Virus record (IMG/VR): IMGVR_UViG_3300024346_009495
Coordinates: 1 to 35,311 of that record
Direction: 5' to 3' (one strand)
Source: a virus
Length of the DNA: 35,311 bases
Shown in pieces: positions 1 through 35,311 of the stretch. Both the position numbers and the translations under genes were made by a program. The notes beneath the pieces are model-generated. The model had not been told where the DNA came from. It did no database searches and worked only from the letters and a program-made list of their open reading frames with translations. The stretch's first letter is position 1; the number at the start of each line of letters is the position of its first letter.

Positions 1-626
1 TTAACTAGCTCTGGATAAGTATACGATAAATCTTCCCATGCCATATCCTGATTAAATTCTAAAGGTCCGATTCGATGAACTTCCTCCCAGACATATTTTT
101 GGTTCATTGCAGAATATTCCAGCGGAAGTCTAATGACAGAAATATCAGATCCCCAGAAAATTTCCACATCAGATTTAATTAGATCTGTCCAATATTGGTC
201 TAAAGAGATCCAAATCTTCCCCCTTTTTGATTTGATCTTAATCATATCAAAAAAAGAATTCATGAGTTTTATTTTTTCGTCAAATGTTTTTGTTAGCATG
301 TCTATGATACTTTTCGAGTAATTATCTCTGAATTCTGCGTCAGAATAAAAATCGGAAAAATTTACTACGAACGAACTTCTTATCACAGCATTAATAGACG
401 TCATTCTAAATGCTTGTTGAAAGATCCCAGCAAAAAACTTAAAATCTTCTGGGCATGTTATCATAATTCCCTGGAGAACTAATCCTCTACCTATTTCACC
501 ACCAACGATATAGTCTTCAAAATCCCAATAGTACCCGAAAATATCACGGTTTGGATTCTTTAGTGAATCTTTATCCAATGGATAAATGGTAGAAAAATTA
601 TCATAAAAATCGTAGATCTTAATCAT
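1..626 (-). CDS. Partial hypothetical protein, 3' end beyond window
   Basis: This frame opens with ATG at 626 and runs 208 codons to the left edge without a stop, so the C-terminus is outside the window. A purine stretch (GGAAAGAG) lies just before the ATG. The protein starts MIKIYDFYDNFST and is rich in Phe, Tyr, Trp, Asp and Ile, with no signal peptide, membrane segment or recognisable catalytic motif. A Trp/Tyr/Gly-rich stretch (FGYYWDFEDYIVGGEIGRG, residues about 30-48) suggests a folded globular domain. The first residues loosely resemble the Lys/aromatic leader found on genes at 20-35 kb, but the match is too weak to count. No function is assigned. It lies downstream of a hairpin that may end the preceding small transcript. 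Confidence 0.75.
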   Translation of the reverse strand, partial: MIKIYDFYDNFSTIYPLDKDSLKNPNRDIFGYYWDFEDYIVGGEIGRGLVLQGIMITCPEDFKFFAGIFQQAFRMTSINAVIRSSFVVNFSDFYSDAEFRDNYSKSIIDMLTKTFDEKIKLMNSFFDMIKIKSKRGKIWISLDQYWTDLIKSDVEIFWGSDISVIRLPLEYSAMNQKYVWEEVHRIGPLEFNQDMAWEDLSYTYPELV

Positions 627-653
627 TGAATCTCTTTCCGGGGGTAAACAATA

Positions 654-682
654 AGGGACCTCATAAAAATAATGAAGTCCCT
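654..682 (-). terminator. Hairpin after the NUMOD1-like gene
   Basis: An 11-base stem (AGGGACCTCAT against ATGAAGTCCCT) with a 7-base loop lies 16 bases past the stop of the minus-strand gene ending at 699. In the minus-strand RNA the one mismatch becomes a G-U pair, so the stem is complete. The following tract (TTATTGTTT) is only moderately U-rich, so termination is likely but may be partial. Confidence 0.55.
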
Positions 683-698
683 CGATTGATAAAAATGT

Positions 699-911
699 TT
701 AAGCTTGCCAGCGAAATCCACCAGCAGTTTGATAAACACCTCTTGTTGCTTTAGAGATGTTACTAGGATCTACACCTGTAACCAATCCCGCTTGACTGAT
801 GGAAGAAAATCTTTTTAATTTTTTACCACCCATTGTCATCTGTAAAACAGACTTTGAACGCGAATTCATTGATTTTTTGCTTCTAGTAGAAGCTGTTTTT
901 GTGTTTGCCAT
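699..911 (-). CDS. Small basic NUMOD1-like DNA-binding protein
   Basis: The likely start is ATG at 911 (MANTKTAST...), giving 70 aa; an in-frame ATG at 962 lies inside the strong promoter and would be upstream of the transcript start. The N-terminal half is rich in Ser, Lys and Arg. Residues about 35-70 (FSSISQAGLVTGVDPSNISK, then G-x-Y-x-x-A-G-G-F-R-W) match the NUMOD1 type of helix-turn-helix: S-I-x-x-A, a GV(D/S)xSxISK helix and a final AGGFxW. NUMOD1 units usually sit at the C-terminus of HNH or GIY-YIG homing endonucleases and bind DNA. Here the unit stands alone with a basic tail, so it could be a remnant of such an endonuclease or a free regulator. No nuclease domain is next to it. Confidence 0.7.
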   Translation of the reverse strand: MANTKTASTRSKKSMNSRSKSVLQMTMGGKKLKRFSSISQAGLVTGVDPSNISKATRGVYQTAGGFRWQA

Positions 912-933
912 TTTTTGTTTGATTAAGTTAAAA

Positions 934-962
934 ATTATACATATTATAGTACAATATGTCAA
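934..962 (-). promoter_or_regulatory. Perfect sigma70-type promoter
   Basis: Read on the minus strand, TTGACA (962-957) is followed by a spacer of exactly 17 bases and TATAAT (939-934). The -10 box ends 22 bases before the ATG at 911, giving a predicted leader of roughly 16 bases. This is the textbook group 1 sigma70 consensus. It differs from the Bacteroidota housekeeping promoter (TTTG and TAnnTTTG). Confidence 0.75.
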
Positions 963-993
963 TTTTGTTTCAAAAATGGCAAATTTGGAAGGT

Positions 994-1416
994 TTATAGG
1001 AAATTTATAATTATTTCCCCCGATGTTTGTATTTCGGTTAGAAATCTTTCTACGTCTTTAAGCGAACCTGAATCAAGGTTTATTTTTATATCTTCTCTAT
1101 TAGGCTTAGCCCCCAATGCTTTTAAAACCTTTTTTAGAATACTCGATGCTGATGTACAAGGTTTGGACGATGCTATTGTTCCTTCCATTTCATCAACAGG
1201 TTCTCCTACTAGGTATTTAAACTTAGAAAGGGAAATTCTGATATCTTCCTCTAAAATTGTTTTGGATCCACCATTGCCAGAAACCCCAGCATTAAATTCG
1301 TTACAATTTAAGGATTCATAAAGAATCCAGGACTTTGACTGGTTGAATGCTCCTATACTAATATAAGAAAGCCTTTCACCTGTACTTCTTGATGTTGCTG
1401 TTATATCGTGTGACAA
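994..1416 (-). CDS. Hypothetical protein, TTG start
   Basis: The frame encodes 140 aa if it starts at TTG 1416; no ATG or GTG lies between that codon and the in-frame stop of the upstream oxygenase gene (1473-1471), and no Shine-Dalgarno-like sequence is seen. It therefore follows the oxygenase gene in the same frame, 19 codons past its stop. The protein is soluble, with a Gly-rich turn (VSGNGGSK) near the middle and a Lys/Leu-rich helix-like segment (SSILKKVLKALGAK). The C-terminus (DVERFLTEIQTSGEIIINFL) looks like a helix followed by a strand. No family is recognised. The start is the weak point; the reading frame itself is convincing because of its length and position. Confidence 0.55.
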   Translation of the reverse strand: MSHDITATSRSTGERLSYISIGAFNQSKSWILYESLNCNEFNAGVSGNGGSKTILEEDIRISLSKFKYLVGEPVDEMEGTIASSKPCTSASSILKKVLKALGAKPNREDIKINLDSGSLKDVERFLTEIQTSGEIIINFL

Positions 1417-1470
1417 TATGTTGTGTGATTTTTGACAAATATAAAAATAGAACCGGAAATAAAAAAATGT

Positions 1471-2025
1471 TTAGACAAATTTATTTTCTCGGATCCAGAT
1501 CACAGCAATATATTTTATTCCAGATTCAACAGGTAGTCCTGCATGTAATGATGTATAATCCAAAGATCCGTCGGGGTTTAAATTGTCCCATGTTAGAAGT
1601 TTACCCTTCTTTGGTAAGATTTTAATGCTTACTTGGGGAAATTCTGTCTCCCCTCCAGTGAAATCCTCGTTGAGGTAAACTAATGCGCTTTTAGTTCTTT
1701 GACCTCCCCTATTAGTTACCTCTTTTTCGAAATAACCTTCACCCGGATGAAAAAAGTCATGATGGACTTTATATTGTCCTCCTATCTCATATTTAACAAT
1801 ATGAGTTCCTTCCATATTCTCTTCTGGTAGTGAGGTATATTCGGAAACCATTTTTCTTAATGATTTAACTGCATCAAGGCTAGACGAAAGCCAAGCTCCT
1901 TGTGCTATTCTGTATCCGTCTATCTCTTTACCTAAAGTTGTAGTTTTAAAAAACTGAGGCTGTGCCAATTCTATTAATGAATCGCAATGCTCAGGGGATA
2001 AAAAATCATTTACTTCTGATACCAT
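1471..2025 (-). CDS. 2-oxoglutarate/Fe(II) oxygenase, prolyl 4-hydroxylase type
   Basis: This 184 aa protein has the full facial triad of the P4H-type dioxygenases: H88-x-D90 in GGQYKVHHDFF and distal H161 in SLHAGLPV. K171 in GIKYIAVIWI sits where the 2-oxoglutarate carboxylate is bound. The stretch TKSALVYLNEDFTGGETEFP (111-130) and the later GKLLTWDNL are typical of the double-stranded beta-helix core. Such enzymes use O2 and 2-oxoglutarate to hydroxylate a protein side chain, often proline. Single-domain forms of about 180-220 aa are common in large T4-like phages, where the substrate is generally unknown. The gene lies 9 bases after the preceding small gene and is probably cotranscribed with it. 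Confidence 0.85.
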   Translation of the reverse strand: MVSEVNDFLSPEHCDSLIELAQPQFFKTTTLGKEIDGYRIAQGAWLSSSLDAVKSLRKMVSEYTSLPEENMEGTHIVKYEIGGQYKVHHDFFHPGEGYFEKEVTNRGGQRTKSALVYLNEDFTGGETEFPQVSIKILPKKGKLLTWDNLNPDGSLDYTSLHAGLPVESGIKYIAVIWIRENKFV

Positions 2026-2034
2026 ACGAAAAAT

Positions 2035-2292
2035 TTAGATTGGGGGGTCAAGATGAACTTCTTCTGTCTCTTCGTCTCCTGGATCATATGTTATACTATA
2101 TTTCTCAATAGCATATCTTCCGATTAAATCGCAAAGATCCTGGTCTTCTACATCTGTACCGTCAGGATTAGAGACAGTTACTGTCTTATCGTTGGTGATT
2201 AAGTCTTGATAAAAAGAAACGGTAAAGTTTTTTTCATTGACAGAAAAATCAAACACTAAAGTACAATGAAGCGGATTTGATATAATATTCAT
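2035..2292 (-). CDS. Small acidic hypothetical protein
   Basis: An 85 aa soluble protein starting MNIISNPLHC. The first half alternates hydrophobic and polar residues (CTLVFDFSVNEKNFTVSFY), which suggests beta strands. The second half is acidic (GDEETEEVHLDPP). The stop lies 9 bases before the start of the oxygenase gene, so the two are probably translated from one message. No family is recognised. Confidence 0.6.
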   Translation of the reverse strand: MNIISNPLHCTLVFDFSVNEKNFTVSFYQDLITNDKTVTVSNPDGTDVEDQDLCDLIGRYAIEKYSITYDPGDEETEEVHLDPPI

Positions 2293-2351
2293 GGTCTTTT
2301 TTGGAAATTATAGATCCATAAAAAGAAATAATTCCGATGCAATTCTCTAAT

Positions 2352-3011
2352 TTATTGGTTTTTTTTGCTCCTAAAGTCTATCTTCCAATAAACTCCTCCC
2401 TTAATATAAGGAATAAACTCGCCATCTATACCATTGTTTGTCTTGTTCCATACCCCAAATCCAAACTCGTATATTTTATCAGTTGGTGTTTTATATAATA
2501 GAGAAGTTCCCAGGGAATAAACGTAATTAGGTTTATCTAAACCCCCATTCAGACCCAAATATAGATTACCCCTAGGTTCTTCTTTTATTTTTTGTATCTT
2601 TTCTTTAACCGGTACTTTAATCTTAGAAAAGTACTTTCTAGAAATGATATTGCTTCCCGATACAGTATCAATGACTGTAATATAGCCATAATCAAGCTTG
2701 AGAGTATCAATCTTAACTTTCTTCGCATTATAGATGTTTAATATTGCTAATGTGTCAATTATAGGCTGTACCATTACATCTCTATAAATTATAGTGTCTT
2801 TTAAAACTGGAAAAGGCACGGGTAAATCAAGATACAGGGTATCGTGTATAAATGTTGTATCAACAGATTTTTGTCCGATAGAGTCTCTCTCCTTATCTGA
2901 AATTTTTCTTGGGGAACTATTATTCTTACAGCTATAGAAAAACTGGGAGATTACTAGGATTAACACCACTACTATGGTGTTTAGTTGGGGTTTGTCGTGT
3001 TTTAAGTTCAT
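2352..3011 (-). CDS. Putative lipoprotein with beta-rich C-terminus
   Basis: The 219 aa protein starts MNLKHDKPQ and has one hydrophobic stretch (NTIVVVLILVISQFFYSC), ending in a cysteine at about residue 28, with K-N-N following. This reads as a lenient Bacteroidota lipobox with signal peptidase II cleavage before the Cys. Residues 35-145 are rich in Asp, Thr, Ile and Pro with repeated short strands (IDTLAILN, IDTLKLDYG, ITVIDTV). The last 75 residues (NLYLGLNGGLDKP ... FIPYIKGGVYWKIDF) look like amphipathic strands of an outer-membrane-type sheet. This suggests a lipid-anchored envelope protein. A phage outer-membrane spanin subunit is possible but unproven; no partner motif is visible. Confidence 0.6.
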   Translation of the reverse strand: MNLKHDKPQLNTIVVVLILVISQFFYSCKNNSSPRKISDKERDSIGQKSVDTTFIHDTLYLDLPVPFPVLKDTIIYRDVMVQPIIDTLAILNIYNAKKVKIDTLKLDYGYITVIDTVSGSNIISRKYFSKIKVPVKEKIQKIKEEPRGNLYLGLNGGLDKPNYVYSLGTSLLYKTPTDKIYEFGFGVWNKTNNGIDGEFIPYIKGGVYWKIDFRSKKNQ

Positions 3012-3063
3012 TTTATACTTTAGGTCGTGTAACTAAAGCATAGGTTTAAAGCTATACTTAAAT

Positions 3064-3792
3064 CTATTTTGGGAATACTCCTTTTTTGATCATCTTATCT
3101 AAAATGTTTGCACATGCTATGTCCAATGCTTTTTTTGTGGATGTGCTAATAGTTGATTGATTAAATTTTATAGGATCTAAAGAAGCATCAGCAACAAGTG
3201 TTAATTCTCTTGTTGTCTTAGCTTCGCCAAGTCCAGATGCTGCTATGATTGCTCCGGTTTCAGCATTAGTAAACCTAACTTGAAGTCCTAGTCTTGTTAC
3301 TAGATTGTCTTTAATACCATCTTTTAAGCTTATAGACTCATCTTCAGACACCGAATAATCATAAACCTCAATCTCAACAAAATAGTGAGCCAATTTAATC
3401 TTTCCTCTGCCGTCTAACTTGTTTTCGGAAATTCCTGATTGAGAAGCTTGGAATTGCTTAACCATTCTATTCTTGATCTCAGTTTTATCCTCTGTGAATT
3501 CAAAACGATTAAGATTATCGAGATATTCCAATACTATATTGGTAACACCAAGGCCTACCCTTTTCTCTTTTAATTCTGGGTATGCCTCGTATGTCTCATC
3601 ATTAATACCACACTTCAAAATCTGAATATTCTTTTTCGGTCCTTCGTAATCAAGGTAAGCCGATATGTCTTTCTTTTTTTCAAAGTCAGCTTTAAAATCT
3701 TCAGTCTTAGTTTTTCCTATCGTCTGTGCATTTACACACACTGATGTTCCGATAAGAAAAAAAGTTCCTATAACAAATTTAGATAAATTCAT
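3064..3792 (-). CDS. CsgG/HfaB-like exported protein
   Basis: The 242 aa protein has a Sec signal peptide (residues 1-22, ending VNAQ). The mature part resembles the CsgG family: a long helix after an aromatic/acidic strand (VLEYLDNLNRFEFTEDKTEI), a Q/S-rich segment (KQFQASQSGISENK), then the strand pair LAHYFVEIEVYDYSVSED and LGLQVRFTNAETGAIIAAS, with a C-terminal helix that contains a Cys. CsgG forms the outer-membrane pore that exports curli subunits. Family members are usually lipoproteins, whereas this one has a signal peptidase I type end. It sits at the downstream end of a module of exported proteins, and a smaller CsgG-like gene lies at its start (11763-12269). The family call is by eye. 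Confidence 0.6.
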   Translation of the reverse strand: MNLSKFVIGTFFLIGTSVCVNAQTIGKTKTEDFKADFEKKKDISAYLDYEGPKKNIQILKCGINDETYEAYPELKEKRVGLGVTNIVLEYLDNLNRFEFTEDKTEIKNRMVKQFQASQSGISENKLDGRGKIKLAHYFVEIEVYDYSVSEDESISLKDGIKDNLVTRLGLQVRFTNAETGAIIAASGLGEAKTTRELTLVADASLDPIKFNQSTISTSTKKALDIACANILDKMIKKGVFPK

Positions 3793-3801
3793 TTTGTTGA
3801 A

Positions 3802-4035
3802 TTATTTTTTAACCTCTGGTCCTTCATACCAGATATTACCTGGATCATTTTTAAACGTTCCGTCTATTTTCCAGGATACTCTATTAGCGATGTCTTGGCT
3901 TCTTTCTTCCTGTCCTGAAACTTGAAGATAAACAAAAAACATTTGAGTTGATAATGCTGCAAAGATCCAAAATCCTACGAGAATAAAATAGAGTCCAAAT
4001 GCTCTATCTGCTGCTACTGTTAAAAACTTTTTCAT
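3802..4035 (-). CDS. Small single-pass membrane protein
   Basis: A 77 aa protein with one clear membrane segment (residues about 14-36, LYFILVGFWIFAALSTQMFFVY). The N-terminus is basic and short; the remaining 40 residues are polar and end in EGPEVKK. The positive N-terminus favours an N-in, C-out orientation. The leader contains AAACACGACACCCCC directly before the ATG, a sequence that recurs in other leaders of this module. The gene lies 9 bases upstream of the CsgG-like gene start, so the two are probably coexpressed. Function unknown. Confidence 0.6.
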   Translation of the reverse strand: MKKFLTVAADRAFGLYFILVGFWIFAALSTQMFFVYLQVSGQEERSQDIANRVSWKIDGTFKNDPGNIWYEGPEVKK

Positions 4036-4109
4036 GGGGGTGTCGTGTTTTTATTTTTGTATTTGAAAAAGAACGGAGTATTACCTCCGCTCTTTGACTT
4101 TATAGTTAA

Positions 4110-4367
4110 TTAAGCCTCTTCTTCTGGCTTATCTGCTGGTGCTTTTTTAGTAAATTTATCGATTGTATCTGCACCCATACCAATCGCTGTTATTACCATC
4201 ACTGCGTTTACCAATTCTGTTGCTGGTTTAAAATGCTCTTCAGTAAAAGAATTTGCTAGCATTGTTCCACAAAGAAACAAAGCTCCAATAAATGCAATAA
4301 CGGGTTTAATTGATGTTGATCCTCTTTCATCTTTAAAAAGTTCAACTAACCATTGTTTAAAATTCAT
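4110..4367 (-). CDS. Holin-like protein with two membrane segments
   Basis: An 85 aa protein with a short amphipathic N-terminus (MNFKQWLVELFKDERGS), two predicted membrane helices (about 22-40, VIAFIGALFLCGTMLAN, and about 51-69, ELVNAVMVITAIGMGADT) and a charged C-terminal tail (KKAPADKPEEEA). Size, topology and charged tail fit class II holins, which form lesions in the inner membrane at lysis. It is one of five small membrane proteins encoded in a row (3802-5358), so a structural or secretion role cannot be excluded. No lysozyme gene is adjacent; the nearest is at 20691. Confidence 0.55.
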   Translation of the reverse strand: MNFKQWLVELFKDERGSTSIKPVIAFIGALFLCGTMLANSFTEEHFKPATELVNAVMVITAIGMGADTIDKFTKKAPADKPEEEA

Positions 4368-4392
4368 GTCGTATTTTTATATTTTTTCGGGT

Positions 4393-4959
4393 TTATCCCT
4401 CGAAATTATCTTTTAATAATCCACATTTTTGACATTCAAGTTCTCCGTCATTATCAGAATCTCCCCATACATGCTCACACTGTCTGTGTGATTCGTATTC
4501 AAGTTTTTCCATTTCTTGCTCGTGTTCTTGTTCATCTTTAGCTAATTCAAAATCCTGTTTATTCTCTACTACAGCTAATTCTCTAGCAGCTTGTGCTCCT
4601 GCAACAAATGCATCAGGAATAGTTGGGGCATATGGTTTATTAGTTTCTTTCATATCATTAGTATGTGATAGAGTAGTACCATCTTCCTCGTCCATCTTCT
4701 GAACTAACATCTTATCTTTGTCTGTATCAGAGAACCAGTAGTCAATAATTTTACCATAGGATCCAATAAAAGCTCCTAGTAACAGAAGAAGTAATTCTTT
4801 CCATTCCCCTGCCATTTTAGTTCCTACCCCTATAGCTGCGAACATACCTGCTATAATTAACATAAATCCACCTAACACTAATGCAGTAATGTACCATCTA
4901 CGAGTCATCATTGCATTTAATAAGTCTTTAAATCCGGTTGGCGTTTCTTGCTTACTCAT
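4393..4959 (-). CDS. Two-pass membrane protein with C-terminal zinc ribbon
   Basis: The 188 aa protein has two membrane helices (about 23-45, ITALVLGGFMLIIAGMFAA, and 54-70, KELLLLLLGAFIGSYGK). A long charged region follows (80-155) whose later half is a likely coiled coil (KDEQEHEQEMEKLEYE). At the C-terminus C161-x-H163 and C176-x-x-C179-G form a putative zinc-binding site. The membrane part resembles phage holin-type or superinfection-type proteins. The zinc ribbon is unusual for a holin and may bind another protein or nucleic acid on the cytoplasmic side. Its start overlaps the stop of a 34-codon gene (ATGAGTAA), which suggests coupled translation. Confidence 0.6.
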   Translation of the reverse strand: MSKQETPTGFKDLLNAMMTRRWYITALVLGGFMLIIAGMFAAIGVGTKMAGEWKELLLLLLGAFIGSYGKIIDYWFSDTDKDKMLVQKMDEEDGTTLSHTNDMKETNKPYAPTIPDAFVAGAQAARELAVVENKQDFELAKDEQEHEQEMEKLEYESHRQCEHVWGDSDNDGELECQKCGLLKDNFEG

Positions 4960-5056
4960 CTTTCTTGTTCTTTATTTTTGTGCCATAATTAATCATCCAT
5001 GCAATAAAAACTATAAAAAATAATACAGTTCCTATTTGATAATTAGTTATTACCAT
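4952..5056 (-). CDS. 34-aa single-pass membrane micro-protein
   Basis: The gene starts with ATG at 5056, inside the last codons of the upstream gene (CAATGGTAA), and ends with TAA at 4954-4952, inside the start of the downstream gene (ATGAGTAA). The product, MVITNYQIGTVLFFIVFI plus 16 residues ending NKKDE, has one hydrophobic helix (about 8-24) and a basic-acidic tail. Overlaps on both sides strongly suggest coupled translation and argue that it is real despite its length. Micro-proteins of this form act as holin, antiholin or assembly subunits in other phages; the role here is unknown. Confidence 0.65.
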   Translation of the reverse strand: MVITNYQIGTVLFFIVFIAWMINYGTKIKNKKDE

Positions 5057-5358
5057 TGAGCTGGCTTTTCTTTAAATTCATCTCCCTCTTTTTTCTTAGG
5101 AGCTGGTGCAGCTGGTTTAGCTGTTCCTGCATTACTGCCTCCTTGAATAATTACAGTTTTACCTGCTGATTGTTGTTGCTGATTTGAATTTGTAATGTTA
5201 ATTACTGGTGCTGCAGCAGGCGGTGCTGCTTCTTTATCACCTCCACCTAATAGAGTAGTTAAAAATACTCCTCCTGCAGTTACGACTGTACCAAGAATTC
5301 CTATGATAGTCTTTTTTAATCCTGACCAGGTTCCGTCATTTTGTGTTTCCTCGCTCAT
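5050..5358 (-). CDS. Membrane protein with Pro/Ala/Gln-rich tail
   Basis: A 102 aa protein with one membrane segment (about 15-39, LKKTIIGILGTVVTAGGVFL) after a short polar N-terminus. The tail is low complexity: an Ala/Pro run, NITNSNQQQQSAGK, then Pro/Ala/Lys and an acidic-basic end (EGDEFKEKPAQW). It is the first gene after a 170-base leader that carries a promoter-like element and a GCAA-loop hairpin, so it probably starts a transcript covering the small membrane genes below it. The extended tail suggests a tether reaching into the periplasm or cytoplasm. No family is recognised. Confidence 0.6.
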   Translation of the reverse strand: MSEETQNDGTWSGLKKTIIGILGTVVTAGGVFLTTLLGGGDKEAAPPAAAPVINITNSNQQQQSAGKTVIIQGGSNAGTAKPAAPAPKKKEGDEFKEKPAQW

Positions 5359-5473
5359 TTTTTTTAATTTATATTCTTTTTAATGGCTTAGAAAAATCCC
5401 CTGATTCGGAACTTACTTTTACAGGATATCTTTAGATGGATTACATCTTTTGAAGATCTGAAAGATATGATAT

Positions 5474-5525
5474 GAAAGAATTGCTTCTTTCAAACTGAAT
5501 GAGGATTTTTCAAGATTATATATCT
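5474..5525 (-). promoter_or_regulatory. Promoter-like leader element, copy 1
   Basis: Minus strand: GATATATAA (5524-5516), a conserved block (AATCCTCATTC), then the hairpin GAAAGAA-GCAA-TTCTTTC (5491-5474) with a GNRA-type tetraloop. The same order occurs at 12388-12443. It starts right after the stop of the outer-membrane-protein gene and lies about 120-165 bases before the ATG at 5358. The rest of the 170-base gap holds no gene. Confidence 0.5.
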
Positions 5526-5528
5526 TTT

Positions 5529-7019
5529 TTATAACATAATTCTGGATCCAATCATGAAATTATGCAATATTGGTGTTTCTGTCTGGGTAGATCCAGAAAA
5601 CTTATAGTTGAAGTTAAGTCCAAATCTTCCAGTCAATTTAAAATCATATGAGAATCCAGTCATGAATCCATATTGTCTATTAACAAGAGTTTGATTAGTT
5701 GAAGGATTCCAAGAAATCGGGGAGCTTGTTATAAAAATCTGAGGAGCCAATGAAGATTTCTTATTTAATGGGTAGATCTTTGTCCAGAATCCAATAGCAG
5801 ATACAGACGCAGAATAATCATACCTATTACCATTCTTTAATAATAAACTTACAATCCCTATGTTATATCCGTATGTTCCTATTTTCGGATCAGGTTTAAT
5901 ATAGGTGTAACCCTGCATAATCATTAGATTTCCTTGCAAATATGCTGCAGTAATTGAATAAGAGTCAATATCTTTTAATTTACCTTGCTTGAAATTCATT
6001 TTAGTATATCCCCCATTCAAAGCAAATTGATCAAAGGTTGTCCATATCATAGATGTTAATCCCCAGCTTTCTGTTCCTGTCATAGACGATTTACTTATGC
6101 CAGTAGAAATCATTGCGGCATATTTTCCGTCTTTAGTTTCTGTTATTGCAAGATCGGAAGCAACTAAAGTCGGATTACTGATAGATTGTTTTTTCTTTTT
6201 ATCTTCTTCTTTCTTTTTCTCTTCCTCTTTTTTCTTATCATCCTCCTTCTTTTTTTCTTCTTTCTTACTTTCCTCTTTCTTTTCTTCTTTTTTAGTTTCG
6301 GATTTACTTTCCTCTTTCTTTTCTTCGGTTTTGCTTTCTGATTTACTTTCTGATTTTGATTCTGATTTAGTTTCTGCCTTGGATTCAGATTTTTGTTCAG
6401 TAGATCCACCACTACTTTTACTTTCTGAAGATGAAGAACTACTACCACCTGACGAAGAGCTACCTCCCGATGATCCGCCGCTTGCTGCAGGCGGAGAACT
6501 AGAGCCTCCAGTTGCTGCACCACTTGCTGCTCCTGATGCTGCTCCGCTTGCTGCGCCCGATGCTGCACCTGATGCTGCACCACTTGCTGCTCCTGATGCT
6601 GCAGATGATGCTGCTCCGCTAGCTGCTGAACTTGCTGCAGATGATGCTGCTCCTGATGCTGCAGATGATGCTGCTGCTGAGGCTGCAGATGCTGCTGCAG
6701 AAGCTGCTGCTGCAGCCGCAGCTTGGGAAACTGTTTGCTGAACAGTTTGGGTAACAACCGTACTTACCGGACACGGTCTTGTACTATAATCTTGGTAAAC
6801 ATCGTTTAACCATTTTTGAACAGTCCCATTATTTACTTGAGACGCATCGAATGTTTTTATCTGATTATAAAAAGCAATCATTACACCCCCGTTTGGCAGG
6901 GGAGAAGATACAACCAGTTTAATTTCTCCTGTACATTTATCAATATACGTTTGGGTGAATATCTGACCATTCACTCTTGAAGCCATTACCAATAAAAATA
7001 ACACCAATAATTTCCTCAT
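5529..7019 (-). CDS. Outer-membrane beta-barrel protein with long low-complexity stalk
   Basis: The 496 aa protein has a signal peptide (1-19, ending VNGQ) and a small N-terminal domain with two Cys (29 and 83). An Ala/Ser/Gly repeat follows (about 99-200, repeats of GAAS), then a Lys/Glu/Ser tract (about 199-278). Residues 280-496 alternate hydrophobic and aromatic residues (YGYNIGIVSLLLKNGNRYDY, YGFMTGFSYDFKLTGRFGLN) and end in a hydrophobic strand, as in outer-membrane barrels. The order suggests an N-terminal head displayed on a flexible linker, or a periplasmic spacer before the barrel. The stalk's skewed composition produces long false frames in other readings. It lies between the lipoprotein pair and the small membrane genes. 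Confidence 0.65.
   Translation of the reverse strand: MRKLLVLFLLVMASRVNGQIFTQTYIDKCTGEIKLVVSSPLPNGGVMIAFYNQIKTFDASQVNNGTVQKWLNDVYQDYSTRPCPVSTVVTQTVQQTVSQAAAAAAASAAASAASAAASSAASGAASSAASSAASGAASSAASGAASGAASGAASGAASGAASGAASGAATGGSSSPPAASGGSSGGSSSSGGSSSSSSESKSSGGSTEQKSESKAETKSESKSESKSESKTEEKKEESKSETKKEEKKEESKKEEKKKEDDKKKEEEKKKEEDKKKKQSISNPTLVASDLAITETKDGKYAAMISTGISKSSMTGTESWGLTSMIWTTFDQFALNGGYTKMNFKQGKLKDIDSYSITAAYLQGNLMIMQGYTYIKPDPKIGTYGYNIGIVSLLLKNGNRYDYSASVSAIGFWTKIYPLNKKSSLAPQIFITSSPISWNPSTNQTLVNRQYGFMTGFSYDFKLTGRFGLNFNYKFSGSTQTETPILHNFMIGSRIML
6180..6725 (-). repeat. Low-complexity repeat tract inside the stalk
   Basis: About 545 bases of short, imperfect codon-phase repeats: GCAGCATCA-like triplet units for Ala-Ala-Ser-Gly (about 6480-6725), then AAA/GAA/TCT-rich units for Lys-Glu-Ser (about 6180-6425). 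The tract stays in frame, so copy number can vary by recombination without breaking the gene. Confidence 0.75.
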
Positions 7020-7064
7020 CTGATTTGTTCCCCTATCAAATATTTTTTAAAGATTATACTACTC

Positions 7065-7439
7065 CTAGTTTATTTTATTAAAATCTGTTATTCCTAATAG
7101 ATTATTATTACTATCATAAAGAGCAATTCTATACGCTGAGGAAGGAAGAGCTGATGTGTATACATTTAAAAGATTATCGCCAGACTTAACTTCGCTTGTT
7201 GACTTAGAAACTACTCTATTAGAAATATCATATATTTTAATAGTTACAGTCTGTGCTGATTCTGTTTTAACATTCATAGAAACCTCATTCGTAACAAATG
7301 AATTCTGTAATTTAATCCCGAATGAAGAAGTCATTTTAAGATTTGGATCCATTTGCTGAGAAATTGGTTCAGGAAGATCATGCTTAGTACAGCTATTAAG
7401 TACTATTAAGCTAACGATTAGAAAAGATAATTTTTTCAT
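7065..7439 (-). CDS. Small lipoprotein with T9SS-CTD-like fold, paralogue 1
   Basis: A 124 aa protein with a lipoprotein signal (MKKLSFLIVSLIVLNSC; Cys at 17) followed by TKHDLPEP. The C-terminal 70 residues (VTIKIYDISNRVVSKS, ... DNLLNVYTSALPSSAYRIAL) follow the pattern of the Bacteroidota type IX secretion C-terminal beta-sandwich: an I-Y-D-I-x-N strand, a basic turn, and an LPSSxYxIxL strand. True sorting domains occur on large secreted proteins, so here the fold may only be similar. The next gene (7441-7785) encodes a clear paralogue; the two are separated by one base. The acidic, Pro-containing stretch after the Cys might act as a surface-export signal, which is speculative. Confidence 0.6.
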   Translation of the reverse strand: MKKLSFLIVSLIVLNSCTKHDLPEPISQQMDPNLKMTSSFGIKLQNSFVTNEVSMNVKTESAQTVTIKIYDISNRVVSKSTSEVKSGDNLLNVYTSALPSSAYRIALYDSNNNLLGITDFNKIN

Positions 7440-7440
7440 T

Positions 7441-7785
7441 TTATTTTATTATTATTATTGTTTTGTTTACTGTTGATCTATTAGAATCTTCCAGTAAAAG
7501 ATATAAAGAACCTTTGGGTAAAGATTTTGTATAAAGTATTAATTTATTCTGACCGGTTTTTCCTGTGAATTTTTCTCTTGTTATAACCTGATTATTTTCA
7601 GAATTACCAATAGTCAAGGTATATGTTCCTTCGGATTTTAAATCAAACATAATTTCTTGTCCATCATTCACCTCACTCTGTGTAACTGAAAATATATTTA
7701 CACTTGATGATGCTGTCGGCTCCGGTAAATCCATTTTTGTACAGGAAGAAATTATTATCGTTAATATGAGATATAGTTTTTTCAT
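7441..7785 (-). CDS. Small lipoprotein, paralogue 2
   Basis: A 114 aa protein with a lipoprotein signal (MKKLYLILTIIISSC; Cys at 15) followed by TKMDLPEP, almost the same post-Cys sequence as its neighbour. The rest is beta-rich (EGTYTLTIGNSENNQVITRE, LILYTKSLPKGSLYLLLED) and aligns with the neighbour's final domain. It starts in the stop codon of the 767-aa lectin/cohesin gene (TAATG), so translation is probably coupled to it. Likely role: an outer-membrane anchored partner of the exported proteins encoded just upstream. That role is inferred from position only. Confidence 0.6.
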   Translation of the reverse strand: MKKLYLILTIIISSCTKMDLPEPTASSSVNIFSVTQSEVNDGQEIMFDLKSEGTYTLTIGNSENNQVITREKFTGKTGQNKLILYTKSLPKGSLYLLLEDSNRSTVNKTIIIIK

Positions 7786-10088
7786 TAGTTTATTTTAACA
7801 TTTAATTGTTTACCTGCCTTATTGACTGCATCGGTAGTTCCAATCCCCATTAATCCTAAAGTGTTCGTAATTTTTCTGGTGGGTGCGAATGTAATTTTAT
7901 ATTCGGTGGTATTATCTAATGATGTACTACCGTCGCTTATTAACGAACCAACATTCACATAAGTTCCTTTATTAGTTCCATAGTTCATAGGGTTACCTTT
8001 CGTTTTAAAATCAATTTTTTCGAATCTTAATATTGAATTATCATAATTTAATTGAAATTGTGTACCTACTACTTCTTGTTGTAATGGATCTAATGTGATA
8101 TACGCGTATACCTTATCACCAATAATCTCTGTAATAATCGAAGAATTTATTTCGTTTGGAACAGAATTTGTTCTTACAGTCATTGTTCTAATAGAGTTAC
8201 TTGCAACACTACTGACAGTTTGTTGTGCAGAATGAGATAGATTTACGTCGCCCTTCCAGGTTACGTTAACATTATAAGTGTTATTAAGTGTACCAGTATT
8301 TAAACTAAATGGAAATAAACTTCTTGTAAACTTAAATTGGGTTTTCCAGTTTGATTTAGTTATTGCATCATAATCTGTTTTACCGTACAATTTCATTAAA
8401 TAAGTTAATGCAGAATATTCTGTAAGCGATTGAACACCTGTTAAATGCTGAAGAAGTTTGTATGTGTCTGCTTCATTAAATATACCATTGTCATCTACAT
8501 CTGCATTCATAAATTGAATCCCTGACGTAAATTCATTTCCACTTTCGTTTCCAAATAATCCACCGTTTGATAATTCTTTAAAAGCTAAATAAACGTCTGT
8601 TACACTTACAATACTATTATATAATGTGTTTAAATCTGTTTGGTTGGTGTATGATAATTCAATCCCGTGTTGTTTAAATGCACTTGTTTGTTCGAATGAA
8701 ATACTACAGGCAAATGCATAATCAGTATTTGATCCGTTAACATTTCTAATATATTGGTTGAATGACGATGTTCCATCAGTTACCTTCGTTAAAATAGAGG
8801 GTACACTATATTGAGCCCAGCCGTTTGCGTCGTGGGATAAGTAATTAACCGGTCCGTCATATGCATCTAATATCTTAACCTTTGTGACTGTTGTTGGGTC
8901 TACATTTCCGAATTGCCTCATATCAATCAACAACCTGCTAACTCCTGTACCCATCCAAGTAGCATTTGGATTTACATATGACCATTCTGACCCTCCTCCT
9001 GCTATTATCGGTTTATAACCAGTATTTATTTTTGCAGTATCTAAATCATTTGTAATATCAACTTTACCCAAACCGCTTATTGATCTTGGTGAATTTGTTG
9101 TTGTACTCCATAGATTATTTACATACGTGTTTGCTTTTGATGAAAATTTAGTTTCATCCACATTACCACCAAAGTCAAAGTTAAATCTTGCAGTTAGAAC
9201 CTCTCCGTTTGAGTGAGTTACAGAATTTGTATAAAACTCCGTGAATGTTGCATCATCAGGATTAATCCAAGTTCCGTATTCAATTACATAAGCACAACTA
9301 AAATGATTGGGTAAATCGTTCCATTGAGAACCCCCGCCCCATTTGGTTACTGCGTAGTCTTCATCACCACTATTGTTTGGTTCACCGCCTGCCCAGTTAT
9401 TATATTGGCCAGGAATGTTTCCATTTGTTTGTCCGTTATTGATTTTGATTAGAGTTCCTTTTTCGGGACCAGCATCAATTGTCCATCTTGCTTCACTTAC
9501 TTCGTCAGTTAGTGCAAACCAAATATTACCTTGAGGTACATTGTTGAAAATAAAAGCATCTTCATCTGCCGAAGTGATTGTTACCAAATATCCCTTTTGA
9601 CCTTTAAATGTTGTCAATAGAGATGCTGCTCTTGCGGCAGTGTAAGTTGCTCCTGTTGCTATTGGTCTATAAAAGTGTCCATTTACACCATTATAAAAAT
9701 ATCCCGTTGGGTTTACCGTTGCGGCTACTGATAGCGCAACATTACCTTTTACCGAACCTGTATTTACTTTTAGGGATTGTAATGCAGTATTGATATCAGC
9801 CATTGTTCCTGTTACAACCAAACGAGTCTTATTACCGCTTAAAGTAAATCCACTTGCTGCGGTTAGTCCGGTTGTTGTGTTTAATACGAAGGTAGTTCCA
9901 GATGGTGGATTGACTAAACTGATTGAGGTTAATAAGGTCGAAGTTGCACTAAATCCGCTCAATACAAATCCACTTGCATCTTGTGCGGTGGTGGATTGTA
10001 AAAACGATTTAGAGTCAGGAGCAGATACACTCTGTCCGAACCCTAAAAAAGATGCGAATAATAATAAAATTACTAGTAATTTTTTCAT
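7785..10088 (-). CDS. Exported protein with C-type lectin, dockerin-like and cohesin-like domains
   Basis: The 767 aa protein has a Sec signal (1-19, FLGFGQ). Residues 20-130 form a Ser/Thr/Val-rich Ig- or cadherin-like domain. Residues about 136-272 are a C-type lectin domain: WFALTD, then YNNWAGGEPNN, DYAVTKWGGGSQWND and CAYVIEY. A beta-rich region follows (275-495). Residues 529-550 (NADVDDNGIFNEADTYKLLQ) match a dockerin-type calcium loop with D-x-D-x-N-G. The last 110 residues (VYAYITLDPLQQ ... GTQFQLNYDNSILRFEKIDF) resemble a cohesin. Such domains bind sugars or proteins outside the cell. A Sec signal means it leaves the host cytoplasm through the membrane, unlike most phage receptor-binding proteins. 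It shares its C-terminal half with the next gene. Confidence 0.75.
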   Translation of the reverse strand: MKKLLVILLLFASFLGFGQSVSAPDSKSFLQSTTAQDASGFVLSGFSATSTLLTSISLVNPPSGTTFVLNTTTGLTAASGFTLSGNKTRLVVTGTMADINTALQSLKVNTGSVKGNVALSVAATVNPTGYFYNGVNGHFYRPIATGATYTAARAASLLTTFKGQKGYLVTITSADEDAFIFNNVPQGNIWFALTDEVSEARWTIDAGPEKGTLIKINNGQTNGNIPGQYNNWAGGEPNNSGDEDYAVTKWGGGSQWNDLPNHFSCAYVIEYGTWINPDDATFTEFYTNSVTHSNGEVLTARFNFDFGGNVDETKFSSKANTYVNNLWSTTTNSPRSISGLGKVDITNDLDTAKINTGYKPIIAGGGSEWSYVNPNATWMGTGVSRLLIDMRQFGNVDPTTVTKVKILDAYDGPVNYLSHDANGWAQYSVPSILTKVTDGTSSFNQYIRNVNGSNTDYAFACSISFEQTSAFKQHGIELSYTNQTDLNTLYNSIVSVTDVYLAFKELSNGGLFGNESGNEFTSGIQFMNADVDDNGIFNEADTYKLLQHLTGVQSLTEYSALTYLMKLYGKTDYDAITKSNWKTQFKFTRSLFPFSLNTGTLNNTYNVNVTWKGDVNLSHSAQQTVSSVASNSIRTMTVRTNSVPNEINSSIITEIIGDKVYAYITLDPLQQEVVGTQFQLNYDNSILRFEKIDFKTKGNPMNYGTNKGTYVNVGSLISDGSTSLDNTTEYKITFAPTRKITNTLGLMGIGTTDAVNKAGKQLNVKIN

Positions 10089-10089
10089 A

Positions 10090-11766
10090 CTATTCTACAA
10101 CTAAGTTTATTTTATTACCCTTTGCATCAACAGCATCAGATAAAACAAAGTAGAATAAACCTGCTGTGTTTGTTAATACCGTTTTAGGAGTGAATACCAA
10201 CGTGTAAGGTGTTCCGGGTTTAATCCTTGCTGTTTTTAATTGATCAATAGAACCAAATGTTAATCTACCATTATTATGTGTTGAGAAATTTGTTATTGTA
10301 CTACCTGCATCAAATATTACATTATCTAAAGTTAATTTAGATTCATCGTAATTCATAATAACTTGTAAACCTGCTAGATCAGCCTTCGATAAATTTGTAG
10401 TTAATATAACTTTACCACCTTCTAATTTAGAAGATACACTTAAGGTTGCATTCTCTAAAGGAGCTGCAGAATATGCCATTGATGTGGTTGACATTGTTTT
10501 GTATGCAGTAGGAGCGGTTGAAGAACCAGGATTGATTGAATTTGCATAATTTCCAGTGGAAATTCTTGATGCAATTTCTGTCGGAGAAGATGAATGAGAC
10601 CAATCTAAATCTCCACCCCAAGCAAATACCATATCAACTGCCTGATTCGCTGCTGTTACTTTGGTCTTATATGTTGGTGTTCCGTCCAGCCAACTTTGAT
10701 TTAATAGACCATTATACCATTTGAAATTAACTACCCCATTAACAGGAGCAGCATTAGAAGGAATCATAGCACTACTAGAAACGTCTATTCCCATAACACT
10801 AGAAAATAAATAATACGAATCGCTCTCGCTGAATGATGTTTTATTTTTAGTTACTAGACCAACTTTTTTCTCTAATACAGGGTATGTGAAATAAGTAGAT
10901 GCTCCTGCAATGTCTGTTTGGGATACTCCAAGGAATGCTTTATAAGCATCTGAAACTGTTACTATATTATTCATGAAAGTTTTTTGCATTGCTGCATTTA
11001 CAAAAACTGCAAATGAATCACCAACCTTCGTCTGTGTCGTAAATATAGCTTCACCTGATGCATCAAGTGATTTTGTTGCAATAGCTTGAGCTGTCCAATT
11101 AACATCTCCGTTGGTTGTTAGTGGTATTAAAGAGACACTATGTGAAGCTATATCATATCCGGTTGGAAATAGAACTCTTACTTTAAATTGTGACGTATTT
11201 CCAATAACGTTAGATAATGAAGCTAAGCCTGTTGTTGTTGTAATCGGAGAAATATTGGCACCAGCAGCATCAATAGCATATGATAGATCTAATTTATGAA
11301 TATCGTTATAAGCTCCGAGATCCTTAATAACATATTTTTGTGTCGCAATGTCGCCATCGACTGATGCATCTGTTCTTTGAACAGTAAGTTGGCCTGCGTT
11401 CCAATCAGCATTAGCTGCGTATCCCCAAGGAGATGCTAGATATTGTGCATACAAACTTGTAGCAGTAATACTGTTAGCAGTGCTTGCAGTGAATTTGTAG
11501 CCAGTCCAGCCTGTATAATATGTTTGAACAGAAGTTCCTTGAGACCACGCCGTTGAAACATAAGTCAATGCTTTATTATTATATTGGTATCTTAACCAAA
11601 AATAACGGGGTGTTGTAGTTCCTTTAGCGACCGTATACTTTACTGAGATAGTATCTCCAACTTTCAATCCCGTTGTTGGTGTTACAGATTGATTTACTGT
11701 TAATTGTGCAAAGCACGAAGCACCAGCAAAGAACATGAGTGTCGTGAATAGAATTAGTTTTTTCAT
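10090..11766 (-). CDS. Exported cohesin-like protein, paralogue of the lectin protein
   Basis: The start chosen is ATG 11766 (558 aa), which opens a Sec signal (MKKLILFTTLMFFAGASCFAQ) and overlaps the preceding stop as ATGA; the frame extends 11 codons further but without a signal. The N-terminal domain (22-140, GDTISVKYTVAKGTT, RYFWLRYQYNNKALTYVS) is cohesin-like. The C-terminal half parallels the 767-aa neighbour: V-S-D-A-Y-K-A-F, a degenerate dockerin loop (TKNKTSFSESDSYYLFSSVM) that lacks most calcium ligands, the motif WGGDLDWSHS against WKGDVNLSHS, and a final cohesin-like domain (LAGLQVIMNYDESKLTLDNV). One partner with an intact dockerin and one without suggests asymmetric assembly. 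There is a one-base gap to the next gene. Confidence 0.7.
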   Translation of the reverse strand: MKKLILFTTLMFFAGASCFAQLTVNQSVTPTTGLKVGDTISVKYTVAKGTTTPRYFWLRYQYNNKALTYVSTAWSQGTSVQTYYTGWTGYKFTASTANSITATSLYAQYLASPWGYAANADWNAGQLTVQRTDASVDGDIATQKYVIKDLGAYNDIHKLDLSYAIDAAGANISPITTTTGLASLSNVIGNTSQFKVRVLFPTGYDIASHSVSLIPLTTNGDVNWTAQAIATKSLDASGEAIFTTQTKVGDSFAVFVNAAMQKTFMNNIVTVSDAYKAFLGVSQTDIAGASTYFTYPVLEKKVGLVTKNKTSFSESDSYYLFSSVMGIDVSSSAMIPSNAAPVNGVVNFKWYNGLLNQSWLDGTPTYKTKVTAANQAVDMVFAWGGDLDWSHSSSPTEIASRISTGNYANSINPGSSTAPTAYKTMSTTSMAYSAAPLENATLSVSSKLEGGKVILTTNLSKADLAGLQVIMNYDESKLTLDNVIFDAGSTITNFSTHNNGRLTFGSIDQLKTARIKPGTPYTLVFTPKTVLTNTAGLFYFVLSDAVDAKGNKINLVVE

Positions 11767-12269
11767 TGTGTTAATAGTTGTTTTATTGCTGCTCCGCATA
11801 CCTTTTTAATAACAGTAGACACCGATTGCTGATTCATTTTTCCGCCTTCATCGACTATCAATGTAGACGTGGAAATCTCGGAAGATTTTTCCGTTATTAA
11901 ACATTCTTTTATTTTCTTCCCTTTATTATCTAAAAGATATGCTTTTATTTTTAATACTGTTTCAGCATCGCTCTTATGAAATATTGCGACGCTAGATTTC
12001 GTTGTTTCGACATCAAAGAATATGAGATCAATATTGATTTTGTAATCAAATTTAGTCTCATCCTCTACTATGTCAAAGTTTGTTTCCTGAAGATATTCTT
12101 CTAATAGGTTTCTAAAGCCAAATGTTAATGGTCTAGATCCTGCTAAATTGCCGATTTGGATTTTGTTGGTTATTTCACCAATGAGAACAGATTTTCCTTG
12201 ACCAAATGATTGGAAAGCAAAAAAAGATGCTATTAATGTTAGTGAGATTGATTTGAATAACCTTGGCAT
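11763..12269 (-). CDS. Short exported CsgG-like protein
   Basis: A 168 aa protein with a Sec signal (about 1-23, FFAFQSFGQ). The mature part has the order expected of a small CsgG/curli-assembly-like domain: a strand after the signal (KSVLIGEI), a helix with an acidic-aromatic end (FGFRNLLEEYLQETNFDIVE), paired strands (YKINIDLIFFDVE and AETVLKIKAYLLDNKGKKI) and a C-terminal helix (VIKKVCGAAIKQLLTQ). It lacks the long insertions of full CsgG, so the family call is tentative. It is the first gene of the exported module, behind a roughly 210-base leader with a promoter-like element and two hairpins, and its stop overlaps the start of the 558-aa gene. Confidence 0.5.
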   Translation of the reverse strand: MPRLFKSISLTLIASFFAFQSFGQGKSVLIGEITNKIQIGNLAGSRPLTFGFRNLLEEYLQETNFDIVEDETKFDYKINIDLIFFDVETTKSSVAIFHKSDAETVLKIKAYLLDNKGKKIKECLITEKSSEISTSTLIVDEGGKMNQQSVSTVIKKVCGAAIKQLLTQ

Positions 12270-12295
12270 TTTTTTCCTATTTTATTAGGAAAAAA
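12270..12295 (-). promoter_or_regulatory. Perfect hairpin sequestering the translation start
   Basis: A 10-base perfect inverted repeat (TTTTTTCCTA, 6-base loop, TAGGAAAAAA) ends directly at the ATG of 12269. The 3' arm contains AGGA 7 bases before the ATG, the only good Shine-Dalgarno-like sequence near an export-module start, and it would be paired in the folded RNA. This could hold back translation until the stem melts. Confidence 0.45.
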
Positions 12296-12330
12296 TCCAG
12301 CATTCCCTCGAAATAGTGAGGCAAATAAAG

Positions 12331-12373
12331 AGTCTTTCTGTTTGGGGGTCGTGTTTCCCGAATCAGAAAGACT
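12331..12373. repeat. 10-base inverted repeat in the export-module leader
   Basis: AGTCTTTCTG (12331-12340) pairs with CAGAAAGACT (12364-12373) across a 23-base loop that itself has a GGG/CCC core around AACACGACCCCC on the minus strand. No U-tract follows on the minus strand, so it is more likely a structured leader than a terminator. Confidence 0.5.
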
Positions 12374-12387
12374 ATAATAATCTGTGT

Positions 12388-12443
12388 GTAAAAAAGGGTT
12401 TACTTTTTTCACCGAATGAGGATTCTTTCGGGTTTATATATCT
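12388..12443 (-). promoter_or_regulatory. Promoter-like leader element, copy 2
   Basis: Minus strand: GATATATAA (12442-12434), a spacer, AATCCTCATTC (12424-12414), then an AAAAAAG/CTTTTTT hairpin (12409-12390). Same order and spacing as 5474-5525. It lies about 145-170 bases before the ATG at 12269. No gene is visible in 12296-12483. Confidence 0.5.
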
Positions 12444-12483
12444 AACAAACCTTAAAAAATCACAATCGACGAATATTAATAAA

Positions 12484-12897
12484 TTATAGAGAGATTTGAA
12501 ATCTATCTTTCATTTTCTTAAGGGTATCATCAGGAACACCATGTAAATTTTTACCTCCGTGACGATTTTCCACAATAATAGAAAAGACCTTATAATCATA
12601 TTTAGATGCTAAGTCAAAATATGCTTTCATTTCCCACTCCTGTGTAAATGTATTAGAGACCGCTATTTCTGGGTAATACTGTGGATTGCGTTCGTTATCC
12701 TGCATTTTAATCTCTACCTCATTCTGACACCATTCATGAGCTTGTTTTAGTTTTGACGGATCAAAATTGTAATTCCCGTCCTTGTCATAGAAGAATTTGT
12801 CTGCCTCGCAAATAGCATAGTTATTCCATATTAAATTTGCGAACGTTGATTTACCAGATCCTGGTATACCCCTAACTAAAATCAAAATTTTATTCAT
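12484..12897 (-). CDS. P-loop kinase, AAA_33 / N4BP2-like
   Basis: A 137 aa protein with a Walker A motif at residues 10-18 (GIPGSGKST). It is followed by CEADKFFYDKDGNYNFDPSK and a helix containing AHEWCQNEV, a pattern typical of the N4BP2/polynucleotide-kinase-like P-loop family (xADxFF...Y.FDP..L..AH.WC). The later part has a strand (YKVFSIIVENRHGGKNLHGV) with the conserved N-x-H region and then V-P-D-D. The length is close to a minimal member of this family. Members are small kinases or ATPases, and phage forms often act in nucleic-acid end repair. The substrate cannot be read from the sequence. Confidence 0.75.
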   Translation of the reverse strand: MNKILILVRGIPGSGKSTFANLIWNNYAICEADKFFYDKDGNYNFDPSKLKQAHEWCQNEVEIKMQDNERNPQYYPEIAVSNTFTQEWEMKAYFDLASKYDYKVFSIIVENRHGGKNLHGVPDDTLKKMKDRFQISL

Positions 12898-12950
12898 CCC
12901 TTATATTTTAAATATAAAGGTAAACCTATTTGACGTAAAATAAAAATGAT

Positions 12951-13073
12951 TTATCTGCCTTGTCCTCTGTAATTTCTCTCCTTACTGTCGTGTTTGTTAC
13001 GGTTCTTTTTAGCTTTACCGTTTCTTCTCTTACCGAAGGTAACTTTTTGACTGTTTGATGATCCTTTTGCCAT
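12951..13073 (-). CDS. 40-aa very basic protein
   Basis: ATG at 13073 opens 40 codons ending in TAA at 12953-12951. The product starts MAKGSSNSQKVTFGKRRNGK and ends RNYRGQGR; about a third of residues are Lys or Arg. It has no membrane segment. An AATATATAA motif lies 14 bases before the ATG. The composition and the FGKRRNGKAKKNRNKH core suggest RNA or DNA binding; similar small Lys/Arg-rich proteins are common in Bacteroidota phages, but I cannot name a family. The position in a tidy gap between two same-strand genes supports it being real. Confidence 0.6.
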   Translation of the reverse strand: MAKGSSNSQKVTFGKRRNGKAKKNRNKHDSKERNYRGQGR

Positions 13074-13087
13074 GTCGGGGTTTTTCT

Positions 13088-13096
13088 TTATATATT
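13088..13096 (-). promoter_or_regulatory. AATATATAA motif before 13073
   Basis: Fourteen bases before the ATG of the 40-aa basic protein gene. Confidence 0.4.
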
Positions 13097-13112
13097 CCCC
13101 AAATTGATTTTT

Positions 13113-13592
13113 TTAATGCCCAAAAGGTACCACATATATGTCATCCCATTGATCGTTACACATTTCTTCTAGTATTGCTTTAGCTAATAAAAATCTTCTG
13201 TATCGATCTTCTTTTAATTCCTCGTTAATTGCAGACAAAACATGTAATACTGGGATGGCTGGCAATGTATCATCATAGAGATCTTTTTTGGTAATTTCAT
13301 CACCCTCCCAGATCTCGACGTCTGCATAATCCATACCAAGATCAAACAATTGGGATGATTTTGAATCTAGTCCTAAATGAACGCCCCTTACATCATTTAA
13401 GAATCTCCAATCTTTAAATTCTGGCGATATTTCCTTTTGCTTCGCAAATAGGATCAATTTTGACAAAGGACCGTGGCCTATCTTAGAAAGGTCTATTCTA
13501 GCAATTTCTAAAAAAGATTTATTGTTTAATTGACCTATTATTAATTTAATTTCGTATCCCATATCATTTTGTAAATTTTCCAAAGATTTCAT
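13113..13592 (-). CDS. Hypothetical protein
   Basis: A 159 aa soluble protein starting MKSLENLQNDMGYEIKLIIG. It is balanced in charge with an acidic centre (YADVEIWEGDEITKKDLYDD) and a helical C-terminal third (VLSAINEELKEDRYRRFLLA, KAILEEMC) ending in VVPFGH. No catalytic motif, signal or membrane segment is visible. Its stop and the next gene's start are close, and it begins 2 bases after the upstream gene's stop, so it is part of a run with 13595-13816. Confidence 0.6.
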   Translation of the reverse strand: MKSLENLQNDMGYEIKLIIGQLNNKSFLEIARIDLSKIGHGPLSKLILFAKQKEISPEFKDWRFLNDVRGVHLGLDSKSSQLFDLGMDYADVEIWEGDEITKKDLYDDTLPAIPVLHVLSAINEELKEDRYRRFLLAKAILEEMCNDQWDDIYVVPFGH

Positions 13593-13594
13593 AT

Positions 13595-13816
13595 TTAATA
13601 TCTATTATGGTCAGTAAACAAAGGATCTATAGTATGATTTATTTCTTCTGATTTTCTCTTTTCTATATAGGATAAAGCAGCCTTTCCCATATGATCGAAC
13701 GGATCAAAATCATCATTGAACATTTCCTTTTTCATTTCTGGATTCACCCCATTTATCTGATTGAATGAATCTAATTTTTTGGATATTTGTTCTAAATATT
13801 CTTTGCTCGGTAACAT
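13595..13816 (-). CDS. Small charged hypothetical protein
   Basis: A 73 aa hydrophilic protein starting MLPSKEYLEQISKKLDSFNQ with a helical N-terminus, an acidic-Phe centre (MFNDDFDPFDHMGK) and a second helix (ALSYIEKRKSEE). No family recognised. A GATATATAA motif lies 3 bases before the ATG, and the gap to the preceding gene is 15 bases. Confidence 0.55.
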   Translation of the reverse strand: MLPSKEYLEQISKKLDSFNQINGVNPEMKKEMFNDDFDPFDHMGKAALSYIEKRKSEEINHTIDPLFTDHNRY

Positions 13817-13819
13817 ATT

Positions 13820-13828
13820 TTATATATC
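13820..13828 (-). promoter_or_regulatory. GATATATAA motif before 13816
   Basis: Three bases before the ATG, in the 15-base gap after the HExxH gene stop. Confidence 0.4.
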
Positions 13829-13831
13829 AGG

Positions 13832-14521
13832 TCATTTAGATTCATAGTAGTATTTGAAATTCTCCTTGAATAGCGTTGCATATTTTCTTACCTGATCACT
13901 ATCAAAAGAATTGTGAATTCCTGTTGAAAGAAATGCCTGAATCTCATCTCTAATTATTTTCTCGTCGTCTGCATATCCTAGTTTAATTAATCCTTTTTTT
14001 ATTGAAGTGTAAACTCCTTTCTTCATAGAATCCAATATGACATTGCATGCTTTTTTGTATGCTTTGTTTGTGAAATATAATCCATGAGCGATCTCGTGAT
14101 TCATAGTCTGGATGTCTACATCACCAGCACTAATTAAATACCAATCACATATTTTACCATTATTTTTAATTTGAGAATCAATAGCACAGTAAAAGTATAT
14201 TCCGTTCATGATCTCATCATACTCGGTCTCTTTATAGAACTTATCGTTGGCTCTTTCCAGAACATTCGATGGTATATTGTATCCGCTCCAATCGTAAGGA
14301 TAAGTGAACATCTCAGCTCCCCTCTCTTTAGTATATGTCCTCATGAATTCCACTAGGGTGAAGTACTTGTTTCTTATGTTCTTGTATGGTGATTCATAAA
14401 ATTCTTGATACCTACAAAAAAGCATAGCCCTATCATAATCATCGTCTATAGTAGCGCAATAAACCCTAGGAGCTATCTCTTTAACCGCTCCCGAGACTAA
14501 TGAACTTTTTATTTTATGCAT
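13832..14521 (-). CDS. Putative metallopeptidase with HExxH motif
   Basis: The 229 aa protein has no signal peptide and contains H142-E-x-x-H146 in TMNHEIAHGLYFTN, followed 47 residues later by E193 in RDEIQAFLSTG. This arrangement is that of gluzincin-type zinc peptidases, in which a downstream glutamate is the third ligand. The N-terminal 100 residues are rich in aromatics and Arg and show no known motif. A cytoplasmic or virion location is expected. The substrate is unknown; phage HExxH proteins of this type may cut host proteins or act in assembly. The gene opens a leftward run of three genes, and a divergent plus-strand gene starts 110 bases away. Confidence 0.6.
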   Translation of the reverse strand: MHKIKSSLVSGAVKEIAPRVYCATIDDDYDRAMLFCRYQEFYESPYKNIRNKYFTLVEFMRTYTKERGAEMFTYPYDWSGYNIPSNVLERANDKFYKETEYDEIMNGIYFYCAIDSQIKNNGKICDWYLISAGDVDIQTMNHEIAHGLYFTNKAYKKACNVILDSMKKGVYTSIKKGLIKLGYADDEKIIRDEIQAFLSTGIHNSFDSDQVRKYATLFKENFKYYYESK

Positions 14522-14604
14522 AATTTACAGTTTAAAATTCTAGCATCCAAATTTTGAAAATTTCAGAATTTGCGGATTTTACCAAAAAATCCCTATATCT
14601 TTTG

Positions 14605-14613
14605 AATATATAA
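14605..14613 (+). promoter_or_regulatory. AATATATAA motif before 14632
   Basis: The only plus-strand copy of the motif, 18 bases before the ATG. The 110-base divergent gap (14522-14631) otherwise holds an AT-rich tract and no gene. Confidence 0.4.
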
Positions 14614-14631
14614 ATTAAATAACAACAAATT

Positions 14632-14904
14632 ATGGGAATATTGGTATTAGCAATCGGTTTATGTGTTTTGTACTTAATGTACGTTAACAAAATAAAGAAA
14701 GAGAAATCTAAAGAACTAGAAGCTCCAGAAAAAATAGAGCCATTGAAAGTGGAAGAAACCGTAATTACAGAAGAAGCCCCTATTAAAAAGGCTAAAAAGC
14801 CTGCTGCTAAGAAGCCTGCTGCTAAAAAGCCAGTTGCTAAGAAGCCTGCTGCTAAAAAACCAGTTAAGGTCGAAACAACAAAAGCAAAGAAGTCTAAAAA
14901 GTAA
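14632..14904 (+). CDS. Membrane-anchored Lys/Ala/Pro-rich (histone H1-like) protein
   Basis: A 90 aa protein with an N-terminal membrane segment (MGILVLAIGLCVLYLMYV), a charged linker (20-50) and a tail of about 35 residues made of AAKKP/VAKKP repeats, ending KAKKSKK. The tail resembles histone H1 and bacterial histone-like tails that bind nucleic acid or polyanions. The membrane helix would place the basic tail in the cytoplasm if the N-terminus faces out. One idea is a membrane tether for DNA. A clean terminator follows the stop, so it is a single-gene transcript. Confidence 0.65.
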   Translation: MGILVLAIGLCVLYLMYVNKIKKEKSKELEAPEKIEPLKVEETVITEEAPIKKAKKPAAKKPAAKKPVAKKPAAKKPVKVETTKAKKSKK

Positions 14905-14929
14905 TAAGAATACTTAAAATAAATCTTGG

Positions 14930-14956
14930 GCGATCAGTATTCTGATCGCTTTTTTT
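14930..14956 (+). terminator. Rho-independent terminator
   Basis: A perfect 8-base GC-containing stem (GCGATCAG / CTGATCGC) with a TATT loop, followed by seven T. It lies 26 bases after the stop of the Lys-rich gene. The T-tract ends directly at the next ATG (14957). Confidence 0.9.
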
Positions 14957-15157
14957 ATGGCCATAATCCAATTAATGCAAACTGAATTGACCTATAACGT
15001 TACCACAGATGACGGAAACGAATATACGGTAATGGTCATGGAAGATCTGTACAGTGGGCATTTTTCAATAGATGTATTTGATGAAAATTCAGATATGGTC
15101 GAAGATGTAGAAAAAATTCTAGAAATTAGTCTCTTAATAGAAGAACAAAGAGATTAA
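14957..15157 (+). CDS. Small acidic hypothetical protein
   Basis: The frame encodes 66 aa from ATG 14957 or 60 aa from ATG 14975 (MQTELTYNVTTDDGNEYTVM). The upstream ATG touches the T-tract of a terminator, so the later start may be the real one. The protein is acidic with alternating strands and a C-terminal helix (EKILEISLLIEEQRD). Expression would require readthrough of the terminator or an unseen promoter. The stop overlaps the stop of the convergent LRR gene by 3 bases. No family is recognised. Confidence 0.5.
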   Translation: MAIIQLMQTELTYNVTTDDGNEYTVMVMEDLYSGHFSIDVFDENSDMVEDVEKILEISLLIEEQRD

Positions 15158-16311
15158 ATATCATCGAATATTCCAGCCTGTATTAGATCTGATACATTAT
15201 CTATAGATTTTTGAAATGATCCATCATCTCTTTTCTTTGAGATTTCTTTAATTACTTTCTGCTTTATGTGGACAGGAAGTCTATCGTAGATTTTAGTTAT
15301 CTTAATAGGATCACTTGAATAATTCAAAAGGATATAATTTGAAACATCCAGATAATTTAGAAATTTACTTAAATGCTCTTGATCTCTATAATCGATAAGA
15401 TCCCACGATAAAGCAATTGCAACACTGTACGGGGTTCCCGTTGTTACGTCCTTTGCCAATAGAATGAAAGTTTTTTCTGAGATGATGTTTTCGGTTAAAA
15501 CTAAATTCTCCGAATTCATAACGGGAAGTCCCTCTAGAGAAATTAATAGATTCTTAGAACAGTTAAACCCGGACCCTACTATTTTTGGTGATTCTATAAG
15601 ATCTGTTAAAAGATTGTTATTACAAACAAAATCCCCGAGGACTTGAATTGGCCCTCCTGCGAGAGTAGTCAGTGAGTTATTCGAGCATATAAATTTACCA
15701 TTTAATCTCTCTGGAGACCCTTTTAAAGTCTTCAATTTATTCTCTGAACAATTGTAGAGCTTACCAACTTTCTTTGGTCCTCCTTCTAGTGATTCCAATA
15801 AATTATTTTCGCACTGAAAAAATCCACCCACTTCATCGGGCGAGCCTTCAAGAGATTTTAGTTTATTTGTGGATACTCTATAATCCCCTCCTATTGATAT
15901 TGGACCTCCCAATAGGTTCTCAATCTCATTAAAATCTGCTATAAAATTTCCAGGAATTTCTTTTATACATCCCTTTAGTGTTTCTATCTGATTGTACATA
16001 CAATCAAAATTTGATCCTATCTTTAATGGAGAATATTTTAGAGATTTTAATCGATTCGAAGAGCATCTAAAAGATCCCCTTATCTCCTCTGGGCAATTTA
16101 TAAGTGATTCAAGATTATTATTTGAGCAATTAAAATTTCCGGTGACTAATTTAATTCCTAATTTAGGAAGACTTCTCTGATCGCTCTTCAATCCATTGGA
16201 GCAATCAAAATCCCCATTTATGACAATATAATCTTCATCTGTGACGATCCATGATCCAGAGACGAATTTATTTAAAAACTCTATAGAAGATGACGATAAT
16301 TTTTTTGTCAT
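15154..16311 (-). CDS. Leucine-rich-repeat protein
   Basis: The 385 aa protein has about ten 21-residue repeats (roughly residues 55-275) of the form G-x-F-x-C-S-x-N-x-L-x-S-L-x-G-S-P-x-x-V (examples: GSFRCSSNRLKSLKYSP, GFFQCENNLLESLEGGP). The F-x-C-S-x-N-x-L core is a short LRR in which Cys replaces a usual Leu. LRR solenoids bind proteins. A 110-residue C-terminal helical domain (HIKQKVIKEISKKRDDGSFQ) has no known motif. There is no signal peptide, so it probably acts in the cytoplasm or in the virion. Repeats of this kind are found in many large phages; partners are unknown. Confidence 0.7.
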   Translation of the reverse strand: MTKKLSSSSIEFLNKFVSGSWIVTDEDYIVINGDFDCSNGLKSDQRSLPKLGIKLVTGNFNCSNNNLESLINCPEEIRGSFRCSSNRLKSLKYSPLKIGSNFDCMYNQIETLKGCIKEIPGNFIADFNEIENLLGGPISIGGDYRVSTNKLKSLEGSPDEVGGFFQCENNLLESLEGGPKKVGKLYNCSENKLKTLKGSPERLNGKFICSNNSLTTLAGGPIQVLGDFVCNNNLLTDLIESPKIVGSGFNCSKNLLISLEGLPVMNSENLVLTENIISEKTFILLAKDVTTGTPYSVAIALSWDLIDYRDQEHLSKFLNYLDVSNYILLNYSSDPIKITKIYDRLPVHIKQKVIKEISKKRDDGSFQKSIDNVSDLIQAGIFDDI

Positions 16312-16315
16312 TCAT

Positions 16316-16594
16316 TTATCTATCGCTAGATATTTTTTCCCAGCGTATGTTTGGAACTATTCCCAATTCCCTGTGGTAAATCTCTCGGATCTTCTGTCCT
16401 AGCTCCATGTCATTTGGGGTGTCTATAATCGTTCTGTGGTCGACTATAGTGTGTGATCTAGAGGATTTTTGGTAACAATTGGAGCAAAGTTGTCCCATTC
16501 CTTCGACGTATCCATATCTTAAATCAATATGGTCTGAGACATTATATTGCGTCTGTGATCCACACATAACGCATTTTTCTTTTCCGGAATTCAT
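16316..16594 (-). CDS. Zinc-ribbon protein with two CxxC knuckles
   Basis: A 92 aa protein with C8-x-x-C11 (KCVMCGS) and C37-x-x-C40 (LCSNCYQ), a spacing typical of a treble-clef or HNH-like zinc site. Between them lies VSDHIDLRYGYVEGMG, and after them DHRTIIDTPNDMELG. The DH and YGYVEG elements recall HNH nuclease-like folds, but no convincing H-N-H triad can be placed. It may bind nucleic acid. It starts 18 bases after the stop of the bS21 gene, so both are probably on one message. Confidence 0.55.
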   Translation of the reverse strand: MNSGKEKCVMCGSQTQYNVSDHIDLRYGYVEGMGQLCSNCYQKSSRSHTIVDHRTIIDTPNDMELGQKIREIYHRELGIVPNIRWEKISSDR

Positions 16595-16612
16595 ATTCTT
16601 AAGTATTAGTGG

Positions 16613-16807
16613 TTATCCCTCTAAAGAATTGGTCATTCCCTGCTTATAGATAGCATCTAAAACCTCTTTTCTTCTGGTGACAGAAGGCTTGGTATAGCTC
16701 TGTCTTTCCCTCAGCTGGTTAATGAGCTTGGTCTTAGATACTTTGTTCTTATAAACCTTTAAGGCTTGATCAATTGATCCGTATTTTGTTGTGTCTATTA
16801 TAATCAT
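16613..16807 (-). CDS. rpsU: Ribosomal protein bS21 homologue
   Basis: The 64 aa protein matches the full length of bacterial S21. It keeps the family pattern: an I-D-x-A-L-K-x-Y-K entry helix (SIDQALKVYKNKVSKTKLIN), then LRERQSYTKPSVTRRKEVLD with the RE/Q-x-[FY]-x-K-P-S-x-x-R-R-K motif of Bacteroidota S21, and Y54. bS21 sits at the 3' end of 16S rRNA in the small subunit. In flavobacteria it helps hide the anti-Shine-Dalgarno sequence, and a Tyr at about this position contributes to that; I recall this from structural work and could not check it. Phage-encoded S21 is known from large phages. The product could replace host S21 and change which messages start well. Confidence 0.9.
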   Translation of the reverse strand: MIIIDTTKYGSIDQALKVYKNKVSKTKLINQLRERQSYTKPSVTRRKEVLDAIYKQGMTNSLEG

Positions 16808-16820
16808 AATATAATATTTA

Positions 16821-17315
16821 TCATAAACCCTGGCGAATGTTTCGAAATCCTCCTCGGAAATTCCCAGAATTCTTTGATGGAATCCAATAATTGAAGTAAA
16901 AATCCCTCACAAAATCCAGGGTTATAAACCTATTAACATAACGACCACGAAGCCCAAAATCCTTAAAATCTATATTATCCCCATTTATATTCAGAGAATG
17001 GGTGGGCAGGATTGGTTCCATACCATCTCTTTCGTTAAGAGAATTTATCTCGGATGATGTAAATTTTAAAAAATCCCCGTTATTTAATAACAATCTAAAT
17101 TTTGTGGTCCGGGTTGTGCCTGATAGAAAAGATTTTGCCGAAAGGAATACGGGTTCTATTGATATTTCATCAAGGTTGAAAATATCAATCGCAATATCCC
17201 CAAGGTCCTTTACTTTTCTTCCGTCTTTGATTGTTGTTTTCCATTTGGGGATTTCATCTTCTGAATAATCCCAGATTGCGGTTTCCCGCTCACTTAGAAG
17301 ATTGGTCTTTATCAT
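16821..17315 (-). CDS. Hypothetical protein overlapping the carbamoyltransferase end
   Basis: A 164 aa soluble protein starting MIKTNLLSERETAIWDYSED. It mixes strands and turns (FRLLLNNGDFLKFTSSEINS) and ends in an aromatic and Arg/Gly-rich tail (FYFNYWIPSKNSGNFRGGF, then RNIRQGL). Its start lies 26 bases inside the preceding carbamoyltransferase frame, a long overlap that suggests coupled translation. No family is recognised. Confidence 0.6.
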   Translation of the reverse strand: MIKTNLLSERETAIWDYSEDEIPKWKTTIKDGRKVKDLGDIAIDIFNLDEISIEPVFLSAKSFLSGTTRTTKFRLLLNNGDFLKFTSSEINSLNERDGMEPILPTHSLNINGDNIDFKDFGLRGRYVNRFITLDFVRDFYFNYWIPSKNSGNFRGGFRNIRQGL

Positions 17316-18990
17316 GCTTAGAAATTAAATAGTTTCCTAAAACTAAGAAATCCATTTCAGAATCAAGGAATCTTATGATGGCATCTTTTGGATATAATGT
17401 AATTGTTTGATCCTTAAAATTAAAAGAAGTATTAAGTAAGATTGGATACCCGGATAAATCCTCAAAAGTTTTCAAAAGTCTATAAAATCTAGGATTTTCA
17501 TAGGATGTTACAGTTTGGACTCTTGCTGTTCCATCGATATGTGTGATAGCAGGAAGATCCCATCCTGATTTAACTTTAACCACCATATTCATATACGGAA
17601 CTGCACCATTAGTCTCAAAAAATTTATTTGCGCTCTCTAGTGTTACTGAAGGAGCAAATGGTCTAAACATCTCCCTCTTTTTAATTACCGAATTTATTCT
17701 GTCTTGCATGCCGGGAAATAAAGGGGATGCTATGATAGATCTGTTTCCAAGAGCTCTAGCACCAAACTCCATTCTTCCCTGAAACCACCCCAGAACATTT
17801 CCCTCATTAAGCAGGTTTGAGCATCTTAAAATTAGATCTGTTGGATCCATATATTCATACAGGATTCTCCCGGAAAAATGTTTAATTGAATCCTCTATTT
17901 CTTGTGCACTAAAAGAGGGTCCTTGGTATGCATCAAACGGTCCCTTTCTTTTCCACCTCTTGGCCATATTTATATAGTGAAGGCAAGCCCCTATAGCAGA
18001 TCCGCCATCGGAGGGAGATAGAGGAACCCACACTTCTTTATAATCAGTTTTTAGTGAAATCTGCGCATTTGCAACTCCGTTGTAAGCGCATCCCCCTCCT
18101 AAACATAAATTATCGCTATTATTAAGCTCATAGCTGAACTTTACCAGATCAATTAATATTTCTTCATAGATCTTTTGAACTGATGCTGCTATGTGCTTAT
18201 AATGAGGTTCTAGAGGATCCTCGGCGAATCTTGGCATCACATCAAGGAGAGCAGGAAGATTTTCATTAAACATTACAGAATCTGAATAGTCCCACGAGAA
18301 GTATCTCATGTCTATCACAACATTGCCGCCGGTATAAGAAATTGTTTTTCTGATTAAATCATAATATACTGAGGGATCTCCATAAGATGCTAGTCCCATA
18401 ACTTTATATTCACCCTCATTAGGCTTAAACCCTAGAAATGCTGTAAATGCTGAATAAAAAAGTCCAAGAGAATGAGGATAATTTATTGAATGTAATTTTT
18501 TTATTTTATTTCCATTTGCTTTGGAAATAGTAACTGTTTCTTTTTCACCAACACCATCAACAGTTATTATGTTGCATTCTGTAAAATTTGAAGTGAAATA
18601 TGCTAAGGAAGCATGGGATAGATGGTGGTCAACAAAATAGATTTTTTTAGAAAATCTAAGCTCCTTTGATAGAACAGATTTTACCGAATCTTCATTCTTT
18701 TCCAGCAAATGATTTACGATCCTCCTAAGGTTTTTAAGAGGTCTTCTCTTAAACGTTTCTATTACTCTTTGTTTCTTTATGTCTGGATTTTCGTACCAAC
18801 AGACAACATCGATATCATTTTCTGATATGCCATTAGATTGGAGTAGCCATTTGATGGTTTGTTTCGGAAAGGAGCTATCTCCCTTTCTACCAGAAAACCT
18901 TTCCTCCTCTGCTGCTCCAAGCAGGGTATTGTTCCTATACAGGCAAGCTGCAGAGTCATGATAAAATGCAGAGATCCCAAGTATATACAT
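17290..18990 (-). CDS. O-carbamoyltransferase, NodU/CmcH/TobZ family
   Basis: The 566 aa protein is full length for the family. The N-terminal Kae1-like domain has the opening GISAFYHDSAACL (HDSA at 11-14), the metal-binding HHLSHAS (122-128), EGEYKVMGLASYG (192-204) and LGGGCAYNGVAN (298-309). The C-terminal YrdC-like domain (about 370-566) has GRMEFGARALGNRSIIASP (405-423) and KKREMFRPFAPSV. These enzymes move a carbamoyl group from carbamoyl phosphate and ATP onto a sugar or polyketide hydroxyl. All key motifs look intact, so it is probably active. In a phage with other sugar genes (22.4-25.2 kb) a glycan substrate is likely. No sugar acceptor can be read from sequence. GATATAAATTT lies about 15-25 bases before the ATG. 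Confidence 0.9.
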   Translation of the reverse strand: MYILGISAFYHDSAACLYRNNTLLGAAEEERFSGRKGDSSFPKQTIKWLLQSNGISENDIDVVCWYENPDIKKQRVIETFKRRPLKNLRRIVNHLLEKNEDSVKSVLSKELRFSKKIYFVDHHLSHASLAYFTSNFTECNIITVDGVGEKETVTISKANGNKIKKLHSINYPHSLGLFYSAFTAFLGFKPNEGEYKVMGLASYGDPSVYYDLIRKTISYTGGNVVIDMRYFSWDYSDSVMFNENLPALLDVMPRFAEDPLEPHYKHIAASVQKIYEEILIDLVKFSYELNNSDNLCLGGGCAYNGVANAQISLKTDYKEVWVPLSPSDGGSAIGACLHYINMAKRWKRKGPFDAYQGPSFSAQEIEDSIKHFSGRILYEYMDPTDLILRCSNLLNEGNVLGWFQGRMEFGARALGNRSIIASPLFPGMQDRINSVIKKREMFRPFAPSVTLESANKFFETNGAVPYMNMVVKVKSGWDLPAITHIDGTARVQTVTSYENPRFYRLLKTFEDLSGYPILLNTSFNFKDQTITLYPKDAIIRFLDSEMDFLVLGNYLISKHDKDQSSK

Positions 18991-19013
18991 TTGAAGGGTT
19001 TAAATTTATATCT

Positions 19014-19220
19014 CTAAGAATCCAGATGTTTCCATCTGTCCTTGTTTATTATTGCAGAAATGCTTCTTCTTGACATTCCAAATTTTTCTGCCAATTGGAT
19101 CATAGTAACAGATCCCGATTTATAAATTTTTCTAATCTCCTGAACCTCTGATTCAGTTAGTTTGGAATTTGGATTCTTCTCCCCACTTAAAAAGGGATTG
19201 ATCGATTTTTCTTCTTTCAT
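19014..19220 (-). CDS. Small HTH DNA-binding protein of homing-endonuclease-associated type
   Basis: A 68 aa protein in which NPNSKLTESEVQEIRKIYKS is followed by a helix-turn-helix (MIQLAEKFGMSRRSISAIIN, then K-D-R-W-K-H). The pattern N-x-x-S-K-L-T-x-x-E-V-x-x-I-R ... A-x-x-F-G-[MV]-S-x-x-[ST]-I-x-x-I ... W is the DNA-binding unit often fused to HNH homing endonucleases. No nuclease domain remains. A GATATATAA motif is 5 bases before the ATG, and a 12-base palindrome lies a further 10 bases upstream, so autoregulation is possible. Confidence 0.75.
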   Translation of the reverse strand: MKEEKSINPFLSGEKNPNSKLTESEVQEIRKIYKSGSVTMIQLAEKFGMSRRSISAIINKDRWKHLDS

Positions 19221-19225
19221 ATCCC

Positions 19226-19234
19226 TTATATATC
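19226..19234 (-). promoter_or_regulatory. GATATATAA motif before 19220
   Basis: Five bases separate the motif from the ATG of the HTH gene; the palindrome at 19244 begins 9 bases further upstream. Confidence 0.4.
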
Positions 19235-19243
19235 AAAAACGCG

Positions 19244-19255
19244 AATACGCGTATT
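19244..19255. promoter_or_regulatory. 12-base perfect palindrome, possible operator
   Basis: AATACGCGTATT is its own reverse complement and overlaps an ACGCG-AATA-CGCGT repeat (19239-19252). It is GC-rich in its centre against an AT-rich background and lies 24 bases upstream of the HTH gene start, also covering the last base pairs of the 50-aa gene's stop codon. This placement fits an operator for a small HTH regulator. Confidence 0.35.
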
Positions 19256-19406
19256 ATTCTGGATTTTCTTCGACTTCTTCGGCTTCTTCCCTAGATTTTT
19301 TTAGTTCTTCTTCGTAAACTATCTTCTCCCCCATGATCTTGGCTGCTGCCATTCGCATAGCTTTTTTTTCTTCTGATGTCATATTTTCAAGTTCTCTCTT
19401 CTTCAT
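19254..19406 (-). CDS. 50-aa coiled-coil-like protein
   Basis: ATG at 19406 opens 50 codons ending in TAA at 19256-19254. The product (MKKRELENMTSEEKKAMRMA ... EEEAEEVEENPE type tail) is almost entirely charged and helical, with a basic N-terminus and acidic C-terminus and no Cys or Trp. It sits tightly between same-strand neighbours (4 bases after the upstream stop), which supports it. Function unknown; it could be an adaptor or scaffold helix. Confidence 0.55.
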   Translation of the reverse strand: MKKRELENMTSEEKKAMRMAAAKIMGEKIVYEEELKKSREEAEEVEENPE

Positions 19407-19410
19407 ACTA

Positions 19411-19668
19411 TTACCATTCTTTTATTTGTACTAGCAAATCCCCTTTTCCTTTTATTACTCTGTGCCATGTTAATTTAGGTATTGTTATAAGATCAAATGA
19501 TCTAGGCAGTTCATTTTCGAGCTGTATCTTCCAGTCATTTCCTTCTAATATTTTAACACTTCTGTTTTTTAAATCTCTATGCCACATTAATTCTATTGGA
19601 TCTATATCCTGCAAGAATTTTCTGATTGTTAATTCTTCTGATTTTTCTAAATCTGTATATGAATTCAT
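19411..19668 (-). CDS. Small cupin-like hypothetical protein
   Basis: An 85 aa protein starting MNSYTDLEKSEELTIRKFLQ. The centre and end (DPIELMWHRDLKNRSVKILE; LTWHRVIKGKGDLLVQIKEW) hold two W-H-R elements and alternating strands that suggest a small cupin-like sheet. The end WHRVIKG-x-x-D-L-x-V-x-I is a pattern I associate with cupin-like phage proteins, but this is from memory. The two His residues could bind a metal or not. It starts 3 bases after the end of the leader-bearing gene above. Confidence 0.5.
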   Translation of the reverse strand: MNSYTDLEKSEELTIRKFLQDIDPIELMWHRDLKNRSVKILEGNDWKIQLENELPRSFDLITIPKLTWHRVIKGKGDLLVQIKEW

Positions 19669-19671
19669 TTT

Positions 19672-20136
19672 TTATTCAACATTAACAATTCTAAAGTATC
19701 CCCGATGATCTACTTCACCTATACTAAATCCATTTTCAAATTTAGAATAAAATCCTGAGGTAAAAATACATCTGTTTTTATTATCAATTTCCCATTCCAT
19801 TTGAGGTGCATCAACAAAAGACCAATCTAGATCTTGATGTTTTTGAATACCTTCGCCGAAACAGAAAGAATTATTAACCTGTATCTCATTAATTTCTGGA
19901 TAATAAGTTGCCCAATAAAAAACCCTGCGGTCTGTATCCAATTCATATGGCCCAGAACCGATCTTTACTGCTCGGCCTGGATGAAGCTTAAATTCAGAAC
20001 CAAATGGGGCATGTCCAGTAAGATTTCCAGATCTCTGTGATTTTAAACTTTCTAACCAATCAGGTAATAGCTCGATTGTTATTGAGCTAGGAGTAGTGGT
20101 TTCTCCAAAATTTTCAAATAATTTGACGTGCTTCAT
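19672..20136 (-). CDS. Leader-tagged hypothetical protein
   Basis: The 154 aa protein opens with the shared leader MKHVKLFENFGETTTP, with possible protease sites after LFE (residue 8) and FGE (12). The body (17-154) is rich in aromatics and Gly, with DTDRRVFYWATYYPEINEIQ (about 67-86) and ENGFSIGEVDHRGYFRIV near the end, which fits a beta-rich fold. No family is recognised. At DNA level, the first 26 bases are nearly the same as those of the genes starting at 25521 and 32154. An AATATATAA motif lies 5 bases before the ATG. Confidence 0.65.
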   Translation of the reverse strand: MKHVKLFENFGETTTPSSITIELLPDWLESLKSQRSGNLTGHAPFGSEFKLHPGRAVKIGSGPYELDTDRRVFYWATYYPEINEIQVNNSFCFGEGIQKHQDLDWSFVDAPQMEWEIDNKNRCIFTSGFYSKFENGFSIGEVDHRGYFRIVNVE

Positions 20137-20141
20137 TTTTT

Positions 20142-20150
20142 TTATATATT
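20142..20150 (-). promoter_or_regulatory. AATATATAA motif before 20136
   Basis: Five bases before the ATG, in the 15-base gap after the gene ending at 20152. Confidence 0.4.
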
Positions 20151-20151
20151 A

Positions 20152-20688
20152 TTACCAGAATCCTGGATATGTTTTACCTCCCCAGATGTGGGCATATCTA
20201 TTAATTCTACAAGCCCAATATCCTGCTTTAGTTTTATCTTTCTTTTCTTTGCATTTATGTCTTGCTGCAAAACTTCTTCTACGTTCTGGATCACTTACTT
20301 TGGAAGACATTCCGTGAATTCCGAATTGTACTTTAATGACATTACCCTTTGGGTTCTTAACATAAACATAGAATTTCTTAGTTCCTCCTCTCATCGGATA
20401 ACCAAGTTTAACTTTCTTTCCGTGATATTCTGCTTCGTCCAATACTTCTAAAGGCATATCTAAAGGAACGTTTTTCCCCTCGTATATTCCAATTATGCCT
20501 AAATCAGTTGCTTCGAATAATAAAGATGTTTGCTTATCGATAGTAAGATTTCCAGATAGATATAATGATCTTGATTCTTTTAGAAGATCGATATGAGAAT
20601 CACTGCCAGGTCTAAAGATAGATTCTGCAATGCAAATCCTATTCTCAAGATGAAATGATAGATGCTCTGATATTTTTTCATGTGTCAT
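20152..20688 (-). CDS. Conserved phage protein with basic Cys/Trp C-terminal motif
   Basis: The 178 aa protein opens MTHEKISEHLSFHLENRICI. Its C-terminal third has the pattern RRRSFAARHKCKEKKDKTKA, then GYWACRINRYAHIWGGKTYP and GFW, which I know as a conserved ending in proteins of many large T4-like marine phages whose function is unknown. The centre is beta-rich (KKVKLGYPMRGGTKKFYVYV). Two Cys and several Arg/Lys in the ending suggest nucleic-acid or metal binding. It lies 2 bases from the next gene and lacks the shared leader, unlike its neighbours on both sides. Confidence 0.6.
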   Translation of the reverse strand: MTHEKISEHLSFHLENRICIAESIFRPGSDSHIDLLKESRSLYLSGNLTIDKQTSLLFEATDLGIIGIYEGKNVPLDMPLEVLDEAEYHGKKVKLGYPMRGGTKKFYVYVKNPKGNVIKVQFGIHGMSSKVSDPERRRSFAARHKCKEKKDKTKAGYWACRINRYAHIWGGKTYPGFW

Positions 20689-20690
20689 AA

Positions 20691-21659
20691 TTAAACCATA
20701 TTTTTAGCAACTAAATCATTTGCATAACCTTTACCGTTAGAAACATACGCAACAAAAGGACCTGAATTCATATTATTACCCAATCCTGCATTTAAATTGG
20801 AAACGGCAACAACTGCTTTATCTCTGTCATTTGGTCCCTCTAATGATATTTCAGGGTATTTGTTTTTAAATATCTTATCTCCCATTCCTGATAAGAAATA
20901 CAATGCACAAATTTGAGCTGCAACCTTAGGATCATTCAATTGCTCTGGATTAGAAACTATATCTATACCAGGAAGATCCTTCATTGCGTCTGGATTCGAA
21001 GATTTATACTTATTATAAAGATCTTGCATTCTTTGATATCCGCCCTTTCCTGTTATTCCATTAAATCCACCGCCTCGATATTTACCGCCTTCACCAGGAG
21101 CAGTATTTCCAAGGGATTGTCCCACTTTAGTTTGATATCCATAAACTAAATCCCAGAATTTTTTATCAAACTCTTCTTGACCTAATTGTCTCCACGAATT
21201 GATTTCTTCTTCGTGTCCAACAACCCTTGAGCTAAACATTTCTTTCATTCTAGGAAATCCTGTTCTGATATAAGATTCTTCTGTCCCAGGAGCCCAGCCT
21301 GTTTCATTACCAATTATTCCAATTATCGCTGCTCTTAGATTTTCATCCTTAAACCCATTTTTTTGTAATGTATCAGTCAGGATTTTAATATTAGCTTGTT
21401 TTTCTGCTTCAGTTGGAACTTTTTTATTTGAGGCAGGCGCTCCGCTACTTGACGTTCCTCTAATTGGTTCGTCAACATCGCCAAGAAAATCACCGAATCC
21501 TGAACTTTTTATTATTTCTGCTGCTTTTTTAAGCGAGTCGTAAGTTCCTTGAGCAACGCCGCTTGGATCTTTCATTGGGTCTTTTGCCGGGTCTTTCACC
21601 GGGTCCTTTTTTGTCTCTTGCTCATTTATAAATCCTGAAAATTGTTTTAGGTGCTTCAT
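20691..21659 (-). CDS. Leader-tagged GH19-like lysozyme/chitinase-fold hydrolase
   Basis: The 322 aa protein has the leader MKHLKQFSGFINEQE, then four KDP repeats (about 18-32) and a Ser/Pro linker to about residue 85. The catalytic part (90-322) matches lysozyme-superfamily endolysins: IIGIIGNETGWAPGT with E119 as likely acid, and GEGGKYRGGGFNGITGKGGY (189-208), the Y-R-G-x-G-F-x-x-[IL]-T-G-x-x-x-Y signature of GH19-like phage lysozymes. It should cut the glycan chain of peptidoglycan. There is no Sec signal, so it would need a holin, tail or head route. The tag raises the question of whether it is virion-borne rather than a lysis enzyme. Confidence 0.8.
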   Translation of the reverse strand: MKHLKQFSGFINEQETKKDPVKDPAKDPMKDPSGVAQGTYDSLKKAAEIIKSSGFGDFLGDVDEPIRGTSSSGAPASNKKVPTEAEKQANIKILTDTLQKNGFKDENLRAAIIGIIGNETGWAPGTEESYIRTGFPRMKEMFSSRVVGHEEEINSWRQLGQEEFDKKFWDLVYGYQTKVGQSLGNTAPGEGGKYRGGGFNGITGKGGYQRMQDLYNKYKSSNPDAMKDLPGIDIVSNPEQLNDPKVAAQICALYFLSGMGDKIFKNKYPEISLEGPNDRDKAVVAVSNLNAGLGNNMNSGPFVAYVSNGKGYANDLVAKNMV

Positions 21660-21660
21660 G

Positions 21661-21975
21661 TTAATTTCTAAATTTATGGGGGAACATCATTCTTAGTTCA
21701 TGCCCTTGTGGTATATCTTTTTTTCTAATTCCAAAGAGTTTCTCTTCTGGACAGGGATCTTCCCCGTTCCATTTAAAGCCATTGTTACATGCCCATGTTT
21801 TCATTCCCATATTATACGATTGACCCACAGAATAAGGGAATCTAATTCCTGAGTTATTTTCTATGGATTCTATCCTTCCTCCTTTAATAGAGAAAGTTAT
21901 CTCCCTGTTCTGTCTAGAGGTTAATGTTATATTCTCTCCGTCTGAATATGATTCGTACACTTTTATATGTTTCAT
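21661..21975 (-). CDS. Leader-tagged small protein
   Basis: The start chosen is ATG 21975 (104 aa), which opens MKHIKVYESYSDGENITL; the frame extends 8 codons upstream, but a GATATATAG motif lies in that extension. The leader has VYE at residues 6-8 as a candidate cut site. The body is beta-rich with TFSIKGGRIESIENNSGIRF, two Cys (WACNNGFKW and EDPCPEEK) and a basic end (MMFPHKFRN). No family recognised. It ends 1 base before the lysozyme gene start. Confidence 0.6.
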   Translation of the reverse strand: MKHIKVYESYSDGENITLTSRQNREITFSIKGGRIESIENNSGIRFPYSVGQSYNMGMKTWACNNGFKWNGEDPCPEEKLFGIRKKDIPQGHELRMMFPHKFRN

Positions 21976-21982
21976 GGTGATT

Positions 21983-21991
21983 CTATATATC
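21983..21991 (-). promoter_or_regulatory. GATATATAG motif before 21975
   Basis: Seven bases before the ATG. The 78-base divergent gap (21976-22053) contains no gene. Confidence 0.4.
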
Positions 21992-22053
21992 AGATACATA
22001 AATCAATCTTTTAGAAACAAAGGATCCTAAATAAACTAAGATAATAAAAAAGC

Positions 22054-22455
22054 ATGACAGAAAGAAAATATTTGCCAACTTTGGCAGAATTAGTAGACAG
22101 ATTGAGCATTTCTCAATTAAAAGAGGTATTTATTCCCCAGCATAAGGATGAGTATTCACAAGAGATTAAGGATATTGTTCATGATATTCAGGTTTTGCTA
22201 GATTCCAGCGAAAAGGTAAATGCTGATACAATTAGAGCTATAGTTGTTTTATCCCAAATGAATCTACACATATGGCACAATGAATCTAATTACAGAAAAG
22301 GAATAAAGGACGGAAATAACTTAGAACTCACCCACGGATTAAACGGAATAAGAAATACTGCAAAGAACAAAATCCAAGAAATAGTGGGCGGAAGAAAAGA
22401 CTACAAAATTGATTGCTTAGCAGCAGACTTTAGCGACTGGGAAATTAGCTGGTAA
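22054..22455 (+). CDS. Conserved phage hypothetical protein (plus-strand island)
   Basis: A 133 aa soluble, mainly helical protein starting MTERKYLPTLAELVDRLSIS. Segments such as LKEVFIPQHKDEYSQEIKDI and RAIVVLSQMNLHIWHNESNY look like conserved helices with charged faces; I recall similar proteins in T4-like cyanophages, with no known function. It is the only gene of its plus-strand island and ends 1 base before the stop of the convergent ThDP-enzyme gene. An A-rich stretch (AAGATAATAAAAAAGC) precedes the ATG. Confidence 0.6.
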   Translation: MTERKYLPTLAELVDRLSISQLKEVFIPQHKDEYSQEIKDIVHDIQVLLDSSEKVNADTIRAIVVLSQMNLHIWHNESNYRKGIKDGNNLELTHGLNGIRNTAKNKIQEIVGGRKDYKIDCLAADFSDWEISW

Positions 22456-23004
22456 TTATTGAATGTAATATAGCTCGGGGTATTCTACTATAACGTGGAT
22501 ACCCCCATTTTCATATGCATTCTTATAGATATCTTCAATATCATTCCATTTATTAAGATCATGGAAATTAATATTAGGACACATCGATTTAAATTCTGCC
22601 AAATAATTACCTCTATGTTGATGTCCAGGATCTAAAGGCTTATCTGATCCTTTTCCTAACCTAATAATCATATTAGCATCCCATTTTCCCTGGCTCATTA
22701 AATTTATCTTATCAACATGGTTTACCAATTGATTTGTTGCACAGATTAAAAAATCCCATCTAGGATAAAAAGTGATAACAAAATCTCCAGCCATTGCCAT
22801 TCCTAGCGACATTCCCATTTGGGATTCTTCCATTACCGGTACTTCGATCATCTTATCCTTTGAGACGTTACTGATTGTAGTACTCATAGGATTTCCGTGC
22901 CATAGGAGTTGTTGCCCAATAAAAACAGTATTTGGTTGTTCACCAAGAAATGTCATTGAATTGGTTAGGGCATCTTTGTAAGGTGTATATTCTGGTTGAC
23001 TCAT
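22456..23004 (-). CDS. ThDP-dependent enzyme, pyrimidine-binding (E1 beta / transketolase-type) subunit
   Basis: A 182 aa protein corresponding to the pyrimidine domain of E1beta/transketolase enzymes. The core VPVMEESQMGMSLGMAMAG carries the conserved glutamate (E59 or E60) that activates thiamine diphosphate, followed by FVITFYPRWDFLICATNQLV and NHVDKINLMSQGK. It lacks the C-terminal transketolase domain of about 130 residues present in full E1beta, so it is a minimal subunit. With the E1alpha-like protein encoded directly upstream it would form an alpha2beta2 enzyme with active sites at the interface. Likely substrate: a 2-keto acid and a sugar acceptor, judging by the neighbours (inference). 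Confidence 0.75.
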   Translation of the reverse strand: MSQPEYTPYKDALTNSMTFLGEQPNTVFIGQQLLWHGNPMSTTISNVSKDKMIEVPVMEESQMGMSLGMAMAGDFVITFYPRWDFLICATNQLVNHVDKINLMSQGKWDANMIIRLGKGSDKPLDPGHQHRGNYLAEFKSMCPNINFHDLNKWNDIEDIYKNAYENGGIHVIVEYPELYYIQ

Positions 23005-23021
23005 ATTCTTATTTTATTAAA

Positions 23022-23654
23022 TTAAAAAACTACCCATTTTCCCGTTCCGTAATGAGGCCATTCTTTTTCGTATTCATACCAGATAACATTATCCGGGATT
23101 TCTCTTTTAATTCCTCCCCAGGTTTCTATTGTTGGGGTATTAGTCGAAACGTGATTATCCTCTACAACAAATACTATTGGAAGATCTAGATTTTTAGCGT
23201 ACTTGTGCATCTCATAAAATCCGCCCGTTTCAAAAGCCATGTCTCCGACAAAACACCAAACTTTATCGTTACGATTTTCTCTTTTATTGGAAAGAGCAAT
23301 ACCAGTTGCTATAGGGATTATAGCACCAACTATGGCAGATGCGTAAAATCTTTCTTCTTGACTTACTATCGTTATTGATCTACCTGCTATGATTTCTTCT
23401 TCCAACCAAACAGGACATACACCTTTAATTAGAGCATGATAATGAGATCTCCATGTTGAAAAAACCCAATCTGTTGATCTGATTCTTTTTCCAATTTCAA
23501 TTAATTGCTCTTCGTTGCCACCACTTAAATGACCTGGACCTTTTATTTTTCCTGCTTCCCAATGATCAGCAATTAATCTTTCAAACTTTGATAAATCTTC
23601 CTTAGTGTATATCGGATCTGTAACAATAGGGTATTGTTCTAAATTTTTTATCAT
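23022..23654 (-). CDS. ThDP-dependent enzyme, pyrophosphate-binding (E1 alpha) subunit
   Basis: A 210 aa protein matching the E1alpha fold: GHLSGGNEEQLI near 41-52, STWRSHYHALIKGVC (66-80, substrate and cofactor histidines), and the ThDP/Mg motif starting GDMAFETGGFYEMHK (137-151) and ending VVEDNHVS with N167. Here the classical GDG is GDM, a variant seen in the sugar-pathway branch of this family. E2 (lipoyl) and E3 partners are absent, so it is not a pyruvate dehydrogenase complex; a stand-alone acyl-transfer or ketol enzyme is more likely. The start overlaps the stop of the RmlC-like gene by 4 bases, so the genes are coupled. Confidence 0.75.
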   Translation of the reverse strand: MIKNLEQYPIVTDPIYTKEDLSKFERLIADHWEAGKIKGPGHLSGGNEEQLIEIGKRIRSTDWVFSTWRSHYHALIKGVCPVWLEEEIIAGRSITIVSQEERFYASAIVGAIIPIATGIALSNKRENRNDKVWCFVGDMAFETGGFYEMHKYAKNLDLPIVFVVEDNHVSTNTPTIETWGGIKREIPDNVIWYEYEKEWPHYGTGKWVVF

Positions 23655-24196
23655 CTGTCTCTTTTTTGTAATATTGGTTTATCTGTTGGCCATTCCATTT
23701 GATATTCAGGATCGTTCCATTTAATTACACCCTGTTCGTCTGCATCAACATATCCATCTTTGTAAAATAGATTATAATGAAACATACAATCTGTTAAAGC
23801 ATAATGTCCATTTGCAAACCCCGGTGGAACAAGAACTTGGTTTCTATCCTTTTCGGTTATCATAAAAGATTCCCAATCCCCGTACGTTGATGATTGCTTT
23901 CTCATATCCAACACGATTAAATAGATGTCTCCAACTGCAGCTTGAACTAATTTCCAAGTCTTATTATCGTAATGTAATCCTCTTAGTACACCCCTGTATG
24001 ATTTTGAAAATCTTCCATGGATACTAATTTCATTTTTATCATAATGTATGTGTCTCATTACTGGATGTTCTTCACTATGAAACGTGGTAAATATCTCTCC
24101 CCTATATTCTCTATAGATAGAAGGGGTAAAGGTTGGAACTTCATATCCAAACTTTTTAGAAGGTGTTTCTATAAATTCGTCCCACTTGTTACTCAT
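23651..24196 (-). CDS. RmlC-like sugar epimerase/cupin
   Basis: A 181 aa protein of the dTDP-4-keto-6-deoxyhexose 3,5-epimerase fold. It has RGVLRGLHYDNKTWKLVQAA (68-87) with base H75, DIYLIVLDMRKQSSTYGDW, VPPGFANGHYALTD and FHYNLFYKDGY, and it ends near W-x-D-P-E-Y. The usual GFAHGF reads GFANGHY, a His-to-Asn change next to the active site. RmlC invert-epimerises C3 and C5 of the keto sugar; relatives act on only one position or are non-catalytic. The change and the neighbouring genes leave the exact reaction open. It lies 2 bases after the SDR gene. Confidence 0.8.
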   Translation of the reverse strand: MSNKWDEFIETPSKKFGYEVPTFTPSIYREYRGEIFTTFHSEEHPVMRHIHYDKNEISIHGRFSKSYRGVLRGLHYDNKTWKLVQAAVGDIYLIVLDMRKQSSTYGDWESFMITEKDRNQVLVPPGFANGHYALTDCMFHYNLFYKDGYVDADEQGVIKWNDPEYQMEWPTDKPILQKRDR

Positions 24197-24198
24197 TC

Positions 24199-25170
24199 TT
24201 ACATATTATTTGCATATCCTAGAGGAAATCCATTTCTGAATTCTGCACCCATTTTTGGTACGATCATTTGGTAACCCATTATTAATTCCTTTATTCCCAT
24301 ATCAATGTCCCACTTAGGAAACCAGCCGGTCGATTCAATTTTAGAATTAGATACAATATAATCTCTCTTGTCAGGATCTTCATAATAGTCATTATATGAA
24401 ACTGCAAAGTTCTTAACGTGATTTTGTATTTTTTCGAGTAACTCTTGCTTACTTAAATTTGCGGTAGTCAAACCAACATTGAAAATCTCACCCTTGTATT
24501 TCTCATAATTTTCTAGCATAAACAAGAAGACGTTTGCAACATCTTGGATGTGAATGAAGTTTCTTTTAAAACTTTTTTCAAAAACCACAATGTATTTGTC
24601 GGTAATCGCTTTATAGGTGAAATCATTAACCAATAAATCTGTTCTCATTCTTGGAGAAACACCAAATACAGTTGCTAATCTAAAGATGATAGCATCAGTC
24701 CTAGAATTTAGAAAATTTTCAGCAGAACATTTTGTTTTACCATAAATTGATATGGGATTTAAAGAAGATTCTTCGGTACATTCTGTTTGACCTATACCAA
24801 TACCATATCCGCTATTAGTATTGGGGTATAATATTTTTTTATTTTTACCTTTAGTAAATCTAACAATATTGAATATTTGTTTATAGTTAATTTCCTCAGC
24901 CAATTCAGGTTCAGCATCACATGCGGGAAACCCAACAATTGCAGCAAGGGGAATAATCGCGTCTGCCTCGTTACAAAGCCTTTCTAATAATGATTCATTC
25001 CTAACATCCCCATGAATGAATCTGAAATTGGGATTTGATGTGTAAACCAACAGGGACGTTTGATTGAATATTAATTTATCTAAAACGACAACTTCGTGAC
25101 CTGCATTTAACATCTTTCCGGTAATAACTGAACCTAAATAACCGGCTCCTCCTGTGATCAAAATTTTCAT
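24199..25170 (-). CDS. NAD-dependent sugar epimerase/dehydratase (extended SDR)
   Basis: The start chosen is ATG 25170 (323 aa; MKILITGGAGYLGSVITGKM). It has the Rossmann glycine motif GGAGYLGS (7-14), D31 for NAD(H) ribose binding, GDVRNESLLERL, PNTNSGYG with S120 and the catalytic Y143-x-x-x-K147 (SIYGKTK). R-rich and D-x-x-N-V segments in the C-terminal half bind the nucleotide sugar (FIHIQDVANVFLFMLE). Extended SDRs convert NDP-hexoses by epimerisation, dehydration or oxidation. It opens the cassette of four coupled genes going leftward (SDR, RmlC-like, E1alpha, E1beta). The frame has 5 further codons upstream, but the Rossmann start makes this one likely. Confidence 0.85.
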   Translation of the reverse strand: MKILITGGAGYLGSVITGKMLNAGHEVVVLDKLIFNQTSLLVYTSNPNFRFIHGDVRNESLLERLCNEADAIIPLAAIVGFPACDAEPELAEEINYKQIFNIVRFTKGKNKKILYPNTNSGYGIGIGQTECTEESSLNPISIYGKTKCSAENFLNSRTDAIIFRLATVFGVSPRMRTDLLVNDFTYKAITDKYIVVFEKSFKRNFIHIQDVANVFLFMLENYEKYKGEIFNVGLTTANLSKQELLEKIQNHVKNFAVSYNDYYEDPDKRDYIVSNSKIESTGWFPKWDIDMGIKELIMGYQMIVPKMGAEFRNGFPLGYANNM

Positions 25171-25234
25171 AATAATTATAGACATAAAGTATTAATGAAT
25201 TCAAAAAAATCTTCAGTATTTAGGAAACCCCCAC

Positions 25235-25260
25235 AAAAAACCCTGGATTTACCAGGGTTT
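25235..25260 (-). terminator. Rho-independent terminator
   Basis: A 9-base perfect stem (AAACCCTGG / CCAGGGTTT) with a 5-base loop and a run of six or more U on the minus strand. It lies 21 bases past the stop of the acidic leader gene and 65 bases before the SDR start. Confidence 0.9.
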
Positions 25261-25281
25261 ATAATTAGATTAAGGATTAGA

Positions 25282-25521
25282 CTATTCTTCTTCAGTTTCA
25301 CCTTCTTCCTCTTCAGTTTCTTCAGCTTCGTAATCATAAGGATCATACTCTGCTTTGAAGTCTGTAGCTTCTTCTTCTGGGGTTTCTTCTTCGTAGTCAC
25401 CAGCATATGTTTGGGCGGGTTCTTCAGAAGGATCTGTTAGATTATCAGCATCGTACATATATGATGATTCCTGCGTTTCTTTGGTTTCTGCCCAATTTTC
25501 AAATAATTTAAGATGTTTCAT
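25282..25521 (-). CDS. Leader-tagged highly acidic protein, possible prohead core component
   Basis: The 79 aa protein is the leader MKHLKLFENWAETKETQ followed by an almost wholly acidic region (EETPEEEATDFKAEYDPYDY, then E/T-rich to the end EEEEGETEEE). Candidate cut sites are LFE (residue 8) and WAE (12). T4 gp67, the small prohead core protein, is likewise about 80 aa with a strongly acidic tail, and it is cut by the prohead protease. The likeness in length, charge and leader is suggestive, not sequence homology. A GATATATAA motif 16 bases before the ATG and a terminator behind make this a stand-alone unit. Confidence 0.6.
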   Translation of the reverse strand: MKHLKLFENWAETKETQESSYMYDADNLTDPSEEPAQTYAGDYEEETPEEEATDFKAEYDPYDYEAEETEEEEGETEEE

Positions 25522-25537
25522 AACTGTGTTATTTTAT

Positions 25538-25546
25538 TTATATATC
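25538..25546 (-). promoter_or_regulatory. GATATATAA motif before 25521
   Basis: Sixteen bases before the ATG, reading GATATATAAATAAAATAAC on the minus strand; TATAAATA, the T4 late-promoter core, is contained in it. Confidence 0.45.
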
Positions 25547-25571
25547 ATTTCTATTTTTAAGATCCATGTAA

Positions 25572-26297
25572 TTATGGATTCCACTTTTTAATAGCAGCAA
25601 GGTATTTGTCAGTCATATGATCCTTTACAGTATTGAGAGTAATAATGGATTTGATGAATTTTAATATACGCTCTAGATTGTACTTAGGAACAATAACATT
25701 GCCATCATCGTCTATTCTTAATTCGTTATTAACATGATGATATCCAAATTTAGGACTACGTGTCACAACATCATTATGATGAACTATTCTTAGGGTCTTA
25801 ATTGGTGTCAAATTGTAGTTCTCTTTGAATTTCTTATTTCCCACCCTTGGGCTACCTATTGTGCAGCATTCTATTTTATCTATTTTTAATTCTTTGTGAA
25901 TTGCATAAGCAGAAAGAGTAGCTACTGCTCCTCCCAAACTATGTCCACAGATAACAATAGATTCAATGCGATCCAATCCCATTAATGTTTTATAAACAAT
26001 ATCTCTAACAGCTTCCCAGGAACTTTTGAATCCGATATGGATTTTCTCACCCGTCTCGATAAATGGGAATTTTTGAACTGAAGCGTCATTTTGAAAATCT
26101 TTTTTTGAAGAGCTACCTCTCCATACTAGATACACGACATCATTGCTGTCTATAGCAATAAATCCTTGTGTGTCTGATTTCTTGTGCTCTATCCATTTAA
26201 CCAGGTCTAAACCAAGAGATCTAAAATTAATGTCCTTTGCTTCCGAATAAGCTTTCTCTGCTAATTCAGCTCGGTAAAGTACTTGTTCTTTTGTCAT
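25572..26297 (-). CDS. Class 3 lipase (alpha/beta hydrolase)
   Basis: A 241 aa protein of the lipase class 3 family. The nucleophile elbow is GHSLGGAVAT with S120, then GSPRVGNKKF (148-157), LRIVHHNDVVTRSP with D176, and FGYHHVNNEL with H187/H188. Earlier VVYLVWRGSSSKKD has the W-R-G-[ST] oxyanion loop. All three catalytic residues are present, so it should hydrolyse acylglycerols or related esters. No signal peptide or membrane helix is visible. In a phage it could damage host membranes at lysis or at entry; the neighbouring TM/coiled-coil gene (26301-26579) is 3 bases away and may be its partner. Confidence 0.85.
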   Translation of the reverse strand: MTKEQVLYRAELAEKAYSEAKDINFRSLGLDLVKWIEHKKSDTQGFIAIDSNDVVYLVWRGSSSKKDFQNDASVQKFPFIETGEKIHIGFKSSWEAVRDIVYKTLMGLDRIESIVICGHSLGGAVATLSAYAIHKELKIDKIECCTIGSPRVGNKKFKENYNLTPIKTLRIVHHNDVVTRSPKFGYHHVNNELRIDDDGNVIVPKYNLERILKFIKSIITLNTVKDHMTDKYLAAIKKWNP

Positions 26298-26300
26298 TTA

Positions 26301-26579
26301 TTATTTTTTATTTATTAATTCATCGACGTATTTGTCGCGTTGTTCTTGAAGATATCTGGTTCTTTCTAACAATCTTTCTCTTTCGTCATTGGTTAGTTTA
26401 AGAACTAGAGACTCTTTTTCGTCTATCATTTTTTTATACTCTTCTATTTGAGCATTAAAATTTGTATTTTGATAGTAAAGGATTCCTACTAATAGAATAA
26501 TAGTGAAGGATTGTTCCTTTAGCTTTTCGATAAACGTATCTCCAAAGCTGTTAGGGGTGGGTGTTTGTTGTGCTGCCAT
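26301..26579 (-). CDS. Single-pass membrane protein with coiled coil (spanin-like)
   Basis: A 92 aa protein with a short polar N-terminus, one membrane segment (about 25-42, FTIILLVGILYYQNTNF) and a charged helix of about 50 residues (KKMIDEKESLVLKLTNDERE to DKYVDELINKK) likely to form a coiled coil. Inner-membrane spanins (Rz-like) have the same layout with N-terminal anchor and periplasmic coiled coil. No lipoprotein partner gene is adjacent. It begins behind a terminator and is followed 3 bases later by the lipase gene. Confidence 0.55.
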   Translation of the reverse strand: MAAQQTPTPNSFGDTFIEKLKEQSFTIILLVGILYYQNTNFNAQIEEYKKMIDEKESLVLKLTNDERERLLERTRYLQEQRDKYVDELINKK

Positions 26580-26582
26580 ACC

Positions 26583-26591
26583 CTATATATT
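26583..26591 (-). promoter_or_regulatory. AATATATAG motif before 26579
   Basis: Three bases before the ATG, and 10 bases downstream of the bidirectional hairpin. Confidence 0.4.
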
Positions 26592-26600
26592 AAATAGCAT

Positions 26601-26629
26601 AAAAAAGCCTAGAAAATTCTAGGCTTTTT
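26601..26629. terminator. Bidirectional terminator hairpin
   Basis: A near-perfect palindrome: AAAAAGCCTAGAA, 2-base centre, TTCTAGGCTTTTT. The GC core is GCCTAG/CTAGGC. It ends 9 bases after the stop of the CHAP gene (26638) and has T tracts in both directions, so it can stop minus-strand transcripts. Confidence 0.85.
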
Positions 26630-26637
26630 CATTAGAT

Positions 26638-27456
26638 TTACCTTAAATCACCAAGGGTTTCTTTTGTTTCTGGTGATATCTTAGTATCTGTCGAAGTGTT
26701 ATTTTTTTGCGCTCCTCCTATTCCAGATAAAGCCATTTTCATTAATTCATCTCCAACCCCACCTAGTTTTTCGGAACCTACTGTTGCATCGTCTGGATAA
26801 ACATCCTGACCGGTTAGAGGCGAAAGCTTCGATGCTTCTCCAGTTAAAGCCTTAGAAATATCCGTCTCAAATTCTGGGGTTCTGCTATTTTTAAAATAAT
26901 CTATAAATCCAACCAGGTTGGTGCCATCGATTTTTCTTTTGTTAATACCTACTCTATCACCTTCACCGCTAAGCTGATCGTTGGTATTTCCCTCCATTGA
27001 AGTGAATGTTCTAGCGCTTTCGTCCACAGCAACAACAATACCTGTATGTCCTAGTCCCTTTCCTGGACGGGTCATAATAAAGATTTGTCCAGGTCTAATT
27101 AAACTAGGATTTGATTTGATTTGATCTACAGGGATCTTAGCATCAGCAGGAGCTTGCTCCCAGTGATTCATACATCCCCCGGTCTTAACCACAGTATTAG
27201 ATTTACTTAACCTTTTACAAACATCATCAAAGACATAATAAACGAATGCCATACACCAAGGAAGACCTGATGAAAGACCCACTGACTGTAGGTATTTAGT
27301 AACCTCTGGACCCTTATTGCTTCCTTTAGGTTGTTCTTTTGCGTCTTTTTGTGATGCAAGAACACCGGCAAATATTTCTCCGTCTTTAGAAGGATCGCTA
27401 AGAGAGATTTGCTGTGCTTCTTGTATAAACAAGCTAAAATTTTTAATTCTTTTCAT
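26638..27456 (-). CDS. Leader-tagged CHAP/NlpC-type cysteine hydrolase
   Basis: The 272 aa protein has the leader MKRIKNFSLFIQEAQQ; the FIQEA end closely matches the T4 capsid-targeting ending FIAEA. Residues 45-185 form a papain-like hydrolase: C68 in LPWCMAFVYYVFDD, a Cys/His-containing segment GGCMNHWEQAP, H137 in GLGHTGIVVAVDE and E155-G-N in MEGNTND. These fit CHAP or NlpC/P60 amidases that cut the peptide part of peptidoglycan. The C-terminal 80 residues are polar linkers (KLGGVGDELMKMALSGIGG). No Sec signal is present. It is the second cell-wall enzyme with the leader, besides the GH19-like one. Confidence 0.75.
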   Translation of the reverse strand: MKRIKNFSLFIQEAQQISLSDPSKDGEIFAGVLASQKDAKEQPKGSNKGPEVTKYLQSVGLSSGLPWCMAFVYYVFDDVCKRLSKSNTVVKTGGCMNHWEQAPADAKIPVDQIKSNPSLIRPGQIFIMTRPGKGLGHTGIVVAVDESARTFTSMEGNTNDQLSGEGDRVGINKRKIDGTNLVGFIDYFKNSRTPEFETDISKALTGEASKLSPLTGQDVYPDDATVGSEKLGGVGDELMKMALSGIGGAQKNNTSTDTKISPETKETLGDLR

Positions 27457-27460
27457 GATA

Positions 27461-27469
27461 TTATATATC
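27461..27469 (-). promoter_or_regulatory. GATATATAA motif before 27456
   Basis: Four bases before the ATG, in the 60-base divergent gap to the plus-strand CAP gene; the gap has no other gene. Confidence 0.4.
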
Positions 27470-27516
27470 CATATCTACATTTTTTTGTTTCGTACAATCT
27501 TTCTATATTTGGATTT

Positions 27517-28140
27517 ATGAAAAGGTTTATATTAATTGTTTTTTTCCTAGCTACAGTCAAAGCTAATGCCCAAATAGTGATTATTAGTGGGGATCTTGGC
27601 AGAGCAGCAGATCTTATGGACAATAGAATAGTCTATAATAACACATCGGGATGGATCATTGATTGTAAAAAATTGGAGGATATTATTAGCATCGATCTTA
27701 ATAAATTAAGAAGATCCAACGATCTTAAGAAATTAAAGATCTCGGTAAGATGCGACAGTGTGGCTAGCGAACAAACAAGATACATGGTAAGGACAGGTAA
27801 GTTTTCCCACGGGAGGGATTCTCTTGATTTCACTCAAAGAATAAGACTAGTTATAGGGGGTGGACACTTTGGAGAAAATTTACTTCATGAAACAACCCCA
27901 GCTCCTATTGGAATTTATAAAGAAAATTACCAAAAGCTACGATCAAAATATCCAGATTTTAGTTTCATGTGGGAGGCAGATAGAGCGACATACACTGCTC
28001 TTGCAGGTGAGATCATAAAAAAGTGGATTGATTCTCCTTCTCATTATAAGAATTTAATCAATCCACTTTGGCATTATTTTTCTGTCTATTCAATTTCAAC
28101 AGGTAAAGAAATTTACGTTACCCTTGTCTTTGAAGAATAG
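27517..28140 (+). CDS. Exported CAP/SCP-superfamily protein
   Basis: The start chosen is ATG 27517 (207 aa), which opens a Sec signal (MKRFILIVFFLATVKANAQ); the frame runs 36 codons further upstream, but without a signal. The mature protein has a CAP domain: SVASEQTRYMVRTGKFSHGR with H98, GENLL with E120, then KKWIDSPSHYKNLINPLW with H176, and closing strands YFSVYSIS and EIYVTLVF. CAP proteins are secreted and bind lipids, sterols or metal, and some are toxins or proteases. The insert around 122-155 is longer than usual. It is a single gene between two minus-strand genes. A phage-encoded secreted CAP protein is unusual and could act on the envelope or outside the cell. Confidence 0.75.
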   Translation: MKRFILIVFFLATVKANAQIVIISGDLGRAADLMDNRIVYNNTSGWIIDCKKLEDIISIDLNKLRRSNDLKKLKISVRCDSVASEQTRYMVRTGKFSHGRDSLDFTQRIRLVIGGGHFGENLLHETTPAPIGIYKENYQKLRSKYPDFSFMWEADRATYTALAGEIIKKWIDSPSHYKNLINPLWHYFSVYSISTGKEIYVTLVFEE

Positions 28141-28141
28141 A

Positions 28142-29425
28142 TTAGAACTTTGGACACTTAAATGAACCCCAGTTTCTTTTACTTCTAAATTTAAATATTT
28201 CTCCGAGATGAAGTTCTGGTATGGTAGGAGGTATGAAATGCGGTCTCCATTTTTTATTGCCAGTAATAGTTACAAAGAAAGCCTTCTCCTTAACTTCTAT
28301 TGGTTTTTTAGGGTCTATTTTAATTGGTTCTGGTTTAGTTTCTGCTCCTTTAACTGGTTCTATCTTTTCAGTATTATTAAAAATAATTCCAGCTTCTATT
28401 TCAACTTTTTGATATTTCTTTAGCACTTGCTTATTAGCATCAGTGGTGTCCCATTCTTCCCCCGATGTACCAGTTAGATCAGCACCGATAGGTTGAGATG
28501 CATAAGCAACTGTGGATTTTTTACCTGTGTTAGTACCTTTAGTTGATTTTTCTATCTTAGTGTCTCCATCAATTAATACACCAATCTTAGCTAATTCCTC
28601 TTTTAAATACTTAATAGCAGATTCCGCTCTAAGATCTGAAAGTTCAGCAAAGGTATGTTTCTTTTTATCCTCCGGAGAAACCCCATTTGGAATAGTAGAA
28701 CATGATGTCGTAATTTTTAGAGAATTAAGATATGATTTAGGTTTACCTTCTGGTGGATTTAATTTTGATATTGTCTCCTTAGAAGGATTTATCACATTTT
28801 CCGTTGCCCAAGTTTTAAATTTATTAGAGAGGGTCCAGCTATTAAACTCGAAGAAATCTGAGGTATCAATGTCCTGAGGAATTTCTATTTTAACTGCAGG
28901 ATATACTATCGGCGGTGTATCAGCGGACTTAGGATCAGTAGATTCTCCGGGTGCCCCTAGTATTTCATTATTGTTATAAAAATCAGAAGCATATATTTTT
29001 ATATCTTTGCCTAGATCTAATGGTGCTTTTCTATTCACTAATTCATTCTTGTAATCCCTTGGAAGCTTGTCATGTGTTGCATACACAATAAACATCGCAT
29101 ACTTTTCTGGAAATTTTTCTTTAAAGTTTTCGATTACCGTTCTTGATTCATCATCAGCAATAGCTTCTTTAACTCTTTCTTCACAATCTGTAAATCCTTC
29201 GGTGTTCATCCAATCTAAAAGACTCATATCTTTGGTTAGACCCTTCGCTAATGGATATCCATCTTTCTTGTATGAATCAAAGGATTTCATAGAGGCGAAT
29301 CCAACTTTACTTGTTCCTGAAGCGTCCTGATCATTTGCTTTGAATCCCCACACGTAGTAAGGATCTACTTGTTCGTTAATCGGATTTTCGTCATTCCATG
29401 ACTTAAATTCTACTAAATACTTCAT
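28142..29425 (-). CDS. Leader-tagged protein with weak OmpA-C-like region
   Basis: The 427 aa protein has the leader MKYLVEFKSWNDENPINEQ, with EFK/NDE/INE as possible cut points. Residues about 230-282 (YLNSLKITTSCSTIPNG, then FAELSDLRAESAIKYLKEEL) recall the OmpA C-terminal peptidoglycan-binding pattern, with strand, S-x-x-G, L-S-x-x-R-A and helix, but key residues are few. Pro/Lys/Glu-rich linkers fill 345-390, and a basic-aromatic end follows (IFKFRSKRNWGSFKCPKF). No signal peptide. If the OmpA-like reading is right, it could bind cell wall from the virion side. Low-confidence domain call, sure gene. Confidence 0.6.
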   Translation of the reverse strand: MKYLVEFKSWNDENPINEQVDPYYVWGFKANDQDASGTSKVGFASMKSFDSYKKDGYPLAKGLTKDMSLLDWMNTEGFTDCEERVKEAIADDESRTVIENFKEKFPEKYAMFIVYATHDKLPRDYKNELVNRKAPLDLGKDIKIYASDFYNNNEILGAPGESTDPKSADTPPIVYPAVKIEIPQDIDTSDFFEFNSWTLSNKFKTWATENVINPSKETISKLNPPEGKPKSYLNSLKITTSCSTIPNGVSPEDKKKHTFAELSDLRAESAIKYLKEELAKIGVLIDGDTKIEKSTKGTNTGKKSTVAYASQPIGADLTGTSGEEWDTTDANKQVLKKYQKVEIEAGIIFNNTEKIEPVKGAETKPEPIKIDPKKPIEVKEKAFFVTITGNKKWRPHFIPPTIPELHLGEIFKFRSKRNWGSFKCPKF

Positions 29426-29441
29426 GCTTTTATTATTTCAC

Positions 29442-29450
29442 TTATATATC
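29442..29450 (-). promoter_or_regulatory. GATATATAA motif before 29425
   Basis: Sixteen bases before the ATG, in the 38-base gap after the cyclophilin gene stop. Confidence 0.4.
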
Positions 29451-29463
29451 TAAATAGTATTTA

Positions 29464-29895
29464 TTAGAGTTGTTCAATACTGATAATATCATCACCTTGT
29501 GTGATACTGTCTAGAATTTCTAATCCCCCTACCACCTTACCGAAGCATGTGTGGTTGTGATCTAGATGTTGTGTGCCCTGGCGATTAAAACAAATAAAGA
29601 ATTGGGATCCGCCAGTATTACGTCCAGCATGTGCCATACTTAGTACCCCCCGATCGTGAACCTGCATTTGTCCACCGGTCTCGCACGGAATAGTGTAACC
29701 CGGCCCGCCTGATCCATTTTTGTTAGGACAGCCACCTTGGGCCATAAAACCAGGGATCACCCGGTGAAAATTAAGTCCATTATAAAATCCTTGATTGGTT
29801 AGTTTTAAGAAATTGGCAACAGTACCCGGTGTTGCTTGATCATAAAGATCTGCGATCATATCGCCTTTGGAAGTTGAGATTTTAACTTGACTCAT
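29464..29895 (-). CDS. Cyclophilin-type peptidyl-prolyl isomerase
   Basis: A 143 aa single-domain cyclophilin of bacterial length. Catalytic and binding residues are present: R45 in FHRVIPGFMAQGG, F50, Q53, and Q98-F99-F100 in GGSQFFICF; the segment HLDHNHTCFGKVVGGLEILD closes the domain. It speeds cis-trans change at prolines and may help fold phage structural proteins. No signal peptide, so it works in the cytoplasm. Cyclophilins are rare but known in large marine phages. By eye the gene is richer in G+C than its neighbours to the left, so it may be a recent acquisition. Confidence 0.9.
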   Translation of the reverse strand: MSQVKISTSKGDMIADLYDQATPGTVANFLKLTNQGFYNGLNFHRVIPGFMAQGGCPNKNGSGGPGYTIPCETGGQMQVHDRGVLSMAHAGRNTGGSQFFICFNRQGTQHLDHNHTCFGKVVGGLEILDSITQGDDIISIEQL

Positions 29896-29917
29896 ATATT
29901 TATTGTTTTATTTGTTT

Positions 29918-30019
29918 TTAAGAACTGACATAATGCATCCAGTAATAAAGAAAGATCATTAACATCACCATGATGATCAATTTAGTCTTTGGCGATATTT
30001 CTTGATTATTGTTTTCCAT
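29918..30019 (-). CDS. 33-aa single-pass membrane micro-protein
   Basis: ATG at 30019 lies inside the stop region of the upstream micro-gene (ATGGAAAACAATAA), and TAA is at 29920-29918. The product starts MENNNQEISPKTKLIIMVML and continues MIFLYYWMHYVSS: a polar N-terminus and one hydrophobic helix (about 14-31). A 14-base overlap with the gene above and close spacing to the cyclophilin gene suggest coupled translation. Function unknown. Confidence 0.55.
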   Translation of the reverse strand: MENNNQEISPKTKLIIMVMLMIFLYYWMHYVSS

Positions 30020-30170
30020 TCCCTCTATTATCGAATGTGATTTTAACAGCATCCCTTTCTAACTTGTCTAATCTCTCTTCTAATTCGTCAATGCGATCCT
30101 CCAATTCTCCAACCATGGAAAAGATTTTAAAGATAAGGACGGCAAAGAAAATGCCCATTGCTGTAAACAT
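30006..30170 (-). CDS. 54-aa membrane protein with coiled coil
   Basis: ATG at 30170 opens 54 codons ending in TAA at 30008-30006. The product starts MFTAMGIFFAVLIFKIFSMV (membrane helix) and continues with a charged heptad-like helix (ELEDRIDELEERLDKLERDA), then a polar tail (ITFDNRGNGKQ). The layout, small anchor plus coiled coil, is spanin-like or of an assembly adaptor. It overlaps the next micro-gene. No family is recognised. Confidence 0.6.
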   Translation of the reverse strand: MFTAMGIFFAVLIFKIFSMVGELEDRIDELEERLDKLERDAVKITFDNRGNGKQ

Positions 30171-30222
30171 AGAATCTAATTTCTATCTTATAGAGATGAG
30201 ATTGAAATTAATTCCATAAAGG

Positions 30223-30774
30223 TTATTGTAGAATCTGATTGCGAAGGCTGCCAGCTAGAGCATTCTGATTGGCAAAAGCATCTCGTTCCCAAGGACGATC
30301 GTTATACGGAATACCCAGGATGTCATAGCGTTCCCCCATCCATAGTACCACTGTACCCTCCGTTAGGATCAATTCTTTGTCACTATACTGAGTCAAATGG
30401 ATTAACTCATGACTTATCACTTCGATGGCGTGTTCGCGCCCTAAATCGCCATTAACACAGATCGTATAGCCATCCATCCACTCGGCGATGTAGGCTTCAA
30501 GTTCAACCCCTTCACTTTCCTGAAATCTGGTCTTAATCCTCTCGCTCATGGGCTGAATAAGTATATTGATCCCATTCATACCTAATTGTGCCATACCTAC
30601 GCTGACCACAGTGTCTAGATAGGTCCATTCGGTGGTGTTAGTGATGTCATTATTCTCAGTAAGCACAACTTGTTTATAGTAGGGTGATTTGACTGGGGTT
30701 TGAATTAACCACCAAATAAGAGCTCCTAGTAGGAGTAAGGCAGAGAGAACAAATAAGATCTTTTTCATACCCAT
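30223..30774 (-). CDS. Membrane-anchored putative metallopeptidase
   Basis: The start is placed at ATG 30774 (183 aa); a TTG lies 3 codons upstream and an ATG 2 codons downstream, so the first residues are uncertain. A membrane anchor or signal (about 4-22, KKILFVLSALLLLGALIWWL) is followed by a soluble domain that contains H122-E-x-x-H126 in VISHELIHLTQYSDKELILT, with E140-ish residues as further ligand candidates. HExxH followed by a TQYSD segment is a zinc-peptidase hallmark. It would face the periplasm. It begins just after the stop of the sulfotransferase-like gene. DNA is G+C-richer than the regional average by eye. Confidence 0.65.
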   Translation of the reverse strand: MGMKKILFVLSALLLLGALIWWLIQTPVKSPYYKQVVLTENNDITNTTEWTYLDTVVSVGMAQLGMNGINILIQPMSERIKTRFQESEGVELEAYIAEWMDGYTICVNGDLGREHAIEVISHELIHLTQYSDKELILTEGTVVLWMGERYDILGIPYNDRPWERDAFANQNALAGSLRNQILQ

Positions 30775-30779
30775 ATGTA

Positions 30780-31430
30780 TCAAATAAACTTGATTTTTTT
30801 TGCCGGGTCTTTTAAATCTGCATCCTCAATAATCACCATCTTTTTTGTCGGGTCTTTTAAATTTGTATCTCCCCCCTGCAATCTTCTTTTGGGATCAATG
30901 ACATCCAACCATTGAGGATCGGCTATCTCTAGAAACTGACAGATCCTCTGAACGTCATCACCTGAATGATAAACACCCTCGTATGAAGTAGTAATCCCAA
31001 TCTCCTTGTGTCTAGCAGCAGCAGAAAGGATAACACCATTAATACCGATTGATTCCATCTTAGTGCGGGTGATGTTATTCTCATTGGCTGCCAACCAGGC
31101 ATCATCTATAGCATAGATCACGTGGGACTCGCCAGTTTCCAGCTGTCTCACTCTACTAATAGCACAATCTCTAAGGTTGTCTCTAGTATGGAAGATAATC
31201 CTGTCAAACCCAGAGAGGTAAGACTCAAGATCAGTAAATGTGGACAGAATAATATGTGAGATGTCTTCCTTTACCACCATATTAGTGCTTGATAATGAGT
31301 CTAAAAAATCCTTGCAATCTGGCCCATTTAAAAGGGGTTCATGATACGATTTATAATCAAGCTCACTCGAAATCCAATTCAGTAGACTAAATCCCCCTGA
31401 ACGGGGATGGGTGAGGATTAGGATACGCAT
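30780..31430 (-). CDS. Sulfotransferase-like P-loop protein
   Basis: A 216 aa protein. The opening ILTHPRSGGFSLLNWISSEL (residues 5-24) matches the 5'-phosphosulfate-binding loop of PAPS-dependent sulfotransferases (H-P-R-S-G-x-x-x-L). HEPLLNGPDC at 30-39 and the segment FHTRDNLRDCAIS (80-92), with R83 and S92, resemble the 3'-phosphate site. Such enzymes move sulfate from PAPS to sugars or proteins. The C-terminal third ends with a repeat: NLKDPTKKMVIIEDADLKDP and AKKIKFI. Close matches to the family are few, so the call is by motif. A GATATATAA motif is 6 bases before the ATG. Confidence 0.6.
   Translation of the reverse strand: MRILILTHPRSGGFSLLNWISSELDYKSYHEPLLNGPDCKDFLDSLSSTNMVVKEDISHIILSTFTDLESYLSGFDRIIFHTRDNLRDCAISRVRQLETGESHVIYAIDDAWLAANENNITRTKMESIGINGVILSAAARHKEIGITTSYEGVYHSGDDVQRICQFLEIADPQWLDVIDPKRRLQGGDTNLKDPTKKMVIIEDADLKDPAKKIKFI
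30793..30869 (-). repeat. Tandem 15-codon repeat at the sulfotransferase-like C-terminus
   Basis: Two nearly identical units (30793-30823 and 30841-30869 carry GGGTCTTTTAAAT on the plus strand) encode NLKDPTKK and DLKDPAKK. They look like a recent duplication of the gene's end. The lysozyme gene (20691) has a similar KDP repeat near its start. Confidence 0.6.
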
Positions 31431-31436
31431 GATAAA

Positions 31437-31445
31437 TTATATATC
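31437..31445 (-). promoter_or_regulatory. GATATATAA motif before 31430
   Basis: Six bases before the ATG, in the 112-base gap (31431-31542) that otherwise holds a terminator and no gene. Confidence 0.4.
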
Positions 31446-31490
31446 AAAAGGTTTATCTATTTAGGGAAATGAATACATAAACGTTGAACA

Positions 31491-31523
31491 AAAAAAAAGA
31501 CCTAGCGATCAGCTAGGTCTTTT
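31491..31523 (-). terminator. Rho-independent terminator
   Basis: A 12-base perfect stem (AAAAGACCTAGC / GCTAGGTCTTTT), 5-base loop, and a run of about eight U on the minus strand. It lies 20 bases past the stop of the AAA gene. Confidence 0.9.
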
Positions 31524-31542
31524 AGAATGTATTAAAGATTAA

Positions 31543-32154
31543 CTAAGAGAGTCCGTTTACCATCACACCTTGGTTGTCCCCTGTTGACTGAACTGTAGGT
31601 ACTAATTCATAAGCAGTGAATCTGTCAGCTAAAGATCCAGAAAGCTGTTTTCCTTTTTTGTCTGATGTTGCTACTATTAACCAACCTTCAGGAAGTTTAA
31701 TATTTCCTATTCTACCTGATTGTGCTAGCTGAAGAGCACTATATAGAGTTTGATTCTCTGCTCTATTCATATCGCTCAAAACAAGAATACCAGGTCCTTC
31801 TGTAGGGAACCAAGACGGAATTGCATTTGAGGTCATGCCTTCATTATCACCTGTGTTTGTAACAGAAGGAATTCCTCTAAAATCTGCATCATCCATAGTG
31901 GAAAGATCTAGCATAAGGGATTCGACCCCGGCTTCTTCCGCTGCTGCTTTGATAATAGCATCTTTACCCATACCAGGAGATCCTATAAGCAGAATAGGCT
32001 TAACTCTACCATCACCGTTGATTTTGATGTTAAGTGCTCTTACGATTAATGCCTTAGCTTCATTTGCAGTAAGTGGAAGTGCATACTCAAGAGTACTACC
32101 AGATTCCATATCTTCGTCCTCCTGCCAGTTTTCAAACAATTTAATGTGCTTCAT
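31543..32154 (-). CDS. Leader-tagged MoxR-like AAA protein, altered catalytic motifs
   Basis: The 203 aa protein has the leader MKHIKLFENWQEDEDM, then the AAA core of MoxR-type ATPases: Walker A GSPGMGKD (58-65), a Walker B region ILVLSDMNRAE (123-133) and sensor 1 IVATSDKKGKQ, with R178 in LADRF at the expected arginine-finger place. Key residues differ: Thr/Ser after the Walker A lysine is Asp, Walker B DE is SD, and the sensor 1 Asn is Asp. It also lacks the C-terminal lid, so it is shorter than usual (about 300 aa). It may be weakly active or non-catalytic. MoxR proteins assist folding and assembly. Confidence 0.75.
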   Translation of the reverse strand: MKHIKLFENWQEDEDMESGSTLEYALPLTANEAKALIVRALNIKINGDGRVKPILLIGSPGMGKDAIIKAAAEEAGVESLMLDLSTMDDADFRGIPSVTNTGDNEGMTSNAIPSWFPTEGPGILVLSDMNRAENQTLYSALQLAQSGRIGNIKLPEGWLIVATSDKKGKQLSGSLADRFTAYELVPTVQSTGDNQGVMVNGLS

Positions 32155-32173
32155 GAAATAACGTTATTTTACT

Positions 32174-32182
32174 TTATATATC
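32174..32182 (-). promoter_or_regulatory. GATATATAA motif before 32154
   Basis: Nineteen bases before the ATG, the longest spacing of the set, followed by AGTAAAATAACG on the minus strand. Confidence 0.4.
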
Positions 32183-32202
32183 ATTTTTTTTAGAATCATA
32201 AG

Positions 32203-32625
32203 CTACCTTTTACCTTCTAGCACAACCTTTAGTCCGTTGTTTCTATCAATGTACATCCACTCACAGGAGATCAGCCCAAATTGAGAGAAATGATCTAGCA
32301 CCTCATCTGCCGAAAAACAGGAACATGAATAGATGTCAAATTGAAAGAAAGCGGGATCTTGTGCATCCCAAACGTGGATGGCTGCATGGGAAGTGGCAAG
32401 TGTAACCGTGCCTGTGATTCCCTCATTGCCTGGTTCATCCACATAGACTGAAGTTGGTCCGGCAACAACGACCATTCGAACCCTTTCAACTAGATCCTTT
32501 AGCCATTGGTTTAAGTCTTTCTCTTCCTTGGGTGGATTTTGAACATAGCCTCTAACTAGGAGGTGAAGATGATTGGGAATAAATCCCTTGTGTGTGTCTT
32601 TTTCTTGGGGTTTAGTATTTTGCAT
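32203..32625 (-). CDS. speD: S-adenosylmethionine decarboxylase-like protein
   Basis: A 140 aa protein matching the prokaryotic SpeD/SpeH fold. GITGTVTLATSHAAIHVW carries the proenzyme cleavage serine S79 with H80 and H84, and FQFDIYSCSCFSADEVLDHF carries D97 and C101, spaced like the active-site set (S63, H68, C83 in the T. maritima enzyme). The residue before the cleavage serine is Thr instead of the usual Glu, which might change self-cleavage. The enzyme makes decarboxylated SAM for spermidine synthesis; T4-like marine phages often carry speD. It lies between an AAA gene and the tandem tail genes. The DNA is G+C-richer than its neighbours by eye. Confidence 0.75.
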   Translation of the reverse strand: MQNTKPQEKDTHKGFIPNHLHLLVRGYVQNPPKEEKDLNQWLKDLVERVRMVVVAGPTSVYVDEPGNEGITGTVTLATSHAAIHVWDAQDPAFFQFDIYSCSCFSADEVLDHFSQFGLISCEWMYIDRNNGLKVVLEGKR

Positions 32626-32629
32626 GATC

Positions 32630-32638
32630 CTATATATT
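32630..32638 (-). promoter_or_regulatory. AATATATAG motif before 32625
   Basis: Four bases before the ATG. The first bases overlap the stop codon of the preceding gene. Confidence 0.4.
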
Positions 32639-33744
32639 TAGAATCCTAACTCACCTAGATCGGCTGAAACCCCTGCTGCATCCTCTGGAATTTTTTTAAG
32701 AATCTCTTGCCAAAGTCGAGGATAGTCCTTTCTAATCAAGTTCATTGTTTCATGACCTAAATTAGTTAAGTTGATTCTATCAGCCACAGCAGATTCGATA
32801 CCCTCACCTTGAGAAACCTTCTCTATAAGATCCACAGCAATTTGTCGAACAGCAATAACGTCTTTATCCATTTTCTTAAATGTCATACTGTTATCAAGTA
32901 ATTTTTCTTTAAAAACCTTACCTCCCCAGATTAAATCAGCAAGTTCTGACACTTTAGATCTCTCGCCTCCTATTTTGACACTAAAATAATCATAATCATT
33001 ATCATCAAGATCTAAACAGTTCCACGGTCTAGCCTGGATTGATACCTTTACAGGAATATCATATTTTTGATTCATATCAAGCGAATCACCTACAAACAAC
33101 TTGGTAAATAAAGATTCCTGGTTTAGTATCCAACCGGTTAGGCCTGAATATCTAAGATCAGAAGGACTTTCAAGACGATTTAGCTGAATCATGTTCACTT
33201 CAAATCCAAGAAAATCTAGGAGGAATTTCCATTTTGGAACAGCCAGAATCTCAAGTGGGTCTTCAATAGGATCTTTTATTCCCTTTTTAAGTCCCTCAAT
33301 TATTTTATCGTAGATTTCTTCTGCAGTCAGGACATTGTCTATGCACTCATCTGCTATAGAAACAATGATCTTTCTAATTTTTTTCTCCTTTTTCATAAAA
33401 GCTAAACCTAATCCATTCCTACCCATCACGAAGGATTTCCAGCACTCTCTTAGACATTCGGCTAGAGTGTTCGCATTTCCGTTCACATCTAAGACATTTA
33501 ACACCCGAGATTCATGAACAGACCACCAATTCCATTGATCCTTAGAAACTCTTTTAAAAATGTATCGAAATTGTAATCTGGTTTGGATAACTAGACGATT
33601 GGTTGAGTCTACAATGTAAGGTCCGACTAGGGAGGTTAGACTCTTGCCTTCTACGGTATTCTCCATGACATCGGTTATAAATGCCCTAAGGGTCATAGGT
33701 CTTTTAGAGGCTTCGAATAATCGAAAGGGTTGAAGATATTTCAC
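32638..33744 (-). CDS. Leader- and tail-tagged hypothetical protein 1 (GTG start)
   Basis: The 368 aa protein starts at GTG 33744 with the leader MKYLQPFRLFEASKRPM (LFE at 9-11). It ends with RLWQEILKKIPEDAAGVSAD, then LGELGF, which is shared with the next two genes upstream. The middle (17-330) is unrelated to them: a DNA/RNA-binding-like basic segment FIFKRVSKDQWNWWS type near 60-75 and helical segments (IVSIADECIDNVLTAEEIYD). No family is recognised. The GTG start is the only one among the leader genes. Confidence 0.65.
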   Translation of the reverse strand: MKYLQPFRLFEASKRPMTLRAFITDVMENTVEGKSLTSLVGPYIVDSTNRLVIQTRLQFRYIFKRVSKDQWNWWSVHESRVLNVLDVNGNANTLAECLRECWKSFVMGRNGLGLAFMKKEKKIRKIIVSIADECIDNVLTAEEIYDKIIEGLKKGIKDPIEDPLEILAVPKWKFLLDFLGFEVNMIQLNRLESPSDLRYSGLTGWILNQESLFTKLFVGDSLDMNQKYDIPVKVSIQARPWNCLDLDDNDYDYFSVKIGGERSKVSELADLIWGGKVFKEKLLDNSMTFKKMDKDVIAVRQIAVDLIEKVSQGEGIESAVADRINLTNLGHETMNLIRKDYPRLWQEILKKIPEDAAGVSADLGELGF

Positions 33745-33747
33745 TCT

Positions 33748-33756
33748 GTATATATT
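33748..33756 (-). promoter_or_regulatory. AATATATAC motif before 33744
   Basis: Three bases before the GTG; its upstream end overlaps the stop of the preceding gene. Confidence 0.35.
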
Positions 33757-34211
33757 TAGAATCCCAACTCGCCTAGATCGGCTGAGATGTGTGCCGCATC
33801 GCTAGGAATTTTTCTAATAATCTCGGACCAAATTTCGGGATGCTCATTTTTGATCAATCTCATCATATGGTGGGAAAAATCGTAGGGGTTCCCTAAATAA
33901 AAATCTTTTGCTGTGATAACTGAGTTATCTTCCATGAAAGAAATTTCAGTTTCTTCATCATTAGGGTCTTCCGGATCGGGAGGAACTATTTTTATAGTGT
34001 TTCTTTTTCCCCTGATGTTTTCAAAAAAATTAACAGCGGAGATACTGCAATCATTTTTATTGGATATAATATCAAGAGCAATAAATTCACTGGTTTCTGG
34101 ATAGTATATTCCGCTAAATGTGCACGGATCGAAATTTCCCCAGGTGAAAGAAATAGGTAGGATGTCACTATTACTGGATTCGAACAGGTGGAAAAATTTA
34201 AGGTGCTTCAT
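33756..34211 (-). CDS. Leader- and tail-tagged hypothetical protein 2
   Basis: The 151 aa protein has the leader MKHLKFFHLFESSNSD (LFE at 9-11) and ends with EIWSEIIRKIPSDAAHISAD, then LGELGF. The middle (17-110) is short and beta-rich (FTWGNFDPCTFSGIYYPETS, acidic DPEDPNDEETEIS). It is the shortest of the three tandem paralogues by ends, so it shows best which parts are shared. The gap to the next gene is 11 bases. Function unknown. Confidence 0.65.
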   Translation of the reverse strand: MKHLKFFHLFESSNSDILPISFTWGNFDPCTFSGIYYPETSEFIALDIISNKNDCSISAVNFFENIRGKRNTIKIVPPDPEDPNDEETEISFMEDNSVITAKDFYLGNPYDFSHHMMRLIKNEHPEIWSEIIRKIPSDAAHISADLGELGF

Positions 34212-34214
34212 CTT

Positions 34215-34223
34215 TTATATATT
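34215..34223 (-). promoter_or_regulatory. AATATATAA motif before 34211
   Basis: Three bases before the ATG. The preceding stop TAA gives its first base. Confidence 0.4.
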
Positions 34224-34876
34224 TAGAATCCCAACTCGCCTAGATCGGCTGAGACATCTGCACCCGTTGGATCAATCACTTTAATCACCTCCTGCCAAAG
34301 TCTAGGGGCTTTTGTTCTAACCTCATTGGCTGTCTCTGGACTCCAGTTGGCAACAAGTTCATCAACCCTATCTTTCAATAAGGGTTGAAAGATCTCAGGA
34401 AACTCGTCCATTGCACCCCAGATTTCAATGGAGGCATTAAGATGATTGATAGAGGTATTCCAAACTTTCAGGATCACTCCTAAACCCTTGCTTACTTCAA
34501 ATTGATCCATATACCATTCAACGGGTTCATCCTGATGCTCCTCACACCAATCACTATAGCCAAATGTGCACCTCATAAAATCATCATAGGTTCTTTGATG
34601 ATCTGAAGAAGGCTGATAGGCATCAACCCATTTTAGATATTCTTCCTCTTCTATCGGAGCATATTCAATGCCATCATCCTTATCAAAGCTGTTCTCATAG
34701 GCTTCCAAATAATCATCATAATCTTCGGAATCTATAACACAAGACCAAACCACAGTGTCGTTCTTACAAAGATCAGGAAGGGTGACACGTGAAATAAGTA
34801 AATCGTTGAGAGGATCCACCAAATTTATCTTGGAGGATTTGGATTCAAAAAGAGCGAATGTCTGCAGGTATTTCAT
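34223..34876 (-). CDS. Leader- and tail-tagged hypothetical protein 3
   Basis: The start chosen is ATG 34876 (217 aa) with the leader MKYLQTFALFESKSSK (LFE at 9-11); the frame extends 5 codons into the GATATATAA motif. The protein ends RLWQEVIKVIDPTGADVSAD, then LGELGF. The middle is acidic and Trp/Tyr-rich (DYLEAYENSFDKDDGIEYAP, FGYSDWCEEHQDEPVEWYMD), unlike the other two. No family recognised. It is the first of three tandem genes sharing both ends. Confidence 0.65.
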   Translation of the reverse strand: MKYLQTFALFESKSSKINLVDPLNDLLISRVTLPDLCKNDTVVWSCVIDSEDYDDYLEAYENSFDKDDGIEYAPIEEEEYLKWVDAYQPSSDHQRTYDDFMRCTFGYSDWCEEHQDEPVEWYMDQFEVSKGLGVILKVWNTSINHLNASIEIWGAMDEFPEIFQPLLKDRVDELVANWSPETANEVRTKAPRLWQEVIKVIDPTGADVSADLGELGF

Positions 34877-34880
34877 GCTA

Positions 34881-34889
34881 TTATATATC
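34881..34889 (-). promoter_or_regulatory. GATATATAA motif before 34876
   Basis: Four bases before the ATG, in the 37-base gap after the gene ending at 34914. Confidence 0.4.
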
Positions 34890-34913
34890 ATTGTGATGAA
34901 GACTAAGGGGCTA

Positions 34914-35249
34914 TTAGAGAATGCTCACCCAACATCCTTGCATGCGCCAGAGTATCTCATCGTGCATCATCTCCCAGACAGTGGGCAGGGAGATCCGATC
35001 TCCTTCAGGATAGCGCTCCTCTAGATGCCGAATGATATTAAGCAAGTGATCATCCCCAATATCTTTAATGAGAGTGTCGACTGTGGGACCATTACCGTCG
35101 ATCCCATAGGAACGCCAGGTCTTTATCTCTCGAATCACAAGATGCTCTGCTGGAATTGCCATAGAGGACAAAGATAAAGAATCCCCACGAGAAAAAGAAA
35201 TGAGAGGGGGCGGGGGCCGAATCTCCAGTCCACTGGAAAGCGCGCCCAT
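34914..35249 (-). CDS. Hypothetical protein, G+C-richer
   Basis: The frame encodes 111 aa from ATG 35249, or 82 aa from ATG 35162 (MAIPAEHLVIREIKTWRSYG). The first 29 codons are low complexity (Pro and Ser runs), so the later start may be the true one. The body is helical with an aromatic end (DDHLLNIIRHLEERYPEGDR, then VWEMMHDEILWRMQGCWVSIL). I recall DxHLxxII-x-H-x-x-x-R-type patterns in phage proteins of unknown role. The DNA here and to the right edge (35162-35311) is much richer in G+C than the rest of the window. No further gene is visible in 35250-35311. Confidence 0.5.
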   Translation of the reverse strand: MGALSSGLEIRPPPPLISFSRGDSLSLSSMAIPAEHLVIREIKTWRSYGIDGNGPTVDTLIKDIGDDHLLNIIRHLEERYPEGDRISLPTVWEMMHDEILWRMQGCWVSIL

Positions 35250-35311
35250 GAAAATACCCCGGAGAATCTAGGAAACCGCCCCGTTTAACCCCAGTTGAAA
35301 GATCCGGGTTA

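Follow-up and report, generated by a model that had tools for sequence, protein, structure and literature searches.

The window, here the whole stretch of 35,311 nucleotides of IMG/VR virus record IMGVR_UViG_3300024346_009495, carries on its minus strand a run of twelve closely spaced genes that reads from position 12269 down to 2352 (Table 1). A uniform signal scan of the 55 non-overlapping open reading frames of the window identified eight with clear export signals. Five of these genes (starting at 12269, 11766/11799, 10088, 7019 and 3792) encode signal-peptidase-I signals with Q at position +1, and three (7785, 7439 and 3011) encode lipoprotein signals. The list of exported genes in the initial annotation names these eight and no others. 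All eight lie within the twelve-gene block, for which the chance probability is 4e-7 with the block picked after the fact. The scan also flagged three membrane anchors, two within the block (3802-4035 and 4393-4959) and one outside it (30223-30783).

Table 1. Genes of the exported-protein operon in the window, in order of reading (full loci, related loci with full flanks)
Gene	Coordinates	Strand	Product and features	Signal or evidence	Full loci
csgS	11763..12269	-	Smaller CsgG-fold protein	FGQ at the end of the signal peptide; hhalign to csgL	69/70
coh	10090..11766	-	Secreted; N-terminal cohesin (about residues 31-199) and second C-terminal beta domain		70/70 (cohesin/lectin proteins)
lec	7785..10088	-	Secreted; C-type-lectin-like domain, dockerin-like EF loop	Homology to coh	70/70 (cohesin/lectin proteins)
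lp2	7441..7785	-	Lipoprotein, T9SS-sorting-domain-like fold	Lipobox; hhalign	
lp1	7065..7439	-	Lipoprotein, T9SS-sorting-domain-like fold	Pfam Por_Secre_tail, hhalign	
bar	5529..7019	-	Two invariant Cys in the N-terminal domain, then a long linker of low complexity and a predicted C-terminal outer-membrane beta-barrel		70/70
tm102	5050..5358	-	Single membrane helix followed by a Pro/Ala-rich linker and a C-terminal W		65/70
tm188	4393..4959	-	Optional two-helix membrane protein, cysteine/histidine-rich C-terminus		47/70
tm85	4110..4367	-	Optional small two-helix holin-like membrane protein		16/70
tm77	3802..4035	-	Inner-membrane anchor and periplasmic tail	Stand-alone version of the N-terminal part that is fused to csgS in other phages	
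csgL	3064..3792	-	Larger CsgG-fold protein	AF2 pLDDT 72.5; best PDB match CsgG	70/70
p219	2352..3011	-	Optional putative lipoprotein, beta-rich C-terminus	Lipobox-like signal	12/70

The clustering of export signals is strengthened by the conservation of Q-rule sites across relatives, the Q-rule being Bacteroidetes-specific (PMC5837995). The signal was kept in 253/271 cohesin/lectin proteins, 152/154 barrels and 162/163 csgL proteins, the last of which carry this signal-peptidase-I site instead of a lipobox, and it was seen in 1 of ~230 proteins from seven control families. Export signals as a whole were conserved in nearly all csgL, coh/lec, bar and lp members and in none or almost none of the controls. 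All genes compared were under purifying selection. Pfam and PHROGs searches of the module proteins returned no strong family, and no Bacteroidetes-type promoter motif was found upstream of the operon.

Analysis of csgL, the most conserved part of the operon (76% mean column identity among 17 diverse sequences), revealed a match of its AF2 model to CsgG as the best hit in the PDB (E 2.9e-7, Z 11.9, rmsd 3.1 over 154 residues). Its nearest folds, CsgG, PelC and FlgT, are outer-membrane-associated ring proteins. At the sequence level, none of the 17 csgL members matched the CsgG family at E<=1, the csgL and csgS profiles gave no CsgG match in the PDB, and hhalign aligned csgL with bacterial CsgG profiles collinearly and weakly. 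Weak PDB matches of the csgL and csgS profiles to a 'cohesin subunit' proved to be eukaryotic SA-2 and were discarded as chance. The csgL and csgS profiles matched weakly when built from a shallow alignment and strongly when built from deeper sequence sets (probability 96.7%, E 3e-10). The proposal of two CsgG-like proteins thus held, for csgL by structure prediction and for csgS by its alignment to csgL. A CsgG-type pore, in contrast, was not supported, because the hairpin of the csgL model that corresponds to the membrane hairpin of CsgG is heavily charged (8/22 residues at 147-168, with E150 and D151 invariant). An anchor like tm77 was fused to csgS in 19 loci and encoded separately in 41, with both forms together in none, and this fusion puts csgS on the periplasmic side of the inner membrane.

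The cohesin assignment of coh was confirmed as a true cohesin fold by structure prediction of the window protein (AF2 pLDDT 77.5; Z 13.5, rmsd 2.1 over 131 residues within residues 31-199; Pfam Cohesin E 1e-4). The initial annotation had named structural models unlike CsgG and cohesin as grounds against it; the models obtained resembled both. Residues of coh are numbered on a 569-aa open reading frame starting at 11799, and the true start, judged by where the signal peptide begins, is probably 11766. In relatives the C-terminal beta domain of coh is also cohesin-like. The coh and lec proteins fall in one BLAST cluster. The C-type lectin domain proposed for lec was weak in the window (Pfam Lectin_C E 1e-3) but clear in relatives (3e-15). 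The dockerin-like domain was borne out by an EF loop in lec (DVDDNGIFNEAD at residue 530); a canonical EF loop occurred in 150/235 relatives, compared with a count of 4 for shuffled sequences and of 5 among 496 other open reading frames. Each dockerin-like part contains one clear EF loop and a degenerate second one, and weak Dockerin_1 Pfam matches occurred in 5/54 proteins. The tip domains vary, comprising lectin C, laminin G, LCCL and PA14. No published report of a phage cohesin-dockerin system was found.

The outer-membrane barrel of bar agrees with the initial annotation at the level of sequence pattern, with alternating strands and a final L/F in 136/154 members. The small membrane protein tm102 usually lies directly upstream of csgL, and a protein similar to tm85, c11, was present in 18/70 full loci.

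Sec signal peptides, as cargo of type IX secretion (T9SS) requires, were present on the window proteins and their relatives. The relatives also carry dockerin loops and T9SS sorting domains; at the C-termini of coh and lec in the window, no T9SS type A sorting domain was found. The lp1 protein matched Pfam Por_Secre_tail below the cut-off (E 3e-4), as did 23/52 members of its family at E<=0.1, and the lp2 family (A7) aligned with type A sorting domains by hhalign (probability 91.6%, E 8e-7). Among loci of clade A, to which the window belongs, 24 carried lp, none a C-terminal sorting domain (CTD) and two neither; among those of clade B, 44 carried a CTD, none lp and one neither, with a T9SS sorting domain in 44/45 full loci. 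This split probably reflects one evolutionary switch rather than many, in which the sorting-domain fold would have moved onto the two lipoproteins lp1 and lp2 in the window's clade.

A search of IMG/VR with csgL as query recovered 479 related stretches, and core counts were taken over the 70 loci with full flanks. The module was largely intact in these related phages, a point that had been raised for checking, and its core comprises five co-oriented gene families, each present in 65-70 of the 70 loci: the cohesin/lectin proteins, csgL, bar, csgS and tm102. A GH19 endolysin gene lay inside the locus in 40/70. Genome contigs yielded a single csgL homologue, in a Bacteroidetes bin on a contig of 254 kb; as this contig also carries phage-type neighbours, the search gave no bacterial source. 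The operon is phage-specific, as far as searched. The window DNA had no match among annotated phages, and protein searches with csgS and coh matched no cultured phage. The csgL protein search led to one cultured phage with the operon, Flavobacterium phage immuto (host Flavobacterium LMO8), and the barrel search returned immuto itself only. In its complete genome, 6/7 export signals lie in one gene run, at 10.5-16.4 kb, beside replication genes and far from the virion and lysis genes. The immuto module covers gp13-gp19, and its order begins with gp13 (lectin-dockerin), gp14 (dockerin-like) and gp15 (cohesin plus T9SS sorting domain), with domain matches for Cohesin (6e-9), Lectin_C (3e-15) and the sorting domain of gp15 (9e-12). 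No published proteomics data for immuto were found. The cultured relative, the phage-specific five-part core, the tm77-CsgG fusion and the T9SS sorting domains of relatives all go beyond what was originally annotated.

As a system, the operon is previously undescribed. Curli and T9SS cargo have each been reported in phages on their own, and their combination is new. The operon shares with the phage curli (type VIII secretion) operons of pelagiphages and Melnitz that a phage encodes exported proteins grouped around one with a CsgG fold and that the envelope of the infected cell is likely altered (PMC7029224, PMC9599517, PMC9004378). In contrast to these, it lacks CsgF, CsgA/B and CsgE (no Pfam match in ten module proteins), has cohesin/lectin cargo and Bacteroidota hosts, and its two CsgG-fold proteins are too distant for the Pfam model (PF03783) and are not lipoproteins. 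Identity with curli was ruled out on these grounds: no Pfam CsgG match, no lipobox and no CsgA/B/E/F. Cryophage genes share with it the T9SS type A sorting domains, one of them in a PA14 protein, and a role in competition or superinfection has been proposed for them; they are, however, single variable genes termed unique occurrence, whereas the operon is a conserved multi-gene unit in which cohesin, dockerin and lectin domains accompany a CsgG-fold/barrel core (PMC7468147). Cellulosome scaffoldins have in common with it the cohesin fold, dockerin-like EF loops on partner proteins and surface anchoring, which is predicted here. They differ in that the operon is phage-borne, no cellulase was found in the module, lectin tips replace enzymes and the dockerin is incomplete. 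Outer-membrane accessory proteins of the PelC, FlgT and LptE type have the same general fold as csgL (Z 8-9), but the match is clearly weaker than that to CsgG, and Pel, flagellar and Lpt partners were not found.

The view of the locus as a phage module of exported envelope and surface proteins is supported by the signals and by the CsgG-fold, cohesin, dockerin-like, lectin and barrel domains. We consider it probable that this phage-specific operon remodels the surface of the infected Bacteroidota cell with a Sec-exported, cohesin-dockerin-linked, glycan-binding scaffold. Sec would export the proteins, presumably during infection, and the cohesin/lectin proteins would reach the outside and be joined by cohesin-dockerin contacts, which in relatives may also tie the scaffold to a T9SS-anchored cohesin. 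The outcome would be a cellulosome-like scaffold with putative glycan-binding tips, and the two CsgG-fold proteins, the barrel and the inner-membrane protein would form a core that probably aids its export or anchoring. Several points stand against a surface scaffold: coh and lec of the window carry no T9SS sorting domain, the CTD/lp split probably counts as one switch, the second EF loop of the dockerin-like parts is degenerate, and the module adjoins an endolysin in some loci. As to purpose, our analysis tentatively, and by analogy, places foremost a changed or masked surface to which other phages could not adsorb.

Next in rank we place aggregation of host cells or sibling capture, a fairly unlikely purpose in which the lectins would stick infected cells to neighbours or particles so that released phages find hosts; it was suggested for pelagiphage curli (PMC7029224, PMC9599517) and suits the variable glycan-binding tips, yet OM43 phage Melnitz has CsgGF and clumping was not seen (PMC9004378). 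The same genes might instead form a true secretion apparatus, with CsgG-fold rings, a barrel exit, inner-membrane coupling by tm102/tm77 and coh/lec as substrates, independent of the host T9SS. The core is always accompanied by coh/lec, its parts cover the inner membrane, periplasm and outer membrane, its nearest folds belong to ring proteins and the surface proteins of the window's clade lack sorting domains, but neither an ATPase nor another known energy source is present, the charged csgL hairpin is unlike a membrane strand and relatives already have a T9SS export signal, and we regard this reading as doubtful. A phage-coded trans-envelope machine, in which tm102/tm77 anchors, paired csgS/csgL rings and bar would both export and assemble the cohesin-dockerin lectin scaffold, is likewise unlikely on balance.

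A lysis module that breaks the Bacteroidota outer membrane together with the nearby endolysin and holin-like proteins would account for the GH19 gene within many loci and the holin-like appearance of tm85 and tm188. This is improbable, as the immuto holin (gp190) and endolysin (gp191) lie at 43.7-44.8 kb, ~30 kb from a module that lacks tm188 and tm85, and lysis leaves the lectin, cohesin and T9SS sorting domains unexplained. Phage adhesins can contain C-type lectin folds, which speaks for the proteins being virion components (tail adhesins) that are secreted in appearance only. We judge this highly improbable given that Q-rule signal peptides are conserved throughout the csgL sequence clusters, which number 12-67 according to the cut-off, that T9SS sorting domains are present and that the immuto module lies away from the virion gene block.

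Building on the outside of a cell that is being killed is rarely attributed to phages. The core, which comes with lectins of its own and with sorting signals of host type, is present in all or nearly all of the 70 full loci, which means that several kilobases are devoted to it in many uncultured phages of Bacteroidota. Since one cultured phage-host pair carries the operon, its purpose is directly testable, and it offers a concrete handle on the purpose of phage-coded curli and T9SS cargo.

Analysis of the uncultivated virus record (35,311 bases) revealed twelve tightly spaced genes, for which we coined names: csgS and csgL (smaller and larger CsgG-fold proteins), coh (cohesin), lec (lectin-like), bar (predicted outer-membrane barrel), lp1 and lp2 (lipoproteins), tm77, tm85, tm102 and tm188 (small membrane proteins) and p219 (putative lipoprotein). 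A uniform scan of 55 non-overlapping ORFs, heuristic rather than SignalP, recovered the eight export signals proposed in the initial annotation as the only clear ones in the window. Five were of signal peptidase I type, ending A/G-Q according to the Q-rule, a Bacteroidetes feature (PMC5837995), and three were lipoprotein signals. Q-rule signals were present in 162/163 csgL, 253/271 coh/lec and 152/154 bar sequences, compared with 1 of ~230 proteins from seven control families. In the genome of immuto, a cultured Flavobacterium phage with a related module, six of the seven Q-rule proteins detected sat in one run (gp12 to gp18).

Features of the window, and of related loci where a locus is named
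Feature	Position	Strand
csgS, coh, lec, lp2, lp1, bar, tm102, tm188, tm85, tm77, csgL, p219	12269 to 2352	minus
Proteins with MKHLKLFENW-like leader	19672-20136, 20691-21659, 21661-21975, 25282-25521, 26638-27456, 31543-32154, 33756-34211, 34223-34876	minus
Three SADLGELGF proteins	32638-34891	minus
AATCCTCATTC upstream of csgS; of tm102	12414-12424; 5497-5507	minus
Carbamoyltransferase-like, transketolase-like (halves) and nucleotide-sugar epimerase genes	17290-18990, 22456-25185	minus
Secreted DNA/RNA non-specific nuclease	L127:12565-13176; immuto gp12, L082:9935-10513	
TonB-dependent receptor	L021:6456-8708	
Immuto glycosyltransferase and sugar-nucleotide genes	L189, 49.2-60.0 kb	

The coh model (pLDDT 77.5) bore out the annotated cohesin-like domain: residues 31-199 form a true cohesin fold (Z 13.5; 131 residues aligned at rmsd 2.1), and cohesins occupied the top places among its structural matches. 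Cohesin, Lectin_C and T9SS type A sorting domains exceeded curated cut-offs among coh/lec relatives, whose tip domains were of laminin-G, LCCL or PA14 type. Dockerin-type calcium loops were identified in 150/235 coh/lec members (shuffled, 4; other ORFs, 5/496), including one in window lec, DVDDNGIFNEAD. The immuto order (gp13, lectin and dockerin loop; gp14, dockerin-like; gp15, cohesin and sorting domain) reads like an assembly plan. Coh and lec of the window's clade lack the sorting domain; this clade instead has lp1/lp2, lipoproteins from a family that hhalign aligned to sorting domains at 91.6% and E 8e-7, against ≤0.5% for the module's other families. Lipoproteins were found in 24 loci of this clade (neither form in 2) and sorting domains in 44 loci of the other (neither in 1), with no locus carrying both, probably a single switch.

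An AlphaFold2 model of csgL built from 33 homologues (mean pLDDT 72.5) upheld its proposed CsgG-like structure, with CsgG the top solved match (Foldseek E 2.9e-7; Z 11.9, 154 residues aligned) and PelC, FlgT and LptE ranking below it; csgS is homologous to csgL (hhalign 96.7%, E 3e-10). A CsgG-type pore is possible but was not supported, because csgL gave no match to Pfam CsgG, is not a lipoprotein and has a charged long hairpin (residues 147-168, 8/22 charged, E150 and D151 invariant). In 19 loci a tm77-like membrane anchor formed the csgS N-terminus, 41 others had a separate tm77 gene and none had both, a fusion pattern which indicates that tm77 and csgS act together, with csgS held periplasmic at the inner membrane. 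Bar has two invariant cysteines in its N-terminal domain, followed by a linker that is long and variable; its C-terminus shows a beta pattern with L or F as the last residue (136/154 sequences), as expected of a predicted outer-membrane barrel. Tm102 comprises a single helix and a linker rich in Pro and Ala; many loci are without the small proteins tm188 and tm85, each of which has two helices.

Searching IMG/VR with csgL yielded 479 related stretches, and the immuto homologue added more distant relatives. In csgL searches the only cultured relatives were Flavobacterium immuto phages (54% identical), and bacterial genome contigs gave a single homologue, whose neighbours on a 254-kb contig are of phage type. 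Across 163 loci the csgL, coh/lec, bar, csgS, tm102, tm188, tm77, lp and p219 families were always co-stranded with csgL. Among 70 full loci (≥9 kb on each side), coh/lec, csgL and bar occurred in 70, csgS in 69, tm102 in 65 and tm188 in 47, many of these loci being closely related and hence not independent (12 to 67 csgL clusters by cut-off). Every gene compared was under purifying selection.

Several other features were observed. An N-terminal leader resembling MKHLKLFENW is common to at least eight window proteins and possibly targets them to the capsid, to be cut off by prohead protease; two (20691, 26638) have a cell-wall enzyme look. Three adjacent proteins with the C-terminal motif SADLGELGF look like paralogues. 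The exact word AATCCTCATTC lies in two gaps, within a small hairpin upstream of csgS, and recurs in L002-L005. The carbamoyltransferase-like, transketolase-like and epimerase genes point to a cluster for modifying sugars or glycans. In L021 and 14 related loci, a TonB-dependent receptor (Plug 2e-8, OMP_b-brl_3 7e-25) lies inside or beside the module.

Among phages, curli operons have been described from pelagiphages and from Melnitz (PMC7029224, PMC9599517, PMC9004378), and T9SS cargo from Cryophage (PMC7468147). The former share the CsgG fold with the present operon and the latter a sorting domain with its relatives; on the features tested, the operon falls outside the curli type, and the surface proteins of the window itself differ from standard T9SS cargo. 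A literature search, with most subscription journals outside its reach, turned up no account of a cohesin-dockerin scaffold in a phage. The immuto module adjoins replication and nucleotide genes, apart from virion genes (80-160 kb) and holin/endolysin (44 kb), a placement that speaks against a part in the virion or in lysis.

Export signals, Bacteroidota-type processing sites, folds, domain order and a conserved core were read from sequence or models. During infection the module proteins would be exported, with coh and lec arriving at the outer surface joined via cohesin and dockerin-like parts; the CsgG-fold, barrel and inner-membrane core may assist their export or anchoring. Superinfection exclusion is a plausible though tentative purpose, and aggregation a rather unlikely one. 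Exported neighbours include a secreted nuclease (immuto and 18/70 loci), which in L127 and as gp12 has a Q-rule signal and is encoded next to or within the module, and a putative metalloprotease; the immuto glycosyltransferase run is a further hint of surface change. The exported neighbours and glycan-binding tips fit a role in altering or guarding the infected cell's surface.

Follow-up and report, generated by a model that had tools for sequence, protein, structure and literature searches.

The closest described counterpart of the leader analyzed here is the capsid-targeting sequence (CTS) of the T4 internal proteins IPI to IPIII, which is likewise a short N-terminal module starting with MK and having hydrophobic or aromatic residues at positions 4 and 7. 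In PMC9026906, residues 4 and 7 are given as the T4 targeting residues and L/I-X-E as the cut motif. The ipII and ipIII leaders end in a hydrophobic-x-E-A site; a hydrophobic-x-E is frequent near the end of the leaders here. Both the CTS and the present leader sit on diverse bodies, and T4 cargo includes anti-restriction proteins. In the phiKZ-like phages SPN3US and 201phi2-1, many inner head proteins are cut after glutamate by a gp21 relative (PMC5694885 and PMC9026906), and the propeptides of SPN3US are mostly much longer (PMC5694885). Unlike in those heads, one 13-residue module is common to unrelated proteins here.

The window (the whole stretch of viral DNA analyzed, 35,311 nucleotides) contains ten genes with this leader, which resembles the T4 CTS plus one extra turn. 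In an alignment made by eye, three more residues (E-x-F) lie between F7 and the cut site. T4 ipI, ipII and ipIII scored −4.6, −11.9 and −11.2 on the leader matrix; because these scores are below zero and the spacing is three residues off, the two leaders are not shown to be homologous. Unlike the CTS, the leader is accompanied by a common upstream motif in the window's clade and by a C-terminal tail on some proteins. No description of it was recognized in the open-licence literature, and the searched leader letters occurred in no paper there. We read it as a capsid-targeting propeptide working like the T4 internal-protein leader, with a probability of about 0.8.

Leader genes of the window

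Genes and start codons were called with a simple caller of our own instead of a standard program. The leader genes, and one leaderless gene of interest, are as follows.

19672 to 20136, minus strand: leader gene MKHVKLFENFGE-T..., 154 aa, body without assignment
20152 to 20688, minus strand: leaderless member of phrog_7595, a family that is leader-bearing in G009, G036, G010 and G015
20691 to 21659, minus strand: leader gene MKHLKQFSGFINE-Q..., 322 aa, endolysin/GH19-like body
21661 to 21975, minus strand: leader gene MKHIKVYESYSD..., 104 aa, body without assignment, no hydrophobic-x-E site
25282 to 25521, minus strand: leader gene MKHLKLFENWAE-T..., 79 aa
26638 to 27456, minus strand: leader gene MKRIKNFSLFIQE-A..., 272 aa, CHAP hydrolase
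28142 to 29425, minus strand: leader gene MKYLVEFKSWNDENPINE-Q..., 427 aa
31543 to 32154, minus strand: leader gene MKHIKLFENWQE-D..., 203 aa, AAA ATPase
32638 to 33744, minus strand: leader gene MKYLQPFRLFE-A..., 368 aa, start codon GTG, C-terminal tail SADLGELGF
33756 to 34211, minus strand: leader gene MKHLKFFHLFE-S..., 151 aa, C-terminal tail SADLGELGF
34223 to 34876, minus strand: leader gene MKYLQTFALFE-S..., 217 aa, C-terminal tail SADLGELGF

All ten minus-strand genes named in the initial annotation were present at the starts it gave, and its pattern M-K-[HYR]-[LIV]-x-x-[FY]-x-x-[FWY] fits residues 1–10 of every one. The x-E that it had added at residue 12 is looser, the first E from residue 11 on falling at residue 11 (three leaders), 12 (three), 13 (three) or 14 (one). 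The positions of the T4 targeting residues are occupied by [ILV] (residue 4) and [FY] (residue 7) in 10/10. With a matrix trained without the window, 10 of the 55 called genes scored as leaders, compared with none of 135 internal methionines. A matrix including the window names the same ten.

Domain scans of the 55 window genes covered thirty against PHROGs and ten against Pfam. Most of the bodies proposed earlier were recovered: the GH19-like lysozyme (20691–21659) matches an endolysin family in PHROG (1.5e-13), and the CHAP hydrolase and AAA bodies match Pfam (1.2e-9 and 3e-4, respectively). The acidic mini-protein (25282–25521) has D or E at 31 of its 79 residues and is a candidate prohead core protein. 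For the supposed OmpA-like body (28142–29425), no sequence match was found in Pfam, PHROG, phage records or the PDB, and its AlphaFold model has a mean pLDDT of only 33. Nor do the bodies differ completely, as had been claimed, since the proteins starting at 34876, 34211 and 33744 have a common C-terminal tail that ends in SADLGELGF.

Extent and boundary of the leader

Scoring on residues 2–10 alone, across 15 related records and the window, picked out 271 leader genes among 2970, whereas internal methionines gave 9 hits in 10462. The consensus is a 13-residue module, M-K-H-[ILV]-K-L-F-E-x-F-[ILV]-N-E, and conservation ends abruptly, from 1.3 bits at residue 13 to 0.3 at residue 14 and about 0.1 beyond (227 leaders, from a training set in which an E was demanded somewhere in residues 8–15 and signal-peptide-like starts were excluded). 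E occupies residue 13 in 52% of the 271 leaders and any other of residues 9–24 in at most 22%. Leader proteins of at least 100 aa numbered 227 and fell into 165 families. Thus, as in T4, a module within 10–19 residues is shared by otherwise different proteins, here with its boundary at residue 13.

The leader share was approximately 4–25% of called genes per record or fragment examined (G001 covered over 381 of 482 kb, G036 over 172 of 180 kb), rates that are biased upward because the records were mostly chosen for holding at least one leader DNA match. When loci were selected solely for their portal gene, the best 80 of 540 held 103 leader genes among 1210.

The leaders at 20136, 25521 and 32154 had been described as nearly identical in DNA, as if spread as a cassette. 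Pairwise they match at 24, 24 and 25 of 30 bases, and inside the window leaders codon identity is 0.53, as is the value predicted from codon usage. Their likeness is therefore at the protein level, and cassette spread was rejected for the window. In other records, codon identity ranged from 0.03 below to 0.10 above expectation, with a small excess in G006 (0.67 vs 0.58), and old or occasional DNA copying of the leader may have occurred in some of them.

Putative cleavage site

A hydrophobic-x-E site lies within residues 8–20 in 9/10 window leaders, the exception being 21975. The T4-type cut pattern seen in the initial annotation holds for six of the ten by the L/I-x-E rule (LFE at residue 11 in three, INE and IQE at residue 13, INE at residue 18); in three of the remaining leaders P3 is F or W, and one leader is siteless. 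In the larger set, a hydrophobic-x-E with its E at residue 12 or 13 was present in 140 of 271 leaders compared with 170 of 2699 other N-termini, and one anywhere in residues 10–18 in 180 of 275 compared with 517 of 2695. Cleavage of the leader is likely, though variable.

An unlikely alternative is that the leader addresses the virion or scaffold but is uncut, or cut in some proteins alone, and so acts as a permanent docking helix. This would suit the siteless window leader and the roughly half of all leaders in which no hydrophobic-x-E ends at residue 12 or 13. Conservation, however, stops directly after E13, and A, S or G directly follows the site in 77 of the 140 cases, against approximately 19% A+S+G in background composition. 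Also, [LIV]-x-E occurs in the first 22 residues of 30/30 distinct protease N-termini from the portal loci, a count that has no control set.

Head genes in relatives

The T4 head cluster (20-67-68-21-22-23) encodes portal, acidic core protein, gp21-family protease and gp23-family capsid protein, and the same order was found in relatives. In G010, G012 and G006, the portal gene is followed by an acidic leader gene, in the place of T4 67/68, and then by the protease and gp23-type capsid genes. G004 and G015 have shifted or shorter variants, with core proteins below the leader threshold; G014 has no called gene between portal and protease, and its leader gene is placed between the protease and capsid genes. 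Two differences from the T4 cluster were noted. The protease reading frame of the relatives is approximately 600–740 aa with a long extension, which may be a fused scaffold, and a second head type carries three genes on the opposite strand between portal and protease. In this second type, 38 of the 68 genes that follow the capsid gene had a leader-like start, compared with 67 of 720; the loose pattern was written after viewing the loci and the sequences are related, so that the Fisher value serves only as a guide.

The gp21 family was detected in 22 of 55 records of at least 50 kb holding the leader DNA pattern, and gp21 protease, gp23 capsid protein and gp20 portal occur together in G004, G006, G010, G012, G014, G015, G036 and G048. 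The gp21-like prohead protease sought as a check on the initial annotation was found neither in the window nor in its five nearest relatives, all fragments; the same holds for gp23 and portal genes. Querying with the AAA protein retrieved no relative, and no member of the window's clade was among the best 80 of 540 loci in a portal-profile search. On the capsid-targeting reading, the window's own phage would have the same head system as its relatives.

Flavobacterium phage immuto (NC_055915) has T4-like portal, protease and capsid genes and homologues of six window genes, three with more than 50% identity. Its leader differs: none of its 224 called genes reached the leader threshold (best 3.9 bits), and four genes, one between portal and protease, have a short start of its own, MKKS-x-[LI]...

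Cargo and exchange of the leader

Among homologous bodies, some bear the leader, some lack it and some start with the leader of another phage. Leaderless-homologue pairs numbered 34, some of these being leaders below threshold. Nine of 153 genes homologous to an isolate's genes are leader-bearing, all in three families; DnaB, NrdA, ThyA, terminase, PhoH and tail sheath homologues among the 153 have no leader. Odd cargo among the carriers includes lysozyme-like, CHAP and Clp-type ATPase proteins. The known-domain scan covered 95 of the 165 leader-protein families, and in part of it the trimming of the first member took one codon off the wrong end.

Outside the window, cargo includes Acb1- and Tad3-like (anti-defence) proteins. 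Tad3-family matches were found in 4 of 45 records, with the leader solely on that of G004; that of G046, from the window's clade, is leaderless. Acb1-family matches, all weak, were found in 8 of 45 records, five with the leader; three of the eight fall under the curated cut-off, one of those three being leader-bearing. G006 and G040 look like near-copies.

Less likely still is that the leader targets another site (membrane, tail or replication body) and that its carriers in the head cluster are incidental. Lysozyme-like and CHAP bodies would suit the envelope or tail, but the core-like genes that bear the leader are located between portal and protease or follow the capsid gene, and 0/7 tail sheath homologues have the leader.

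Upstream motif

In the window's clade, the motif [GA]ATATATA was found upstream of 57 of 73 leader genes compared with 40 of 498 others, often merely 6–16 bases ahead of the start codon. In the window it was placed by hand on the upstream sequence at the following positions.

20143 to 20150, minus strand: AATATATA before the 20136 gene
21984 to 21991, minus strand: GATATATA before the 21975 gene
25539 to 25546, minus strand: GATATATA before the 25521 gene
27462 to 27469, minus strand: GATATATA before the 27456 gene
29443 to 29450, minus strand: GATATATA before the 29425 gene
32175 to 32182, minus strand: GATATATA before the 32154 gene
33749 to 33756, minus strand: AATATATA before the 33744 gene
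34216 to 34223, minus strand: AATATATA before the 34211 gene, at the stop codon of the upstream gene
34882 to 34889, minus strand: GATATATA before the 34876 gene

The motif also precedes the portal and protease genes, which have no leader, in 12/12 cases from six relatives with a contiguous cluster. It was absent within 45 bases of the portal and protease genes of G001, G036 and G048. Profile searches identified 35 head genes (portal, protease, capsid and the gene before portal); 13 of them had the motif, compared with 283 of 2160 other non-leader genes. The strong link is confined to the window's clade; in G010-like records the counts were 11 of 61 vs 89 of 650. No comparable enrichment was seen for six control words that resembled the motif in composition. 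The T4 late promoter TATAAATA was considered as the shared element and showed no clear enrichment, the enriched word being ATATATA.

That the shared start is an expression element, in which motif and first codons boost late translation, would account for the common ATATATA close to the start codon but is the least probable of the three alternatives, as portal and protease of the six relatives have the motif without the leader, and as leader residues are conserved while codons show about the diversity expected from codon usage, so that selection acts mainly on the protein. Encapsulin-type cargo peptides were also considered as an explanation and set aside.

Interpretation

The capsid-targeting reading is strongly backed at the genome level by the carriers in head clusters of relatives, the motif shared with portal and protease in six relatives, the abrupt end of the leader after a frequent hydrophobic-x-E and the swap or loss of the leader between homologues; of the initial argument, the DNA cassette fell, and head genes did not turn up in the window. 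Under capsid targeting, the leader would be made as part of the protein, and the hydrophobic or aromatic residues 4, 7 and 10 would form one face of a short helix. This face would bind the prohead scaffold core, so that the protein is carried into the prohead, where in approximately half to two thirds of copies a gp21-type protease would cut at hydrophobic-x-E near the leader end. The freed body would remain with the DNA and be injected when the phage infects. In each genome, many unrelated and rapidly changing cargo proteins could bear this address, including enzymes and, in some relatives, anti-defence proteins. Because ten of its proteins bear a tag that looks like a version of the T4 head-loading one, the phage probably packs a large, swappable set of helper proteins and injects it at infection.

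A wider reading, to which we give an even chance, is that a large group of T4-like phages runs a general protein-delivery system by head address. These would probably be Bacteroidota phages, extending up to the hundreds-of-kilobase class, with ten to forty exchangeable proteins per genome bearing one 13-residue address, under a common late-type signal in the window's clade. Some cargo would disarm CBASS- or Thoeris-type immunity, which would thus be countered from injection on, and some would also bear a C-terminal tag that contains an L-x-E site of its own. Every lineage would have a separate address, and orthologous cargo would swap address on moving between lineages.

If the reading is right, a 13-residue motif would allow head cargo to be predicted from sequence alone for many large phages that are uncultured, and otherwise uncharacterized genes would become candidates for early-acting, injected host-takeover or anti-defence proteins. 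The scale of the T4 internal-protein idea would change as well, from the three annotated genes of T4 to approximately 4–25% of called genes per record or fragment here.

Leader recovery and distribution

A matrix trained on 15 related virus records, with the window excluded, placed the leader on 10 of the 55 called window genes (at least 8 bits) and on none of 135 internal methionines. A second matrix, with the window included, listed the leader genes by name, and they are the ten of the initial annotation, all on the minus strand. Across 16 gene sets (the window and the 15 relatives), residues 2-10 alone selected 271 of 2970 genes versus 9 of 10,462 internal methionines. The shared leader is therefore far beyond chance. 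At portal loci chosen by portal alone (best 80 of 540), leaders were present on 103 of 1210 genes. The window record, at 35,311 bases, is probably a fragment.

A leader DNA pattern was also matched in very large phage records of 462-642 kb (LR756500, LR756504 and LR756502, with 20, 8 and 5 matches), encoding starts such as MKYIKEYEEF, and once each in LR756501 (735 kb) and LR745206 (635 kb).

Leader anatomy and predicted cut site

A set of 227 leaders, collected by requiring E somewhere within residues 8-15, gave the consensus M-K-H-[ILV]-K-L-F-E-x-F-[ILV]-N-E, with an information content of 1.3 bits at residue 13, just 0.3 bits one residue later and about 0.1 beyond. Following selection by residues 2-10 alone, E occupied residue 13 in 52% and any other position in residues 9-24 in at most 22%. 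A hydrophobic-x-E site ending at residue 12 or 13 was found in 140 of 271 leaders versus 170 of 2699 other N-termini, and A, S or G directly followed it in 77 of the 140 (background composition about 19%). In the window, nine of ten leaders have a hydrophobic-x-E site (FGE, INE, WAE, IQE, INE at residue 18, WQE and three LFE); none was found in the leader of gene 21975, named by its start.

In T4, according to PMC9026906, the protease cleaves after L/I-X-E, with targeting assigned to residues 4 and 7 and processing to residues 8 and 10. Aligned by eye with T4 ipIII (MKTYQEFIAEA), the leader likewise has hydrophobic residues 4 and 7, but carries three extra residues, E-x-F, ahead of the cut site; the three T4 internal proteins score below 0 on the leader matrix. 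T4 gene 61.1 (54 aa, hypothetical; NC_000866 18966-19130) starts MKTFKEFIKED, resembling the internal proteins, and its product may likewise be targeted to the T4 capsid.

Upstream motif

When the window is pooled with the five relatives closest to it, 57 of 73 leader genes have [GA]ATATATA within the preceding 45 bases, versus 40 of 498 others (Fisher 2e-37); the window alone gave 9 of 10 versus 7 of 45. Enrichment was weak in G001 (9/44 vs 27/487) and G036/G009 (19/42 vs 101/391), and absent from leader genes of the G010-like (11/61 vs 89/650) and G004/G006 (9/47 vs 79/560) groups. Where the head cluster is contiguous (six relatives), the motif stands ahead of portal (6/6) and protease (6/6) but never ahead of the capsid gene (0/6). 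The G009 portal also has it; within 45 bases upstream of portal and protease it was absent from G001, G036 and G048. At the portal loci (best 80 of 540), it was counted ahead of portals (56 of 77), proteases (20 of 38), capsid genes (11 of 36) and leader genes (63 of 102); for genes outside head families, a class that includes leader genes, the count was 294 of 1034. Since the motif often lies just about 6-16 bases from the start codon, it may act in translation.

Head genes of relatives

Among 22 large records with the leader DNA pattern, a gp21-family protease was found in 11 and a gp23-family capsid protein in 12; the protease was found in 11 of 33 additional records of at least 50 kb (9 of these 11 above the curated cut-off). 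T4 has the order portal 20, core proteins 67 and 68, protease 21, scaffold 22, capsid protein 23. Between portal and protease, G010 and G012 encode a leader protein that is small and acidic; the capsid gene comes after the protease. G006 has a member of the same family, with leader, in the corresponding position. There G004 has MKKLIKTFEQFIFEA, longer by one residue, and G015 has MKIYNTFESFIKEA, both below the leader threshold. The portal and protease of G014 have no called gene between them; there, a leader protein is encoded between protease and capsid gene. The gp21-type protease frame spans about 600-740 aa in G010, G012, G014, G015, G004 and G001, as if a scaffold protein were fused to the protease.

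At the portal loci (best 80 of 540) with a second head type, a loose pattern devised after viewing the loci found a leader-like start on 38 of 68 distinct genes after the capsid gene versus 67 of 720 others (Fisher 7e-19). The third of these genes is usually acidic (22-29% D/E), recalling the acidic leader protein of the window (31 of 79 residues D/E).

Portal, protease and capsid genes are present in the more distant relatives G036 and G048, and a portal in G009. The main gap in the capsid-targeting reading is that no head gene, whether gp21, gp23 or portal, was seen in the window or its nearest relatives G037, G046, G057, G017 and G056. G037 has 43 of the 55 window genes at 75% identity.

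Gain, loss and exchange of the module

Leader proteins 100 aa or longer number 227 and make up 165 families, 137 of them singletons. For 34 leader bodies, a leaderless homologue aligned from the body start, some such homologues being sub-threshold leaders. Two cases are clear. Relatives of window gene 20152-20688 carry the leader in G009, G036, G010 and G015, but neither the window gene nor its family member in Flavobacterium phage immuto (NC_055915), an isolate, has one; a 230-aa body has it in G010, G012 and G015 and lacks it in G006. One small body starts MKHIKLFEEFINE in G015 and MKKSQLRQIIKE in immuto. That phage uses a different short start, MKKS-x-[LI]..., which recurs on four genes, including one that lies between portal and protease. 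Two immuto genes share a further repeated start, MKKQILSEQF-x-RMQ-x-LAGIITES.

Nine of 153 genes having an immuto homologue carried the leader, all within three families; none of the DnaB, NrdA, ThyA, terminase, PhoH or tail sheath homologues did. Spread of the leader as a DNA cassette, proposed earlier, was rejected for the window because codon identity equalled expectation.

C-terminal tail

The ending ADLG[ED]LGF was found on ten proteins of the 16 gene sets, all from the clade of the window; nine have the leader and the tenth starts near the end of its contig. Three adjacent minus-strand leader genes of the window (32638-34891) encode proteins whose shared C-terminal tail finishes in SADLGELGF. 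Two of the three junctions (tail, stop, ATATATA) match base for base along about 39 bases, counted by eye. T4 Alt is cleaved at both ends (PMC9026906). LGE would fit the cut motif, and cleavage of the tail is put forward as a suggestion only.

Cargo

The window leader proteins include endolysin/GH19-like, CHAP, AAA and acidic bodies, three bodies that share the C-terminal tail, and others without assignment. The initial statement that the proteins differ completely past the leader does not hold, three having this tail in common. Also in the window, two adjacent genes at 22456-25185, with sugar-epimerase-like genes alongside, look by eye as if each were one half of a thiamine-diphosphate enzyme. 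At 5529-11799, genes of secreted or lipoprotein-like type form a run that is kept in G017 and partly in immuto, where neighbouring genes bear cohesin-domain and C-type lectin annotations.

A Pfam scan covered one leader protein from each of 95 families, two of the proteins being from the window. Of the 40 Pfam families matched, the 25 listed include NUDIX, HD, AAA, Clp-type ATPase, zeta-toxin-like, GNAT, ATP-grasp, Tad3 (8.5e-19) and Acb1 (2e-7). Over 45 records, the leader was present on 1 of 4 Tad3-family and 5 of 8 Acb1-family matches, the latter being weak. T4 IPI, described in PMC3012670 and PMC9026906 as inhibiting a restriction enzyme, is a precedent for anti-defence cargo.

The leader is best read, with a probability of roughly 80%, as a T4-like capsid-targeting sequence whose use has been greatly enlarged; the proteins bearing it would be packaged, cut and injected.
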